Source: Citreicoccus inhibens (GTDB lineage Bacteria > Myxococcota > Myxococcia > Myxococcales > Myxococcaceae). Taken from it: 64,000 nucleotides of DNA. The DNA lies in contig NZ_JAHNZT010000007.1 in the NCBI RefSeq assembly GCF_019039035.1, positions 124,001 to 188,000 of the forward strand, read 5' to 3'. This document shows positions 1-64,000 of the stretch, piece by piece. The translations under genes and the position numbers were made by a program. How positions within the stretch are numbered: position 1 is the stretch's first letter; the number at the start of each line of letters is the position of its first letter. The notes below the pieces were generated by a model. It saw nothing but the letters and a program-made list of their open reading frames with translations. It was not told the DNA's origin and searched no databases.

Positions 1-895
1 GTGGCCCACCGAGCGCGGTCGTCACCACCGGCAGCCCGGCTTGCAAGGCTTCGACGAACGCCAGCCCAAAGGGCTCCGGTCCCGTGTTGGGCTGACAGTG
101 CACCTCCGCCGCGCGCAACAGCCGAGGGACATCCGCGCGCTGTCCCAGGAAACGCACCCGAGCCCCGAGCCCCAGCGCCTCGGCCCGCGCGCGAAGCGAA
201 TCCAGGTACGCCTCTTCCTCCGGCCGCTGCGCCCCGCCAATCACCCACGCGCGCCAGCGAGGCACGTCACGCAAGTGCCCCAAGGACTCCAACAGCAGGC
301 GCTGGCCCTTCCACTCCTGCATGCGACTGGCCTGGACGATGACCACGTCCTCATCCCCCGCGCCCAACTCCGCGCGCAGCGACGCACGCGCAGCAACGGA
401 CAAGGGCTCGGCCGTGGCGGCCAACGGCGGGTAGCGCACGCGATGCGGCGCGCGCGGATACACGTTCGGCAGCGTCGCCGCCGAGTAGCGACTGTTCGAC
501 AGCGCCAGGTCGGGCTCGGTGACGCGCGCCCATCGCTCCAGCCAATGCGCACCTTGCAGCGCATCGTGCTGATAGAAGATCAGCGGCACACCCGCCGAGC
601 GCGCCACCGGGCCGAAGAGCGCCTGCGGCCACGCCGCGTGACACACCACCGCCGCGGAGCCTTCGTGCTTCAACAGCCGCATCAACTCGCGACGCGCGTT
701 CCACACGGACCAGGGCCGGCTCACCTTCACCGCGCCAAGCAGATGCACCCGGGCGCCAGCGGCGCGCAGCTCCGAGGCGATGCGCCCCTCGAAGCACAGC
801 GCGAACTCGTGCCGACGAGCCGTGTCCGCCAGCGCGACCGTGCGCAGGAAGACCTCGATCCCCCCGTAGAGGTTGCCGCTGGAGACGTGCAGCAC
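1..895 (-). CDS. GT4 family glycosyltransferase, 3' end beyond window
   Basis: This partial gene encodes a GT-B fold glycosyltransferase of the GT4 type, expected to add a sugar to a lipid-linked polysaccharide precursor at the cytoplasmic face of the inner membrane. The frame is open from codon 1 (VLHVSSGNLYGGIEVFLRTV) to the window edge. It shows the N-terminal G-G-IE-F pattern, the GT4 acceptor/donor core IVQASRMQEWKGQ, and the late PEPFGLAFVEALQAGLPVVTT motif with the E-x7-E-like donor site. The downstream end is missing because the gene runs off position 1. There is no ATG. I chose GTG at 895, but a CTG at 913-911 overlapping the upstream stop has a better placed GGGAGG ribosome site. 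It directly follows another GT4 gene and probably shares its operon. Confidence 0.85.
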   Translation of the reverse strand, partial: MLHVSSGNLYGGIEVFLRTVALADTARRHEFALCFEGRIASELRAAGARVHLLGAVKVSRPWSVWNARRELMRLLKHEGSAAVVCHAAWPQALFGPVARSAGVPLIFYQHDALQGAHWLERWARVTEPDLALSNSRYSAATLPNVYPRAPHRVRYPPLAATAEPLSVAARASLRAELGAGDEDVVIVQASRMQEWKGQRLLLESLGHLRDVPRWRAWVIGGAQRPEEEAYLDSLRARAEALGLGARVRFLGQRADVPRLLRAAEVHCQPNTGPEPFGLAFVEALQAGLPVVTTALGGP

Positions 896-909
896 ACGCG
901 GGGCCGTAC

Positions 910-2148
910 TCAGGACGCCCCTCCCGCCACACGAGGCAGAGCCCCATCGGTTGGCGCCATCACCGGCGCGGGCCGCCCCAGCGCCTCCGCGTAGAACACC
1001 AGACTGCGAGAGGCCATCACGTCGTGCCGGAACTCCGCCACCGCGCGCTTCCTCGCGGCGTGTCCCAATCGCTCTGCCAAACCCGGCTCCTCCAGCAGTC
1101 GCCGCGCCGCCAACGCCAGCGCCAACACATCCCCCACCGGCACCGTCAGCCCCGTCAGGCCATCTTGACTCACCCAGGGCACACCCGAGTGCGGGATGGC
1201 GGTGTTGATCACCGGCAGCCCGCTGGCCATCGCCTCCACTTGCGACAAGCCATACGCCTCGCTGCGCGCGTTGCTCGGGAACCACAAGGCCGTGGCCGCG
1301 CGATAGGCACCGCGCAGCGCATCCGGAGACAAGTACCCCGCCCACGTCACGCGCGACGCAATGCCCAGGGCCCGAGCGCGCTCGCGGCCGGACTCCGCCA
1401 ACGGCCCCTCACCCACCACCAGCAACCGCCCTGGAACGCGCGTCAGCGCCTCCAACGCGGTGAACAAGCCCTTGTAGTAGACGAGCCGACCCACCATCAG
1501 CCACAGCGGTCCACCCTGCGCCCACTCGCGAGCCTCCGCGTCGAGCACCGCCTGCGACGGTTCCAGAAAGGGCGCCACGTCGATGCCCAGCGGCAGCGCC
1601 CGCACCTTGCGGTGGAACATCCGCAGGAGCGGCGAGCCTTGGACATACGCCTCGCTGGTGGCGAACACGCGGCGCGCCCGCGCATAGGCAATCGCCTCGA
1701 AGGGCCGGAAGAGCGCGCCCGCGATGCGCTGACGGATGACATCACTGTGATGCGTGATGAAGAGCGGCGGCAATCGAGGCAGCGCGTCCAACGCGAGCGT
1801 GAGCGTGGGATTCGGCGTGTGCAGGTGCAGCACATCCACGCCGCGAGACAGGGCACGGCGCAGCACCCGCGGCAGGTCCGCCATCACATCCATGCGCGCC
1901 ACGGACGCCTGCCGCCCCAGCCGAATCACGCGCACCAGCCCGTCCCACTCCTCGCGCGTCGCGCTGCGGCCTCGGAACTCGTGGCTCGTGTCCCCTTCAT
2001 CCGCCGAGTGGTTGGCGACGAGCACCTCCACCTGGGCGCCGAGCGCGGCCTGCTCTCGCGCCAGCGTCTGGACATGCCCCTCCATGCCACCCGACGCGGG
2101 CGGATAGAACTTGCCCAGGTGCAGCACCCGCAGGCCGGCCGCCGTCAC
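910..2148 (-). CDS. GT4 family glycosyltransferase
   Basis: This 412-residue protein is a GT-B glycosyltransferase, probably transferring a hexose during extracellular or capsular polysaccharide synthesis. Near the N-terminus is LRVLHLGKFYPPASGGMEGH, the typical GT4 nucleotide-fold start with the G-G-M-E glycine loop. The C-terminal half has LMVGRLVYYKG and the donor-binding motif SEAYGLSQVEAMASGLPVI around residue 310. The GTG start overlaps the stop of the upstream BY-kinase gene by 4 bases (GTGA), so translational coupling is likely. A longer open frame upstream has the composition of a shadow of the kinase gene and was rejected. Substrate cannot be told from sequence. Confidence 0.9.
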   Translation of the reverse strand: MTAAGLRVLHLGKFYPPASGGMEGHVQTLAREQAALGAQVEVLVANHSADEGDTSHEFRGRSATREEWDGLVRVIRLGRQASVARMDVMADLPRVLRRALSRGVDVLHLHTPNPTLTLALDALPRLPPLFITHHSDVIRQRIAGALFRPFEAIAYARARRVFATSEAYVQGSPLLRMFHRKVRALPLGIDVAPFLEPSQAVLDAEAREWAQGGPLWLMVGRLVYYKGLFTALEALTRVPGRLLVVGEGPLAESGRERARALGIASRVTWAGYLSPDALRGAYRAATALWFPSNARSEAYGLSQVEAMASGLPVINTAIPHSGVPWVSQDGLTGLTVPVGDVLALALAARRLLEEPGLAERLGHAARKRAVAEFRHDVMASRSLVFYAEALGRPAPVMAPTDGALPRVAGGAS

Positions 2149-4337
2149 GAGTGCGCCACCCCATCCTTGGACTCGTCCGCGTACTGGCCATAACCCTGAT
2201 AGGCCATGTACGCGTCGTTGTAGCGCTGGGCGCGCAGGTCCACGTCGTTGAGGATGGCCCCGTACATGCGCGCCTGCACATCCGCCAGCGAGCGCAGCGC
2301 GCGCCGCGCGGACTCGCGGTTCGTGCGGCCGGCCTTCAGCACCAGCACCACGCCATCGCTCTGCGTGGCCAGCACCGCGGCGTCCGCCACCGCATTGAGC
2401 GGCGGGCTGTCCAGGATGATGCGGTCGAACCGCTCCGAGGCCGCGCGCAGGAGGTCCGCGAACGCCCGCGTGTGGAGCAGCTCCGCCGGATTGGGCGGCA
2501 GCGGGCCACACGGCAGCACGAAGAGGTTGGGCACCTCGGTGCTCTTCACCGCCGCCTCCAGCGAGCCCTCCCCCACCACGAGCGAGCTGATGCCCATCTC
2601 GTTGGGCACGCCAAACGCGCGGTGCAGCCGAGGCCGCCGCATGTCCGTGTCCAGCAGCAGCACGCGGTTGCCGCTCTGGGCCATGGCCACGCCCAGGTTG
2701 ATGCACGTGGTGGACTTGCCCTCCTGCGGCCCGCTGGAGGTGATGACCATCGTCTTGAAGGGCTTGTCCGGCGACATGAACAGGAGGTTCGTCCGGATGG
2801 CGCGGCAGCACTCCGCCACCGAGGACTTCGGCTCGCGGTGCACGTACAGGTCGCGCTCCTTGGGCTGCCTGCCTCCCTCGATGCGCGGCACCACGCCCAG
2901 GAACGCGAGCCCCAACCGCTCCTCCACGTCCGCCTGCGAGGACACGCTGTTCTCCAAGAGGTCCAGGAGCAGCGCCACGCCCAGGCCCGCCAGGAGCCCC
3001 AGCACCAACCCGACCATCAGGTTGCGCCGCACGTTGGGCCGCACCGGCGCGAAGGAGGGCCGCGCCGCGTCCAGCACGCGCACGTTGCTCGTGCGCAACA
3101 GGCCTGACAGCTCGATGTCCTTCAGGCGCTTGAGCACCAGCTCATACAGGCGCTGGTTGTTGTCTGACTCGCGCTTGAGCCGATCGAACTCGATGGACTT
3201 CTTGTTCACCACGAAGGCCTCGGCCTTCGCTGACTCCAGCAGCTTCTCCAGGTTGCGCTCCTGCGCCACCGCCTCCGCGAGCGCCGTCTCCGCCGCGCGC
3301 ACCACGTTGTTGAGGCTCTTGAGCAGGTCCTCGCGCATCACCGCCAGCTTGCGCGTGCACTCGAGGAGCTTGGGGTGCTCGGGCAGGTAGCGTTCGGTCA
3401 GCTCCGCGCACACGCCACGCTGCTCCACGTAGCGCGACTTGAGCTCCTGGATGGGGCCGTCCTTGGCGCCGGGCAGCGCCTCGGCCCACGTCTCGTCATC
3501 CCCCGCGGACTTGCGCAGCTGACGAATGGCATCCACGCGGGCCTGCTGCTCGGCGATGCGCGTGCGCACCTCGGTGAGCTTCAGGTTGTAGGTGTTGATT
3601 CGCTCGCTGACGATGCTCATCCGTGACTCCAGCGACGTGGACAACATGTCCGCGTCCTTCTTGAAGTCATAGACAGCCAGTTCGCTTGTCTTGGATTGGT
3701 GCGACAGCTCGTCGAGCCGCCCCTCCAGCCAGCTCCGCGCGTCCTCCGTCATCCGCAGCTTGAGGGCCAGATTCTCCGCCATGTACGCGGCGGCCACTTC
3801 GTTGGCCAACAGCGCCGCGCGAGGAGGGTCACCGTCCTCCACGGCGATGTTCATCACCCGCGAGTCCTTCTCCGGCAGCACGCGGATGCGGTGCTGGAGC
3901 ATGTCCACCGCGTCCGTGGCCTGCATGGCCTGCACGCGCGCCGTCTCGTTCTGGATGTGCGTAAGCCCGAGGAAGGCCGCGTCGTTGCTCAGCCCCAGCT
4001 TGTCCACCACGCGGCTGGCCACGGCGCGCGAGGTGATGATCTCACTCTGGGTGGCGTAGTATTCCTTGTTGAACCAGTAGTTGCTGCGCTCCTCCCCCAT
4101 CACTTCCTTCACCTCGCCATCCAGGATGCGGGGCGCGGTGACGTCGATGATGAGCGAGGTGCTGGCCGCGAAGACCTTGGGCTGGCGCAGCGTGTAGGCC
4201 GAGGCGACCGCCGCGACGATCGCCGCGACCCCGAGCACCACCCACTTGCGCCGCCACAGCGCACGCGCGCGCTGCACCAAGGCTGAAGGCGTCAGGCCAC
4301 CCGAGGGGGCAGCCGGTTCGAACAGGCTTCCTTCCAC
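2145..4337 (-). CDS. Wzc-type polysaccharide co-polymerase / BY-kinase
   Basis: This 730-residue inner-membrane protein combines a Wzz chain-length domain with a bacterial tyrosine kinase (BY-kinase). It should control chain length and export of a polysaccharide. A first membrane helix lies at about residues 32-50, followed by a long periplasmic coiled-coil region (200-410), and a second helix at about 438-461. The cytoplasmic kinase has Walker A (SSGPQEGKS, about 534-542), Walker A' (LLDTDMRRPR, 561-570) and Walker B (IILDSPP, 640-646). A tyrosine cluster for autophosphorylation sits near the C-terminus (Y706, Y710, Y713, Y716, Y719). I chose GTG 4337 because GGGAGAGAG precedes it by 2-3 bases and the 77 upstream codons look non-coding. 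It begins an operon with two glycosyltransferases. Confidence 0.93.
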   Translation of the reverse strand: MEGSLFEPAAPSGGLTPSALVQRARALWRRKWVVLGVAAIVAAVASAYTLRQPKVFAASTSLIIDVTAPRILDGEVKEVMGEERSNYWFNKEYYATQSEIITSRAVASRVVDKLGLSNDAAFLGLTHIQNETARVQAMQATDAVDMLQHRIRVLPEKDSRVMNIAVEDGDPPRAALLANEVAAAYMAENLALKLRMTEDARSWLEGRLDELSHQSKTSELAVYDFKKDADMLSTSLESRMSIVSERINTYNLKLTEVRTRIAEQQARVDAIRQLRKSAGDDETWAEALPGAKDGPIQELKSRYVEQRGVCAELTERYLPEHPKLLECTRKLAVMREDLLKSLNNVVRAAETALAEAVAQERNLEKLLESAKAEAFVVNKKSIEFDRLKRESDNNQRLYELVLKRLKDIELSGLLRTSNVRVLDAARPSFAPVRPNVRRNLMVGLVLGLLAGLGVALLLDLLENSVSSQADVEERLGLAFLGVVPRIEGGRQPKERDLYVHREPKSSVAECCRAIRTNLLFMSPDKPFKTMVITSSGPQEGKSTTCINLGVAMAQSGNRVLLLDTDMRRPRLHRAFGVPNEMGISSLVVGEGSLEAAVKSTEVPNLFVLPCGPLPPNPAELLHTRAFADLLRAASERFDRIILDSPPLNAVADAAVLATQSDGVVLVLKAGRTNRESARRALRSLADVQARMYGAILNDVDLRAQRYNDAYMAYQGYGQYADESKDGVAHS

Positions 4338-4545
4338 GTCTCTCTCCCGGAGCACATCTGGCGAGGCGCGCCAGCCCGGCGTCGCCGCCCCGACCTGCAC
4401 CCACACCCGCTCGAATATCCGGACCGAGCGTGCAACGTCCCCGCCGGGTTGTCCATCGTCCCGGCACTGCTTGGACGCTCCTCGTCCATTCGGCCCCACA
4501 GCCGGCTGGCGCACTCCAGGCGTGCCTGTGCTACTCACGCCCGCC

Positions 4546-5892
4546 ATGAGTCTGTCTCTCTCCGTCATTCTTCCCTACGACGCCAGCACCGCCGGGGCCG
4601 CGGCTCGATTCGCACGTGCTCTGTCTGGAAAGGCACAGGTCCTCCTCGCGGGAGACGGCCCCGTGGACGTGCCGCCTGTTCCTGGAGTCGAAGGCGTCAT
4701 CGCGCCTGGCGGAAAGGGAGCGGCCCTGCGCGCCGCGCTGCCCCGGGTGACGGGAGACGTGACGGTCGTTCAGGACCCCGACGTCGCTTACGCGCTGGAG
4801 GCCTACGACACGCTCGTGCGCCCCATCCTCGACGACACGGCGGATGGCGTCTTCGGCCGTCGGCCCGGACTGGCGCCCGAGCTGTGGGCGGATCGCGCGC
4901 TCGGCGGGGTCACGCGGTTCGTCACGGACGTGCCCCTGACGGACCCCCTCACGGGCCTGCGCGCCTTCCGCACCGAGGCGCTGCGCGCCATCCAGCTCAC
5001 CAGCGACGACGAGGCCGTCGACGCGGAGCTGGTGGTGAAGCTGGCCGCGCAGCTCTTCCGACTCACCGAGGTATCCCTGCCCCCTCTTCAGGGCACGCTG
5101 AAGCGCCCGGTGGCCACGCACCTGGCGCGGCTGCGCACGCTGATGCGCTACGCCACCGTGCGCGACGACGCGGACAATCAGCACGAGGGTTACTCCACGC
5201 TGGAGCGCATGGACGGCGCCACCCACTACAACCAGTGGTTGGGCCGCCGCTTCCGCGAGCACCTGGGCCGTCGCGTCCTCGAAATCGGCGCGGGCATCGG
5301 CACCATCACACGCGAGTTGGAGTCCGGGGCCGAGCTGCTCGTCGCGCTGGAGGTCGAGCGCTTCTACGTGGACCGGCTGAAGAACATGTTCCGCGGCAAG
5401 CCCCACGTGCGGCCCTACCTGTCCGACGTGGCGTTGGCGGACTGGGAATCGCTGAAGGCCGAGCAGTTGGACACCATCGTCCTCTCCAACGTGTTGGAGC
5501 ACATTCCAGACGACGCCGCGGCGGTACGCCGTTTCCGGCAGATCCTCGCGCCGGGGGGCCGCGTGCTCATCCTGGTGCCCGCGCTGCCCGCGCTCTTCGG
5601 CGCCATCGACGAAGCCGTGGGCCACTACCGCCGCTACACGCCGGACTCGCTGCGCGCGGTCCTGGAGGGCAATGGCTTCGAGTTGGAGAAGCTGGAGTGG
5701 ATGAACCTGGTGGGCCTGCCAGGCTGGTTCCTCAACAGCCGCATCCTGCGCCGCCGCGCGGTGCCCAAGCTCCAGCTCCGCGTGTATGACGCGCTCGCGC
5801 CCCTCTTCGCCCAGGCGGAGCGAAACGTGAAGCTGCCGGTGGGCATGAGCCTGTTCGCCGTGGCGCGCGTCACCGGAGACGCCGCGCCGTGA
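4546..5892 (+). CDS. GT2 (DPM1-like)-SAM methyltransferase fusion
   Basis: This 448-residue protein appears to be a two-domain fusion. Residues about 5-190 resemble dolichyl-phosphate-mannose-synthase-like GT2 enzymes: an SVILPYD start, GGKGAALRAALPRVTGDVTV, the VVQDPD acidic motif, and DPLTGLRAFR. Residues about 215-440 are a class I SAM methyltransferase with motif I VLEIGAGIG followed by the acidic LEVER, and a post-motif LSNVLEHIPDD. The GT2 half is short and lacks some usual motifs, so it may be degenerate. Its start lies about 210 bases from the divergent BY-kinase start. It overlaps the next gene by 4 bases. A role in a surface glycan or isoprenoid-linked sugar is inferred. Confidence 0.8.
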   Translation: MSLSLSVILPYDASTAGAAARFARALSGKAQVLLAGDGPVDVPPVPGVEGVIAPGGKGAALRAALPRVTGDVTVVQDPDVAYALEAYDTLVRPILDDTADGVFGRRPGLAPELWADRALGGVTRFVTDVPLTDPLTGLRAFRTEALRAIQLTSDDEAVDAELVVKLAAQLFRLTEVSLPPLQGTLKRPVATHLARLRTLMRYATVRDDADNQHEGYSTLERMDGATHYNQWLGRRFREHLGRRVLEIGAGIGTITRELESGAELLVALEVERFYVDRLKNMFRGKPHVRPYLSDVALADWESLKAEQLDTIVLSNVLEHIPDDAAAVRRFRQILAPGGRVLILVPALPALFGAIDEAVGHYRRYTPDSLRAVLEGNGFELEKLEWMNLVGLPGWFLNSRILRRRAVPKLQLRVYDALAPLFAQAERNVKLPVGMSLFAVARVTGDAAP

Positions 5893-7589
5893 GTGCCGCG
5901 CCCGAGCCCGTGGTCCCTGGGGCGTCCCCCGCCGCGTCTTCCGGCGCGCCCACCCCCATCGCCACGCCTCGGGCCGCTGGAATGCCGCGCACGGCATGGG
6001 CCGCCATGGCGGCGCTGTACCTGTTGCTGTTCCCCTACCATCCTGGGCTCCGCTCTCCGAACGAGCTGTGCCGGCTGTGGCAGACCCGAGCGCTCGTGGA
6101 GTACGGCACGCTCGACATCAACGGCGCGCTGCGCGACTACGGTCCGGTGGGCGACCTGTCCGTGAAGGATGGGAAGTACTACCCCTCCAAGGCGCCCTTG
6201 CTGTCCTTCGCCGCGGTGCCCGTGTACGCCGCGCTGAGGGCCGTGGGCGGTGGCTATCGCTACGCGGTTCCCGAAGTCCCCCTCGTCTTCTTCACGCGGC
6301 TGCTGCTCACGGTCCTGCCCACGCTGGGCCTGTTGTGGCTCGTGCGCCGCTTCCTGGGGGCCTACCTGTCCGCCCGCGTCGCGGATGCCGTCACGCTGAC
6401 CTACGCCCTGGGCACGCTGGCGTTCAGCTACTCGCTGCTGTTCATGAGTCATCAGACGACCGCGGTGCTGCTCTTCGCGGGCTTCTACGCGCTCTGGCGG
6501 CTCGCGCGCGGCGAGTGGCGAGAGCGGGGCTACCTGGGAGTGGGCGCCTGCGCCGGGGCCACGGTCGCGGCCGAGTACACGGGCGCGCTGGGCGTGCTCG
6601 GATTGATTCTCTACGCAGTCCTCACGCTGCTCTCCGGCGAGGGACCGTGGACCGTGCGCGCCCGACGGCTGGCGCGCGCGACGGGGCTCGCCGCGCTGGG
6701 AGCGCTGCCCTTCGTGGTGGGGCTGATGCTCTACCACCAGGCAACGTTCGGACATCCGCTGGAGACGGGCTACAAGCACCTCAATGACTCGGCCTACCAG
6801 CCGTGGCACCTGGGGGGATTCCTGGGCATCCGCACGCCGGATCCGCGCGCCTTCGCGCTGTCCTTCTTCTCCCCACTGCGGGGCCTGTTCACGCTGTCGC
6901 CGTTCCTGCTGCTCGCGCTCCCCGGGCTCGCGCTGTTGAAGCGACAGGCGCGCGAGTCCGCGTCGCTGCGTCCCCTGTTCTGGCTCACCGCCGCGCTGCT
7001 GGCGGGCTACACGTACTTCACCTCGTCCTTCTCGTATGACTCGTGGGGGTGGACCACGGGCCCCCGTCACCTCACGGGCCTGGTGCCCTTCCTCCTCTTG
7101 CCCGTGGGGCTCGTGCTGGAGCGCGTGCGAGACACCTCGCGCCCGTTCACGCGAGGCATCGCGGCCATGGCCTGCGCGACCTCCGTCCTCTTCACCGGGT
7201 TGGCCACCTTCATCAATTACATCCCCGATGATGTCTCGACGCCGCTGTTCGGGCTGGCGGAGCCGCTGCTCACCGCCGGCTACTTCCCGCCCAGCGGGCT
7301 CGGCTTCCTCGGCGTCCCGACGCAGGCGGCGGGGCTCGCGATGCTCGCGCTGCTCGTCGGCGTGGCCGTGAGCCTCTTCATCGAACTGGGGCGGACGTCC
7401 GATGCCGGACGCCGTCTCGCGCCGAGCGTCTGGCTCGCCGGGCTCATCACCCTGGGGCTCCTGGCCGGAGCGCAGGTGCTGGCCACGCGCGGGGACACCG
7501 CGGACCGCAACGCCGTGCGCTTCCTCCAGTCAGTCTGGTTGACCCCTCCCCACGGGGCTGTGTCGTTCTGGCCCCGTACGGGAGAGTGA
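5889..7589 (+). CDS. polytopic membrane protein, glycosyltransferase-39/GT-C-like
   Basis: This 566-residue integral membrane protein has a proline/alanine-rich N-terminal tail followed by roughly ten to twelve hydrophobic segments. It has the look of a GT-C glycosyltransferase or related polyprenyl-sugar-using enzyme: an early extracytoplasmic loop after the first helix contains acidic and aromatic residues (SPNELCRLWQTRALVEYG, then DINGALRDYGPVGDL), as in the PMT/ArnT-type families. No catalytic motif is decisive, so the family call is tentative. The GTG start overlaps the stop of the preceding fusion gene (GTGA), so the two are probably co-translated. A GT2-like enzyme making polyprenyl-phosphate sugar and a GT-C user of it would be a sensible pair. 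Confidence 0.65.
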   Translation: MSAAPEPVVPGASPAASSGAPTPIATPRAAGMPRTAWAAMAALYLLLFPYHPGLRSPNELCRLWQTRALVEYGTLDINGALRDYGPVGDLSVKDGKYYPSKAPLLSFAAVPVYAALRAVGGGYRYAVPEVPLVFFTRLLLTVLPTLGLLWLVRRFLGAYLSARVADAVTLTYALGTLAFSYSLLFMSHQTTAVLLFAGFYALWRLARGEWRERGYLGVGACAGATVAAEYTGALGVLGLILYAVLTLLSGEGPWTVRARRLARATGLAALGALPFVVGLMLYHQATFGHPLETGYKHLNDSAYQPWHLGGFLGIRTPDPRAFALSFFSPLRGLFTLSPFLLLALPGLALLKRQARESASLRPLFWLTAALLAGYTYFTSSFSYDSWGWTTGPRHLTGLVPFLLLPVGLVLERVRDTSRPFTRGIAAMACATSVLFTGLATFINYIPDDVSTPLFGLAEPLLTAGYFPPSGLGFLGVPTQAAGLAMLALLVGVAVSLFIELGRTSDAGRRLAPSVWLAGLITLGLLAGAQVLATRGDTADRNAVRFLQSVWLTPPHGAVSFWPRTGE

Positions 7590-7591
7590 CA

Positions 7592-7603
7592 GCCCCGCGG
7601 GGC
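7592..7603. terminator. 12-bp GC palindrome after membrane-protein gene
   Basis: GCCCCGCGGGGC starts 2 bases after the TGA of the preceding gene. It is a perfect inverted repeat without a T-tract, so it could be a weak or factor-assisted terminator separating the polysaccharide genes from pilus cluster A. Confidence 0.35.
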
Positions 7604-7610
7604 AATGCGC

Positions 7611-7627
7611 CTCGCAAAGTTTGCGCG
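7611..7627. promoter_or_regulatory. palindromic operator candidate upstream of pilus cluster A
   Basis: CTCGCAAAGTTTGCGCG contains the perfect 13-bp palindrome CGCAAA-G-TTTGCG (7613-7625). Its centre is about 165 bases upstream of pilX-A. The same element, in a fully symmetric 17-bp form, lies upstream of pilX-B at 16199-16215. Shared symmetry and shared position make a common transcription-factor site likely. The factor is unknown. Confidence 0.6.
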
Positions 7628-7721
7628 GTACGCACGGTTTGTCATCGAAAGCCGCGTCACCCCATACCCAGCCCTTAAAGACAAACACCCGCAACTGCTG
7701 CACGCGACACCTGTCTCAAAC

Positions 7722-7737
7722 AGGCCCGTGCCTTGCT
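7722..7737 (+). promoter_or_regulatory. candidate sigma-54 (-24/-12) promoter for cluster A
   Basis: AGGCCCGTGCCTTGCT has the invariant GG-N10-GC spacing (GG 7723-7724, GC 7735-7736) and a good -12 TTGCT. The -24 half matches TGGCAC at four of six positions. The start of transcription would be near 7748, giving a 5' leader of about 36 bases before pilX-A, with its GAGGAG site intact. The palindrome at 7613-7625 would then sit near -129, a usual enhancer distance. This is inferred from pattern only. Confidence 0.4.
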
Positions 7738-7783
7738 GACTCTCCAGGGCTCGCCTCCGCCCCAGCCGGCGAGGAGTCCTGCA

Positions 7784-8590
7784 ATGAACAAGCAGCTGGT
7801 GTCGAACACTCATCACCTCGCGCGTCGCGCCAGGTCAAACACACACATCCACCATCGCGCCCACCTCCAGCGCGGGTTCTCCATGCTGTTGGCGCTGGGG
7901 CTCGTGGCGCTCGTCACCACGGCGGTGATGGTGTCGCTGCGCGCCGTCAGCGCCGAGGCGAACCTCCAAGCCCATGAACGGCGCGCCCGCGAGGCGCTCT
8001 TCGCCGCCGAGGCCGGCATGGCGGAGGGACGCGTGGTGGTGCAGTCCCTGCTCGGCGCGAGCAACAACTACACGGGCGTCATCGAGGCCCTCGGCAACCT
8101 GCGCACGCCGGGCGGCGGCGCCGATGGCTACGTGAACGAGACGGCGGACGGGCTGCCCAGCGCGCCGGGCAACGAGTGGTACCAGGTCATCGGACGGACC
8201 GACTACACGATGTCACGTGGCCCCGGCGCCGCCATCGACCCGGGGGTGACGACAGCCAACGCGGAGTTGATGGGACCGACCGGCGTGGCCATCGAGGACT
8301 ACCCGGAGCCCCTGGGCGTGCACTACCGCGTGTTCCTGGTGGATGACGCGGACGAGGCGCCCACCTCCAACCGGCGCGTCGACACGAACAATCAGGTGTG
8401 GCTGGTCGCCGTGGGCGAGGTGGACACGCCCGGTGGCATGCCCTACCGCACCATCATTCGCTCCCTCGTCACCAACGAGAACAGCATCGGCTCGGGCGGC
8501 GGCTATTGCCAGAAGGGCGGCTGTGACGCCGCTCATCAAGCGGGCGGCACGGGCGTCGTGGGTGGAGCCGGCAACGTCTACGGCGGGTAG
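7784..8590 (+). CDS. pilX: PilX-like minor pilin, cluster A
   Basis: This 268-residue protein is a PilX-type minor pilin, a subunit of the complex that primes type IVa pilus assembly and sits at the pilus tip. A long basic, histidine-rich leader ends at QRG, and the mature N-terminus would be FSMLLALGLVALVTTAVM, a hydrophobic helix. Glu5 is absent (Leu instead), as is common in PilX/GspK-like tip subunits. The following AREALFAAEAGMAEGR is the conserved PilX_N region. The ATG is preceded by GAGGAG at 7771-7776. It is the first gene of cluster A and is followed by pilY1 after 30 bases. Together with pilV, pilW and fimU it makes the full set of four minor pilins. Confidence 0.88.
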   Translation: MNKQLVSNTHHLARRARSNTHIHHRAHLQRGFSMLLALGLVALVTTAVMVSLRAVSAEANLQAHERRAREALFAAEAGMAEGRVVVQSLLGASNNYTGVIEALGNLRTPGGGADGYVNETADGLPSAPGNEWYQVIGRTDYTMSRGPGAAIDPGVTTANAELMGPTGVAIEDYPEPLGVHYRVFLVDDADEAPTSNRRVDTNNQVWLVAVGEVDTPGGMPYRTIIRSLVTNENSIGSGGGYCQKGGCDAAHQAGGTGVVGGAGNVYGG

Positions 8591-8620
8591 TCGCACCGCG
8601 CATTCCTTGGGGGATTCACC

Positions 8621-11600
8621 ATGCACCTCACACGCGTCCTCATCTCCGCTGGTGTGCTGGCTGTCACAGGAGTCGTCCTCGCTCAAGGCACGGATGGAGG
8701 CACCGGTCCGAGTACCAGCACCGGCGTCGGCCTGTGCATCGACACCACGGGCACGGACAAGCAGCCGCCCTTCACCCGCGACGCAGGCATCCCCAGCGCC
8801 ATCATCGTCACGGATGACGCTCCGCCCAAGCTGCGGCTCAACACCAACCTCAACGTGTTGGATCCGGAGCGCATCATCCTCCCCTTCGAGCAGGACATCG
8901 AAGGGCTCATCGTGGATGACCAGGCCGGCAACGGCGCGTCTCACACGCTCGGCTGGTTCTACTACGACGACCTCATCCGCCTGGGGTACGTGGACATCAA
9001 GGACCCCAACGACCCCAACGACGACGTGTTGGTGGATCGCAACGGCAACGGGGTGCCGGACTTCCACGAGGACCTCTACAACATCTCCGCGGGCCCCTCC
9101 GCGCGCGCCTATGTCGGCCGCGACGGTCCGCGCTGCCCCGGCCGCGCGGTGTTCAACCACGTCATCCAGGACGGCGGCACCCGCCAGTTCCGCGAGCCGG
9201 ACCTGCTGACGGGCCCGTGCAACTCCAGCGGCAGCTACATGGCCAATCACGGCCCCACGCGATGGAACGCCGGCACGGGCTATCCCCCCCAGCCCACCAC
9301 GGGCGGCATCGTGGGGCAGATCGTCAACGACTTCGCGGGCAGCCCGTACAACTTCCTCGACAGCAACGACAACCTCAACCCGTCCGCCATCCCCGACAAG
9401 GTGGACGGCTGGTTCAGTGACCGCGGCGCCTTCCCACACATCCCCAACCTGCTGGAGCCCGCCGACCCCGCCAATGACAACAAGGGCATTGGCCACCTCG
9501 TCTTCCTCGCCACTGACGACGACGACAACAAGTGCCCCCAATCCGGCACCGCCGAGTGTCTGGCCCCGCGCATCGCGTGGGACAAGAACGACGACCCCGG
9601 TGACGGCATCCCCGACTACAAGGCCAGCGCCTTCGACACCAATGGTCGCCTCAAGCCCGGGCGCAGCGCGGCCGAGCCCATCACCGAGGAGGACCGGCGG
9701 GTGAAGATGGGCCGCATCCAGGGCAACCGCGAGCTGGTCTTCTTCCTCGTTGTCTACGTGGAGCAGATCTACGGCGCGGCCACGGACTCGTGCTTCGCGA
9801 CCCAGTACTTCCCGGATGGCGGCGCGCAGTGCAACCTCTGGATGCACGGGGACATCAACGTCTTCTTCTCCAAGACGTTGCTCAACATGGACCTGCACCA
9901 GAGCCTCAACACCACCACGGTGACGACGAAGACGCTGGGCTCGGGCTGGTTGAGCTCCACCGCGTACAACCGGCTGAAGCAGGATGGCGGCGCCTACGGC
10001 GGCATCACCTTCCCCGCGGGCCAGACGCAGAACGTGATGTCCTACAACCGCCGCGCGGCGCACACGCTCGTGGGCGCGCCGCGAAACAATCCGCTCGTCT
10101 GGATCCTGGGCTGGGAGGACCAGAACGCCGGTGGCAACCGGACGTACAACGACATCGTCATCCTCATCAACAAACAGAACAACGGCTCGTATCGCTCGGA
10201 TGTCGTGTCGGACATCTCACTGGACGAGGCCCAGGACTACACCATCACCGAGGTCACCTTCGAGGTGGATGACCAGGCGTACTTCGTGGGCGATGGCGGG
10301 ACAGCCAATGCCTGTCGCAGACAGGTGAGCTTCGCCGATGGCGGCGTGGGGCTGAGCCAACCCAAAATCACCTATCAGGTGGCGCTGGACTGCAAGGAGT
10401 GCACCGCCAACTGCGACACGTCCTCACCCACGTTCGTGATGAAGAACAACCCGTCGTGGGTGGACGTGCCCATGCCCGACCCGGACGGCGGCACGGCCGC
10501 GCGGCACGTGACGTCCGTGGTGAATGACTTCCTGGAGCGAGGCTTCACCGGCTCGCAGCTGTGCTGGCGGGCGGTGCTGGAGAGCCCGGGCGAGGCCTGC
10601 CAACCCACCATCAACGACGTCAACGTCTCCTACAAGGCGCAGAAGGCGGGCGAGTACGGGCGCGCGTCCATCACCCCGCTGGCCAACGCCGCCGTGTACG
10701 GCGTCTATGAGACGCCGGGCCGGACGTGGTTCAGCGCCACGGGTGTGAACCCCTCCGCGCGTGTCTTCGACGATGGCGGCGTGGACCTCGCGGACCGCGG
10801 CCACGTCCACCTCAAGTTGATGTACGACCCGGACGACCCCAACACGGGCTACAGCCCGTTCCAGCCGCAGTGGGACTCCGGCGAGAGGCTGAGCAACTGG
10901 ACTCGCACCACCAGCGCCAGCAACCTGGATGCGCGCAAGCTCGTGTCCTGGGACCAGAACGCGCCCCAGCGCTGGCGCGCCACCGCGGACTACCTCCAGG
11001 ACAGCACGAGCCCCGCGTTCCCCGGCAGCCTGTGCGGCATCGAGTCCGCGGGCGTCTACCAATACGACCTGAACCGCAAGAACGGCTGCGATGACGATGA
11101 CCGGGCCACGCTGCGCAACTGGCTCTATGGCTGGGAATATAGAGACAGCACCACCGGCACATCGGGCACGCGACGCGCCTGGCCCATGGGCGGGGTGAAC
11201 CTCTCCACCGCCGCCGTGGTGGGACCGCCTGGGATTCCCCCTTGGATGCTGAAGTCCTCGAACAACGAACTGGACCGCTTCGTGTCGCGATTCCAGAGCG
11301 ACTCGCGCATCGCGCAGCGGCCCACGGTGGCCTACGTGGGCACCACCCAAGGCTACCTGCACGCGCTGGCCACGGGCCGCTACCGCGCGAACGACGACAC
11401 CTGCACGAGCATCGTGGAGCACCAGGGCTACTTCGCCCGCTCGGGAGGGTGCACCAGCAGCCGCGACTACGGCACTGGCGACGAGGTGTTCGCCTACCTG
11501 CCCTACAAGCTGCTGCCCTTCTACGTGGAGAACTTCCGCCGACGCGGCGACGCCAGCATCGCGCGCGCCACCGTGGACGCCTCGCCCGCGGTGGCGGACG

Positions 11601-12958
11601 TGGACCTGGGACAGACGGGCGAGTACAGCGACACCACGGGCTACGTCGCGACCGCCGCCAATCAATGGCGCCTGGACACCACCACCCCCACGGCGGGCGC
11701 CAAGACCGTGCTGGCCAGCGCCACGGGCCCCAAGCAGAGCGTCCTCTTCGCCCTGGACATCAGCAACCCGAGCGACGCGAAGTTCCCCATGCCGCTGTGG
11801 GAGTTCGACATGCGGCGCGACCGCTTCCTCACCACGACCGGGCAGCCCTGCCTGCCCACGAACACGAGCACCAACTGCAAGAGCCTGCCCGACCTGTTCG
11901 TGGCCGCGGGGGCCGTGAAGCCAGACTCCACCGGCTCACGCCATGCCCCCACCATCGTGCGCATGGACTTCGGCCCGGGCGGCACGAAGTGGGTGGCCAT
12001 CTTCGCCAGCGACTACCTGCCTGACGCGACCAACCCCACCACCGCCAACAGCGTGGGCACGGTCTATCTCATCGACCTGAAGACGGGCCTGCCCGTGCAG
12101 GTGCCCGGCGGCACCACCCGCTCGCGGCTCGCGGGCATCGTCACGCTGGGCAGCGCCGCGGATGCCAACGAAGGCATCGGCGGTGAGGTCGCCGCGGTGG
12201 ACGCCAACGACGACGGCGTCTTCGATGTGCTCTACGTCCCCTCGACGTCCGGGAAGATCTACCGCATCAACACGAGCGACGTGGACGCCACGGGCCGGCC
12301 GCTGGGCAAGGTGCTCGCCTCGTGCGTCATCGCGAACGCGAAGACCGTCACGGACGTGCCCTCCGCGTGGCGGCCCTACCAGCGCATCTTCTCCAGCATC
12401 TCCGTGAAGATGGAGCGCGGCGGCAGCGGCAACGTGGCGCACATCTACTTCGGCACCGCCAACAGCCCGGACCTGGCCAACGAGCCCGAGGACCTGATGC
12501 CCCTCGCCTCCAAGCCGCACTACTACTTGATGGCCTTCAACGATCCGCGCCCGCTGTCCGCCACCTGCGGCGGCACGTATGCGTGGTCGCAAGAGCTGGC
12601 GGCGGGGCAACTCGTCTGGGGTGGCGTGGCGTCGAGCAGCGACAGCGTCTTCACCACCACGGCCTCGGGCAAGGCCGCCAACATCTGCAGCCTGAACGCG
12701 GAGGGAGGCAAGCTCTACGCCTACAGCGCCGCGGGCGTCGCGGCGCCGGGCAACGGCGCGTCACTCGGAGGACAGGGCGTGAACGCGCCCGTGCTCTACG
12801 ACAACCACCTCATCATCCTCACGGCCGACTCGAAGGTCCGCGTGATGGGCGAGCAGGGCAAGTTCAACAACCCAGGCGGCGCGGGCCTGCAACGTCGCTC
12901 CAACATCCTCATCTGGGACGTGCGCTCCGGCTCGAAAATCCAGGAGGTCGTTCCGTGA
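8621..12958 (+). CDS. pilY1: PilY1 tip adhesin, cluster A
   Basis: This 1445-residue protein is a PilY1-type adhesin with a Sec signal peptide (about residues 1-22, ending VVLAQG). The N-terminal region has a canonical 12-residue EF-hand-like loop, DRNGNGVPDFHE (139-150). A DUF4114-like motif, GWEDQNAGGNRTYNDIV, follows near residues 497-513. The C-terminal third is the PilY1 beta-propeller (RPTVAYVGTTQGYLHAL; TVYLIDLKTG). It carries the calcium loop D1194-A-N-D-D-G-V-F-D1202 at the place where PilY1 proteins bind Ca2+. No von Willebrand A domain is evident, unlike Pseudomonas PilY1. Its stop overlaps the GTG of pilV. Known family role: with the minor pilins it primes pilus extension and mediates adhesion from the tip. 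Confidence 0.92.
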   Translation: MHLTRVLISAGVLAVTGVVLAQGTDGGTGPSTSTGVGLCIDTTGTDKQPPFTRDAGIPSAIIVTDDAPPKLRLNTNLNVLDPERIILPFEQDIEGLIVDDQAGNGASHTLGWFYYDDLIRLGYVDIKDPNDPNDDVLVDRNGNGVPDFHEDLYNISAGPSARAYVGRDGPRCPGRAVFNHVIQDGGTRQFREPDLLTGPCNSSGSYMANHGPTRWNAGTGYPPQPTTGGIVGQIVNDFAGSPYNFLDSNDNLNPSAIPDKVDGWFSDRGAFPHIPNLLEPADPANDNKGIGHLVFLATDDDDNKCPQSGTAECLAPRIAWDKNDDPGDGIPDYKASAFDTNGRLKPGRSAAEPITEEDRRVKMGRIQGNRELVFFLVVYVEQIYGAATDSCFATQYFPDGGAQCNLWMHGDINVFFSKTLLNMDLHQSLNTTTVTTKTLGSGWLSSTAYNRLKQDGGAYGGITFPAGQTQNVMSYNRRAAHTLVGAPRNNPLVWILGWEDQNAGGNRTYNDIVILINKQNNGSYRSDVVSDISLDEAQDYTITEVTFEVDDQAYFVGDGGTANACRRQVSFADGGVGLSQPKITYQVALDCKECTANCDTSSPTFVMKNNPSWVDVPMPDPDGGTAARHVTSVVNDFLERGFTGSQLCWRAVLESPGEACQPTINDVNVSYKAQKAGEYGRASITPLANAAVYGVYETPGRTWFSATGVNPSARVFDDGGVDLADRGHVHLKLMYDPDDPNTGYSPFQPQWDSGERLSNWTRTTSASNLDARKLVSWDQNAPQRWRATADYLQDSTSPAFPGSLCGIESAGVYQYDLNRKNGCDDDDRATLRNWLYGWEYRDSTTGTSGTRRAWPMGGVNLSTAAVVGPPGIPPWMLKSSNNELDRFVSRFQSDSRIAQRPTVAYVGTTQGYLHALATGRYRANDDTCTSIVEHQGYFARSGGCTSSRDYGTGDEVFAYLPYKLLPFYVENFRRRGDASIARATVDASPAVADVDLGQTGEYSDTTGYVATAANQWRLDTTTPTAGAKTVLASATGPKQSVLFALDISNPSDAKFPMPLWEFDMRRDRFLTTTGQPCLPTNTSTNCKSLPDLFVAAGAVKPDSTGSRHAPTIVRMDFGPGGTKWVAIFASDYLPDATNPTTANSVGTVYLIDLKTGLPVQVPGGTTRSRLAGIVTLGSAADANEGIGGEVAAVDANDDGVFDVLYVPSTSGKIYRINTSDVDATGRPLGKVLASCVIANAKTVTDVPSAWRPYQRIFSSISVKMERGGSGNVAHIYFGTANSPDLANEPEDLMPLASKPHYYLMAFNDPRPLSATCGGTYAWSQELAAGQLVWGGVASSSDSVFTTTASGKAANICSLNAEGGKLYAYSAAGVAAPGNGASLGGQGVNAPVLYDNHLIILTADSKVRVMGEQGKFNNPGGAGLQRRSNILIWDVRSGSKIQEVVP

Positions 12959-13473
12959 GTCGCGCCCCGTTCACCGGCGCGCCCCGCGGCGTCACGCTGC
13001 TGGAGACCATGGCCACCGCCGTGGTGCTGCTCGTGGGCATGTTGGCGGTCATGGCCGCGCTGCTGGCCGCCTCCAAGCAGAACCGCCGCAACCTCATCCA
13101 GACGCAGGCGACCCACGTCGCCGAGCAGGAGCTGGAGCGCATCGCGGGGATTCGGTGCGACAACGTCGACCGGGCCGACCCCTGCGCGAACATCAAGATG
13201 ATGGACCAGACCCAGCGCAAGGTGTTCTGGAGCGCCAACGGCGAGCCCTCGGACAGCCCCCCTCCTCCGGGTGCGCCGCCGCAGCTCGAGTACGACGTCG
13301 CCATCGACGTGGATCCCCCCTTCGAAGGCAGCGAACTGGGCGCGCCCAGCCTCACGCGCGTCGAGGCCACCGTGCCCCTGACCAACGTGCTCAACGTGCG
13401 CGTCACCGTGAGCTGGGAGCTGCCCGGCGCGGAGCGACGCGCCGTGGCCCTGCAGACGCGGGTGGCCCCATGA
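12955..13473 (+). CDS. pilV: PilV-like minor pilin, cluster A
   Basis: This 172-residue protein is a type IV prepilin-like minor pilin of the PilV/GspI class. The leader ends APRG, and the mature sequence VTLLETMATAVVLLVGMLAV keeps Glu5, needed for N-methylation and packing. The +1 residue is Val rather than Phe. The C-terminal part is a small beta-rich pilin head with the late NVRVTVSWELPG strand also seen in the cluster B paralogue (VNVRVSVSWEELG). The GTG start overlaps the pilY1 stop by 4 bases and has AGGAGG upstream. Its own stop overlaps the pilW ATG (ATGA), so the cluster is translationally coupled. Confidence 0.88.
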   Translation: MSRAPFTGAPRGVTLLETMATAVVLLVGMLAVMAALLAASKQNRRNLIQTQATHVAEQELERIAGIRCDNVDRADPCANIKMMDQTQRKVFWSANGEPSDSPPPPGAPPQLEYDVAIDVDPPFEGSELGAPSLTRVEATVPLTNVLNVRVTVSWELPGAERRAVALQTRVAP

Positions 13474-14702
13474 ACCATCGCCGCCACGCACACGGGTTCT
13501 CGCTCATCGAGCTGCTCATCGCCTCCGCCATCGCCATCGCGCTCATCTCCGCCGCCATCTCCGTGGGCTTGCAGTTGCAACGCCGTGGCGTCTTGGAGGA
13601 GCGGACGATGGAGACCCAGAACGCGGCCCGCGCCGCGCGGGACCTCTTCGCCTTCGGCGTCCAGCGAGCAGGGGCAGGCGCGGGCTCGTCGCCGCTCGCC
13701 ATTGGCAACACGCCCGCGAGCCGGCCGGACCTGCGCTACCCGGTCTGGGTGACGACGCAGCCGGACTTCGCCACGGACCCTTCGTTCGCCCTGCCGTCCG
13801 GGCCCTATCAAGACCTGCGCTCGGATGTGCTCCGCATCTGGGAGACGGATCCCGGCAACATGCTCCGCCTCGTGGCGTGCCAGAGCGGGACGTTCGCGTG
13901 GACGGGCAATCGGCTGTGCACGCAGACCCGTCCCCCCGAGGGGCTCAAGAACCTGTTGGTGGCCGTCGTCGCGCCGCATGGCGCCGGAGGCAAACGGCCC
14001 ATCGCGTGCGTCGGGATGCTGGGCAGCACGTTCGACCAGACCATCAACCCGCCGCTGGACAGCGAATACTCCGTGGACTTCTCGCCCGGCGTCCCGGGGC
14101 TGCCCGCCCTCGCCTCGACGCATGAGTGTGGCGCGCCTCCGGTCGCGAGCGGCCTGGACGGAGGCGGAGGCGTCCCGCTCCAGCTCTGGGATGCGCCAGA
14201 CCTGTACGTCATGCCCATCACCGCGCGCGACTTCCGCGTGAACTGGAAGGGCGGCGCCCCCGCGCTGGAGATGGACTCCGATGGCTTCATCCCCGATGCG
14301 GGCTTCGCGGTGGTGTCGCGAGACATCGAGCGGCTCCAGGTCTTCCTCGGCGTCGTCCCCACGGACCAATCGGATGCGGGGGTGCTCCTCTTCCCCGATG
14401 CGGTCACGGGGCGGCCCGCGCTCGACACCTGCACCTTCAGCTCCTGCTCGCCCTTCATCACGTGGGACGCCGGGACAGTCGTCTCGGCGGATGAGGGGCC
14501 GGACACGCCTCGCGACAAGCTGATGCAGCGCGTGCGGCTGGTGGAGCTGCGCATCACCGCGCGCTCGGCGCGACTGGACCGGCTGGCGGACCTGGCCACC
14601 GATGGAGGGCTCGACGATGACGGCAACATCCAGGACGGCTACAAGCGGCGACACTCCGTCATCCGCCTGTCACCGAGGAACTTCGGCTATGCAGGCCAAT
14701 GA
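13470..14702 (+). CDS. pilW: PilW-like minor pilin, cluster A
   Basis: This 410-residue minor pilin of the PilW/GspJ class has a short leader (MNHRRHAHG), then FSLIELLIASAIAIALISAA with Glu5 intact. It is larger than usual PilW proteins, and the extra length lies in the globular head. The head has a run of cysteines (for example near FAWTGNRLCTQ and TCTFSSCSPF) that could form disulfides in the periplasm. The end, GYKRRHSVIRLSPRNFGYAG, is closely matched by the cluster B paralogue (GYKRRTFTFRVTPRNFAATG), which supports reading both as true genes. It overlaps pilV by 4 bases and fimU by 14 bases. Confidence 0.88.
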   Translation: MNHRRHAHGFSLIELLIASAIAIALISAAISVGLQLQRRGVLEERTMETQNAARAARDLFAFGVQRAGAGAGSSPLAIGNTPASRPDLRYPVWVTTQPDFATDPSFALPSGPYQDLRSDVLRIWETDPGNMLRLVACQSGTFAWTGNRLCTQTRPPEGLKNLLVAVVAPHGAGGKRPIACVGMLGSTFDQTINPPLDSEYSVDFSPGVPGLPALASTHECGAPPVASGLDGGGGVPLQLWDAPDLYVMPITARDFRVNWKGGAPALEMDSDGFIPDAGFAVVSRDIERLQVFLGVVPTDQSDAGVLLFPDAVTGRPALDTCTFSSCSPFITWDAGTVVSADEGPDTPRDKLMQRVRLVELRITARSARLDRLADLATDGGLDDDGNIQDGYKRRHSVIRLSPRNFGYAGQ

Positions 14703-15318
14703 CAGACACGCGCGCCGGCCGCGCTCGGGCATGAGCCTGCTGGAGCTGATGGTGACCTTGGCCATCCTGACTGTCTTTGTCTCCCTGAGCGTCGCGGGCT
14801 TCCAGGGGATGACGGAGCGGCAGCGCGTGGGAGGCGCGCAGCGGGAGATCCTCCTGATGATGCAGGAGGCCCGGCAGCAGGCCCGCGCCTCGCTCCAGCC
14901 GGTGCGACTGACCCAGTGGACCGCCGATGAGGACGGCCGCCCCGTCACCCGCATCCGCTGGGAGCGACTGCCGTGCGACAACAGCTGGGGCACCACCTGC
15001 CCCCGCGTGGAGTGCGCCACCAATGCCTGCGGCGTGGGGGCGTGCGACTGCGGTCCGGGAGTGGGGCAGCCGGTGCTCCTCCCCCGAGGACTGGAGGCCA
15101 GCTCGCTCGACCGCCTCTGCTGGTTGGGGGACTCGGCCCGGCCGGTGGCGCCGCAGGGCACCACCGTCTGTGTCGAGGCCTCCACTCCGCCCGTCCTGGG
15201 CAGCCTGGTGCTGCGTCGCGACGGCGTGCCCGACCAGGTCATGGACGTGGACGGACTGACGGGGACGGTCCGAGTGGTCGACTGCACCCAGCTCCCCAAC
15301 TCGCCCGGCTGCTCATAG
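14689..15318 (+). CDS. fimU: FimU/GspH-like minor pilin, cluster A
   Basis: This 209-residue protein is a FimU-type minor pilin. The leader ends RPRSG, and the mature N-terminus MSLLELMVTLAILTVFVSLS has Glu5 and a Met at +1. The head contains IRWERLPCDNSWGTTCP and a cluster of six more cysteines (ECATNACGVGACDCG), probably disulfide-bonded. The cluster B paralogue has the same WERLACGNTWDNGTCP block. I chose ATG 14689, inside pilW, because GAGGAA lies 8 bases upstream. It closes the minor-pilin set of cluster A. A 76-base gap with an inverted repeat separates it from the cytochrome gene. Confidence 0.87.
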   Translation: MQANDRHARRPRSGMSLLELMVTLAILTVFVSLSVAGFQGMTERQRVGGAQREILLMMQEARQQARASLQPVRLTQWTADEDGRPVTRIRWERLPCDNSWGTTCPRVECATNACGVGACDCGPGVGQPVLLPRGLEASSLDRLCWLGDSARPVAPQGTTVCVEASTPPVLGSLVLRRDGVPDQVMDVDGLTGTVRVVDCTQLPNSPGCS

Positions 15319-15342
15319 GACGACGCAGGGGCCCCGTCGCCG

Positions 15343-15377
15343 TATAGTCACCGAATCCCGAGCGACCTGGGTCGCTC
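15343..15377 (+). promoter_or_regulatory. -10-like box and 18-bp inverted repeat before cytochrome gene
   Basis: TATAGT at 15343-15348 resembles a sigma-70 -10 box, but no good -35 is seen. It is followed by GAGCGACC-TG-GGTCGCTC (15360-15377), a perfect inverted repeat 17 bases before the cytochrome ATG. It could be an operator just downstream of the start point, or a hairpin in the messenger leader or at the end of fimU-A. Confidence 0.4.
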
Positions 15378-15394
15378 CCTTCCGGAGACGGTGA

Positions 15395-15715
15395 ATGAAG
15401 ACGCGGGTTGCCCTCGTGCTGGCCCTGTCGCTGGCTGCCACTGCCCACGCCGAGAACGCGGCGGAGGTGTGGACGGCCAAGTGCAAGTCCTGCCACGGCG
15501 AAGACGGCAAGGCGCACACGACCCTGGGCAAGAAGGAGTCCATCGTCGACATGAGCCAGCCTGCCTGGCAGAAGGCCGAGACCGACGCCGATATCCGCGA
15601 GGTGATTGCGGATGGCTCCTCGCGCAACTCCAAGATGAAGGCTTACAAGGACAAGCTCACGCCGGCGCAGATTGACGCGCTGGTGGGATACATCCGCACC
15701 TTCCAGAGCAAGTAG
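15395..15715 (+). CDS. small exported cytochrome c, cluster A
   Basis: This 106-residue protein is a class I monohaem c-type cytochrome exported to the periplasm. A signal peptide spans about residues 1-19 (cleavage near AHA-EN). The haem site is CKSCH (C30, C33, H34). A plausible sixth ligand is Met81 in RNSKMKAYKDKLTPAQ, followed by the usual last helix IDALVGYIRTF. It looks like an ordinary His/Met electron carrier, unlike the cytochrome inside cluster B. It lies 76 bases after fimU-A on the same strand and may be a cluster A accessory, although it seems to have its own regulatory sequence. Whether it acts on PilY1-A or in unrelated electron transfer is unknown. Confidence 0.88.
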   Translation: MKTRVALVLALSLAATAHAENAAEVWTAKCKSCHGEDGKAHTTLGKKESIVDMSQPAWQKAETDADIREVIADGSSRNSKMKAYKDKLTPAQIDALVGYIRTFQSK

Positions 15716-15774
15716 GGCGATCCTGAATAAGCCCCGCGCGCCAGCGTCCGGGGAACGGAGAATCGGAGCCGCCC

Positions 15775-16119
15775 ATGAAGAACCTCACTGTCGCCCTCGT
15801 GTTCGTGCTGTCCCTGGTCAGCCTGTTCGCCACCGTGCGAGCAGAGGCACTGTCCACGCCGCGCATCGAGAAGGGCCTGTCGCGCCCCGAACCCCTGCTC
15901 GCCGCGAAGCCCAAGGGCGGAGACGGCAAGGGCGGTGGGAAGGGGGGCGGCAAGGGCGGCAATGGGGACGACAAGGGCGGCAAGGACAACGAGGAGGACG
16001 AAGAGGAGTACCGCCGGCAGTACCAGGGGCTCAGCCAGAGCGCCGCGCTGGAGCTGGTGGACCCGGGCGCCCTCGACGACCTCCTCCGCCTCCAGGCCCG
16101 CGTCCGCCGAGGCCGCTGA
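15775..16119 (+). CDS. small exported Gly/Lys-rich protein of unknown function
   Basis: I do not recognise this 114-residue protein. It has a clear Sec signal peptide (residues 1 to about 24, ending VRAEA). A low-complexity stretch of Lys-Gly-Gly-Asp repeats (about 43-70) follows, then an acidic run (EEDEEEY), then a short helix-forming C-terminus with basic ending. A ribosome site GGGGAACGGAGA precedes the ATG by about 10 bases. It lies 59 bases after the cytochrome gene on the same strand, between the two pilus clusters. A flexible, charged secreted protein next to pilus-tip genes could be a surface or polymer-binding factor, but nothing in it shows this. Confidence 0.65.
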   Translation: MKNLTVALVFVLSLVSLFATVRAEALSTPRIEKGLSRPEPLLAAKPKGGDGKGGGKGGGKGGNGDDKGGKDNEEDEEEYRRQYQGLSQSAALELVDPGALDDLLRLQARVRRGR

Positions 16120-16198
16120 GCACCGCGGCCGACCCGCCCGTGAGTCTCACCAGACCTACTGTGAGTGCGTCTTGGATGGGTCCGCAAAAAGTAGGGGG

Positions 16199-16215
16199 CT
16201 CGCAAACTTTGCGAG
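16199..16215. promoter_or_regulatory. perfect 17-bp palindrome upstream of pilus cluster B
   Basis: CTCGCAAACTTTGCGAG is a perfect palindrome around a central C, centred about 110 bases upstream of pilX-B. Sixteen of its bases are explained by symmetry, and its core equals the element at 7613-7625 upstream of cluster A read from the other strand. It lies in a 197-base gap without a gene. A dimeric regulator or an enhancer-binding protein common to both clusters is the simplest reading. Confidence 0.65.
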
Positions 16216-16287
16216 GGGCGGCAGTGTTCTCCCGGCAACAGCAGGCCATACTCTAAGTGATTTCCGCAGATTAGGGTAGACGACTGT

Positions 16288-16303
16288 CGGCATGCGGATT
16301 GCC
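16288..16303 (+). promoter_or_regulatory. weak GG-N10-GC promoter candidate before pilX-B
   Basis: CGGCATGCGGATTGCC has GG (16289-16290) and GC (16301-16302) ten bases apart with TTGC at -12, but a poor -24 half. Transcription would begin near 16314, only 3 bases before the ATG at 16317, which itself lacks a Shine-Dalgarno sequence. A leaderless message is therefore possible. This is a low-confidence pattern match. Confidence 0.2.
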
Positions 16304-16316
16304 CGCTTGTCGACGT

Positions 16317-17087
16317 ATGCAGCCTTCAAGAGATAGGACGCGGGGGGACCGCGGTCACCGGAGACATCACTCCGCAGCGCAGCGTCGGACCGGGGGCTTT
16401 GCCCTCATCGTGGCGCTGGGGGTCGTGGCGGTCGTCACCCTCGCGGTGATGCTCAGCTTCAGCGTGGTCGGGCGAGAGTCCGATGCGCAGGCGGATGCCC
16501 GGCGGAAGAAGGAAGCCTTCTTCGCGGCGGAGGCGGGGCTGGCCGAGGGGCGCGAGGTGATGCGCCTGCGGCTCGGCGATAGCGACCTGACCTACAACCA
16601 GGCCATCGCGGCCCTCGGCGCACCCATCTCCGAGCCTGGCCTCGGCTCGCCGGGGCGCCCCTGGTTCGAGGTCCTCCCCGGCCCTGGCGCGGACCGCTGG
16701 AACTACTACCCGCTCACGCCCGGGACCATGGATCCCACCGAGCTGGCCAGCGGCACGGGCACCCGGGTGGCCAACCAGCCTTACGAGGACTACCCCACGC
16801 AGAGCAGCACGCGCTACCGCGTCTTCCTGCGAGACGACGACGACGGCGACAGCAACTTCGCCTCGGACACCAACCGACAGGTCTGGCTCGTCGCCGTGGG
16901 CGAGGTGGTCAATCCGCAGGGGCGCCCCACCCGAGCCATCGTGCAAGCCCTGGTCACCAACGGGAATGCCCAGACCATGAATGGCCCTGGGTGCGTCAAC
17001 CGCGGGTGCGGCCCCGACAACAATTTCAATAACAATCAAGATCAGGAATCGCCCACCAACCTGGGCAACGTCAAAACCATTCCGTAG
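16317..17087 (+). CDS. pilX: PilX-like minor pilin, cluster B
   Basis: This 256-residue PilX-type minor pilin has an arginine/histidine-rich leader ending RRTGG. The mature helix is FALIVALGVVAVVTLAVMLSF, again without Glu5. The KKEAFFAAEAGLAEGREVM block and the late RQVWLVAVGEVVNPQGRPTR are nearly the same as in PilX-A, so the two are paralogues. I chose ATG 16317. A TTG six codons upstream is possible. No ribosome binding site is visible before either start, which is odd for a high-expression structural gene. The product should belong to the tip/priming complex with PilY1-B. It is followed after 16 bases by the cytochrome gene. Confidence 0.85.
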   Translation: MQPSRDRTRGDRGHRRHHSAAQRRTGGFALIVALGVVAVVTLAVMLSFSVVGRESDAQADARRKKEAFFAAEAGLAEGREVMRLRLGDSDLTYNQAIAALGAPISEPGLGSPGRPWFEVLPGPGADRWNYYPLTPGTMDPTELASGTGTRVANQPYEDYPTQSSTRYRVFLRDDDDGDSNFASDTNRQVWLVAVGEVVNPQGRPTRAIVQALVTNGNAQTMNGPGCVNRGCGPDNNFNNNQDQESPTNLGNVKTIP

Positions 17088-17103
17088 GCGCGGAAAGCCA
17101 CTC

Positions 17104-17556
17104 ATGATTCGCATGAAACTCATGTCGCTGCCCCTGATGCTCCTACCGTGTCTGGCGGGCGCGACGGACTCCGGCGAGACGCTCTTCAACAAAGCCTGCT
17201 CGCATTGTCATACGGCCCGGCGCCCCGAGAAGGAGGCCAAGGCCCAGCCCACGCTGGCACGCGACAGCAAGGCCATCCCCACCATGGACCTGGCCATCCA
17301 GAATCGCTCGGCGGAGCAGCTTCGCACCTGGGTTCAAGCGCCGCACAAGGTGAATGCGAAGACGGGCTGCGACACGCGGCAACTGCGCGCCGAGGACATG
17401 GACGCGCTGATGGGCTACCTGTCCACGCTCGCCGTGCCGCTCGAGCTGCCGCGCGACGAGATGTTGCGCCAGCAGCTGCAAGAGAAGCTCAAGGCCCAGC
17501 GCGCCCGCCAGCAAGCCAACACCCACCAGCCCAACTCCTCCCCGGGGGGGAAGTGA
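17104..17556 (+). CDS. tfcP: non-canonical cytochrome c, TfcP-like
   Basis: This 150-residue exported monohaem cytochrome c has a signal peptide to about residue 20 and the haem site CSHCH (C32, C35, H36). The sixth ligand position, just before the last helix, carries KTGCD (C89) and no Met. This fits the His/Cys ligation reported for TfcP of Myxococcus xanthus, which stimulates calcium binding by PilY1. The position, between pilX and pilY1, also fits. After the haem domain comes a long charged helix (LPRDEMLRQQLQEKLKAQRA) and a polar tail, an extension absent from the cluster A cytochrome. The stop overlaps the pilY1-B ATG (TGATG). Role in PilY1 stabilisation is by family; ligation is inferred. 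Confidence 0.82.
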   Translation: MIRMKLMSLPLMLLPCLAGATDSGETLFNKACSHCHTARRPEKEAKAQPTLARDSKAIPTMDLAIQNRSAEQLRTWVQAPHKVNAKTGCDTRQLRAEDMDALMGYLSTLAVPLELPRDEMLRQQLQEKLKAQRARQQANTHQPNSSPGGK

Positions 17557-20500
17557 TGCGCACCTTCGTCCGAGCCCTCGCGGCCCTTACCTGGCTCGTG
17601 CTGCCCGCGAGCGGGTACGCGGCCCCCGCCAAGCTGTGTCAGGACGATCTCTCACAGGATCGCCAGCCGAACTTCAACGCCGGCGATGGCAGTCTTCAGA
17701 TCGCCAATCAGACCATCCTGGTCACGGGAGACTCTCCGCCGCGCCTGCAGCTCAACACGAACCTCGCGCGCCTGGACCCTGAGCACATCTACTTCCCGTT
17801 CGATCAGCACGTCACCATCAGCTACGTGTATGAGTCCGCCGGCGCCTCACACGCGCTGGGCTACATGTACCTGGATGACCTGAAGGCCCGCGGCTACCTG
17901 GATGCCACCGGCAACCTCGCGGACACGAACAACAACGGCATCCTCGACTTGCACGAGGACCTGTTCAACCTCGCACCGCCATCCGGAAACGACATCCGTC
18001 CGTATATCGGTAGCGCACGGCGCTGCACGGGCAAGGTCTTCACCTCGGGAGGAAAGACATACACCCAGCCCGAGCTGGCCATGAAGGACTGCAATTCGGG
18101 CGTCTTCGAGCGCAAGCCACTGTCCGACGCGCGCCCCGGCCATGTCACGGAAGACATTGACGTGGATATCTTTGGCATGTCGGAGAGCGAATCCTACTCC
18201 GCGAGCGACTCCGAGTTCTCGGACAACGGGCTGTTCCCACACATCCCCAACCTGCTGGAGCCTGCCTCCGTGGCGAACGGCGGCAAGGGCCTGGGGAAGA
18301 TGGTCTTCCTCCTCGCCGACGACGACGGGGACAGGACCACCTACAACAACCTCTCGCCCGTCGCGGACTCGGACGACACCGACAACGGCATTCCGGACTA
18401 CGACGTCTCCAAGTACGACTCCAGCGGCCTGGTGCGGAACACCAACCAGGATCCCGGCATCACGGAGTTCGATCGCACGGTGGACCTGGGGCAGATCCAG
18501 GGAGGGAAGGAGATCGTCTTCTTCCTGGTCGTCTACTACGCGCCCCGCCACAACCTGGATGATGGCAAGGACTTCCCCTGCCTGAAGCGAGACCCGGCGG
18601 ACGGCAAGTGCCTGCTCCACTTGAAGACGCCCATCTCCGTCTTCTTCTCCAAGGCCGCGTGGAACCTGGACCAGAACTTCGTCCCGGGGCGGGTCACGGA
18701 GCGCAACATCGGGTGCTCGTATGACGACCGCTGCGTCCCCGACATCCCTGCCCGCGTGACCTCGTACGGATGCCCGACGGTGAACCCCCCGGGCCCCAAG
18801 GTGTGTGGATGGCTGGCCGGCCCGAAGTCGGACCTGGGCTCCACGCTGGGCCGCCTGAAGAACCTGGCGGTCTACGGCAACCTGGACATGCCCATGGAGA
18901 AGGCCACGCTCGCGCGGCCGCCGCCTCCCTCCAGTGGCGTGGACATGAACTACATGCCTCACGTCATCGTGGGCGCGCCGTCCACGGACCCCTTCCGCTG
19001 GATCCTCGGCTTCGAGGACCTCAGCGGCGGCGGTGACCGCGACTTCAACGACGTGGTGTTCGTGGTCAACAAGGAGAACGGGGGTGGCCTGCGCTCCGCG
19101 ACCGTGTCTGGAGACATCTCGCCCGACATCGCCGACGACTTCACCATCACCAAGGTGCGCTTCAAGCGCCAGGATGACTTCGCTCCGGCGCCGCGCACCT
19201 GCTCGGGTGGCGCTCCGTGCTGGACCGAGGAGGTCGCCGGTGCCTGCACGCCGCCCAGCGGCGTCCGTCCCTCCATCCAATACTCGGTGGCGGTGGACTG
19301 CCGTGTCTGCAGCAACGGCACCTGCACCCCGAACGCCAACCCGCAGTGGATCCCGGTGGTCTTCGACCCGGCCCCGAACAATCAAGTGAAGGAGTTGGAC
19401 ATCCAGGCGCTCGGCTTCACCGGCTCCCAGCTCTGCTGGAAGGTGGACATCAGCAGCCCCAACGAGCGCTGCCGCCCCGTCATCGACAACATCGACGTGG
19501 GCTATCAGGCCGTCCGCTCCGGCAACTACGCGCGCGCCTCACCCTCCACCCTCGGCAATGCCGTGGTCTGGGGCGTCAACGAGACCCCCGGCAGGAGCTG
19601 GGGCCAGAACTGGCCCACCTCGGGCGTGCCCGCCGCGGGCACTCGTCTGTACGACGGGAGCAAGGACTTCACGCCCCGAGGCCACCTGTACCTTCAGTCA
19701 CTCTACGACCCCGAGAACACGGATGTGACGCACACCGTCCAGCGCTGGGAGGCAGGCCGGGTGATGGCGCTGTCGCTCGCGGGCAGCGGTGACCCCTCGG
19801 GGCGCAAGCTCTACACCATCGACGGCGCCAACACGCGCATCAACCTCACCCAGGTGGATTCGGGGGGCAGCGCGGCCACCAACCCGCTCTTCCCCGATTC
19901 GCTCTGCGACACCCTCGTCAACGGTCGGCGCGCCTACGACCTCAACGCTGACGGCTTGTGCCGCACGCCCAGCGGCACCACGGCCGACAAGAAGAGCACC
20001 TCGGACGACCAGAACGACCGCAAGGCCCTCATCGACTGGCTGTATGGCTGGGAAGACCGCTACGACGTCAGCCCCACCAGCGCCGCGAAGCGGCCGTGGC
20101 CCTTTGGCGGAATCAACCTCTCCACCGTGGCGCTCGCGGTCCCGCCCTTCTACGACACGTGGTACCAGAACGCGCGCCCCGCCGAACGCGACCTGTATCG
20201 CCGGAACTTCGCGGAGCCGCTCAAGGAGCGGCCGACCATTGCCTACGTGGGCACGATGAATGGCGTCTTCCACGCCTTCAACTCGGGCGACTTCCGCGGA
20301 GAGAAGCGAGACACCTGTGCCGACAAGGAGCAGCAACGCGGCTTCTTCCGTCCCACCGGCACCTGCCAGACGACCACCCCCTACACCAACCGCGCCTACG
20401 GCACCGGTGAGGAGAAGTTCGCCTACCTGCCGCGCATGCTGCTGGACCGGTATCGGAACAACTATGTGCAGTTCCCCGGCTCGTCGAGCCTGCCGCGCCC

Positions 20501-21794
20501 ACAGGTGGATGCGTCCGCCGCCATCGCGAACGTGGACCTGGGCATCTCGAACAAGCCCGCCTGGACTCCTGAAAACACCGCCTCACGGAGCACGGGCGCC
20601 AAGACGGTCCTCGTCTCCGCGACGGGCAAGAACAGCCCCGTGGTCTTCTCCCTGGACATCACCAATCCCACGGACTCGTGGTACCCGCTGCCCATGTGGG
20701 AGTTCAGCCTCGCGGATGCGACGGTGAACGCCGCCTTCAGCACCGCGCGCGCCACCTCGTCGGCGGTGAAGCTGCCGGACAACACGGGGTCTCGCCACGC
20801 GCCGTCCGTGGGCCGGCTCGCGTGGGGCCCCACGGATTCTGTCTGGGCGGCGGTGGTCGGCACCGACTATGTGCCCACCTTGGGACGCGCGGGCTCCGTC
20901 TTCCTCATCGACATGAAGACCGGGCGCCCCCTCAACTTCGGCTCCACCAGCCAGGGCACCAACGCGGGCGTCATCACGCTGGACCTCAACTCCGGCGTGG
21001 CCGCGGAGTCCGCTCTGATGGACCTGGACCAGGATGGCACCTACGACGTCATCTACGTGCCCACCACGGCCGGCCATGTCTACCGCATCAACCTGCGCAA
21101 GGTGGACACCAACGCCATTCTGGGCACCAAGGTCCAGACCTGCCTCGTGGCGGATGCCCCGCTGGCCGCGGCGTCGGACTCCAACGCCGCGCAGAACCAG
21201 GACCAGAGCTACCAGCAGCTCTACTCGAACCTCGCGGTGAAGCTCGTGCCGGGCCCCAACGGTCCCGCGGTGCGCTTCTTCTTCGGCACGGGCGACAACC
21301 CGGACGAGTTCTCCGACGGACCCGCCGACAAGAGCCACTACCGCTACCATCTGTTCGGCTATGAGGACCAGAACCCCACCGGCACCGGTGGCTGTGCGGC
21401 CAATCCGCTCACCCCCATGTGGGTGGCTCCGCTCGACGAAGGTCAGGCGGTCTGGGGCGGCGTGGCCATCAACCAGAAGGACGTCTTCGCCACCACCGCG
21501 GTGGGCAAGGCCGCGGACGTCTGCAACCTGAGCGACACGGAGAGCGGCAAGTATTACGTCGCGGCCCAGGTTCCAACCGCGGGCACCACGCCGAGCGCAA
21601 CCGGGACCTCACTGGACGGCCATGGCGTCAATGCGCCCATCGTCCACGACAACCATCTCTTCATCCTCACCGCGACAGGCTCCATGCAGATTCGCGGCGA
21701 AGAGAAGTGGAACAACGGCAAGTCCGCGAATGGCGCCACCCGGTCACGTATCCTCCTGTGGGAGCCGGTTCCGGACGGAAAGCTGCCGCAATGA
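17556..21794 (+). CDS. pilY1: PilY1 tip adhesin, cluster B
   Basis: This 1412-residue PilY1 homologue has a signal peptide (residues 1 to about 22, ending SGYAA). It is colinear with PilY1-A. An EF-hand-like loop DTNNNGILDLHE lies at 123-134. A DUF4114-like motif GFEDLSGGGDRDFNDVV lies near 484-500, and the C-terminal propeller includes PTIAYVGTMNGVFHAF. The propeller has the calcium loop D1156-L-D-Q-D-G-T-Y-D1164. No von Willebrand A domain is seen. I chose ATG 17556, which overlaps the tfcP stop; the frame is open further upstream but out of frame with tfcP. The product is expected at the pilus tip, exported and calcium-dependent, with TfcP as its helper. Confidence 0.92.
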   Translation: MRTFVRALAALTWLVLPASGYAAPAKLCQDDLSQDRQPNFNAGDGSLQIANQTILVTGDSPPRLQLNTNLARLDPEHIYFPFDQHVTISYVYESAGASHALGYMYLDDLKARGYLDATGNLADTNNNGILDLHEDLFNLAPPSGNDIRPYIGSARRCTGKVFTSGGKTYTQPELAMKDCNSGVFERKPLSDARPGHVTEDIDVDIFGMSESESYSASDSEFSDNGLFPHIPNLLEPASVANGGKGLGKMVFLLADDDGDRTTYNNLSPVADSDDTDNGIPDYDVSKYDSSGLVRNTNQDPGITEFDRTVDLGQIQGGKEIVFFLVVYYAPRHNLDDGKDFPCLKRDPADGKCLLHLKTPISVFFSKAAWNLDQNFVPGRVTERNIGCSYDDRCVPDIPARVTSYGCPTVNPPGPKVCGWLAGPKSDLGSTLGRLKNLAVYGNLDMPMEKATLARPPPPSSGVDMNYMPHVIVGAPSTDPFRWILGFEDLSGGGDRDFNDVVFVVNKENGGGLRSATVSGDISPDIADDFTITKVRFKRQDDFAPAPRTCSGGAPCWTEEVAGACTPPSGVRPSIQYSVAVDCRVCSNGTCTPNANPQWIPVVFDPAPNNQVKELDIQALGFTGSQLCWKVDISSPNERCRPVIDNIDVGYQAVRSGNYARASPSTLGNAVVWGVNETPGRSWGQNWPTSGVPAAGTRLYDGSKDFTPRGHLYLQSLYDPENTDVTHTVQRWEAGRVMALSLAGSGDPSGRKLYTIDGANTRINLTQVDSGGSAATNPLFPDSLCDTLVNGRRAYDLNADGLCRTPSGTTADKKSTSDDQNDRKALIDWLYGWEDRYDVSPTSAAKRPWPFGGINLSTVALAVPPFYDTWYQNARPAERDLYRRNFAEPLKERPTIAYVGTMNGVFHAFNSGDFRGEKRDTCADKEQQRGFFRPTGTCQTTTPYTNRAYGTGEEKFAYLPRMLLDRYRNNYVQFPGSSSLPRPQVDASAAIANVDLGISNKPAWTPENTASRSTGAKTVLVSATGKNSPVVFSLDITNPTDSWYPLPMWEFSLADATVNAAFSTARATSSAVKLPDNTGSRHAPSVGRLAWGPTDSVWAAVVGTDYVPTLGRAGSVFLIDMKTGRPLNFGSTSQGTNAGVITLDLNSGVAAESALMDLDQDGTYDVIYVPTTAGHVYRINLRKVDTNAILGTKVQTCLVADAPLAAASDSNAAQNQDQSYQQLYSNLAVKLVPGPNGPAVRFFFGTGDNPDEFSDGPADKSHYRYHLFGYEDQNPTGTGGCAANPLTPMWVAPLDEGQAVWGGVAINQKDVFATTAVGKAADVCNLSDTESGKYYVAAQVPTAGTTPSATGTSLDGHGVNAPIVHDNHLFILTATGSMQIRGEEKWNNGKSANGATRSRILLWEPVPDGKLPQ

Positions 21795-22318
21795 CATCCC
21801 TGCATAGACACGCGCCCCGAGGCGCGACCCTGTTGGAGGTCATGGCCACCATGGCGGTGCTGCTGCTCGGCATCGCGGCGGCCATGACCGTGGTGGCGGC
21901 GACCAGCCGCTCCAACCGGCGCACGCTCACGGCCATCCAGGCGCAGCTCATCGCCGAGCAGTACCTGGAGAACATCACGGCGCAGGGCTGCAACCCCGTG
22001 CCCCCGGCGTGCAGCAACCTGGCGGCCTGGGACCGGCGGCGCGATCTCGTGTACCAGACCGCCGGGGGGCAGCTCACCACCACGGCGCCTGGCCCGGGCG
22101 TCACGGCGCGCCAGTACGAGGTCTCCGTGGATGTCGATGGTCCCACGCTGACCGGCTCCATCGAGAACGGCTCGCAGGGTGAGCCGTCCATCTCCCGCCC
22201 GCTGGTGGGAACCAACACGGGCAACCTCGTCAACGTCCGCGTGTCGGTGAGCTGGGAAGAACTCGGCTCGAGGAACGGCCGACAGGTCGTCGTCGTCCAG
22301 ACTCGGATGGCCCCATGA
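21791..22318 (+). CDS. pilV: PilV-like minor pilin, cluster B
   Basis: This 175-residue PilV/GspI-class minor pilin has leader MTSLHRHAPRG and mature start ATLLEVMATMAVLLLGIAAA, with Glu5 and Ala at +1. It is paralogous to PilV-A, sharing SNRRTLTAIQAQLIAEQYLE against QNRRNLIQTQATHVAEQELE and a late VRVSVSWEELG strand. The ATG overlaps the pilY1-B stop (ATGA), and its own stop overlaps the pilW-B ATG, so the gene is embedded in a tightly coupled operon. Two cysteines, near QGCNPVPPACSN, could pair. Confidence 0.88.
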   Translation: MTSLHRHAPRGATLLEVMATMAVLLLGIAAAMTVVAATSRSNRRTLTAIQAQLIAEQYLENITAQGCNPVPPACSNLAAWDRRRDLVYQTAGGQLTTTAPGPGVTARQYEVSVDVDGPTLTGSIENGSQGEPSISRPLVGTNTGNLVNVRVSVSWEELGSRNGRQVVVVQTRMAP

Positions 22319-23553
22319 TGCGCCGCATTGGGAAGTCCCGGGGCTTCACCCTGCTGGAGGTCATGGTCGCCGCGGGTCTGGCCGTCATCGTGCTCGCGAC
22401 GGGCCTCGCCGTGGGAATGCAGATGCAGCGGCGCGCCATCTTCGAGGAGCAGACGATGATGGCCCAGGTCACCGGCAAGGCCGTCAAGGACCTGCTGACC
22501 ACCGACATCGAGCGCGCCGGTCTGGGCATGGGCAACTCCCCCACGTCCTTCGGGCAGAACGACCAACGCGTCGCGCTCAGCGCGTGGACGGAGCCCAACC
22601 TGAAAACCACCGTCGCGCAGCCCTCGCTGATGGCGGATATGGGGTTCAGTCTGCCTTCGGGCATCTACGCGAACATGAGGTCGGACGCGCTCCAGCTCTT
22701 CTGGGGAGACACGCAGTCCATGATCACGCTCGCGCCTTGCACGGGAATCCCCTCCGTTCGCGAAGGCGGCTCGGACAACTACTGCACCGGCCCCAATCCT
22801 CCCATGGATCTACAGCCACCCACGGGGCAGATGACGCCCGCGCTGGTGGTGAACCCATTTCAAACAGGCATCCCCCCACTGCCCGCCTGCCAGATTCTCA
22901 TTTCCTCCATCAACAGCTCCAGCCAGAAGGTCAACGCGAACCCTGGCACCAATAGCGATACAAACGACGCCTGCTCGTCCACGAACGACGGACGCAACAA
23001 GCTCGACTGGAGGCAGACCGGCTGGCGCATCATGCGGACCCTGGGCGCAGCGTACCGTGTGAACTGGGTATCGGCGGGGACGGAGCCGCAGCTCGAGTAC
23101 CTGCCTCCTGGACCCGCGACCTCGTGGCAGGTGGTGAGCCGCGACGTGGAGCGGATGAAGGTGCGCATGGGCGTCATGGACCTCATCAGCCCCAACGCCG
23201 ACCTGCGGTGGTTCCCCGACGCCGCCGCGGGCCGTCCGGCCATTGATGCCTGCACGATCGCCAAGATGAGCAGTGGGGAGTGCAGCCTCGACTCGCCCCC
23301 TGCCAGTGGAGGGCCGCTGCTTCCCCTCCCGACCACGGACGCCGGGCTCGTCTTGCAGCTGCGCGAGCGCGTGCGCGAGGTGGAGATTACGTTGACCATC
23401 CGCACGCGCCGGGCTGACCGAGACGCCGTGGACCTCACCGCCGTGGACGAAGAGGGCATGGTGAAGGACGGCTACAAGCGGCGCACGTTCACGTTCCGGG
23501 TGACGCCTCGCAACTTCGCGGCCACCGGACTCCTGCCTCCGATTGGACCCTGA
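22315..23553 (+). CDS. pilW: PilW-like minor pilin, cluster B
   Basis: This 412-residue PilW/GspJ-class minor pilin has leader MMRRIGKSRG and mature start FTLLEVMVAAGLAVIVLATG with Glu5. It is paralogous to PilW-A along its length, for example VSRDVERMKVRMGV against VSRDIERLQVFLGV, WFPDAAAGRPAIDACT against FPDAVTGRPALDTCT, and the shared GYKRR C-terminal block. Like PilW-A, the head is large for the family and contains several cysteines. It is the fifth gene of cluster B and is separated from fimU-B by only 2 bases. Confidence 0.88.
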   Translation: MMRRIGKSRGFTLLEVMVAAGLAVIVLATGLAVGMQMQRRAIFEEQTMMAQVTGKAVKDLLTTDIERAGLGMGNSPTSFGQNDQRVALSAWTEPNLKTTVAQPSLMADMGFSLPSGIYANMRSDALQLFWGDTQSMITLAPCTGIPSVREGGSDNYCTGPNPPMDLQPPTGQMTPALVVNPFQTGIPPLPACQILISSINSSSQKVNANPGTNSDTNDACSSTNDGRNKLDWRQTGWRIMRTLGAAYRVNWVSAGTEPQLEYLPPGPATSWQVVSRDVERMKVRMGVMDLISPNADLRWFPDAAAGRPAIDACTIAKMSSGECSLDSPPASGGPLLPLPTTDAGLVLQLRERVREVEITLTIRTRRADRDAVDLTAVDEEGMVKDGYKRRTFTFRVTPRNFAATGLLPPIGP

Positions 23554-23555
23554 CC

Positions 23556-24176
23556 ATGAAGTCCGTGCGTGGAATGACGTTGCTGGAAATCATGGTCGCC
23601 GTGGCAATCCTCGGCATCCTCACCAGCGTGGCGGTGGTGAACTTCCAGACGCAGCTCATCAACCAGCGCGAGAACGAGGCGACGCGCTCGCTCTGGTCCT
23701 CCGCGCTGGCGGCTCGGCAACGCGCCATCGCCACCAATCAGCCGGTGCGCATCGTGGTGGAGAACAACGTCGCGCAGGCGGACGGCAGCCAGCGCACCGT
23801 GGCGCGCTGGGAGCGGCTCGCGTGTGGCAACACCTGGGACAACGGCACGTGCCCCATGGCCGCGTGCCTGAGCACCACCTGCCGCACCAACGCCACCTGC
23901 TGTAACGAGGTGGGGCAGGACATCGTGCTGCCGCGCACCATGACGGCCACGGAGCTCAACGGCCTGTGCTTCCTGCCGGGCACGGGGCGCGCGGTGACCA
24001 ACATGGCCTGCCCGCAGAACGCCGCCATCGGCCCCATCACCGCGCGGTTCCTCTTCTCGTCGAACCGGGCTCGGTCCGTGCTGTCCGTGGAGCCGCTCAC
24101 CGGCCTGTCCAACGTGCTGGACTGCGATTCCCAGTACGTCGCGACGCACCCCGAGACCGCCTGCACCACGCCGTGA
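23556..24176 (+). CDS. fimU: FimU/GspH-like minor pilin, cluster B
   Basis: This 206-residue FimU-type minor pilin has the short leader MKSVRG and mature start MTLLEIMVAVAILGILTSVA with Glu5 and Met at +1. The head contains WERLACGNTWDNGTCP and the cysteine-rich stretch CLSTTCRTNATCCNEVG. The latter corresponds to the cysteine cluster of FimU-A and is probably disulfide-bonded. The QDIVLPRTMTATELNGLCFLPG segment also matches its paralogue. It ends cluster B, and a strong hairpin follows 8 bases after the stop. Confidence 0.88.
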   Translation: MKSVRGMTLLEIMVAVAILGILTSVAVVNFQTQLINQRENEATRSLWSSALAARQRAIATNQPVRIVVENNVAQADGSQRTVARWERLACGNTWDNGTCPMAACLSTTCRTNATCCNEVGQDIVLPRTMTATELNGLCFLPGTGRAVTNMACPQNAAIGPITARFLFSSNRARSVLSVEPLTGLSNVLDCDSQYVATHPETACTTP

Positions 24177-24184
24177 GCGGTGCG

Positions 24185-24215
24185 TCCCGCGAGCGCCTTC
24201 ACGCGCCTCGCGGGA
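24185..24215. terminator. hairpin between convergent fimU-B and kinase gene
   Basis: TCCCGCGAG (24185-24193) and CTCGCGGGA (24207-24215) form a perfect 9-bp stem with a 13-base loop. It lies between the ends of two convergent genes and overlaps the last codons of the kinase gene. No T-tract is present. A bidirectional terminator is likely. Confidence 0.55.
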
Positions 24216-25806
24216 AGGTCACCACCCCCGCGGGCCGAGCCACCCGAGGCAGCGTGACGCTGAAGCACGTCCCGTGCTCCTGGGACGAGGCCACGTCCAC
24301 GCGCCCGCCGTGCGCCTGGACAATCTGGGACACGATGTAGAGCCCCAGCCCCAGGCCCCCGCGCACCGGGTGCGGTTGGCCGGGCTCGGCCCCTCCCTTG
24401 CGGAAGGGCTCGAACAGCGACGGCAGCAGCGACTCGGGGATGGGCGGCCCCATGTTGTGCACCACCATCCGCTGGAAGAGCGTGTCACTCGACTCGAGCG
24501 ACACGCGGACGCGCGAGCCTTCCACGCTGTGCTGGAGCGCGTTGCCCACCAGGTTGGAGAGCACCTGGGCCAGGCGCTCCTCGTCCCAGATGCCGCGACA
24601 CTCGCCCCGCACCTGGAGATCCACGCCCCGCTCGGGGTGCGCGGGCTCCAGCTCCGCGATGATGCGCCGGCACACGTCCTCCAGACACATCTCGGTGGGA
24701 CGCAGCGGGATGCCTCCGGCCATGCGCGCGCGGGTGAAGTCGAGCAGCTGTTTCACCAGCCGCGCCATGCGCTCGGCGCTCCCGTCGATTCGCTGCACGC
24801 CTCGACGCACCTCGGGCGGGAGCGAGGCCCGCGCCAGGAGCGCCGCGGCGGACAGGCGCACCGCGGCCAGGGGATTGCCCAGGTCGTGCCCCAGCACGCC
24901 GATGAAGCGCTCCTGATAGCGCGCCTCCTGCTCGCGCTCCTCCTCCTGACGGCGACGCGCGGTGACGTCCCGGCTGATGCCGAACAGGCCATACACGGTG
25001 CCATCGCGCCGTCGCAGGACGCCCTTCGTGGTCTGCCACACGCGACCGCTGCCAGGGCCGCCCTCGGAGTTCTCGTAGGTGGCCGTGCGCGCGGACGCGA
25101 GCACCGCCGCGTCATGCTCGCACGCGTCCCGGGCCTGCGCCTCGCCGAGCAGGTCCTCGTCCGTGCGGCCGAGAATCTCCTGGGCGGGGCGCTCGAAGGC
25201 GCGCGCCGTGGCGCCATTGATGAGCACGTAGCGCCCATCCAGGCCCTTCACGTAGATGGCGTCCGTGGCGCTCTCGATGACGGCGTGCAAAAGCGCGTGG
25301 TCCCGCCGCAGGGCCTCCTCCGAGGCCATCCGCTCCGTGAGGTCCTCCAGGAAGACCACCACGCCATCCTTGCCGGGCGCCACGCGGGCCTGAAGCCACA
25401 CCGTGCCCACGGGTGACTGGCGAGACAGCCGCAAGGACTCGGGCGCGCCTCGCACCGCCACGCGCACGCAGGCGGAGAACAGGCCACACTCGCGGACCCA
25501 GGGCACCTCCGCCGCGAGTCGCCGGCGCAACAGGGGCGCGTCCTCGCGGCCCAGCCACGCCTCGGCGTAGGTGTTGGCGGAGACGCACTCGAAGTCGAAG
25601 ATGCCGCCCTCGGGAGACCACAAGCTCCGCAGGACGACCACCGCCTCCGAGGCCACGGGCTCGTGCCACGTCTCCGGACGAGCGATGTTTCCACGACCGG
25701 AATGCATGGTTGGCGTGGCCCCCACGGCACGGATACCGAGACCAGGGTAGTGCCACGCCCTCGCCCCAGCCATCCGTCCCACGGGACCCTGCCGGATGTC
25801 GGACAC
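24199..25806 (-). CDS. PAS-domain sensor histidine kinase
   Basis: This 535-residue protein is a soluble-looking two-component kinase without an obvious membrane helix. Two PAS-like domains are visible (about 50-160 and 170-285; the second has VIESATDAIYVKGLDGRYVLIN and FGISRDVT). A coiled linker follows, then HisKA with FIGVLGHDLGNP (phosphoacceptor His307), and a HATPase_c domain with the N box NLVGNALQHS and G boxes GGLGLGLYIVSQIVQAHGG. It should autophosphorylate on sensing a cytosolic or redox signal. No response regulator is adjacent. The start is uncertain: GTG 25806 gives the longest form, while ATG 25707 would remove 33 residues of poor coding quality. It is convergent with pilus cluster B. 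Confidence 0.88.
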   Translation of the reverse strand: MSDIRQGPVGRMAGARAWHYPGLGIRAVGATPTMHSGRGNIARPETWHEPVASEAVVVLRSLWSPEGGIFDFECVSANTYAEAWLGREDAPLLRRRLAAEVPWVRECGLFSACVRVAVRGAPESLRLSRQSPVGTVWLQARVAPGKDGVVVFLEDLTERMASEEALRRDHALLHAVIESATDAIYVKGLDGRYVLINGATARAFERPAQEILGRTDEDLLGEAQARDACEHDAAVLASARTATYENSEGGPGSGRVWQTTKGVLRRRDGTVYGLFGISRDVTARRRQEEEREQEARYQERFIGVLGHDLGNPLAAVRLSAAALLARASLPPEVRRGVQRIDGSAERMARLVKQLLDFTRARMAGGIPLRPTEMCLEDVCRRIIAELEPAHPERGVDLQVRGECRGIWDEERLAQVLSNLVGNALQHSVEGSRVRVSLESSDTLFQRMVVHNMGPPIPESLLPSLFEPFRKGGAEPGQPHPVRGGLGLGLYIVSQIVQAHGGRVDVASSQEHGTCFSVTLPRVARPAGVVTFPRGA

Positions 25807-25894
25807 AAGCGGCCGAGAGGTCCTTCTCCCCGCTGCATGGCGAACAGTCCGATCCGTCGTTGACCTCGCCGGACCCGGGCCCTAATTACCCGGG

Positions 25895-25910
25895 GCCCCC
25901 CTCGGGGGGT
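25895..25910 (+). promoter_or_regulatory. GC hairpin covering the mfd ribosome site
   Basis: CCCCCC (25896-25901) and GGGGGG (25904-25909) can pair with a two-base loop. The G-run is the only Shine-Dalgarno-like sequence before the mfd ATG at 25917. Pairing would hide it, so translation could be limited by this structure. Confidence 0.35.
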
Positions 25911-25916
25911 CCTCGA

Positions 25917-28900
25917 ATGGACAGTCCTTTCACTCAGAAGCGGGATGCGGACACGGCACGCGGTGGAGTGCCGGCCGTGGCAGGTGACTCCTTCACGAAG
26001 TTGCTCGAGGGCCTGCGCCCTGGGCGCAGGGTTCGCACACAAGGCCTGAAGGGCGCCGCGCGCGGCCACCTGCTCGCGCGACTCCACCGCGAGCTGCGAG
26101 CGCCCCTGGTGTGCGTGGCGGCGGACGAGGAGTCCGCCGATGCCCTGGCCAGCGACCTGGCCTTCTTCCTGGGAGGCCCCGGAACGTTGCTCGCGCCCGA
26201 GGTGCTCCGGCTGCCCGCCGACGAGGTCCTCCCCTACGACGAGCTGTCTCCCGACGCGGCCACCGTCACCGCGCGCCTGGGCGCCCTCTACCACCTGGGC
26301 CAGGGCACGCGCTTCCCCGCCCTGGTGCTGTCGCTGCGCGGCTTGTATCGCCGCGTGCTGCCTCCCGCGGTGGTGCGTGCCCTCAGCGAGCGCATCTGCG
26401 TGGGGCAGGACTTCGATCGCGACGCGCTGGCGCTCAAGCTCGCGCGGATGGGCTACCAGAACAGCCCGCTCGTGGAGGACGTGGGCACCTTCAGCGTGCG
26501 CGGTGGGCTGCTGGATGTGTTCAGCCCGCTCTACGACAAGCCCGTGCGCTTGGAGTTCTTCGGCGACACCATCGAGTCCATCCGCGCGTTCGACCCCGAG
26601 TCCCAGCGCACCGTCGACGCACTGAAGGCCGTGGACCTGGTTCCCGCGCGAGAAGCGCTCCTCACCGACGAGACGCGTCCGCGCGCGGAGGCCGCCGCCC
26701 GCGAGGTCGCGGACCGCATCAACCTGCCCACCATCAAGCTGCGCGAGCGGCTGGAGGCGCTGCGCGACGGTCTGCCCAGCTTCGGCTTGGAGGGGCTGCT
26801 GCCCGGCTTCTTCGAGGGCGGCCTCACCACCGTGTTCGACTACCTGCGCGCGTGGGCCGAGGCGCCGGTCTTCTACCTGGATGACCCCGTGGCGCTGGAG
26901 CGCGCGGGCGTGGAGCTGTGGGGCGAGTTGGAGCGCTCCGCCCAGGCCGCGGATGAGCGACAGGACCTCGCCTACCCGCCCGCGACGCACTTCCTCGCGG
27001 CGGCCGAGGTGGCGCAGGCGCTCACGCCGTTCCGCGTCCTGGAGGGAGGCGGCCTGTCCCTCATGCAGGGCGAGCCGCCGGTGCTGTTCCAGTTCGGCTC
27101 GACCCACGACCTGCGCGACGCCATCCTCGCGCACCACGGCGAAGAGGGAGCGCTCACGCCGCTGGTGGACCGGCTGCGCCAGTGGCGCGAGTCACGCGTG
27201 GCCAGCGTGGTGGCGTGCGGCACCCTGAGTCAGGCGGATCGGCTCAAGCGCTTGCTGTTGGATCGCGGCGTGATGGTGAAGCTGCACACCGAGCCGCTCG
27301 GCGACCCCGAGGCGCTGTACGACCCGGCGGTGTGGGCCCACCTCTTCACGGGTGAGGTGAGCCAGGGGTTCGTGGATGGTGGCGGCGGACTCGCCGTCCT
27401 GGCGGACGAAGAGATTTTCGGCGTGCGCGCGCGTCGGCGCGTCAAGCGCAGCAAGAAGCTGGATGCGTTCGCGGCGGGGTTCGGGGACCTGAAGGAGGGG
27501 GACCTCATCGTCCACTCCGACTTCGGCATCGGCCGGTACGCGGGCCTGACGAAGATGCAGGTGAACAACGTGCCCGGGGACTTCCTCGTCCTCGAGTACG
27601 CGGGGCGGGACAAAATCTATCTGCCCGTGGGCCGCATGCGGCTCATCCAGAAGTTCACCGGCGGCAATCCCGAGACGGTGCAACTGGACAAGCTGGGCAC
27701 CACGAGCTGGGAGAAGACGAAGAAGCGCGTCAAGGAGCAGCTGCTGAAGATGGCGGCGGAGCTCCTGCAAATCGCCGCCGCGCGCAAGGCGCACCCGGGC
27801 TACGCCTTCCAGGCGCCGGACCGCTACTTCGCGCAGTTCGAAGCGGACTTCGAGTTCGACGAGACGCCCGACCAGGCCAAGGCCATCGAGGATGTGCTCG
27901 CGGACATGCAGAAGCCGGAGCCGATGGACCGGCTCGTCTGCGGCGACGTGGGCTACGGCAAGACGGAGGTGGCGATGCGCGCCGCGTTCAAGGCGGCGTT
28001 GGATCGCAAGCAGGTGGCGGTGCTGGTCCCCACCACGGTGCTGGCCCAGCAGCACTTCCTCTCGTTCAAGAAGCGCTTCAAGGACTACCCCGTCACGGTG
28101 GAGGTCATCTCCGGACTCAAGAAGCCGCCGGAGGTGCGCGACATCCTCAAGCGCGCCAAGGAGGGCAAGGTCGACATCCTCATTGGCACGCACAAGCTCC
28201 TCGCGGGCGACGTGACGTTCAAGGACCTGGGCCTGATGATCGTCGACGAGGAGCAGCGCTTCGGCGTGAAGCAGAAGGAGTCACTCAAGCGGCTGCGCAC
28301 GCAGGTGGACGTGCTCACGCTCACGGCCACGCCCATTCCTCGCACGCTGCACATGAGCATGTCCGGCGTGCGCGACATGAGCATCATCGCCACGCCGCCC
28401 CAGGACCGGCGCGCCATCCGCACCTTCGTGATGAAGTTCGAGCACCAGGTCATCAAGGACGCCATCGAGCGAGAGATTGCGCGCGGCGGGCAGGTGTTCT
28501 TCGTGCACAACCGGGTCGAGTCGCTCCCGTCCATCGAGCAGCTCTTGAAGGACCTGGTGCCGCACGTGTCCTTCGGCGTCGCGCACGGACAGATGGCCGA
28601 GGGGCAGCTCGAGAAGGTGATGCTGGAGTTCACCGAGAAGAAGTTCCAGGTGCTCCTGTGCACCAGCATCATCGAGAGCGGCATCGACATCTCCAGTGCC
28701 AACACGATGATCGTCAACCGGGCGGACCAGTTCGGCCTCGCGCAGCTCTACCAGCTCCGAGGCCGCGTGGGCCGCAGCAAGGAGCGCGCGTATGCGTACC
28801 TGCTGGTGCCGGGGCGCGCGGTGACGAAGGACGCCCAGCGCCGGCTGGAGGTGCTCCAGAACTTCACCGAGCTGGGCGCGGGCTTCTCCATCGCCAGCCA

Positions 28901-29498
28901 TGACCTGGAGATTCGCGGCGCGGGCAACCTGCTGGGCGAGAAGCAGTCCGGAGCCATCGCGGAGATTGGCTTCGACATGTACGCGCAGCTCATGGAAGAG
29001 GCCGTGGCGGAGCTGCAGGGCCAGCCGCTCAAGGTGCAGATTGAACCGGACATCAATCTGATGATGTCCGCGCTCATCCCCGACGACTACGTGAGCGACG
29101 TGCACCAGCGACTGGTGTTCTACAAGCGCTTCAGCCAGGCCAGTCACCCGGACGAGGTCACCGACCTGCGCGCCGAGCTGGTGGACCGCTACGGCGAGGC
29201 GCCCGACGAGGTGGACACCTTGTCCGAGGTCACCCTGTTGAAGATCGAGATGCGCGAGCTGCGGCTGCGCGGCCTCGAGGCGGGCCCAGGGCGGCTGGTG
29301 GTGACGTTGAGCGGAGACGCGCTCCTGGATGGCCCGAAGGTGGCCATGCTGGTCCAGCGCTCGCGCGGCGTGTACCGGCTCACCCCGGACATGAAGCTCA
29401 TCGTGCGCCTTCCGGAGAAGGCGCAGGGGCACGACGTGGTGGTCGAGGCCAAGAAGGTGCTGCGCGACCTTCACACCTGCGCGCTGCCGCAGGCGTGA
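25917..29498 (+). CDS. mfd: transcription-repair coupling factor Mfd
   Basis: This 1193-residue protein is Mfd, the ATP-driven translocase that removes stalled RNA polymerase from damaged template strands and recruits UvrA. The order of domains is full length. A UvrB-like N-terminal region has LRLPADEVLPYDELSPD. The CarD/RID polymerase-binding domain lies at about 520-590 (KEGDLIVHSDFGIGRYAG). The RecG-like motor has Walker A GDVGYGKTE near residue 678 and the DEEQ box near 777 (IVDEEQRFGVKQKE). The C-terminal domain blocks UvrA contact. I chose ATG 25917; about 168 in-frame upstream codons are low-quality and overlap the divergent kinase. Cytosolic; single-gene unit. Confidence 0.97.
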   Translation: MDSPFTQKRDADTARGGVPAVAGDSFTKLLEGLRPGRRVRTQGLKGAARGHLLARLHRELRAPLVCVAADEESADALASDLAFFLGGPGTLLAPEVLRLPADEVLPYDELSPDAATVTARLGALYHLGQGTRFPALVLSLRGLYRRVLPPAVVRALSERICVGQDFDRDALALKLARMGYQNSPLVEDVGTFSVRGGLLDVFSPLYDKPVRLEFFGDTIESIRAFDPESQRTVDALKAVDLVPAREALLTDETRPRAEAAAREVADRINLPTIKLRERLEALRDGLPSFGLEGLLPGFFEGGLTTVFDYLRAWAEAPVFYLDDPVALERAGVELWGELERSAQAADERQDLAYPPATHFLAAAEVAQALTPFRVLEGGGLSLMQGEPPVLFQFGSTHDLRDAILAHHGEEGALTPLVDRLRQWRESRVASVVACGTLSQADRLKRLLLDRGVMVKLHTEPLGDPEALYDPAVWAHLFTGEVSQGFVDGGGGLAVLADEEIFGVRARRRVKRSKKLDAFAAGFGDLKEGDLIVHSDFGIGRYAGLTKMQVNNVPGDFLVLEYAGRDKIYLPVGRMRLIQKFTGGNPETVQLDKLGTTSWEKTKKRVKEQLLKMAAELLQIAAARKAHPGYAFQAPDRYFAQFEADFEFDETPDQAKAIEDVLADMQKPEPMDRLVCGDVGYGKTEVAMRAAFKAALDRKQVAVLVPTTVLAQQHFLSFKKRFKDYPVTVEVISGLKKPPEVRDILKRAKEGKVDILIGTHKLLAGDVTFKDLGLMIVDEEQRFGVKQKESLKRLRTQVDVLTLTATPIPRTLHMSMSGVRDMSIIATPPQDRRAIRTFVMKFEHQVIKDAIEREIARGGQVFFVHNRVESLPSIEQLLKDLVPHVSFGVAHGQMAEGQLEKVMLEFTEKKFQVLLCTSIIESGIDISSANTMIVNRADQFGLAQLYQLRGRVGRSKERAYAYLLVPGRAVTKDAQRRLEVLQNFTELGAGFSIASHDLEIRGAGNLLGEKQSGAIAEIGFDMYAQLMEEAVAELQGQPLKVQIEPDINLMMSALIPDDYVSDVHQRLVFYKRFSQASHPDEVTDLRAELVDRYGEAPDEVDTLSEVTLLKIEMRELRLRGLEAGPGRLVVTLSGDALLDGPKVAMLVQRSRGVYRLTPDMKLIVRLPEKAQGHDVVVEAKKVLRDLHTCALPQA

Positions 29499-29502
29499 AG
29501 GC

Positions 29503-30081
29503 TCAGCGCACCGGCTGAACGAGGAAGCGCTCCGCGGCTGCCAGCGCGGGCGCGTCCTTCATGACGTCGCCCGGATGGTTGCCATGGCCGACGAGCGCGC
29601 CTCGCCATCGCATGTCGAGGTAGTCGGCGCTCAGCTTCAGGGTCAGGATGCTCGGCTGCTCGACGCCCTCTTCGTCCTCGCTGGAGTGGGCGGTGATGAG
29701 CGAGAGCACCTTGCCCGCCATGCGCTCGCGGAAGCGCAACTCCGGGCGCCGCATCCACCAGGACCAGTGGTCCAGGTAGAGCTTCGCGCTGGCTGGCAGG
29801 CTGTACCAATACACGGGCGCCACGAAGACAAGCTCGTCCGCCGCCAGGGTGTGCTCGGCCAGCGCGCTCGCGATGGGCCCCGGCGCCGAGTAGCCCGCGG
29901 GCGTGTGGCGGAGGTCGAGGAAGGGCTCGCCCTGGAGCGAATCCAGGCGAACCCAATCCGCCTGGGTGTTGGCGGGCAGTGACTTCGCCGCGTGGCGAGC
30001 AAGCTGCTCGGCGTTGCCCTGCGCTCGGCCGCTGGAGAGGAGGAACAGGACGCGGCGCGGGGACTCAGTGGACTGGCTCAT
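29503..30081 (-). CDS. flavodoxin-fold NAD(P)H/FMN oxidoreductase
   Basis: This 192-residue protein belongs to the flavodoxin-like fold family that includes NADPH-dependent FMN reductases and NAD(P)H dehydrogenase (quinone). The N-terminus, VLFLLSSGRAQGNAEQLARH, is the FMN-phosphate loop. VFVAPVYWYSLPASAKLYLDHW is the second flavin-contacting segment, typical of quinone/FMN reductases. It should be a cytosolic flavoenzyme reducing quinones or free flavins. Its stop is 4 bases from the stop of convergent mfd. It is followed, after 25 bases, by the upstream ArgE-like gene on the same strand, so the two may be co-transcribed. Confidence 0.85.
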   Translation of the reverse strand: MSQSTESPRRVLFLLSSGRAQGNAEQLARHAAKSLPANTQADWVRLDSLQGEPFLDLRHTPAGYSAPGPIASALAEHTLAADELVFVAPVYWYSLPASAKLYLDHWSWWMRRPELRFRERMAGKVLSLITAHSSEDEEGVEQPSILTLKLSADYLDMRWRGALVGHGNHPGDVMKDAPALAAAERFLVQPVR

Positions 30082-30106
30082 GCGTGTCTTTAGCTAAAGG
30101 GCGGGC

Positions 30107-31249
30107 TCAGCGCGCGCAGCAGAAATGTTCGACCGCGCGCGCGAGCGCGGCCTCGCAGTGAACCAGGTCCTCGACGGGGACGTACTCACCGGTCTGGTGC
30201 GCCACGCGAATGTCACCGGGACCGAAGACGACGGCCTCCGCGCCCAGTTGGGTGAGCTGAGGGGCCTCGGTGCCAAAGGGGACGGTCTCAGGGGCGTGGC
30301 CGCTGGCGTCCACGAGGAAGCGAACGACCTCCGCGTCCGCCGAGGTGTTGACGCCTCGGTCCGTGCGCACCACGCGGATGTGCGCCTCGAAGGCGGGCTC
30401 GTCGCGCACCAACTCCTGACGGATGCGCTCCAGGAGCTCGCTCACGCGCTCCGGCGGCTGGTTCGGAATGGGGCGCCACTCGACGATGAAGCGGCATGCG
30501 CCCGGGATGATGTTCTTCGCCTTGCCCCCCTGGATGACGCCCACGTTGACGGTGGTGAACGGCGGCTGGAAGCCCTCGTCCACCTCTTCGCGCAGCACGG
30601 TGGTGGCGAGTTGCTCCAAGCGCTGGAGGAACCGCCCCGCGCGGAAGATGGCCGACGCCCCCGTGTCCGGGTAGGCGCTGTGGCCCTCCTTGCCCAGCAC
30701 CTCTACCTCGGCGAGACAGTAGCCCTTGTTGGCGCGCACCGGGACGAGCCGGGTGGGCTCTCCGACGATGGCGTGCCGCGCGCGCCCCAGTCCCGCCTGC
30801 ACGAGCTTCTTGGCGCCCACGAGGCCCACTTCCTCGTCAGCGGTCAGCACCACCATCAGCGGCGCGGTGAGCCGGGCCGCGTCCACGCGCGTGGCGGCGT
30901 GCAGGGCACACGCGATGAACCCCTTGGTGTCACACGCGCCACGCCCATAGAGGCGACCGTCGCGCTCGGTGAGCCGCAGCGCATCCGTCCACGCCGCGTC
31001 GAAGGGGACACAGTCCGAGTGGCCCACCAGCGCGAGCGCCGCGCGGCCCGAGCCCCCCTTCACCGCGACGAGGTTGAACTTCTCGACGCCGGCGTCGTCC
31101 GTGTAGCGCTGCCGCTCGCAGGAGAAGCCCGCGGCCTCCAGCTTCGCCTGCGCATAGTCGATGAGCGGAGCATTGGGGCGCGAGGAAGTGGTGTCCAACG
31201 CCACCAGGTCCGTCAGGATGGCCCGCAGCGCGGGCAGCGTGTCGCTCAT
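30107..31249 (-). CDS. argE: M20 deacylase, acetylornithine deacetylase-like
   Basis: This 380-residue protein is a zinc-dependent M20 family amidohydrolase, closest in look to acetylornithine deacetylase (ArgE), which frees ornithine from N-acetylornithine. Metal ligands are visible in LVGHSDCVPFD (His), YGRGACDTKGF (bridging Asp), and VLTADEEVGLVGAKKL (catalytic Glu pair); a late His/Glu region follows after the dimerisation domain. Length is typical. No other arginine genes are nearby, so another M20 specificity (succinyl-diaminopimelate or carboxypeptidase-like) is possible. It lies upstream of the flavin reductase gene in the same direction. Confidence 0.85.
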   Translation of the reverse strand: MSDTLPALRAILTDLVALDTTSSRPNAPLIDYAQAKLEAAGFSCERQRYTDDAGVEKFNLVAVKGGSGRAALALVGHSDCVPFDAAWTDALRLTERDGRLYGRGACDTKGFIACALHAATRVDAARLTAPLMVVLTADEEVGLVGAKKLVQAGLGRARHAIVGEPTRLVPVRANKGYCLAEVEVLGKEGHSAYPDTGASAIFRAGRFLQRLEQLATTVLREEVDEGFQPPFTTVNVGVIQGGKAKNIIPGACRFIVEWRPIPNQPPERVSELLERIRQELVRDEPAFEAHIRVVRTDRGVNTSADAEVVRFLVDASGHAPETVPFGTEAPQLTQLGAEAVVFGPGDIRVAHQTGEYVPVEDLVHCEAALARAVEHFCCAR

Positions 31250-31318
31250 GGGGACGACCTCCGAGAGGCCTCATGCCACCGCTCGTCGCGGTACGCCAGC
31301 CCCCCGGAGGCCCCCCGC

Positions 31319-32812
31319 TCAGTGAAGCAGGCAGGCCAACGCGCGGCCCTCCGCCCTCGAGGGGAAGACGGAGTTGTCATCCGCGCCGGGCTTGCCCAGC
31401 CCTCGCATCACCGCGGGCGCCGAGGCGCTCACCTTCCCCACGTAGAAGACGCCGTCGTACCCCGCCGCGTTCGCACCGCCCCACACGTGCACGAAGGGCC
31501 GCGCTCCATTGTCCTTCCCCTTCGCATCCTGGACGCCGCACGCGAGCTTGTCCTTCGCCTCTCGGTGGTCCACGGCGCAGATCCACGCCGTCCCACTGTC
31601 GTAGGCCATGTCCAGCGACACCACGCCCTTCAGCTGCTCCTTCAGGAGCAGCCCCATGGGACGGTAGCTCTCGTCCCACGGCAGCCCCGCTTCCCGGCGC
31701 GAGTGCACGTTGCCGCTCACCACCAGATGGAAGCGGTCCCCCTCCCGCTTCACGTGCTCCAGCACCGTCGCGGTCAACGCGTCCTCACGCGCCTGGCCAT
31801 TCAGCTTCGGGTGGTCATAGACAAACACCTTCACGTCCAGCCCTTGCGCCCGCAGAAGCCGCAGCTGCTCCAGCATGTTCGCCACGGCTTCGCTGCCGCG
31901 CCCATCCGGATACGGGCTGCGCCAGAACCCCGCGTCCATCAAGCGCAGCCAGTCCTCCTCCTCGCCTTTGCTCGCGAGGAACGCCTCCATCCGCCCTTCG
32001 TTCTCCACCGGCAGCTCCAACCCCACCGACACCTTCACGCCCATCGCTGCCGCCTGACACGCCGCTTGCGCGATGAACCGCGGCACCTCCTGCGTCCCGT
32101 GCAGCTCGCCCAACAACAGCACCCTCCCCGCCTGCGCCTGCGCGCTCAGTCCCGCGATGGGCAGACCGCACTCCATCAGCTCCCGGGCCGCCTTCTGCTC
32201 CGTCGCCACCCCATTCGCCTTCGCCGGCTCCTCTTTCTTCACCAGCTTCGGCGCCACGGCGTCGTACACCTTCCACTCCAGCACCATGTCCCGCTGGCCC
32301 TGCGCCGACTCCGCCGCGATGCCCGTGTCACCCGTGGGGACAGAGAACTGATCCTCCTCGTCCGCCATCAAGGCGTACCCCGACCCCAGGTTGTCGTTGC
32401 CGCCGGACTCTCTCCCGTCAATTCCCGCGGTCACCACCCGGCTCACACCCCAGTCCAGCTCCTTGCCCGCGCGCGACAGCGTCTTGTTCGCGCTGCGCGT
32501 CACCCGGATGATCCACAGCTTGCCGCGCGTGGGCGACTCACGCTTTCCCATCACCATGTAGCGATGCCAGAAGCCCGCGACCTTCGAGCCGCCGAACTCC
32601 TCACGCCAGTCCGTCAACAGGACGTAGCTGCCTTTGTCCTGCCGGAAGTGCAGCCCCGCGTCCGTGAAGTACTGCTGCACCGATGGCCAGACCTCCTCCA
32701 GCGGACGATCGTAGATGGCTTCACGATCGGGGTAGTCACGCCCTCCTTGGCGCGCGGCACATCCCACCAGGAGGCAGAGAACTGCCCCAGCCAGCACCGA
32801 TACAGAACGCAT
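31319..32812 (-). CDS. lipoprotein with BamC-like and TIKI/ChaN-like domains, copy 1
   Basis: This 497-residue lipoprotein has a lipobox ending LLVGC at residue 17 after a short hydrophobic signal. The first part (about 20-190), with REAIYDRPLEEVWPSVQQYF, resembles the helix-grip repeat seen in BamC/NlpB-type lipoproteins. The second part (about 230-430) has VLLLGELHGTQEVPRF, VGLELPVENEG and VVSGNVHSR, which match the two His-containing motifs of the ChaN/TIKI superfamily of haem-binding or metalloprotease-like proteins. The fusion is unusual. I chose ATG 32812 because of the signal peptide and a GGGGAA site. A near-identical paralogue lies directly upstream. Function is unknown. Confidence 0.75.
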   Translation of the reverse strand: MRSVSVLAGAVLCLLVGCAARQGGRDYPDREAIYDRPLEEVWPSVQQYFTDAGLHFRQDKGSYVLLTDWREEFGGSKVAGFWHRYMVMGKRESPTRGKLWIIRVTRSANKTLSRAGKELDWGVSRVVTAGIDGRESGGNDNLGSGYALMADEEDQFSVPTGDTGIAAESAQGQRDMVLEWKVYDAVAPKLVKKEEPAKANGVATEQKAARELMECGLPIAGLSAQAQAGRVLLLGELHGTQEVPRFIAQAACQAAAMGVKVSVGLELPVENEGRMEAFLASKGEEEDWLRLMDAGFWRSPYPDGRGSEAVANMLEQLRLLRAQGLDVKVFVYDHPKLNGQAREDALTATVLEHVKREGDRFHLVVSGNVHSRREAGLPWDESYRPMGLLLKEQLKGVVSLDMAYDSGTAWICAVDHREAKDKLACGVQDAKGKDNGARPFVHVWGGANAAGYDGVFYVGKVSASAPAVMRGLGKPGADDNSVFPSRAEGRALACLLH

Positions 32813-32911
32813 CTGTCTTTTCCCCTTCGCGCGGCCCCTCAACCCCAGGAACGACACGAGCGTTTTTCTATATCGGTGCCCTTGGGTCCCTCTCTCTTTC
32901 CGAAACCCGAC

Positions 32912-34384
32912 TCAGTGGCCGATGATGGCCGCGACAGAGGACTGGCCTGACGTCGGGAGGTTCGAGTTGTCATCCGCCCCGGGCTTGCCCAGCCCCCGCA
33001 TCACCGCAGGCGCCGAGGCGCTCACCTTCCCCACGTAGAAGACGCCGTCATATCCCGCCGCGTTCGCACCGCCCCACACGTGCACGAAGGGCCGCGCTCC
33101 ATTGTCCTTCCCCTTCGCGTCCTGGACACCGCACGCCAGCTTGTCCTTCACCCCGCTGTGGTCCACGGCGCAGATCCACGCCGTCCCACTGTCGTAGGCC
33201 ATGTCCAGCGACACCACGCCCTTCAGCTTCTCCTTCAAGAGCAGCCCCATGGGGCGGTAGCTCTCGTCCCACGGCAGCCCCGCTTCCCGGCGCGAGTGCA
33301 CGTTGCCGCTCACCACCAGATGGAAGCGGTCCGCGTCGTGCTTCACCCGCTCCATCACCGTCGCCGTCAGCGCATCCTCGCGCGCCTGGCCATTCAGCTT
33401 CGGGTGGTCATAGACAAACACCTTCACGTCCAGCCCCTGCGCTCGCAACAGCCGCAGTTGCTCCAGCATGTTCGCCACGGCTTCGCTGCCGCGCCCATCC
33501 GGATACGGGCTGCGCCAGAACCCCGCGTCCATCAGATTCAGCCAGTCTTCTTCCTCCCCCTGGCTCGCGAGGAACGTCTCCATCCGTCCCTCGTTCTCCA
33601 CCGGCAGCTCCAACCCCACCGATACCTTCACCCCCGCCGACGCCACCTGACACGCCGCCTGCGCGATGAAGCGCGGCACCTCCTGCGTGCCGTGCAGCTC
33701 CCCCAAAAGCAGGACGTTCCCGGCCCGCACATGACGGCCCAATCCCGCGATGGGCAGACCGCACTCGGTCAGCTCGCGCGGCACCTTCGTGCCCGTCGCC
33801 TGAGCCACCGCCGCGCCACTCGGCTTCGCCGGCTCCGCTTTCTTCACCAGCTTCGGCGCCACGGCGTCGTACACCTTCCACTCCAGCACCATGTCCCGCT
33901 GGCCCTGCGCCGACTCCGCGGAGATGCCCGTGTCACCCGTGGGGACCTCCAGGCGGTCTTCCAGGTCCGCCATCCCCATGAAGTCATCGTCGGCGCGCCC
34001 CGTCACCGCGCGGTTCACACCCCAGTCCAGCTCCTTGCCCGCGCGCGATAGCGTCTTGTTCGCGCTGCGCGTCACGCGGATGACCCACAGCTTGCTCTGC
34101 GTGGGCGACTCGCGCTTCCCCATCACCATGTAGCGGTGCCAGAAGCCCGCGACCTTCGAGCCCCCAAACTCCGCGCGCCAGTCCGTCACCAGCACGTAGC
34201 TGCCTTTGTCCTGACGGAAGTGCAGCCCCGCGTCCGTGAAGTACTGCTGCACCGATGGCCAGACCTCCTCCAGCGGACGGTCGTAGATGGCCTCCCGTTC
34301 GGGATACTCCAAGCCGCCCTGACGCGCGGCGCATCCCGACAGCAGGCAGACCACCGCCACTGCCAGCATCGACACAAAACGCAT
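32912..34384 (-). CDS. lipoprotein with BamC-like and TIKI/ChaN-like domains, copy 2
   Basis: This 490-residue lipoprotein is a close paralogue of the downstream gene, with the same two-part layout: lipobox CLLSGC, REAIYDRPLEEVWPSVQQYF, GELHGTQEVPRF, GLELPVENEG and VVSGNVHSRREAG. Long blocks of DNA are almost the same in both copies, so the duplication is recent or is kept uniform by gene conversion. The two differ most in the linker (GRADDDFMGMADLEDRL here) and at the very C-terminus. ATG 34384 begins the signal peptide; the open frame continues 51 codons upstream into the decayed third copy. Surface or periplasmic location follows from the lipobox. Confidence 0.75.
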   Translation of the reverse strand: MRFVSMLAVAVVCLLSGCAARQGGLEYPEREAIYDRPLEEVWPSVQQYFTDAGLHFRQDKGSYVLVTDWRAEFGGSKVAGFWHRYMVMGKRESPTQSKLWVIRVTRSANKTLSRAGKELDWGVNRAVTGRADDDFMGMADLEDRLEVPTGDTGISAESAQGQRDMVLEWKVYDAVAPKLVKKAEPAKPSGAAVAQATGTKVPRELTECGLPIAGLGRHVRAGNVLLLGELHGTQEVPRFIAQAACQVASAGVKVSVGLELPVENEGRMETFLASQGEEEDWLNLMDAGFWRSPYPDGRGSEAVANMLEQLRLLRAQGLDVKVFVYDHPKLNGQAREDALTATVMERVKHDADRFHLVVSGNVHSRREAGLPWDESYRPMGLLLKEKLKGVVSLDMAYDSGTAWICAVDHSGVKDKLACGVQDAKGKDNGARPFVHVWGGANAAGYDGVFYVGKVSASAPAVMRGLGKPGADDNSNLPTSGQSSVAAIIGH

Positions 34385-34540
34385 TTGTCGCCTCCGTTTG
34401 GCGCGGCCCCGTAAGAACCTCAACGCTGGATGGGCCTGCGCATATCGCGCACGCGGATGTCTTTTCTCGCGCCCGCGAATCAGCGCGCCTCGGAAGGGCT
34501 CCCGTGAGCAGCCTCCTCCGAGGGACGACTTCGCCACGGC

Positions 34541-34985
34541 GTCGCTGCCGCGCCCCTCCGGATACGGACGACGCCAGCCCCCCGCATCCGTCGGCGCTCC
34601 CCGTCACCGCGCGGCTCACACCCCAGCCCAGCGCCTTGCCCGCACGCGACAACGCCTTGTCCGCGCTGCGCGTCACCCGGATGCTCCACCGCTTGCCGCG
34701 CGTGGGCGGCTCGCGCTTCCCCCTCACCATGGTGCTGTGCCAGAAGCCCGCGACCTTCGAGCCGCCGAATTCCGCGCGCCAGTCCGTCACCAGGACGTAG
34801 CGGCCCGGGTCCTGGCGCAAGTGCAGCCCCGCGTCCGTGAAGTCCTGGCGCACCGAGGGCCAGACTTCCTCCAACGGACAATCGGAGAGGGCTTCTCGCT
34901 CCGGAGAATCACTGAGGTCTTGTCGCGCGGCGCATCCGGGCGAGCCACCGACGAGCGCTCCCAGCAGCGCGACCATGGCTCGCAT
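34541..34985 (-). pseudogene. decayed third copy of the tandem lipoprotein gene
   Basis: An ATG at 34985 with a strong GGGGGAGG site starts a lipoprotein signal (lipobox GSPGC) and then REALSDCPLEEVWPSVRQDF, clearly related to copies 1 and 2. After RAVTGSAD the frame shifts, and the DNA joins to the later block encoding DAGGWRRPYPEGRGSDAVA in another frame. By comparison with copy 2, about 460 bases are missing inside, which explains the shift. The rest of the C-terminal domain is absent. What remains could still yield a short N-terminal-domain lipoprotein, but I read it as a pseudogene. Confidence 0.75.
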
Positions 34986-35057
34986 GCATCCTCCCCCAAT
35001 CGGGCCGGGAGGATGCAACGAGCGCCATGACGGACCTATCGGACTCGCGCAGCTCCT

Positions 35058-36440
35058 TCAGGAATACAACTTTCGCGCGAGCACCTGGAACGCCTGCCCA
35101 CTCTCGCGCGCCAGCGCATGGTGGCCATTGCTCACCACGCTGCGACCCGCGACCACGACGTCGCGGATCGCCCCCGACGACGCGCCGAACATGATGCCGG
35201 GCAGCAATGACGTGGGGTCGGCCCCCACCAGGGACGGGTGCTCCAGGTCCACGGTGAAGAAGTCCGCCGGACGCCCCGGCTCCAACTTCCCCGTGCGCAT
35301 TCCCAAGCTCCGCGCCCCCTCCACCGTCGCCATGTCGAGCAGCCGCGACGCCAACCCGTCCATCGTGCCCGAGCCCGGGTCCAGCACCGCGCGGCGCAAG
35401 CGGGCGAGCCTCAAGTGCTGCTCCACCTGCCGCGCCTCGTCCAGCAAGTCGACAATCGTCTGACTGTCCGAGCCGAAGCTCACGTGCGCGCCCGCCGCCA
35501 CCAGAGCGTCCGCGGGCACGATGCCGTCTCCCAGGTTGCGCTCGGTGGACGGGCACGCGCACACCGTGGACTTGGACTGCCCCAGCATCGAGACCTCCTC
35601 GTCCGTCAGGTGCACACCATGCACGGCCGTGAACGAGGGCCCCAGCAAGCCCACGTCCGCCAGCAACTCCGTGGGCCGGCGTCCATGCTCGGCCAGCGAG
35701 GCTTCAATCTCCTTGGGCTGCTCCGCCACGTGCATGTGCACCGGCATGCCACGCGGACTCGACCGCGCCAGCGCCTCCAGCCAGGCGCGTGGCACCGCGC
35801 GGACACTGTGCGGCGCCAGCCCCACGCTCACCGCGGAGTCTGCGCGCGCGGCGCTCGCCAGCGCCTCGGTGGTGGACAGGAAGGTGTCCACGTCCGGGTC
35901 GATGAAGCGACGCTGGCGCGGATTGGGGGGCACGCCGTGGCCCGCGCGCGCGTAGCCCACGCGCAACAGGCAGATGCGCAGCCCCACGTCCCGGGCCGCG
36001 CGGATGACCGCGTGCGCCAGTTCGTTGCGGTCCACATAGGGCGTGCCGTCTGGCTGGTGGTGGACGTAGTGGAACTCCCCCACCGAGGTGATGCCCGCCA
36101 GCGCCATCTCCAGGAAGACCTGTCGCGACGCGACGTGGAGTTCCTCGGGCGACAGGGCCTCCGCCGCGCGGTACATCGCCTCGCGCCAGGACCAGAAGTC
36201 ATCCTGTCCACGTCCTCCGGCCACGTACTCCGTGCGGCCTCGGATGAGCCGCTGGAAGGCATGCGAGTGGCCGTTCACGAGCCCCGGCAACAGCGCGCGC
36301 CCCGGCAGGCGAACCACGCGAGCCCCAGGCCCCGCGTCCGCGAGGATGTCTCCCTGGGCGCTCACGGCCAGGGAGCGGCCCGCCTGGAGGCGACCTTCGG
36401 TGTAGAGGAAATCCGGCTGGTAGACGGTGATGTCGCTCAC
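35058..36440 (-). CDS. hutF: formimidoylglutamate deiminase HutF
   Basis: This 460-residue enzyme belongs to the metal-dependent amidohydrolase superfamily and looks like HutF, which deiminates N-formimidoyl-L-glutamate to N-formyl-L-glutamate in the five-step histidine degradation route. The HxH zinc motif is NGHSHAFQR (His58, His60). The HutF-typical ITSVGEFHYVHHQPDG region follows, then PVHMHVAEQ, and the catalytic Asp in SFGSDSQT. Length is normal. No hutH, hutU, hutI or hutG is in the window, so the pathway must be elsewhere if complete. It is separated by 57 bases from the upstream ferritin-like gene, on the same strand. Confidence 0.9.
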   Translation of the reverse strand: MSDITVYQPDFLYTEGRLQAGRSLAVSAQGDILADAGPGARVVRLPGRALLPGLVNGHSHAFQRLIRGRTEYVAGGRGQDDFWSWREAMYRAAEALSPEELHVASRQVFLEMALAGITSVGEFHYVHHQPDGTPYVDRNELAHAVIRAARDVGLRICLLRVGYARAGHGVPPNPRQRRFIDPDVDTFLSTTEALASAARADSAVSVGLAPHSVRAVPRAWLEALARSSPRGMPVHMHVAEQPKEIEASLAEHGRRPTELLADVGLLGPSFTAVHGVHLTDEEVSMLGQSKSTVCACPSTERNLGDGIVPADALVAAGAHVSFGSDSQTIVDLLDEARQVEQHLRLARLRRAVLDPGSGTMDGLASRLLDMATVEGARSLGMRTGKLEPGRPADFFTVDLEHPSLVGADPTSLLPGIMFGASSGAIRDVVVAGRSVVSNGHHALARESGQAFQVLARKLYS

Positions 36441-36497
36441 GCGCGGCAGCGTATGCCAGGGCCTGGGGCCGCGCAGCAGCGGCGCGCGCCGGGAACG

Positions 36498-36983
36498 TCA
36501 GGCGCTTGCTTCTTCGCCCTCCGCGGCCGGGGCCCGCTCTCGCTCCCAGGGGCGGGTGCGCACCGCGTCCCGAATCCACAACACGTGGCGTCGCTCGTCC
36601 TCGCGGTGCTTCTCGATGAGGCCCCGGACCGCGGGACTCCAATCGAAGCGCAGCGCGAGCTCATAGGCGCGGTTGGAGTACTCCTCGTTGCCGAGCATGG
36701 CCACCAGCGCGGCCTCGGTGCCCATCATGCTCGTCATCGCGGTGAGGCCCTTCATCGCCGTCCCCTTGAGGTCCGGCCGCAGCGCCAGGGGTTCACCGCC
36801 AAACTGGAGGATGACGGCGTTCAAGTCCTGCACGTGCCGAGCGTGGTCGATGCGGAAGTCGTTGAGACGCTCACGAACCAGCTGCTCGGCGATGCGGGAG
36901 ATGGCTGCGTCATAGGCACCCACGGCATCCGCGTCGAGCTGGGCCAGGCTGCGCAGTCGGGCCACTTCGGACTTTTCGGCCAT
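36498..36983 (-). CDS. ferritin-like domain protein (DUF2383-like)
   Basis: This 161-residue cytosolic protein is a four-helix bundle of the ferritin-like superfamily. Candidate metal ligands are spread over the helices: LDADAVGAYDAA, IDHARHVQDL, NEEYSNRAYE and HREDERRHVLW, the last giving the E-x-x-H pattern. It resembles DUF2383-type proteins more than storage ferritins or Dps. It may bind a di-iron or single-metal centre, perhaps in stress protection. I chose ATG 36983 with AAGGAG 6 bases upstream, although a GTG just before it is possible. It is upstream of hutF in the same direction, with no clear functional link. Confidence 0.75.
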   Translation of the reverse strand: MAEKSEVARLRSLAQLDADAVGAYDAAISRIAEQLVRERLNDFRIDHARHVQDLNAVILQFGGEPLALRPDLKGTAMKGLTAMTSMMGTEAALVAMLGNEEYSNRAYELALRFDWSPAVRGLIEKHREDERRHVLWIRDAVRTRPWERERAPAAEGEEASA

Positions 36984-37377
36984 CACCCACTCCTTCTCGT
37001 CAGCTCATCCAGGCCCTCAGGCTCTCGACAATGTGAGGAGCCAGCAGCACACGGCCAACCCTCCCGCGAGGGCCAGACTCAGGTCGGCCCAGGGCCTGGC
37101 GGCCGAGCGGGATGGGCAGGCAGGCCCGCCCCCATCCGCGTCAGCGGCGAGCCTGGAGGCAAGCGCCCTTGCGTTGCGAGGCCCCCCGAACAGCTGAACC
37201 ACGGTGCCGCCACGACCCGCGCGCGACGAAGGAACCCGCGCATCGCGGCACGCACTCTGAGCTGCGGGCGCATCAACCCAGAACGCCCCGGAATCCCCGT
37301 GAGCGAGCCGAGCGTGGGGCGGCGCGTGACATCCCACCGTGCATGCCCCGGGGCCGCGTGTTACTCCCGCGCCGCGC
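36984..37377. other. 394-base gap without a convincing gene
   Basis: This is the divergent region between the ferritin-like gene and the exporter gene. Short open frames exist on both strands, but their arginine/proline/alanine-rich products and lack of ribosome sites mark them as chance. I see no tRNA, clear hairpin terminator or repeat here. Confidence 0.5.
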
Positions 37378-38349
37378 ATGTCTGCCTCCACCGCCGGGGG
37401 GCCCGCGAAGTCCGCGAGCCCGATGAAGATCGCTTTCGCCTACTGCATCTGCTTCCTCTTGTGGGGCTCGACCTGGGCCGTGGTGAAGGTGGGGTTGCAG
37501 GACCTGCCGCCCCTGCGCTTCGTGGGCACGCGCATGCTGGTGGCGGGGCTGGCGCTGCTGCCGTTCGCGCGAGCGGGCGGGGCGGCGCTCGATGCCCGCA
37601 CGGGCTGGCGCATCGTGGGACTGGGGCTGCTACAGCTCACCATCCCCTTCGGCTTCCTCTTCATCGCGCAGCAGTGGATTCCCTCGAGTTGGTCCGCGCT
37701 GCTCTTCTCCACGTTCCCGGTGTGGCTGCTGCTCGTGGGGCGCGTGCTCATGCCGGACCAGCCGCTGACCGCGCGCAAGTTGGTGGCCGCGGGCCTGGGG
37801 CTCGCGGGCGTGGTGGTGCTCCAGCACACGCAGCTCGGCTCGCTGAACATGTCGGGCACGGCGCTTCTGGGCGGCCTCATCACCCTGGTGGCCGCGGCGC
37901 TCGTCGCGGTGGCCAACGTGCTGGTGCGTCAGCACATGAGCCATGTCCCTCCGCACGTGCTCGTCTTCGGGCAAGCGCTGAGCAGCGGCGTGCTGCTCCT
38001 GGGCGCCGCCGCGCTCTTCGAGCAGGGGCAGCCCGCGCACTGGACGCCTCGGGCCATTGGCGCGCTGCTCTACCTGGCGCTGGGCGGAACGGTGCTGACG
38101 TATCAGTGTCTGTATTGGCTGCTGCCGCGCATCTCGCTCACCGCGCTGGGCGCCATGGCCCTGCTGGACACGCTGGTGGCGGTGGGGCTGGGCGTGGTGG
38201 TGCTGGATGAGCCGCTCACGTCCTCACTGCTGGTGGGCGGGGTGCTCATCCTCACCAGCGCGGCGCTGGCCAATCGCGCGGCGCCCGAGGCCCACGCGGC
38301 TCCGGCGGAGCCCCCCGCCTCGGAGCGCGCGGAGGTCTCGGGGACCTAG
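37378..38349 (+). CDS. EamA/DMT superfamily transporter
   Basis: This 323-residue inner-membrane protein has ten hydrophobic helices arranged as two EamA repeats, the drug/metabolite transporter layout. The first repeat starts FAYCICFLLWGSTWAVVKVG with the usual W-G-S-T-W pattern and PPLRFVGTRMLVAG. The second includes LGGTVLTYQCLYWLLPRISL and ends VVVLDEPLTSSLLVGGVLI. The family exports amino acids, drugs or other metabolites; the substrate cannot be told. ATG 37378 was chosen, but ATG 37423 nearer the first helix is a serious alternative, since neither has a good ribosome site. Its stop overlaps the stop of the convergent SpoIIAA-like gene. Confidence 0.85.
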   Translation: MSASTAGGPAKSASPMKIAFAYCICFLLWGSTWAVVKVGLQDLPPLRFVGTRMLVAGLALLPFARAGGAALDARTGWRIVGLGLLQLTIPFGFLFIAQQWIPSSWSALLFSTFPVWLLLVGRVLMPDQPLTARKLVAAGLGLAGVVVLQHTQLGSLNMSGTALLGGLITLVAAALVAVANVLVRQHMSHVPPHVLVFGQALSSGVLLLGAAALFEQGQPAHWTPRAIGALLYLALGGTVLTYQCLYWLLPRISLTALGAMALLDTLVAVGLGVVVLDEPLTSSLLVGGVLILTSAALANRAAPEAHAAPAEPPASERAEVSGT

Positions 38350-38765
38350 CCCGTCTTCTGCTGTGGCGCCCGCCGCGCGCGGTGGGCGGCGATCCACTCG
38401 CGGGCCTGCTCGGCCGTGTCCGCGTAGTGGACGTCATGTGGCTCGTTGCCGTTGAGCATGGACGCGACGGTGAGGCTCTTGGTCGCGGCCTTCTGCTCCA
38501 GCCCCGCCCCGATGTAGACGATGGCGTGGAACCACCGCGCCTTCGAGTGCTCCACCAGGTACTTGCGTGACTCCGGGCTGAGCATCGAGTTGCCGATGTC
38601 CGCCGCCAGGTAGAAGCGCTGACGCTCCCCCAGCTCCCGGTAGATGCCCACCGACCAACGCGAGCACTCCTCGTCGGTCGGGCCATTGAACCGTGCCCAG
38701 AGAATGTCCGGAGCCTCGAACCAGGCCCGGTGTCCCCCCAAGGTCCACTCCCGCTGCTCGTCCAT
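38346..38765 (-). CDS. SpoIIAA/STAS-like protein
   Basis: This 139-residue soluble protein has the alpha/beta pattern of SpoIIAA-like (STAS-related) domains: a strand pair WTLGGHRAWFEAPDILWARF, helix CSRWSVGIYRELGERQRF, strand LAADIGNSMLSPESRKY, and FHAIVYIGAGL. There is no clear phosphorylatable serine motif of anti-anti-sigma factors. Many stand-alone homologues in myxobacteria are uncharacterised. ATG 38765 was chosen with GGGGTGG just upstream; GTG 38780 is an alternative. It is convergent with the exporter gene. Confidence 0.65.
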   Translation of the reverse strand: MDEQREWTLGGHRAWFEAPDILWARFNGPTDEECSRWSVGIYRELGERQRFYLAADIGNSMLSPESRKYLVEHSKARWFHAIVYIGAGLEQKAATKSLTVASMLNGNEPHDVHYADTAEQAREWIAAHRARRAPQQKTG

Positions 38766-38844
38766 GTCCACCCCCGTCACTGTTCAGGCGGGCGCAGCAT
38801 AGACACAGCGACCGGACGACACCCAGTGCCGCCCGGTCGGATGT

Positions 38845-41800
38845 CTAGAATTCGAAGGGCAACGGCAGGACGAACGCGGTGCCATTCTGCGTCCCGGTGC
38901 GATAGCTCCGCGACGCGCCCATGACGACCACGGCCGCCTGCGTTCCACTCACGGGCGCCAGCGAGAGCGACTGGCCCAGCATGCCGCGCTCCGCCGCGTC
39001 GCCCACCACCGTGAGGAACGGAGAGAGCGCGCCCGAGGACTGAGGGCCGCCCGCGTAGAAGAACACCGCGCCGCCGCCATCCGACGCCACCGAGGCGCCC
39101 GTCGCGCCGACGATGAGGTCCGGCACGCCGTCTCCCGTGAGGTCCTTGCCGCCCGCCAGCGACGCGCCGAAGCCCACCGCGCGCGAGCGATGCACCAGCG
39201 TGGTGGGCGACAGTCGATCATCCAGCGCGGACACCAAGGCCTCGGTCGCGGAGGTGGGCCGCAAGCTCACGAGCGGCGAAACGTCCAGGAGCAGCACCGC
39301 GGGCTGCGTCACGCCATTCACCGGGATGCTCGCGGCGCTCACGGCCAGGTAGTCCCGCGTGCCGCCCAGGAAGCGGCCCGCGCGCGTCGTGGCCACGCCC
39401 AGTCCGAGCATGTTCAGGTTCACCTCTCCGTCTCCGGCCACGCGGACCATGGACGGCTGCGTGCGACCACCGCACTTCGTGCCTCCGGCGTCGTAGCCAA
39501 AGAGGATGACGATGCCGGAGCGCGAGCCATCCGAGTACCGCCACGACACCTCGGAACAGCCGTCTCCATCCAGGTCTCCCAGCGCCGCGGGCGCGGAGGT
39601 CTGCTGCGCGGACGTGGGCCACGTGTAGACGGGGTCACACCCCATGGTCAGCTTCGCCAGCGTGGCGTCATCCGGAGCGCGGCCCAGATACAAGTCGAAG
39701 CCCTTGTCGCGCAGCACGCCCAGGTCTTCCTTGCCGTCCCCGTTGAAGTCGAAGCCGCCCACCACGCCTCGGCCGATGCTGGCGCGCTTGCACTTCGCAT
39801 CCGTGTCCGGCGTGCAGCCCGCGATGAGCGTGGGCGCCCACAGCCGATAGGCCGCGGTGAACGAGCCATCCGCTTGTCCCAGTGACACCAACACGCCGCC
39901 CACCGACTGCGTGCTCGCGGCCACGCACTCGGGCCGCACCTGCGCGTAGGCGTCTCGCTCCGCGGCCGCTGAGTTCATCCCGGGCGCGACGAACGTCGGC
40001 GCGCTCATCACCAGGTCCTTGCGCCCATCGCCGTTGAAGTCGGTGAACGTGACGTCCGTGCCCACGCTCCTGCCGCGCGTCAGCGGCGCACCCGCGCCCT
40101 CCCCCGCCACCGTGGGCGTGGTGGGCGTGGCCACGTTGAACGCATACGCCCGGCCCACGGACAGGTCCGCGCCGTCCCCGTTGACGCCCGGGCCCGAGAA
40201 GCCCGGCGCGCCCACCACCGCCACGGTGCGGTCACCCGGCAGGCGCGCCACCGCCACCGCCTCGCCGTAGCGCTCCACGCTCGACTTCGCCGGCACGGGG
40301 ATGCCCGTGCGCGTCCACTCCGCGAGCGACGCGCCCGCGCGCTGGAAGACGTCCACCCGGCCCGTGAAGGCGCCTTGGTCCGACGAGGCCCGTCCCGCGA
40401 AGCCCACCAGCGAGGGCGCGCTCGAAGGACCGAGGACCGCGAGCCCCGCGCCGAGCACCTCCGCCTTCGCCGCGCCTCCCAGCGAAGCGAGGGGCTTGTT
40501 GAGCGTGCTGCCCTTGGTCAGCGTGGCCAGCGGGAATGCGAGCACGCGGCCCGCGCTGCCCAGCGTGGTGGTGCCCGCCATCGCCGTCCCGTAGGGCGCA
40601 CCCAAGAGCAGCTCGGGCCCGGCTACGCCGTCCACGTCCATCACGGCCCAGCTGCGGCCCGCGTTGATGGACTTCACGTCGCCGTAGATGCGCGCATAGG
40701 CGGCATCACGCGTGAGCTGCACCGGCGTGGCCGCGGCCTCGCCCGTGGGCGTCAGGCCGGTCAGGTCGAACAGGAACGCACCGCCCGAGTCGGCGCCGGA
40801 CTGGACGCCGCCGGTCGTGCGCAGGTCGGGTGAGTCCGCGCGATCCGCCAGCACCAGCAGGAGCGGCGGACGCGAGCCCTCTCCCGGAATGACGCCCAGC
40901 CGCCACGTGCCCTCGTTGGCGAGCCCCTCCGTGAGGTTCGAGGGCAGCACGTACACATCCGGCGTGGCGTTGAAGCGCGAGCCCGAGGCCCGCGCGAAGA
41001 AGACGGAGACGGAGATCTGCTGTCCGCCCAGGCTGCCATCCGCGTTGTACCGCGAGGTCTTGCCGAGCGCGGCGAGGTCCGGCCGCCCGTCGTTGTTGAA
41101 GTCCGCCATCACCACCGCGCGGCCCAGGTCCGTGTTGCTGCGGGCCACCAGCCCGCCCGCCTGCGTGAGGTCCGTGCCCCCGAGCCGCACCGCCGGCAGG
41201 TCCGGGATGGGCTTGCCCCGCTCCAGCACGAAGAAGTCCACCACGCCGCGCTTGCTGATCGTCGAGGTCGCCGCGAGGTCCCCCACCGGCGAACCCACGA
41301 GCAAGTCCAGGTCGCCATCACCATCCACGTCCGCGATGGCCAGCCCCGTGCCGAAGCCGCCGCGCCCCAGCCCCGTGAGCGGACCGCGCATCAGCTGCGG
41401 CTCCCCTGACTTGAAGGTGTAGAGGTAGACCGCGCCCGAGTCGCCCACCGTCACGTCCGCGCCCGGCGAGGACACGGCCAGCTCCGCGCGGCCATCTCCG
41501 TCCAGGTCGCCCGCCGCGAGCATGTCGCCAAACAGCGCCGTGTCCGAGTCGCCCGACAGCACCCACGTGGGCTTCGCCGGCAACCCCGATGCGGTCCCCT
41601 TGAAGATGAAGACCGCGCCGCCCGAGGGGCGCGACAGGTCGCTCTCACGCTGTCCCACCGCGAGGTCCAACGTGCCATCTCCGTCGAAGTCCGCGGTGAG
41701 CAGCGTGGCCGCGTCCGACAGGCGGCCATGCGGCTGCGTGGGGCGGATGAGCTCGGTGAGCACGCGCACGGACACGTTCGTCACGTCCTGGGTGAACCGG

Positions 41801-42558
41801 TCCTCCGCCTTCAACACCGTCACGCCCGAGGCGCTCGCCTCCACGCTGAGGCGCCCCTCCGCGATGACGCCGGGGCCCGACACCTTCGTCCAGGTCACGG
41901 TGTCACTGCCCCCCCGCGTGGCCAGCGGCACGGAGCCGCCCGCGGGCAGGGCCAGGAAGCCCGGGTCTCCCACGAGCTTCGCGTCCGGACGCACGTCGTA
42001 CTGGAGCAGGACCTCGTCGCCCGTCTGCGCGTCGCGCACGGAGACCAGGTCGAGCCCCGTGCCAGCGCCCGCCGTGTAGACACCGTCCGCCGTGAGCGTG
42101 GCGCCCGAGCCCGACTTCACCAGCGAATACGTGGGCGAGCCCACCAGGCCCGACACCTCGACCTTGAACGACGTGGCCGGGCGCACCGCCGCGCGCGCGG
42201 GCGCGACGTTGAACGACGCCACCACCTTCACCGCCGCGCTCACGTCTCCCGCGCACACGGCGTCCTGGGCGACGAGCACGTCATTGCCGGGCGTGGCGCC
42301 CGCCACGAACCGGTCCCCGCGCACCTCGCCGGACGAGCCGCCCGGCATCACCACGAACCGGTAATGGCCGCTGCCGCCCGACGCGGAGAGCACCACCACG
42401 CCCCCCACGCGCACGTTCGCGGGCTCGGCGGTGAGCTTCATCGGAGCCAGTCCATCACAGGGGCTGGCGTAGGGGACTTCCGCCGCCGGCTCGAGCCCGT
42501 CTCGACAGCCCACGGCCAGCAACGCGAGGAGGGGGGCCGCGCGGGTGATTCGCTTCAT
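38845..42558 (-). CDS. large FG-GAP repeat lipoprotein
   Basis: This 1237-residue lipoprotein has a signal and lipobox (LLALLAVGC, Cys18). An Ig-like N-terminal part (about 35-300) is followed by many FG-GAP/integrin-alpha-like repeats with calcium-loop motifs: DFDGDGTLDLAVG, DLDGDGRAELAVS, DVDGDGDLDLLVG, DFNNDGRPDLAAL, DFNGDGRKDLVMS, DFNGDGKEDLGVL and DLTGDGVPDLIVG. Together these should form one or more seven-bladed beta-propellers anchored in the outer membrane and exposed to the periplasm or surface. It is the last gene of a five-gene exported operon, 28 bases after the CxxCH lipoprotein gene. Binding partner unknown. The upstream open frame of 54 codons was rejected because it lacks a signal. 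Confidence 0.85.
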   Translation of the reverse strand: MKRITRAAPLLALLAVGCRDGLEPAAEVPYASPCDGLAPMKLTAEPANVRVGGVVVLSASGGSGHYRFVVMPGGSSGEVRGDRFVAGATPGNDVLVAQDAVCAGDVSAAVKVVASFNVAPARAAVRPATSFKVEVSGLVGSPTYSLVKSGSGATLTADGVYTAGAGTGLDLVSVRDAQTGDEVLLQYDVRPDAKLVGDPGFLALPAGGSVPLATRGGSDTVTWTKVSGPGVIAEGRLSVEASASGVTVLKAEDRFTQDVTNVSVRVLTELIRPTQPHGRLSDAATLLTADFDGDGTLDLAVGQRESDLSRPSGGAVFIFKGTASGLPAKPTWVLSGDSDTALFGDMLAAGDLDGDGRAELAVSSPGADVTVGDSGAVYLYTFKSGEPQLMRGPLTGLGRGGFGTGLAIADVDGDGDLDLLVGSPVGDLAATSTISKRGVVDFFVLERGKPIPDLPAVRLGGTDLTQAGGLVARSNTDLGRAVVMADFNNDGRPDLAALGKTSRYNADGSLGGQQISVSVFFARASGSRFNATPDVYVLPSNLTEGLANEGTWRLGVIPGEGSRPPLLLVLADRADSPDLRTTGGVQSGADSGGAFLFDLTGLTPTGEAAATPVQLTRDAAYARIYGDVKSINAGRSWAVMDVDGVAGPELLLGAPYGTAMAGTTTLGSAGRVLAFPLATLTKGSTLNKPLASLGGAAKAEVLGAGLAVLGPSSAPSLVGFAGRASSDQGAFTGRVDVFQRAGASLAEWTRTGIPVPAKSSVERYGEAVAVARLPGDRTVAVVGAPGFSGPGVNGDGADLSVGRAYAFNVATPTTPTVAGEGAGAPLTRGRSVGTDVTFTDFNGDGRKDLVMSAPTFVAPGMNSAAAERDAYAQVRPECVAASTQSVGGVLVSLGQADGSFTAAYRLWAPTLIAGCTPDTDAKCKRASIGRGVVGGFDFNGDGKEDLGVLRDKGFDLYLGRAPDDATLAKLTMGCDPVYTWPTSAQQTSAPAALGDLDGDGCSEVSWRYSDGSRSGIVILFGYDAGGTKCGGRTQPSMVRVAGDGEVNLNMLGLGVATTRAGRFLGGTRDYLAVSAASIPVNGVTQPAVLLLDVSPLVSLRPTSATEALVSALDDRLSPTTLVHRSRAVGFGASLAGGKDLTGDGVPDLIVGATGASVASDGGGAVFFYAGGPQSSGALSPFLTVVGDAAERGMLGQSLSLAPVSGTQAAVVVMGASRSYRTGTQNGTAFVLPLPFEF

Positions 42559-42586
42559 GGTGAGGAGCCTCGAGAATGCGGAGACG

Positions 42587-44110
42587 TCAGGGCTGCGCGC
42601 CGGAGGCAGCCCAGCGCTGGATGAGGGAGATCTGCTGCGGATCCATCGGGCCGTCCGCGGGCATGCGCTGGTCGCGCACCGCCGCGGTGATGAGGGCCGC
42701 GTTCTCCTTCCACAGCGCATAGGTGTTCAGCGGCCGACCCGGGCCCGTGGTGTGGCACTTCGCGCACCGCGACTCGTGCAGGGGACGGATGTCCTTGTCC
42801 CAGCTCAGCGCCACCGTGTTGAGCGGCTGGTAGCTGAACGGCACCGAGCGGCGCGCCTCCGAGCCATCCGCGAACCGGGCCACCACGCCGAGCGTGTGCA
42901 TGCCGGGGGTCAGCGCGGAGAGCGAATACGCCTTGGGCGTGCCGTCCGTCTCCATGCCGCCGAGGCTGTAGTCGGGCGCGGGCGCGGGGACCTCCGCGTC
43001 ACCGAGTTGGAAGAAGACGCTCGCGCCCGCGGCGCCCGGAGGCAGCACCGCGCGCACCACCAGCCCGTCCTCCACCACGAGCATGCCCTGGTTCATGCCC
43101 GTGACCCGAGGCGCGGGCGAGGGGCTCAGCGCCACGGTGTCCTCGCCCAGGCGAACCCAGGCGCAGCCGCTCTCATCCACCGCCAGGAACGTCACGGTGT
43201 TCGCGTCCACGTCGCTGGCCGTTCCCCAGGTGTTGGCGTCCGCGTCGTAGAGCAGCAGCTCCGCGCCGGCCTTCGCCCAGAGGAAGCGCCCCGCGGCGTG
43301 CACCTCCGTGGGCAGCGTGGACAGCGCCACGCTCTGCCATCCGTTCTTCAGGTAGTGCAGGAGGCGCTCGGTGGTGAGCACCCACGGCTCGCCGGAGGTG
43401 CCCACCCCCGGCCCCAGCCCGGCCACCGCCGTGACAATCTCCCCCTGCTTCAAGGGGATGTCCGTGCCCATCACGCGGTACGCATTGGCGCCCGCCGCCA
43501 CCGCCACCGCCAGCGTCTGCTGGCGCAGGAACAACAGGCCGGACGTGCCATCCGCGGTCGGCGCCGCCGCCAGCGACACCACGTCATCGAGCGAGCGGCC
43601 ATTCACCTTCAGCTCGGACAGCACGCCGCCCTGGAGCCGGTACAGCCCCTGAGGGTGCGCCAGCCACACGGCGCCGTCCGCCGTCTGGGCCGTGCCTCGC
43701 AGGCCCGACGTGAAGGGCGCGCCCCACGGCGCCGCGAGCAACCAGCCGCTCTCGGCGAGGAACAAGCCGTTGGAGGTCTCGGCCAGCGCGGAGTGAGGCC
43801 CCAGCCGATGGACGGCGAGCACGGTGCCCACGGGGCCCGGGTTGGCCGGGTGGGCCTCCAGCGGCGCGCGCGAGCCATCCAAGCGCAGTCGCACGGCGGT
43901 GCCATCGGACGCGACGAAGATGCCGCCTCCCGACTGGTCCGCGAAGGACGTGACCGCGCTCACGCCCTGCGTCGCCTTCACCTGCGTGGGGGTGAAGGCG
44001 ACGGGGCGGATGGTTTCCGTCGTGGGAGTGTCCTCGCAGGCGGTCAGCACCACCCCGGCGGACAAGAGAAGAGAGACGAGGACGGGACGGACGAAGGAAT
44101 GAGCGGGCAT
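42587..44110 (-). CDS. propeller-like lipoprotein with C-terminal haem-binding CxxCH domain
   Basis: This 507-residue lipoprotein has a signal and lipobox (VVLTAC). The long middle part has repeated short strands with glycine and tryptophan, such as GGIFVASDGTAVRLRLDG and TAQTADGAVWLAHPQGLYRL, typical of two-component-regulator/SMP-30-like propeller blades. The last 75 residues contain LHESRCAKCHTTG with a single CxxCH haem site and DQRMPADGPMDPQQISLIQRW. In this segment, the Met may be the sixth ligand, as in planctomycete-type cytochrome c domains. It lies 5 bases after the DUF1501 gene and is surely co-transcribed. It could pass electrons for, or sense, the DUF1501/DUF1592 partners. Function unknown. 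Confidence 0.78.
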   Translation of the reverse strand: MPAHSFVRPVLVSLLLSAGVVLTACEDTPTTETIRPVAFTPTQVKATQGVSAVTSFADQSGGGIFVASDGTAVRLRLDGSRAPLEAHPANPGPVGTVLAVHRLGPHSALAETSNGLFLAESGWLLAAPWGAPFTSGLRGTAQTADGAVWLAHPQGLYRLQGGVLSELKVNGRSLDDVVSLAAAPTADGTSGLLFLRQQTLAVAVAAGANAYRVMGTDIPLKQGEIVTAVAGLGPGVGTSGEPWVLTTERLLHYLKNGWQSVALSTLPTEVHAAGRFLWAKAGAELLLYDADANTWGTASDVDANTVTFLAVDESGCAWVRLGEDTVALSPSPAPRVTGMNQGMLVVEDGLVVRAVLPPGAAGASVFFQLGDAEVPAPAPDYSLGGMETDGTPKAYSLSALTPGMHTLGVVARFADGSEARRSVPFSYQPLNTVALSWDKDIRPLHESRCAKCHTTGPGRPLNTYALWKENAALITAAVRDQRMPADGPMDPQQISLIQRWAASGAQP

Positions 44111-44115
44111 CTCGG

Positions 44116-45516
44116 TCAGGCGAGGATGGGACGCAGGGGGTCCACGCGGGTGATGCTGTAGTCCAGGTTCGCCGAGGCCAACACCGTGGCGATGACGTGC
44201 TCGGGGAAGATGTTCGTGCCGTTGGGGTCCGCGGCGCCGGTGCGCAGGTCGAACGTGCCGGGCGCCATGCCAATGTCGCCGCTGCGGCCGAACACGTAGT
44301 TGTGCTTCACGCCCGCGCCCATGAGCATGCAGCTGCTGCACAGGTGGTGGTCGCGGCCGCCCTGGCTGTTGATGAGCGGCGTGCGAGCGAACTCGCTGAA
44401 CACCATGATGGTGGTGTGGTCCATGAAGTTGCCGCCGCCCGGGTGCGAGGTGCGACGGAGGTCATCCACCAACAGGGCCAACGCGTCGAAGCCCACGCGC
44501 AGGTTGCTCGCGTGGGTGAGCTGCGTGCCGAAGTGCGTATCCAGGCCGCCCGTGAGGTTGATGGACACGCACTGGCTGATGCCCTTCTTCAGCGCCGTGG
44601 CCACGGTGGCCGCGCGCCCCGCCGCGCTGTTGAACGGGAAGGCCTGGTTGCGCAGACCGTAGAAGTCCAGCAGGCCGCCCGCCTCGGTGGCGGTCTGGAA
44701 CTTGAACGCGTCACTCAGCTTGTTGGCCATGACCGCGCCCATCTGTCCGCGGCTGTTCTCATACGTCGTGCCCACGCCGCGCGCGCCGTAAGCGGCCTCC
44801 TCGCACGAGATGGGCTGGCCGTTGAAGTCGATGAGCTGCTTCTCGATGTCGCTGTCGAGCTGCCGCGTGCTCGGCGACAGCGTGAGCACCAGGTCGTTGA
44901 GGCCGCTGACGCGCAGCGCGTTGGCGTAGCCGCCGTACCGGTCGTTGTACGACTCGATGTTGTACGCGATGGAGGCGATGGGCACCGTGGGCTTCATCTG
45001 CCCGACAATCTCCGTCGCCGTGGACGAGCCGCGCGCCGCGCTCCCGTTGGGTTGCTTGCCCGTGAGGAAGTAGCGGTAGCCCACCTCGTGCCCGAGCGTG
45101 GTCATGTTGATGCCGCGCACCACGGTCATCAGGTCGTAGTGGTCCGCCAGCCGGCCCACCGCGGGGCCAAAGGCGATGTTGCTGCGGCCCACGCCCGACT
45201 TCTCGGCGGGGATGAGGGGCCTGGTCTGGAAGCGCGTGTCCGTGGACAGCAGGCTGTAGCCCGGGAGGATGCGCGTCTCCGTGACGCGGTCCGGGGTGAA
45301 CTCGTCCGGGTCTCGCGGGTCGAAGGCGAGGAGTTGGTCCCACCCCCCCGCGAAGTAGACGAAGACAAAGCAGCGGTCCGGGGGCGCCAGGTTCGTCGCC
45401 TGGGCGAAGGCGCGGAAGGGCACACCGCCCAGCAGCGTGGAGCCCATGAAGCCCGCGGCGGCCTTGAGGAAGGTCCGGCGCGCGGGGCGCAACTCGTCGG
45501 GGGGCGTCTTCTTCAT
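44116..45516 (-). CDS. DUF1501 family protein with Tat signal
   Basis: This 466-residue protein belongs to the DUF1501 family, related to the alkaline phosphatase/sulfatase-like fold. A twin-arginine signal (ARRTFLKAAAGFMGSTLLGG) directs folded export. Conserved family segments include VFVYFAGGWDQLLAFDPRD, the NMTTLGHEVGYRYFLTGKQ region, GLDTHFGTQLTHASNL, MVFSEFARTPLINSQGGRDHH and the terminal DPLRPILA. The DTH and GRDHH histidines are likely metal ligands. In many bacteria DUF1501 proteins are paired with DUF1800 or DUF1549/1553 partners, here replaced by a DUF1592-like one. ATG 45516 was preferred over GTG 45525. It lies 19 bases after a small lipoprotein gene. Confidence 0.88.
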   Translation of the reverse strand: MKKTPPDELRPARRTFLKAAAGFMGSTLLGGVPFRAFAQATNLAPPDRCFVFVYFAGGWDQLLAFDPRDPDEFTPDRVTETRILPGYSLLSTDTRFQTRPLIPAEKSGVGRSNIAFGPAVGRLADHYDLMTVVRGINMTTLGHEVGYRYFLTGKQPNGSAARGSSTATEIVGQMKPTVPIASIAYNIESYNDRYGGYANALRVSGLNDLVLTLSPSTRQLDSDIEKQLIDFNGQPISCEEAAYGARGVGTTYENSRGQMGAVMANKLSDAFKFQTATEAGGLLDFYGLRNQAFPFNSAAGRAATVATALKKGISQCVSINLTGGLDTHFGTQLTHASNLRVGFDALALLVDDLRRTSHPGGGNFMDHTTIMVFSEFARTPLINSQGGRDHHLCSSCMLMGAGVKHNYVFGRSGDIGMAPGTFDLRTGAADPNGTNIFPEHVIATVLASANLDYSITRVDPLRPILA

Positions 45517-45535
45517 CGGAGGCACCTGGGAGACG

Positions 45536-46198
45536 TCAGTAGGTGATGAACCGCGAGTCCGTCATCATGGCGATGCACACCACCGCCAGCGCCTGGTCTC
45601 GCTTCTTGAGGGTCTCGGCCCGCACGGCGGCCTGGGTGAACAGGTTCACGTACCGGGTCAGCTCGTCGCCCGACAGCGGGGCCCCCCAGAAGCGGGTGGA
45701 CTGCTCCACCATCAACGTGCGCACCTGCGCGTCCGTCAGCTTGCGCAGGTCATCGAGCTTGCCCGGGATGGAGCGGCTGAGCACCCGGAGCTGCGGATCC
45801 GCCTGGTTCAGCTCCGCGGCGGCCTGGAGCATGCAGACCTCGCGCGCGCCGTCGTCCAGGAACTTGGCGAACACGAGGTTGGGCTCGGTGTTCTCGCTGG
45901 CGATGAGCGCGAAGTCCGCGCGGCCGAGCGACTGCGCGCGCGACTCCAGCTCGGACCAGTCGCGGCCCACCACCGTGCGGATGGATTCCTTGAGCTGCGC
46001 CACGGTGATGCGGCGGGGCGCGCGGCCCACGTGTCCCCCCTGCGCCTCGGGGTCCGGCAGCGGCACGGGCTCCTGGGCGTGAGGGTTGTTCACCGGCTCC
46101 AACTGGCCATCGCGCTCCACCGGCTTCGGGGCATCCACGGAGCCCTGGGTGCAGCCCGCGACGAGCGCGAGCAACGCGGTCAACACGAGGCGGCGCAT
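45536..46198 (-). CDS. small lipoprotein related to DUF1592-type segments
   Basis: This 220-residue lipoprotein has lipobox LLALVAGC. After a proline-rich spacer, it has RRITVAQLKESIRTVVG, and its C-terminal half (TRFWGAPLSGDELTRYVNLF, then LAVVCIAMMTDSRFITY) resembles the DUF1592/DUF1595 segment in which a Phe-x-R-Pro-Leu block is followed by a MLxSPxF-like ending. Its ATG overlaps the upstream stop of the large DUF1592/1588-like protein, so they are translationally coupled. It looks like a partner or split-off domain of that protein. No catalytic residues can be named. Confidence 0.65.
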   Translation of the reverse strand: MRRLVLTALLALVAGCTQGSVDAPKPVERDGQLEPVNNPHAQEPVPLPDPEAQGGHVGRAPRRITVAQLKESIRTVVGRDWSELESRAQSLGRADFALIASENTEPNLVFAKFLDDGAREVCMLQAAAELNQADPQLRVLSRSIPGKLDDLRKLTDAQVRTLMVEQSTRFWGAPLSGDELTRYVNLFTQAAVRAETLKKRDQALAVVCIAMMTDSRFITY

Positions 46199-48213
46199 CA
46201 GTCGATCCTCCGGTAGGCGTCGGACATCACCACGCGCTCGATGAGCGCCTTGAGGCGGTGACCGCTCTTGGCGAAGTCCTGCGAGAAGGGCACCAGGTAC
46301 ATCGACTGCTCCTCGGGCGTCATGGGCCGCCCGAGGAACTCGTTCCAGATGCGCTTGACGGCGCAGCGCTCCAGGTCGCCCGTCTGCATCATCCGCTGCA
46401 CCAGCAGCGCCGGGCCGCCCTCGATGTTCTTCTCCTCGTCCGCGGTGCGGTACAGGTACGTCTTCAGGAGGCCCAGCGAGTTGGCGCCATCGCCGTCGTA
46501 GGCCTGCATCACGTACTGCGCGCACTCGCCGCCGCAGCTCGTGTCGCCGTTGATGGCGCAGTCGCGGCACTTCGGGTCGTAGCGGGGGAACTGGTCAGGC
46601 GGCAGGTACAGCGCGACGCGCTCACCGTAGCGCCCCCAGTGCGCGCCCGTGGGCTCGATGGTGGCGTGGCAGTAGTTGCAGCCGCAGCGCTTGGCCAGGT
46701 TGTTCTCGCGGTTGCACGCGTCCTCGGGCGGAGGCAGCGAGGCGTCCTGCGCGGGCGAGAACGTCTTGCAAAGGAACGCGTCGTAGAACTCGTTGACGCG
46801 CGAGCGCTGGGTCGGGAAGCGGTAGAGGAACGCGGGCGTGGTGAGGATGCCCGAGTGCGGCGTGTCGCGCGTGTACTCCGTCCAGGTGTCCACGTCCGAG
46901 TAGGCCAGCGCGGGCAGCGCGTCCACCCCACCGGGCGCGTTGACGCTGAAGACGCCCACGCCCTGCTTCTGCCGGTAGAACTCGGCCAGCGTGCCGTTGA
47001 GGAACGAGCGGCGCGTGGTGAGGATGTTGAAGTAGGGCTCGTCGCGGCGCAGCACCGAGTCCGCGATGCGCTCCGGCTCCTGGTTGAAGGCGGCGACGCG
47101 CGCGGTGTGCACCGCGGCCACTTCACAGCGACGCATGCCCACGCCACAGCCGCAGGTGCGGTCGCCGACGAAGCGGGTCGTCTCGCAGGACTCCAAGGTC
47201 CACGGGTTCGCCGGGCGCTCCTGCGCCTCGATGGCGCACACGCGCACGGGGTCCGCGGTGGTGGCCCAGTAGGGCGCGGGCTTCGTCACGTAGCCCTCGC
47301 GCTCCAGGCAGCCGCGCTGCGGGGCGTAGGTGCCGTTCACGTTGTTGCGCTTGTTGAGCGTCAGCGTGCAGCGGTCCAACCGCGCCAGCGTCGGGTTCGT
47401 CTCCGGGTTGGGGTGCGTGAAGGCCACCACGTTGCCGCTGGCGTCCGCCTGCTCCACCGTCAGCGCGGAGGTGGTGTTCTTCGCCGGATCCGGCAGGCAG
47501 AGGAACGGATGCAGCGTGCCGTTGGCGATGCGCCGCATGTCACAGAAGTAGAGGTACCTGGCCGGCAGCACCTCCGGCTTGGACTTCGCCACGGTGCAGT
47601 CCGTGAGCGTGGTGTCCGTCAGGTCCAGCTGCGTGCACTTGTAATAGCTGGTGTCGTAGTCGTAGCTGACCGGCAGCGGCACGCCCTTCTCGTCGCGGCA
47701 CTTCTTCTCCGTGACGGGCGGCTCGGCGTGCGGATCCTGCACCGGGAACAGCGGCTTGCCGTCCGTGCCCAGCTTGTTGCAGTCGTCCTGCGCGATGTAC
47801 GAATCGCAGGTGACGCCGTTGAGGCCGCGCAAGCCCGCCGAGGGATTGTTGGCGAACCCGTAAGCGCTCGTGGCGGTGCCAGCGCCGCCGAGCCGCGAGT
47901 CACCGGCATCGAAGACGCTCGCGCTGATGTTCGAGCGCAAGAGCGCGCGGTGATACGTGCGCATCCGCTGGAAGAATGCCTCCTGCTTCATCATCGCCTG
48001 GATGTCCTCGGCGGTGATGGAGCCCTTGGCCTGGACGACCTGGTATTCCTCCAAGGTCGGCGGACGGCCCAACAAGTCGAGGGAGAGCTGACGCAGGTGG
48101 CGCTCCAGCGGAACCTTCGCAACAGGAGCGCAGACCGCGTCCTCAGCGGAGGCGGGCAGCGAGAAGAGAATCGCGGCGCCAGCCAGCAGGCCGAGGCAAC
48201 GCACTGAGGGCAC
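46198..48213 (-). CDS. exported DUF1549/DUF1588-like protein with CxxCH
   Basis: This 671-residue protein has a Sec signal peptide (about residues 1-24, ending PASAED). Near the N-terminus is LERHLRQLSLDLLGRPPTLEEY, the opening of the DUF1549/DUF1592 group. Near residue 530 is CGCNYCHATIEPTGAHWGRY, which holds a CxxCH haem site like the DUF1588 pattern C-x-x-C-H-x-x-I-D-P-x-G. The C-terminal part has the family end FGRPMTPEEQ-like block (NEFLGRPMTPEEQSMYLV) and VVMSDAYRR. It has about 25 cysteines, so several disulfides or further haem sites are possible. GTG 48213 was chosen for CGGAGG 5 bases upstream and the signal. First gene of the five-gene operon. Confidence 0.78.
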   Translation of the reverse strand: MPSVRCLGLLAGAAILFSLPASAEDAVCAPVAKVPLERHLRQLSLDLLGRPPTLEEYQVVQAKGSITAEDIQAMMKQEAFFQRMRTYHRALLRSNISASVFDAGDSRLGGAGTATSAYGFANNPSAGLRGLNGVTCDSYIAQDDCNKLGTDGKPLFPVQDPHAEPPVTEKKCRDEKGVPLPVSYDYDTSYYKCTQLDLTDTTLTDCTVAKSKPEVLPARYLYFCDMRRIANGTLHPFLCLPDPAKNTTSALTVEQADASGNVVAFTHPNPETNPTLARLDRCTLTLNKRNNVNGTYAPQRGCLEREGYVTKPAPYWATTADPVRVCAIEAQERPANPWTLESCETTRFVGDRTCGCGVGMRRCEVAAVHTARVAAFNQEPERIADSVLRRDEPYFNILTTRRSFLNGTLAEFYRQKQGVGVFSVNAPGGVDALPALAYSDVDTWTEYTRDTPHSGILTTPAFLYRFPTQRSRVNEFYDAFLCKTFSPAQDASLPPPEDACNRENNLAKRCGCNYCHATIEPTGAHWGRYGERVALYLPPDQFPRYDPKCRDCAINGDTSCGGECAQYVMQAYDGDGANSLGLLKTYLYRTADEEKNIEGGPALLVQRMMQTGDLERCAVKRIWNEFLGRPMTPEEQSMYLVPFSQDFAKSGHRLKALIERVVMSDAYRRID

Positions 48214-48371
48214 GAGGACCTCCGAGAGGGGGGATCGGGGGCGAACCGTCAGATTGTGCCTGCTTTCCTTGTTAAAGATCCAGCAGGCCTGAACGACGCC
48301 TTCATCCGACATGTGCGCCTACGCACGCGTCGTGGTTGCAACCCCGGGCGGCCCGAGGGAGATAGGGCGCC

Positions 48372-48935
48372 ATGTCCACCGCCGCCTCCGCTTCCCCGCC
48401 CTCGCGGATTTCCGACCGCGCCTTCTACGTCTTCACCGGCGTGGTGTCCGCCGTCGCGCTCGCCTTCCTGGGTTGGCTGCTGCTCATCCGTCGGGGCGGC
48501 GCGGTGGGGGGGAACGTGGACCTGCGCTTCCTGCCCGCGGTCAACGCGAGCCTGAACGCCACGGCGGCGGTGCTCCTCATCGCCGGCTGGGTGGCCATCA
48601 AGCGAGGCGCGCGGCGGGTGCACCAGTACCTCATGGTCGGGGCCTTCGCGGCGTCGGCCCTCTTCCTCATCTGCTACGTCGCCTACCACTACGTCCACGG
48701 CGATACCCGCTACGTCGGGGACTGGCGCGGCCTGTACCTGTGCGTCCTGGCCAGCCACGTCCTCTTGTCCATGTCCGTGGTGCCCATGGCGCTGGTGGCC
48801 TTCTACTTCGCGTGGCGCCAGGACTTCGCCCGTCACCGAAAAGTGACGCGCTGGCTCGCCCCCATCTGGACCTACGTGTCCATCACCGGCGTGCTCGTCT
48901 TCTTCATGCTGCGCGGTGGCATGCCGGCCGCGTAG
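48372..48935 (+). CDS. DUF420 family membrane protein
   Basis: This 187-residue inner-membrane protein has about five helices and matches the DUF420 family, which is often found near cytochrome c oxidase assembly genes. Conserved histidines lie at helix ends: RRVHQYLMVGAF, CYVAYHYVHGDTRY, CVLASHVLLS and DFARHRKVTRWLAPIWTYVS. This pattern suggests haem or copper binding, as proposed for the CtaM-like group. It is divergent from the DUF1592-like operon with a 158-base intergenic region. No oxidase genes are in the window. Confidence 0.85.
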   Translation: MSTAASASPPSRISDRAFYVFTGVVSAVALAFLGWLLLIRRGGAVGGNVDLRFLPAVNASLNATAAVLLIAGWVAIKRGARRVHQYLMVGAFAASALFLICYVAYHYVHGDTRYVGDWRGLYLCVLASHVLLSMSVVPMALVAFYFAWRQDFARHRKVTRWLAPIWTYVSITGVLVFFMLRGGMPAA

Positions 48936-49038
48936 CGCCGCGCTACTGAACACGAGCGCGCAGTGACCCGCCTCAGCGCCGCAAGCACCGGGAGTGCCTG
49001 CGGTAGTGTCTCGCGTCCCTTCTTCACGCGAGGCCCCC

Positions 49039-49656
49039 ATGAGGTGGACGGTCGGAACGCCGTGGCTCGGCGCGCTCCTCGCCGGTGTCGGCTGCTCCCA
49101 TGCGACCGCGGTGCTCGCACCGCCCCCCGATGGGAGCGCGTGTGACACGGCGCAGGCGGCGATTGCTCGCGAGGCGGACACCCGCGCGATGCCCTGGAGC
49201 GCGGCGCAACACCTGGCGGCGAACTTCCCCAACAACCGCGTGTCCTGGCTGATGACGGACAGCGCCTTCCAGACGTACATCGTGAAGGCGAACGCGAAGA
49301 ACTTCGGCCGGTGCAACGACAGCGGCTGCTTCCTCTTCGCCGCCCCCACCGGCCGCATCCTCAGCGCCATCGAGCAGTCGATGACGAACGGCAAGCATGA
49401 CCCGGCGGTGCTGGGCCGCGCGCTCGGCCTGCCCGCGAAGAAGTTCGAGGGGCCGCTGCGGCTGATGACGCTGGACCTGGGCACCACCCGCACGTGTGCA
49501 CGGCTGCCCGTCGACAGCGACCCCGGCGCCTGGAAGTGCACCCGCCCCGAGGACAGCGACTGCTTCAAGTTCGGCGGCTACACCTCGGGAGGACTCCCCG
49601 AGGTCATGGTCATCAACGCGCAGGTGAGCCACACCGAGGTGAGAGAGGTGCCCTGA
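49039..49656 (+). CDS. lipoprotein of unknown function
   Basis: I do not recognise this 205-residue protein. It has a signal ending in a lipobox (LLAGVGC, residue 19), then an acidic/alanine-rich spacer. The folded part has several paired cysteines: GRCNDSGCFLF, RTCARLP, WKCTRPEDSDCFKF. It also has LGTTRTCARLPVDSDPGAW and a C-terminal strand PEVMVINAQVSHTEV. The pattern suggests a small disulfide-bonded secreted domain. ATG 49039 was chosen because the upstream codons lack a signal; a GAGGCCCC stretch precedes it. It stands alone on the plus strand, convergent with the LysR gene. Confidence 0.65.
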   Translation: MRWTVGTPWLGALLAGVGCSHATAVLAPPPDGSACDTAQAAIAREADTRAMPWSAAQHLAANFPNNRVSWLMTDSAFQTYIVKANAKNFGRCNDSGCFLFAAPTGRILSAIEQSMTNGKHDPAVLGRALGLPAKKFEGPLRLMTLDLGTTRTCARLPVDSDPGAWKCTRPEDSDCFKFGGYTSGGLPEVMVINAQVSHTEVREVP

Positions 49657-49684
49657 GCGGACCCCGCGGCCGGCGCGCGTGCGG

Positions 49685-50608
49685 TCACTTCCCGGCCGTC
49701 ACGGGGCGGTGCAGCACCTTGGGAATCTCCGCCACCAGGAGGTCGATGGCTGCGCGCGTCTTCGACGGGAGGTAGCGCGTCTTGGGCCAGACGGCGTGAA
49801 TCTCCGCGGAGACCACGCGCTCCGCATCGAACACCAGCGACAGCTCTCCGGAGCGCACGTAGCGCCCCATCAACCAGCACGGCAGCCACGCGAGCCCCGC
49901 GCCCGCGATGGCCGCGTCGGCGATGGCCTGCACGTCATCGAAGCGAACCCGGCTGGCGATGCGAATCTCACGGACGCGCCCCTCCGTGTCGCGCACGTTC
50001 CAGCCCTTGTCGTTGCCGAAGCCGCCGTAGACGATGCCGGTGTGCGACGCCAAGGCGTCGAGCGTGGCAGGCCGCCCCCGTTCCGCCAGGTACGCGGGCG
50101 ACGCGCAGATGCCCATGGCCTGCGTGCCCAGGTGTCGCGCGACGAGGCTCGCGCTGTCCGGGAGGGGGCCCACGCGCACGCCCAGGTCGAACCCCTCGTT
50201 GACCAGGTCCACCACCCGGTCGTTGAAGGACAGCTCCACCTCCAGCCGCGGGTACTGCTTCGCCAGCGTCATCAGCACCGGGGCCACACAGTGGCGTCCG
50301 AACAGCACCGGCACGCTGACGCGCAGCCGCCCGGTCGGCTCGCGGCGACCGGAGTCGAGCGCGGCCTCGGCGGCGTCCAACTCGCCCAGGGCTCGCACGC
50401 AGCGCTCGTAGAAGGCCTGTCCGTCCTCGGTGAGGCTCTGGCGCCGCGTGGTCCGGTGGAACAGGCGCACGCCCAGCCGATGCTCCAACCGCGCGATCGT
50501 CTTCCCCACCGCCGAGCGCGTCAGCCGCATCCGCTCGGCGGCCTCCGCGAAGCTCCCCGCCTCCACGGCCTGGACGAACGTGGAGATGCCGCTCAGTCGC
50601 TCATTCAT
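49685..50608 (-). CDS. LysR family transcriptional regulator
   Basis: This 307-residue protein is a LysR-type regulator. The N-terminal winged helix-turn-helix has LSGISTFVQAVEAGSFAEAA, then RLTRSAVGKTIARLEHRLGVRLFHRTTR and LTEDGQAFYERC. The C-terminal substrate-binding domain starts near residue 95 (GRLRVSVPVLFGRHCVAPVL). It lies divergent from an MDR oxidoreductase gene with a 156-base spacer, the usual arrangement in which a LysR protein controls its neighbour and itself. The effector is not predictable, but the type resembles regulators of quinone or xenobiotic reductases. Confidence 0.93.
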   Translation of the reverse strand: MNERLSGISTFVQAVEAGSFAEAAERMRLTRSAVGKTIARLEHRLGVRLFHRTTRRQSLTEDGQAFYERCVRALGELDAAEAALDSGRREPTGRLRVSVPVLFGRHCVAPVLMTLAKQYPRLEVELSFNDRVVDLVNEGFDLGVRVGPLPDSASLVARHLGTQAMGICASPAYLAERGRPATLDALASHTGIVYGGFGNDKGWNVRDTEGRVREIRIASRVRFDDVQAIADAAIAGAGLAWLPCWLMGRYVRSGELSLVFDAERVVSAEIHAVWPKTRYLPSKTRAAIDLLVAEIPKVLHRPVTAGK

Positions 50609-50751
50609 GGCGGTCGATTGGTTCCTCTGAGGCTACACAGTGCGTAGCACAAGACGTCACTGAGGATAATCCGGCACCGATATCTTCGCTTCACGGGTCA
50701 CGGCGACCGCCGCGACGGCGGCACTCGACTGCCCGCAGACGCCCGTCCCCT

Positions 50752-50763
50752 GGAGATATCTCC
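50752..50763. promoter_or_regulatory. 12-bp palindrome over the MDR ribosome site
   Basis: GGAGATATCTCC is a perfect palindrome directly before the MDR gene ATG at 50765, and includes its GGAG ribosome site. It could be a regulator half-site or simply the ribosome site by chance. Confidence 0.25.
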
Positions 50764-50764
50764 C

Positions 50765-51793
50765 ATGCAGGCCTACCGCATCGTCCCCCACAAGCAGCTC
50801 CCCTTTGGCCTGGAGCGCTTCGAGCGCGAGGCTCGCGCTCCCGGTCCCCACGAGGTGCTCGTGCGCGTGCGCGCGGTGTCACTCAACTATCGCGACCTCA
50901 TGATCACGCGGATGGCCGGCTCGATGACGGGCAAGGTCGCCACGCCCATCCCCTGCTCGGACGGCGCGGGTGACGTCATCGCGGTGGGCGCGAACGTGAC
51001 GCGCTTCCGGCCGGGCGACCGCGTGGCCGCGTCGTTCTTTCCCCACTGGGTGGATGGCCCTGTCAGCGCCCAGCGCACCGCGGAGGCGCTCGGTGGCCTC
51101 GACGCGGACGGCATGCTGGCCGAGCACGTGGTGCTCCCCGAGAGCGCCTTCTACGCGGTGCCCGCGCACCTGGACTACGCCGAGGCCGCCACCCTGCCCT
51201 GCGCGGGCGTCACGGCCTGGAACGCACTCTTCGTCGAGGGGCGCGTGAAGCCGGGTGGCACCGTGCTCCTGCTGGGTACGGGCGGCGTGTCCGTGTGGGC
51301 CATGCAGCTTGCGCGGGCCGCGGGCCTGAAGACGCTCATCACCTCGTCCAGCGATGAGAAGCTCGCGCGGGCGCGGGCGCTCGGCGCGCATGAGACCATC
51401 AACTACCGCACCACGCCGGAGTGGCAGGACGAGGTGCTCCGGCTCACCCACGGCCAGGGCGTGGACATGGTGGTGGAGGTCGGCGGACAAGACACCCTCA
51501 ACCGCTCCATCGCCTCGCTCCGCATGGGCGGGCGGCTGACCATCGTGGGCCGAGTCAGCGGCGCGGGTGGCGCCCCGGTGGAGCCCATCAGCCTCATCGT
51601 TGGCAACAAGCACATGACGGGCGTCTACGTGGGCAGCCGCGCCATGGCCGAGGACCTCTGCAACTTCGTGACACTCACGGGCATCCGCCCGGCGGTGGAC
51701 CGCGTCTTCGACTTCGCGGACGCGGCCCAGGCGTACGCCTATCTGGAGAGCGCGGCCCACTTCGGAAAGATCATCATCCGCGTGGGCAACTGA
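50765..51793 (+). CDS. MDR family NAD(P)-dependent alcohol dehydrogenase/quinone oxidoreductase
   Basis: This 342-residue protein is a medium-chain dehydrogenase/reductase. The N-terminal GroES-like fold has VLVRVRAVSLNYRDLMI and GDRVAASFF, and the Rossmann part has VLLLGTGGVSVWAMQLARAAG for NAD(P)H binding, then TSSSDEKLARARALGAHETI. The catalytic zinc ligands (Cys and GHE) are replaced (NYRDLMIT, CSDGAGDV), so it is probably a zinc-free quinone/enoyl reductase-like member. It should reduce quinones or unsaturated carbonyls. It is divergent from the LysR gene and convergent with the Lhr gene. Confidence 0.9.
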   Translation: MQAYRIVPHKQLPFGLERFEREARAPGPHEVLVRVRAVSLNYRDLMITRMAGSMTGKVATPIPCSDGAGDVIAVGANVTRFRPGDRVAASFFPHWVDGPVSAQRTAEALGGLDADGMLAEHVVLPESAFYAVPAHLDYAEAATLPCAGVTAWNALFVEGRVKPGGTVLLLGTGGVSVWAMQLARAAGLKTLITSSSDEKLARARALGAHETINYRTTPEWQDEVLRLTHGQGVDMVVEVGGQDTLNRSIASLRMGGRLTIVGRVSGAGGAPVEPISLIVGNKHMTGVYVGSRAMAEDLCNFVTLTGIRPAVDRVFDFADAAQAYAYLESAAHFGKIIIRVGN

Positions 51794-51810
51794 GGCGCCC
51801 CCTTCTCGGC

Positions 51811-56163
<4,353 letters not shown>

Positions 56164-56336
56164 GGCAGCGCTCTCCCGTCTCAGCCTGAACACAGGTACA
56201 GGCCGCCGTCAACGCGCGCGGACGCGACCTGTCCGGACAGCGGACGAAGGTCCGCGCATCCCATCTGGAACAACGCTCGATGCGGTCATCCGCCTCGCGA
56301 CACCCGAGCGCCGCAGGGCCCGCCTCCTCGCCCGCC

Positions 56337-57497
56337 TCAGTCGCGCGGCAGGTGCACGGTGAAGGTCGTGCCCGAGTCCGCGCTGGAGGCCACCTCCACG
56401 GAGCCGCCGTGCGCGGTGATGATCTGCCGGGTGATGTAGAGCCCCACGCCCAACCCCGTGGGGGCGCCCTTCTCGCGCGGCGCGCGCCCGGCCTGCCGCC
56501 ACACGCCGAAGAGTCGCGGCAGGTCGATGGGCGCGATGGCCGGCCCCTGGTTGTGCACGCACAGCACCGCCTCGGAGTCCCTGCCCTCCGCGAGCACGCG
56601 CACCCGGCTCTCCGCGGGGCTGTAGCGCAGCGCGTTCGCGACCAGGTGCGTGATGACCTGCTCCAAGCGGTCCGCGTCCCACGCGCCGCGCCCGTCGCCT
56701 TGCAGCTCCAGCTCGACGGCCCGGTCCGGGTGGCTCGCGCGCAGCGAATCCACCGTGCAGCGCACCACCTCGAAGAGGTCGCACCGCGCGCGCAGCACCG
56801 GCATGCCTCCGCCCAATCGCGCCCGCGCGAAGTCGAGGAGCTGGCGAATCATCCGGTCCATGCGCCCGGCGCTCGAGAGGATGCGGCCCGTCAGCATCGC
56901 CTGCCGCTCGTCCAACGCCCCGCGCCGCTGAAGCTGCTGCGCGGACATGGACAGCGCGTTGAGCGGATTGCGCAGGTCGTGCCCCAACATGCCGAGGAAC
57001 TGCTCCAGGAACTCCTCGGCGCCGCTCTCGCGAGTGGGCGGCGCGACCATGGCCAGCTCCAGCAGGTGTTGCTGATGAATCACCTGCTCGGACAGCTCGC
57101 GGGCCTCGCGCTCGACCCGGCGCAGGCGCAAGAGCAGCGCCACCTGAGACAAGAGTCCGCCCGCGTCCACCGGGGCGAGCCGCCAACAGTCCGGGCCCCA
57201 CTCCGGCCCCGCGGGCTGGGCTCCAGATGGCGCCTCCGGGTCGCCCACCCACAGCACCCAGGCCCCGTGCGTGCGCGCGGTTCGCCGCAGGCCCTGGCAC
57301 GTCTCCCGCGCCTCGGCCCCAGGGGCCCGCGTCTCCACGAGCACGAGGTCCACGTCCACGGCCAGCCGCGTCAGGGACTCTCCGTGGGCGTCCGAAGCGA
57401 GGACCTCGAAGCCCGCGCGCTCCAGGAGCCGGGCGGTGCTGGCGCGGCTCGCGGGGTCGTCGTTGACGTGGAGGATGACCGGGGGCGAAGGCATCAT
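56337..57497 (-). CDS. histidine kinase with N-terminal pseudo-receiver domain
   Basis: This 386-residue protein begins with a receiver-like domain (about 7-125: ILHVNDDPASRASTARLLERAGF). Its phosphoacceptor position holds Glu55 (DLVLVETRAPG) in place of Asp, and the conserved late Lys-Pro is missing (LAPVDAGG), so it is a pseudo-receiver. HisKA follows with FLGMLGHDLRNP (His173) and HATPase_c with NALRYSPAESRV and GLGVGLYITRQIITAHGG. The kinase core is close to that of the other PAS kinase in this window. Soluble; no response regulator adjacent. Its function would be phosphorelay output to an unlinked regulator, with the N-terminal domain as an input module. Confidence 0.87.
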   Translation of the reverse strand: MMPSPPVILHVNDDPASRASTARLLERAGFEVLASDAHGESLTRLAVDVDLVLVETRAPGAEARETCQGLRRTARTHGAWVLWVGDPEAPSGAQPAGPEWGPDCWRLAPVDAGGLLSQVALLLRLRRVEREARELSEQVIHQQHLLELAMVAPPTRESGAEEFLEQFLGMLGHDLRNPLNALSMSAQQLQRRGALDERQAMLTGRILSSAGRMDRMIRQLLDFARARLGGGMPVLRARCDLFEVVRCTVDSLRASHPDRAVELELQGDGRGAWDADRLEQVITHLVANALRYSPAESRVRVLAEGRDSEAVLCVHNQGPAIAPIDLPRLFGVWRQAGRAPREKGAPTGLGVGLYITRQIITAHGGSVEVASSADSGTTFTVHLPRD

Positions 57498-57664
57498 GCG
57501 AGGCGTCCGGGAAGTGCCCCCTTCGTAGCGTCAGCGCTCCCCGGGTGCCAAGTCCGGACGCTCGGGAAGCGTGGCCGCTCGCCGAGGGAGCGGGGAGTCG
57601 GTGGGAGGCAGTGGGTGACACGCGCCGCTCCCCCATGGGCGCATTTCGCGATAGGGAGGAGGCC

Positions 57665-58630
57665 ATGCGCGCTCCCTGTCGCCCGCTTCCCGCGGATGGA
57701 CGTTTCCTCCAGTCCGTCGGTCCCACGCCGCTCGTCCCCGTGAAGCTGGACGCGGAGGGACCGACCATCTGGTGCAAGCTCGAGTTCCTCAACCCCAGCG
57801 GCTCCACCAAGGACCGCATCGCGCGGTACATGCTGGAGAAGGCCTGGCGCCTGGGCGAGCTGTGCCCGGGCGGCAAGGTGGTGGAGGCCTCCAGCGGCTC
57901 GACGAGCATCGCCCTGGCGCTCGCCAGCGCGCAGATGGGGTGCAGCTTCACCGCGGTCATGCCCGAGGGCGTGACGGATGAGCGCCTTTTGACCATCCGC
58001 GCGTATGGCGGCGACGTGCTGCTCGTGCCGCGCGCGGAGGGCATCCGCGGCGCCATCGCCCGCGCCGAGGCCTTCGCGAAGGAGCACGGCGCCTATGCGC
58101 CGCGCCAGTTCGAGAACCCCGACAACGCCGAGGCGCATCGCGTGTGGACCGGGCAGGAGATTCTCGCGCAGGTGCCGGGCGGGCTCGTGCACGGCGTGGT
58201 GAGCGGCGTGGGCACCGGCGGCACCGTGGTGGGGCTGTATCAGGCGTTCGCGGAGGCCGGCTGTCCGGTGACGGCGTTCGTCGCGCGGCCCGTGGCCGGA
58301 CTGGGCTGCGACATCGAGTGCTGCAGCTTCAGCTCGCGCGTGCCGGGCGTGGTGGATGGCCTGTCGCGGCTGTACCGCGAGGCGGACATGCCGGGCACCG
58401 TGGAGTTGGACATCTCCGACGACGTGGCCATGGGCACCGCGCGCGCGCTCATCCGCCGCGGCTTCCCCGTGGGTCCGTCCTCGGGCCTCAACTACGCGGC
58501 GGCAGTGGAGGCCGCCAAGCGACTGGGCCCCAGCGCGCAGGTGGTGACGGTGTTCCCGGACCGCATGGAGCGCTACTTCTCCACCGAGCTCATCCAGCCC
58601 AAGCCCGCGCCCGCCAAGGGCGTGGCCTAG
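57665..58630 (+). CDS. CysK/CBS-like PLP-dependent enzyme
   Basis: This 321-residue protein is a fold-type II PLP enzyme of the cysteine synthase/cystathionine beta-synthase family. The Schiff-base lysine is in NPSGSTKDRIARYML. The substrate loop is SSGSTSIALA, the phosphate loop is GVGTGGTVVG, and PVGPSSGLNY is near the C-terminus. The DRIARYM wording is nearer to O-acetylserine sulfhydrylase/CBS-like enzymes than to threonine deaminases. Cytosolic. ATG 57665 was chosen because GGGAGGAGG precedes it by 3 bases; the frame is open 40 codons upstream. It is convergent with the XRE gene, and a strong hairpin separates them. Confidence 0.88.
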   Translation: MRAPCRPLPADGRFLQSVGPTPLVPVKLDAEGPTIWCKLEFLNPSGSTKDRIARYMLEKAWRLGELCPGGKVVEASSGSTSIALALASAQMGCSFTAVMPEGVTDERLLTIRAYGGDVLLVPRAEGIRGAIARAEAFAKEHGAYAPRQFENPDNAEAHRVWTGQEILAQVPGGLVHGVVSGVGTGGTVVGLYQAFAEAGCPVTAFVARPVAGLGCDIECCSFSSRVPGVVDGLSRLYREADMPGTVELDISDDVAMGTARALIRRGFPVGPSSGLNYAAAVEAAKRLGPSAQVVTVFPDRMERYFSTELIQPKPAPAKGVA

Positions 58631-58645
58631 GCGCCTCGCGCGTGA

Positions 58646-59476
58646 CTACGGCCGGGCCTCTTCCGAGGAGCCCGGCCGTGCGTTGCTCGCCCCCAGGCGT
58701 CGCAGGGTCTCCGCCGTCGCCGCGTCCGCTGGGAAGAAGGACTCGATGGCCAGCTCCGACAGCGTGATGTCGTTGGCCGTGCCGAACACGGTGATGGTGC
58801 TGAACAGCGAGAGCTGCCCCGCTTCCGTGTCCAGCCGCAGCGGCACCACCACGCCCACGTCCGGAGACTCGTGCGCGGACGGTCCGCCCGAGGGCGCGGG
58901 CAGCGCCTTGAGCTCCTCCAGCAGGCTCGCCAGCGAGCTGTCGGTGGACATCTCCACCTGACGGTGCAGCCGCGCCAGCAGGTGCCCGCGCCACTGCGCC
59001 AGGTTGGCGATGCGCGGCGCCAATCCTCGCGGATGCAGGCTCAGCCGCAGCACGTTCACCGGCGGCTGGAGCAGCTCGGGGTCCACGCCCACGAGCAGCG
59101 GCGCGATGGCCCCGTTCGCGGAGACGAGCGTCCAGTGGCGGTCCACCGCGAGGGCCGGATAGGGCTCGTGTCCCGAGAGCACCATGTCCACGGCCTCGCG
59201 CGCGGCGCGCAGCGCGGGGTCATCCAAGCGCCGCTCCACGTAGCTGGGCGCGTAGCCGGCGGCCACCAGCAGGCCGTTGCGATCGCGCAGGGGAATCTCC
59301 AGCTCCTCGGCCAGGTGGAGAATCATCTCCCGGCTGGGAATGGAGCGACCCGTCTCCATGAAGCTGATGTGCCGCGTGGAGACTTCCGCGCGCAGGGCCA
59401 GCTCCATCTGACTGATGCCCCGCTGCTGGCGCCACTTGCGCAGCAACTCTCCGACAGGACGACTCCGGGGTGCCAT
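58646..59476 (-). CDS. XRE-family regulator with MmyB-like ligand domain
   Basis: This 276-residue protein has an N-terminal Cro/CI-type helix-turn-helix (VGELLRKWRQQRGISQMELALRAEVSTRHISFMETG, residues about 8-44). It is followed by an MmyB-like PAS-type ligand-binding domain, with ALAVDRHWTLVSANGAI, NVLRLSLHPRGLAPRIAN and VVPLRLDTEAGQLSLFSTITVFGT. MmyB-like proteins often bind fatty acids and control oxidative or redox enzymes. ATG 59476 was chosen, as the upstream 28 codons are poor. It is divergent from a small membrane protein with a 153-base spacer containing an inverted repeat, so it may control that gene. Confidence 0.9.
   Translation of the reverse strand: MAPRSRPVGELLRKWRQQRGISQMELALRAEVSTRHISFMETGRSIPSREMILHLAEELEIPLRDRNGLLVAAGYAPSYVERRLDDPALRAAREAVDMVLSGHEPYPALAVDRHWTLVSANGAIAPLLVGVDPELLQPPVNVLRLSLHPRGLAPRIANLAQWRGHLLARLHRQVEMSTDSSLASLLEELKALPAPSGGPSAHESPDVGVVVPLRLDTEAGQLSLFSTITVFGTANDITLSELAIESFFPADAATAETLRRLGASNARPGSSEEARP
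58648..58679. terminator. strong hairpin between convergent genes
   Basis: ACGGCCGGGC (58648-58657) and GCCCGGCCGT (58670-58679) form a perfect 10-bp stem with a 12-base loop, inside which CTC and GAG can also pair. It lies just after the CysK-like gene and overlaps the last codons of the opposite XRE gene. No T-tract. A bidirectional terminator is likely. Confidence 0.65.
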
Positions 59477-59539
59477 GGCCGCGCACCATAAGCAGGGGCG
59501 GCGCGCCAATCCACCGGATGCGCATGCCCCGGCAATTAC

Positions 59540-59557
59540 CTCGCGCGTCATCGCGAG
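59540..59557. promoter_or_regulatory. inverted repeat in XRE/membrane-protein intergenic region
   Basis: CTCGCG (59540-59545) and CGCGAG (59552-59557), six bases apart, make a symmetric site between the divergent XRE and membrane-protein genes. It is a plausible operator for the XRE regulator, but CG-rich repeats are common here. Confidence 0.3.
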
Positions 59558-59629
59558 CACCGAGCGACCTCTCTACTTTGCGACTCACTCACCGGGCGGC
59601 CCCCCGCCGCCCTCACCCAGGAGCAGCGT

Positions 59630-60037
59630 ATGAACACGGTCGCGAACTCTCAGTCCCCGCTGCGCAAGGCCTTCATCCTCGACGCCGTCGCCACGAGCGC
59701 CATGGGCGTGATGCTCGCCGCGGGCGCCGGGATGCTCACCTCGTTGCTCGGCCTGCCAGTGGAGTTGCTGCGCTGGGCGGGCCTCGCGCTCATCCCCTTC
59801 GGCGCCATCCTGGCCGTGGTGGGGATGCGGCAGAACATCCCGGCGGGGCTCGCATGGCTCCTCATCGGCTGCAACGCGATGTGGGTCGTGGACAGCCTGC
59901 TGCTTCCGTTGAGCGGCTGGGTGCAGGCCACCGCGCTGGGCACGGTCTTCGTGGTGGGCCAGGGCCTGGTGGTCGCGGTGTTCGTGGGCCTGGAGGTCGC
60001 GGGGCTCCGCCGGGCGCAGCGCTCCAGCGTGGCCTGA
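59630..60037 (+). CDS. four-helix hypothetical membrane protein
   Basis: I do not recognise this 135-residue protein. It has four predicted membrane helices: about 14-40 (ILDAVATSAMGVMLAAGAG), 45-65, 72-92 (AGLAWLLIGCNAMWVVDSLL) and 98-125. Short loops and a basic C-terminus point to the inner membrane. AGGAGC lies 7 bases before the ATG. It is divergent from the XRE gene, which likely controls it by position, and it precedes the TAXI gene by 98 bases. Homologues annotated as integral membrane proteins often sit next to such regulators. Confidence 0.75.
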   Translation: MNTVANSQSPLRKAFILDAVATSAMGVMLAAGAGMLTSLLGLPVELLRWAGLALIPFGAILAVVGMRQNIPAGLAWLLIGCNAMWVVDSLLLPLSGWVQATALGTVFVVGQGLVVAVFVGLEVAGLRRAQRSSVA

Positions 60038-60135
60038 ACTTCAGGGATGCGCCGCCCGGCCCCGTGAAGGGCAGCCGGGCGGCCCCTCGGGGCAAGACAG
60101 GTGCGCGAGACACCGGCGCTATAGTCCGCGCCATC

Positions 60136-61500
60136 ATGAAGAAGGACTCCCTCTCGGGACGCTTCCGCCGCGCGGCCTTGCGCGAACTGTGGCTCACGTT
60201 CGCTCCCGCGCTGCTCCTCGTCGCGGCGGCGTTCGCCGTGACCTTCTACTTCGTCCAACCCGCGCCCCCCATGAAGCTGGTGCTGGCGGTGGCGCCCGAT
60301 GAAGGCGGCTTCAAGTACTACGCGCGCCGCTACCAGGAGTTCCTCGCCCGACACGGCGTCACCCTGGAGCTGCGCACCACGAAGGGCTCCGCCGAGAACC
60401 TCGCGCTGCTCAACTCGGACACGCCCAGCGCCGACGTGGCCTTCGTGCAGAGCGGCGCGCCCGGCATCGACCAGGCCAGCCACGTGCTGTCCCTGGGCAG
60501 CGTGGCCTACGTGCCCCTCTGGGTGTTCTACCGAGGCGAGCCCGTGGAGGACCTGCGCGGACTCCAGGGCCGGCGCATCGCCGTGGGCCCCGAGGAGAGC
60601 GGCACGCGGGCCCTGGCCCTCACCCTCTTGAAGGCCAACGGCGCGGACGCGTCCCCCGCCACCGAGCTGCTCCCATACGAGCGCGCCGAGGCCATCGAGC
60701 AGCTCAAGGCCGGACAGGTGGACGCGGTGTTCCTCGTCTCTCCCGCCGAGTCACCCCCCCTCCAGAAGCTGGCCGCGATTCCCGGTGTGCGGCTGCTCGA
60801 CTTCGCGCGCGCCGAGGCCTACGTGCGCCGCTATCCGTACCTGTCGAAGCTCGTGCTCCCGCGCGGCGTCTTCGACCTGGCCCGGGATGTTCCGGCCCAG
60901 GACGTGACGCTCGTGGCGCCCACCGCGAACCTCGTGGTGACGGACCGCCTGCACCCGGCGCTCAAGTACCTGCTCTTGCGCGCCGCCAGCGAGGTCCACG
61001 GAGGCTCCGGCCTGCTCGACCGAGCGGGAGAGTTCCCCTCGCCGCGCGAAGCGGGGCTCGTGCTGGGCAGCGAGGCGCGGCGCTACTACGAGTCCGGCGT
61101 CCCGCTGCTCCAGCGCCACCTGCCCTTCTGGGCCGCGAACCTGGTGGACCGGCTGTGGGTGATGCTGGTGCCCTTCATCGCGGTGGTGGTGCCGCTGGGC
61201 AAGGCCGTGCCCGCGTTCCTCCTGTGGCGCGTGCGCTCGCGCATCTTCAAGTGGTACGCGCGGCTCAAGGAGATCGAGATTCAGCTCGAGGAGAACCCCG
61301 GCCGCCCCATCCTGGAAGGGATGCTCGCGCGGCTCGACGAGGCCGAGCGCGAGGTGAACCGCATCCCCATGCCCATCGCCTATGCGGAGAACCTCTACTT
61401 CTTCCGCGAGCACATCGACGTGGTGCGCCGCCGCATCACCCGCCGATTGACGGACGCGCACTCGGACAGCGCGCCCCCCGCGGTCTCCGCGATGAGCTGA
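60136..61500 (+). CDS. TAXI family TRAP solute-binding protein with membrane anchors
   Basis: This 454-residue protein has an N-terminal membrane helix (LTFAPALLLVAAAFAVTFYF, residues about 15-38). It is followed by a TAXI-type periplasmic binding domain: MKLVLAVAPDEGGFKYYARRYQEFL, LRTTKGSAENLALL, DVAFVQSGAPG, GRRIAVGPEESGTRALA and LKAGQVDAVFLVS. A second helix near 345-370 (VDRLWVMLVPFIAVVVPLGK) leads to a charged C-terminal helix region (RLKEIEIQLEENPGRP). No TRAP permease genes are adjacent, so it may use another permease or act as a membrane-held sensor. ATG 60136 chosen because it begins just before the first helix. Confidence 0.85.
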   Translation: MKKDSLSGRFRRAALRELWLTFAPALLLVAAAFAVTFYFVQPAPPMKLVLAVAPDEGGFKYYARRYQEFLARHGVTLELRTTKGSAENLALLNSDTPSADVAFVQSGAPGIDQASHVLSLGSVAYVPLWVFYRGEPVEDLRGLQGRRIAVGPEESGTRALALTLLKANGADASPATELLPYERAEAIEQLKAGQVDAVFLVSPAESPPLQKLAAIPGVRLLDFARAEAYVRRYPYLSKLVLPRGVFDLARDVPAQDVTLVAPTANLVVTDRLHPALKYLLLRAASEVHGGSGLLDRAGEFPSPREAGLVLGSEARRYYESGVPLLQRHLPFWAANLVDRLWVMLVPFIAVVVPLGKAVPAFLLWRVRSRIFKWYARLKEIEIQLEENPGRPILEGMLARLDEAEREVNRIPMPIAYAENLYFFREHIDVVRRRITRRLTDAHSDSAPPAVSAMS

Positions 61501-61512
61501 GCGGGCCGGAAG

Positions 61513-62601
61513 CTACGTGCGCATGCGCAGCCGCGTCTCGTGCACGGCATCCAGGGGCGCGGTCTTCTCGCGCTCCGCCGAGCGCAGCAGGCGCAGGATG
61601 CTGGGCCCCAGCACGTCGATCTCCGTGGACGCGTACGTCTCCGTGCCGAAGCGCTGAATCGTCTTAAGCTGCTCCTCCAGGATGCGCACGTCCTGCCGGA
61701 AGATGTGCAGCGCCACCGGCACCGCGAGCGGCAGCACCGCGCGCAGGAGCAGCCGGGGCAGCGGCAACCGGAACGTGGCCACCGCGTACACCTGCGTGTC
61801 GTAGTCGGACAGCGGCGTCATCGCGGACGTGACGAGGATGTGGCTGCCCTCGCCGATGCGGTACTCCACCTGCGCGATGGACGGCAGCAGGAAGCGATCG
61901 AAGTGCTGCACCACGCCGCCCCCGGGCGCGAGCACCCGGCCCACCAACCCCGTCGGGCGCGGCTCGCCCACGTACTCGGCCTCCACGCGGTCCGCGCTCC
62001 GGCGCACGACGACGTCGATGTCGTTGCGCTTCTCCTCGGTGCGGAAGAGGCCGCCGTGCAGGTAGGCGGTGTGCGGCACGTCCAGCGTGTTCTCCAGCAC
62101 CGCGTGCAGCGTGCCCGGCGCGCGAAGCACGCGGCGCACCGTGGTGTAGTCCGCGGCGTCCAGCAGCGGGAAGCGGAAGGGCTCGGAGGTCGGCTCGACG
62201 CCGGGCGTGGAGTACACCCAGATGAAGCCGTCCTGCTCGCGGGTGGCGTACGAGGCGGCGCAGCGCGCCTTCGCTGCGGGCTCCCCGAGGAACCCCGGGA
62301 TGGCGCGGCACTGGCCCTCCCGGTCGAACTTCCACCCGTGGTAGCCGCACTGGAGCTGCCCGTCCCGCACCTGGCCCAAGGACAGCGGCACGTTGCGGTG
62401 AGGACAGCGGTCCAACAGCGCGGCGGGCTTGCCGGCTTCGTCGCGGAAGAGGACGAGCGGCGTGCCTTGAAGCGTGCGCGCCACGGGCTTGCGCCCCAGC
62501 TCCCGTGACGCGCAGAGGATGAACCACGAATGCGGCAGGCGGACGACCGAGACATGGCCCGCGGGGGCGGCAGGGGTTCGCGACTCCTCGCGAGCGTTCA
62601 T
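61513..62601 (-). CDS. Rieske 2Fe-2S ring-hydroxylating oxygenase, alpha-type
   Basis: This 362-residue protein is a Rieske non-haem iron oxygenase. The 2Fe-2S site is CPHRNVPL (C66, H68) and CGYHGWKFD (C85, H88). The mononuclear iron motif is visible in LENTLDVPHTAYLHGG (Asp and two His ligands about residue 200). The order and length resemble PaO/VanA-type oxygenases, which act on single substrates with a separate reductase. No ferredoxin or reductase gene is adjacent. It should be cytosolic. It is convergent with the TAXI gene, and followed on the same strand by a Cu+ ATPase. Confidence 0.9.
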   Translation of the reverse strand: MNAREESRTPAAPAGHVSVVRLPHSWFILCASRELGRKPVARTLQGTPLVLFRDEAGKPAALLDRCPHRNVPLSLGQVRDGQLQCGYHGWKFDREGQCRAIPGFLGEPAAKARCAASYATREQDGFIWVYSTPGVEPTSEPFRFPLLDAADYTTVRRVLRAPGTLHAVLENTLDVPHTAYLHGGLFRTEEKRNDIDVVVRRSADRVEAEYVGEPRPTGLVGRVLAPGGGVVQHFDRFLLPSIAQVEYRIGEGSHILVTSAMTPLSDYDTQVYAVATFRLPLPRLLLRAVLPLAVPVALHIFRQDVRILEEQLKTIQRFGTETYASTEIDVLGPSILRLLRSAEREKTAPLDAVHETRLRMRT

Positions 62602-62636
62602 GCCGCCAGTCTAATGTCACCCGCGCCCGGCGTGCG

Positions 62637-64000
62637 CTAGAGCTTGAGCCGACGCAGCCGGAGGGCGTTTCCGATGACGGACACCGACGAGAGGCTCATC
62701 GCCGCGCTGGCGAAGATGGGGCTCAGGAGCAGGCCGAACACCGGATACAGCACGCCCGCCGCCAGGGGCACGCCCAGCAGGTTGTAGATGAAGGCGAAGA
62801 AGAGGTTCTGCCGGATGTTGCGCAGCACGCCCTCGCTCAACCGGCGCGCTCGGACGATGCCGCGCAGGTCTCCCTTCACCAGCGTCACGCCCGCGCTCTC
62901 CATCGCGATGTCCGTGCCGGTGCCCATGGCGATGCCCACGTCCGCCTGAGCGAGCGCTGGGGCATCGTTCACCCCGTCCCCCGCCATCGCCACCACGCGC
63001 CCCTCCTGCTGGAGCTTGCGCACCGCGTCTCCCTTTCCGTCCGGGAGCACGCCCGCGATGACCTCGGTGATGCCCAGGCGTCGCGCCACCGCCTCGGCCG
63101 TGGTGCGGCTGTCACCCGTGAGCATCACCACGCGCAGGCCCTCGGCGCGCAGCTGCGTCAGCGCCTCGGGCGTGGAGTCCTTCACGGGGTCCTCCACCCC
63201 CAACAGCCCCGCCAGCCGCCCGCCCGCCGACACGAGCACCACCGTCTGGCCATCGGCGCGCAGGGACTCGGCGCGCTCCGCCAGGGCCCGAGCATCCACG
63301 CTGCGCGCGCTCATCAGCGCCGCGTTGCCCAGGGCCACCTCGGTCCCATCCACGCGGCCGGTGACGCCCAGGCCCGTGTGGGACTGGAAGCCCTCCACCG
63401 GCGCCAGCACCACGCCCTGCGCCTGGGCACCGGCCACGATGGCCGCCGCGAGCGGGTGCTCACTGCCGCGCTCCAGGCTCGCGGCCAGCCGCAGCAGGTG
63501 GGACGCATCCAGCCCCGGCGCGGGCAGCACCGTGACGAGCTGGGGCTTGCCCTGCGTCAGCGTGCCCGTCTTGTCCACCACCAGGGTGTCCACCGCCGCC
63601 AGCCGCTCCAGCGCCGCCGCGTCCTTGATGAGCACGCCCACGCCCGCGCCTCGGCCCGTGCCCACCATGACGGACATGGGCGTGGCCAGCCCCAGCGCGC
63701 ACGGGCACGCGATGATGAGCACCGCCACCGCGTTGACCAGCGCATGCGCCAGCCGAGGCTCCGGCCCCCAGAGGGCCCACACCGCCGCCGTCAGCACCGC
63801 CACCGCGATGACCGCCGGCACGAAGACGCTGGCGACCTTGTCCGCCAACCGCTGGATGGGCGCGCGGGTGCGCTGCGCCTCGCTCACCCGCTGGACGATG
63901 CGCGACAGGAGCGTGTCGCGACCCACGCGCTCCGCGCGCATCACCCACGAGCCCGTCCCGTTCACCGTCCCGCCCGTCACCTTCGCGCCCGCCGACTTCT
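62637..64000 (-). CDS. copA: Cu+-translocating P1B-type ATPase, 5' end beyond window
   Basis: This partial gene encodes the C-terminal 454 residues or so of a P1B-1 ATPase that exports Cu+ across the inner membrane. It has the transmembrane metal site CPC ([12 protein letters not shown]), the phosphorylation motif DKTGTLT, the hinge [16 protein letters not shown], and the signature residues FIYN and MSLSSVSV in the last helices, which are characteristic of Cu+ rather than Zn2+ pumps. The region around the TGES loop and any N-terminal metal domain is lost past position 64000. The frame is open to the edge ([14 protein letters not shown]). It lies 36 bases upstream of the Rieske gene, same strand. 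Confidence 0.93.

What the first reader, a model, noticed from the sequence alone, without database searches (positions are those of the whole stretch)
7784..24176. Two complete type IVa pilus tip clusters in tandem, each with its own cytochrome c
Seen: the order pilX-pilY1-pilV-pilW-fimU is present twice in a row, and all five paralogue pairs are recognisable. One cluster has the cytochrome after fimU, the other between pilX and pilY1. Known: myxobacteria use several PilY1/minor-pilin sets, and TfcP-type cytochromes stimulate PilY1 calcium binding. Inference: this is a local duplication followed by divergence, and two tip complexes may be swapped on one pilus machine to change adhesion or calcium range.
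Basis: partly seen in the sequence, partly recalled or inferred. Interest (0 to 1): 0.8.

Follow-up and report, generated by a model that had tools for sequence, protein, structure and literature searches.

The report
Two ancient pilus-tip operons side by side
This soil bacterium carries two complete sets of genes for the adhesive tip of its type IV pilus next to each other; they are two old, separately inherited versions rather than a fresh duplication, only one has the calcium-helper cytochrome, and both start with the same distinctive promoter, which suggests that one regulator switches such tips.

Summary
Window 7784-15318 (A) and 16317-24176 (B) each encode pilX-pilY1-pilV-pilW-fimU; all five pairs are homologous (31-43% identity). 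"Each with its own cytochrome" is wrong. B holds a TfcP (CxxCH, distal Cys, charged tail). The cytochrome after A is an ordinary Met-type cytochrome that sits at this locus across the family even where no tip cluster exists. A is the Myxococcus cluster_2 (PilY1.2) type, B the cluster_1 (PilY1.1) type. They are not a local duplication: trees put A with Myxococcus A clusters and B with clusters in the same slot in the sister genus (AU p 1e-7 against A+B). In Myxococcus the two lie about 0.8 Mb apart. The locus has two neighbouring slots, and only this two-genome genus fills both. New here: both operons carry a 17-bp palindrome followed by a sigma-54 -24/-12 element at a fixed spacing; this architecture precedes all 53 A/B-type clusters examined, and the core palindrome occurs nowhere else in this 9-Mb genome. 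All A clusters lack TfcP and have Asp->Thr in the DUF4114 calcium pocket. Most likely these are two alternative tip complexes for one pilus machine, with B calcium-tuned. Function is inferred from M. xanthus.

The parts
7611..7627 (+). Palindrome CTCGCAAAGTTTGCGCG, candidate activator-binding site (UAS) of cluster A
7722..7737 (+). sigma-54-like -24/-12 element AGGCCCGTGCCTTGCT of cluster A, 94 bp after the palindrome
7784..8590 (+). pilX (A): prepilin leader, no Glu5
   Evidence: syntenic orthologues
8621..12958 (+). pilY1 (A), PilY1.2 type, 1445 aa; weak DUF4114 match (E 0.0012, below cut-off); calcium pocket GGNRTYND; C-terminal motif DANDDGVFD
12955..13473 (+). pilV (A), GTG start, overlaps pilY1
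13470..14702 (+). pilW (A)
14689..15318 (+). fimU (A)
15395..15715 (+). Canonical small cytochrome c (CKSCH, Met in the distal position); resident of the locus, not a cluster-A gene
15775..16119 (+). Small Gly/Lys-rich protein with a signal-peptide-like N terminus; conserved neighbour of the cytochrome
16199..16215 (+). Perfect palindrome CTCGCAAACTTTGCGAG, candidate UAS of cluster B
16288..16303 (+). sigma-54-like -24/-12 element CGGCATGCGGATTGCC of cluster B, 72 bp after the palindrome
16317..17087 (+). pilX (B); first ATG 16317, true start unsure
17104..17556 (+). tfcP (B): signal peptide, CSHCH, distal Cys (TGCDTR), charged C-terminal extension
17556..21794 (+). pilY1 (B), PilY1.1 type, 1412 aa; DUF4114 (E 1.8e-9), weak PilY1 beta-propeller match, pocket GGDRDFND, C-terminal motif DLDQDGTYD
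21791..22318 (+). pilV (B)
22315..23553 (+). pilW (B)
23556..24176 (+). fimU (B)
2145..4568 (-). Backbone: Wzz/Wzc-type polysaccharide copolymerase-kinase
5889..7589 (+). Backbone: conserved polytopic membrane protein to the left of slot 1
24199..25806 (-). Backbone: PAS-histidine kinase to the right of slot 2
25413..29498 (+). Backbone: mfd (transcription-repair coupling factor); real start about 25.9 kb

Best explanation
A and B are two anciently separate type IVa pilus priming/tip operons. A is the PilY1.2 (cluster_2) type without TfcP; B is the PilY1.1 (cluster_1) type with TfcP. They stand side by side because two neighbouring insertion slots of one conserved locus (wzc - membrane protein - [slot 1: A] - cytochrome - Gly/Lys protein - [slot 2: B] - histidine kinase - mfd) are both filled in this genus. 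Myxococcus has slot 1 filled and its B-type cluster elsewhere. Corallococcus-like genomes have slot 2 filled and no A. Each operon has its own sigma-54-type promoter with the same upstream palindrome, so one enhancer-binding regulator probably drives both, with spacing and extra sites tuning each. By analogy with M. xanthus, each set would build an alternative PilX-V-W-FimU/PilY1 complex that primes and caps pili made by one common machine. B is predicted to work at low calcium through TfcP. A, which lacks TfcP and a DUF4114 calcium-pocket Asp, is predicted to be less calcium-dependent at its N-terminal domain and perhaps used in development. Shown: anatomy, homology, phylogeny, synteny, promoter motif, purifying selection. 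Inferred: pilus function, promoter function, regulator, calcium behaviour.
For: Gene content, order and homology. Syntenic slots across about 45 loci. B groups with slot-2 clusters of the sister genus, 98% and 97/98%, matching the backbone tree; AU rejects B with Myxococcus B (p 0.0015), with the other Corallococcus cluster (p 0.0009) and with A (p 1e-7). TfcP with distal Cys in 44/44 B-type and related clusters; no CxxCH ORF between pilX and pilY1 in all 18 distinct A clusters examined. Asp->Thr in the calcium pocket in 19/19 A, intact in 38/38 B. Palindrome + sigma-54 element in all 53 A/B-type clusters outside the Corallococcus second site and g3/g6; in 1.52 Mb of related loci all composite hits but one lie upstream of pilX; core palindrome only at these two promoters in the genome. 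dN/dS 0.07-0.16 (A), 0.14-0.34 (B). Function by homology: PMC7541494, PMC8833165, PMC9109919, PMC13190605.
Against: No expression, piliation or calcium data exist for this organism. WIN_A nests within Myxococcus A diversity (AU p 2e-6 against Myxococcus A as one clade), so A may have come by transfer rather than by retention. The larger concatenated tree leaves B, slot 2 and Myxococcus B unresolved. The sigma-54 elements are imperfect (2-3 mismatches), and as a lone motif they are no commoner than chance (75 found, 116 expected). In M. xanthus cluster_2 is not needed for vegetative motility and HsfA did not bind its promoter (PMC9109919), so co-regulation is unproven.
Confidence: 0.78

Rival explanations
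1. One reading: a local tandem duplication in this lineage followed by divergence, each copy keeping a cytochrome.
For: Same gene order in both and head-to-tail placement; a true local duplication of a TfcP-type cluster does exist in another genome (G120).
Against: A+B clade rejected (AU p 1e-7); A and B each have closer relatives in other genera; the cytochrome after A is a locus resident.
Confidence: 0.03
2. Cluster A reached slot 1 of this genus by horizontal transfer from a Myxococcus relative, recombining in the conserved flanks, next to a vertically inherited B.
For: WIN_A is nested inside Myxococcus A diversity and Myxococcus A as one clade is rejected (p 2e-6); A is absent from the Corallococcus-like genomes searched; the backbone groups with Corallococcus.
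Against: A relations within Myxococcus also conflict with the backbone tree, so two old A lineages with losses would fit too; the sister genome SIS has the same A, so any transfer is not recent.
Confidence: 0.4
3. Cluster A is a vestigial or silent set; only B and cluster 3 build pili.
For: M. xanthus cluster_2 proteins were not detected in vegetative cells and are dispensable for motility (PMC7541494, PMC9109919).
Against: Purifying selection on all A genes (dN/dS 0.07-0.16); promoter architecture kept; cluster_2 is upregulated in development (PMC13190605).
Confidence: 0.12
4. The shared palindrome is a remnant of the recombination that moves the cassettes, not a regulatory site.
For: Found at the 5' side of clusters at different chromosomal places.
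Against: No matching element on the 3' side was noted; fixed 72-76 or 93-94 bp spacing to a -24/-12 element; the centre varies while symmetry is kept; also found before fimU-first pilin operons in other genera.
Confidence: 0.08

Closest known systems
Myxococcus xanthus cluster_1 (MXAN_0359-0364, PilY1.1 with TfcP MXAN_0363)
   Same: Order pilX-tfcP-pilY1-pilV-pilW-fimU, translational overlaps, CxxCH + distal Cys, DUF4114 pocket and C-terminal calcium motif; against M. xanthus AM003 48-59% identity for the pil proteins and 40% for TfcP
   Different: Here in slot 2 next to mfd and beside an A-type cluster; in Myxococcus about 0.8 Mb from the A-type cluster
Myxococcus xanthus cluster_2 (PilY1.2 = MXAN_1020)
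   Same: Same gene order, no tfcP, same neighbours (wzc, membrane protein, cytochrome, Gly/Lys protein, histidine kinase, mfd), 45-55% identity
   Different: In Myxococcus slot 2 is empty, so there is no second tip cluster here
Corallococcus-like slot-2 clusters (g5)
   Same: TfcP-type cluster between the Gly/Lys protein and mfd; closest relatives of B by tree
   Different: No A cluster in slot 1, no histidine kinase gene between the cluster and mfd
G120 tandem (Myxococcus, g19)
   Same: Two complete tip clusters in tandem
   Different: Both TfcP-type, an in-lineage duplication at another locus

Membership tests
Type IVa pilus minor pilin/PilY1 tip cluster | Four minor pilins with type III leaders, PilX lacking Glu5, plus PilY1 | tested here: met
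   Leaders read directly (GFSMLLALG, GFALIVALG without Glu5; GVTLLE, GFSLIE, GMSLLE etc.); N_methyl hits for PilV, PilW, FimU (PilV below cut-off; no PilX family hit)
Type IVa pilus minor pilin/PilY1 tip cluster | PilY1 C-terminal beta-propeller | tested here: inconclusive
   PF05567 weak for B (E 1.3e-4, below cut-off) and not detected for A; full-length homology to known PilY1.1/1.2-type proteins
TfcP (B, 17104-17556) | Signal peptide, single CxxCH, distal Cys instead of Met/His, charged C-terminal extension, between pilX and pilY1 | tested here: met
   Alignment of 44 TfcP; Cytochrom_C hit; PMC8833165
TfcP (cytochrome after A, 15395-15715) | Distal Cys and linkage to a tip cluster | tested here: not met
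   Met in the aligned column; present at the locus without any tip cluster
TfcP | Stimulates calcium binding by PilY1 | not testable with these tools
   Needs experiment
PilY1.1/1.2 clades | DUF4114 in the N-terminal half | tested here: met
   B E 1.8e-9; A weak (E 0.0012, below cut-off) but aligned throughout
Recent tandem duplication | The two copies are each other's closest relatives | tested here: not met
sigma-54 (RpoN) promoter | GG-N10-GC -24/-12 element with upstream activator site | tested here: met
   Sequence pattern, fixed spacing and conservation only
sigma-54 (RpoN) promoter | Transcription depends on RpoN and an enhancer-binding protein | not testable with these tools
   Needs reporter assays

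The most novel reading that the evidence does not exclude
A dedicated sigma-54/enhancer-binding-protein switch (palindrome CTCGCAANNNTTGCGAG, then a -24/-12 element at 72-76 or 93-94 bp, about two helical turns apart) controls the PilY1.1/1.2 pilus-tip operons across Myxococcus, the Corallococcus slot-2 clusters and this genus. It travels with the operon when the cassette changes chromosomal slot, so one regulator chooses or balances pilus tips, while A-type clusters have lost both TfcP and a DUF4114 calcium-pocket Asp.
Probability: 0.5. Interest if true: 0.68.

Novelty: new variant of a known kind. Interest (0 to 1): 0.52.

Why it matters
It is an open question why myxobacteria keep several pilus-tip sets and how one machine chooses among them. 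Here two tip operons sit side by side with a shared, nearly genome-unique promoter signature, which makes the regulator question directly testable by DNA-affinity capture or reporter assays. The loss of TfcP together with a calcium-pocket residue in every A cluster examined predicts a concrete calcium difference between tips. It also corrects the easy reading that tandem means recently duplicated.

Tried and rejected
Local duplication: rejected by trees. Cytochrome as part of cluster A: rejected by its distribution. A genome-contig scan with PilY1 A gave nine named loci, Myxococcus and Pyxidicoccus by title apart from one record labelled Comamonas sp. KCTC 72670, which matches a Myxococcus-group genome, G107. 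MrpC-type sites were considered for the TGTC repeats in A promoters; the published motif TGTYN8RAC (PMC4320627) fits only loosely. Nla28 half-site CTSCGSAG (PMC7910581) is not the palindrome. HsfA as owner of the palindrome is unlikely but open: it bound the pilY1.1 and pilY1.3 but not the pilY1.2 promoter (PMC9109919), while the pilY1.2-type promoter has the better palindrome; its published consensus is only in a figure and could not be read. Residue D498 of M. xanthus PilY1.1 could not be mapped exactly because numbering differs between papers. A sequence search of PilY1 B against solved structures gave nothing. Loss of tfcP in A versus A being basal: loss favoured (93/96 for A with g3/g6) but A-basal not rejected (AU p 0.134). 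No structure prediction was run.
Full report
CHECK. The pairs align at 43% (pilX), 36% (pilY1), 42% (pilV), 31% (pilW) and 37% (fimU), E 1e-32 or better. Genes overlap or abut within each set (for example TGATG between tfcP and pilY1 B). The only other genome of the genus, G055, has the identical arrangement with 80-98% protein identity, and all genes are under purifying selection (dN/dS 0.05-0.34). So the tandem is real and maintained. In this genome a third, vWFA-like PilY1 set lies on another contig.

CYTOCHROMES. The B gene has a signal peptide, CSHCH, a Cys where ordinary cytochromes have Met, and a charged tail. These are the features of TfcP (PMC8833165); CxxCH and the distal Cys hold in 44/44 B-type and related clusters. 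The gene after A is different: a 106-aa canonical cytochrome with Met at that column. One orthologue sits at this locus in most family genomes read, including Stigmatella-, Archangium- and Cystobacter-like genomes with no tip cluster there, and Myxococcus genomes in which A is absent. It is a neighbour, not a part. Between pilX and pilY1 of the 18 distinct A clusters examined there are only -3 to 80 bp and no CxxCH frame. Because the g3/g6 relatives of A do have TfcP, A has probably lost it (93/96 support), though an A-basal root is not excluded (AU p 0.134).

SYNTENY. The locus reads wzc - membrane protein - [slot 1] - cytochrome - Gly/Lys protein - [slot 2] - histidine kinase - mfd. Myxococcus (M. 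xanthus AM003 in L057 and others): slot 1 holds A, slot 2 is empty, and the TfcP-type cluster is elsewhere (785-832 kb from A in complete genomes G103, G118). Some Myxococcus (G101, G110, G112) have both slots empty. In all the g5 (Corallococcus-like) genomes whose locus was read, slot 1 is empty and slot 2 holds a TfcP-type cluster; some g5 genomes have a further one elsewhere. The window genus fills both.

PHYLOGENY. Backbone genes (mfd, membrane protein, wzc) place this genus with g5, Myxococcus outside (99%). Concatenated tip proteins place B with the g5 slot-2 clusters (98%), Myxococcus B next. AU rejects B with Myxococcus B (p 0.0015), B with the other g5 cluster (p 0.0009), and A with B (p 1.35e-7). 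A larger concatenated set left the first node unresolved; the PilY1 trees with mixture model gave 95 and 97/98. So B is most simply inherited in place. A belongs to the Myxococcus A clade (100%) but nests inside it (AU p 2e-6 against Myxococcus A monophyly). Either two old A lineages with losses, or transfer into slot 1, would explain it.

PROMOTERS (new here). Reading the two intergenic regions showed the same palindrome: CTCGCAAAGTTTGCGCG at 7611 and CTCGCAAACTTTGCGAG at 16199. In the window 0.10 matches to the 13-bp core with one mismatch are expected, and 2 are found. In the whole 9.05-Mb genome CGCAAANTTTGCG occurs only at these two places. Upstream of pilX in 60 clusters from the family, 53 carry it, at several different chromosomal locations; the exceptions are the second g5 cluster and g3/g6. 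In nearly all it is followed by a GG-N10-GC, TTGC(T) element matching the sigma-54 consensus TGGCACG-N4-TTGC(T/A) (consensus in PMC7910581), at 72-76 bp in B-type and mostly 93-94 bp in A-type clusters. Scanning 1.52 Mb of related loci for the combination returned tip-cluster promoters and one opposite-strand match at such a site. g3 and g6 genomes have a similar arrangement, with 57-64 bp spacing, before fimU-first pilin operons. The sigma-54 motif alone is not above chance in the window; the case rests on the combination, spacing and conservation. M. xanthus literature shows NtrC-like regulators acting on tip promoters (HsfA, PMC9109919); the owner of the palindrome is unknown.

CALCIUM. Both PilY1 keep the C-terminal EF-hand-like motif (DANDDGVFD, DLDQDGTYD). 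In the DUF4114 pocket, B and its relatives have GGGDRDFND (38/38 B), while all 19 A proteins have GG(D/N)RT, an Asp->Thr change. This agrees with the remark that PilY1.2 lacks one Asp (PMC9109919) and extends it to the whole A clade; it coincides with absence of TfcP.

MECHANISM. By established work in M. xanthus, minor pilin/PilY1 sets of clusters 1 and 3 can each prime and cap pili of one machine (PMC7541494), TfcP lets PilY1.1 work at low calcium (PMC8833165), and cluster_2 is upregulated in development (PMC13190605). The most likely reading is two alternative tips, B vegetative and calcium-tuned, A without that dependence and perhaps developmental, both under a common sigma-54 activator. 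The promoter and functional steps are inferred.

VERDICT. Real, partly mis-described, and not a recent duplication. The parts are of known kinds. The double occupancy, the shared promoter signature and the A-wide coupled losses are not described in the papers read.

Noticed in passing
G058:C1:876307-882577, G068:C1:2917426-2921399: Tandem arrays of free-standing proteins of about 600-1000 aa matching only the N-terminal (DUF4114) half of PilY1 B, without the propeller; single copies in several other genomes.
   Followed up: no
L038:8045-20000 and L039:1-4069 (G120:C1 about 1038-1054 kb): A separate tandem of two complete TfcP-type tip clusters in one Myxococcus genome, apparently a true in-lineage duplication.
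   Followed up: partly
window 15775-16119: Small Gly/Lys-rich protein with a signal-peptide-like start, 98% identical to its sister and conserved beside the cytochrome in Myxococcus and g5; no Pfam family.
   Followed up: partly
L116, L117, L119, L121, L125: In g3 and g6 genomes the same palindrome plus a sigma-54-like element stands before fimU-first pilin operons.
   Followed up: partly
L110:5617-5743 (upstream of cluster 3, G000:C35): A sigma-54-like element (GGGCACGGTGCGTGCA) preceded by two degenerate palindromes at 77 and 94 bp, close to the spacings of B and A.
   Followed up: no
L132 (G102:C216:73465): One perfect copy of the palindrome lies near a Wzx-like flippase gene rather than a pilin gene.
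   Followed up: no
window 7650-7700 and A promoters in other genomes: A-type promoters share TGTC repeats between palindrome and -24 element that were not noted in B promoters; possible developmental regulator sites.
   Followed up: partly
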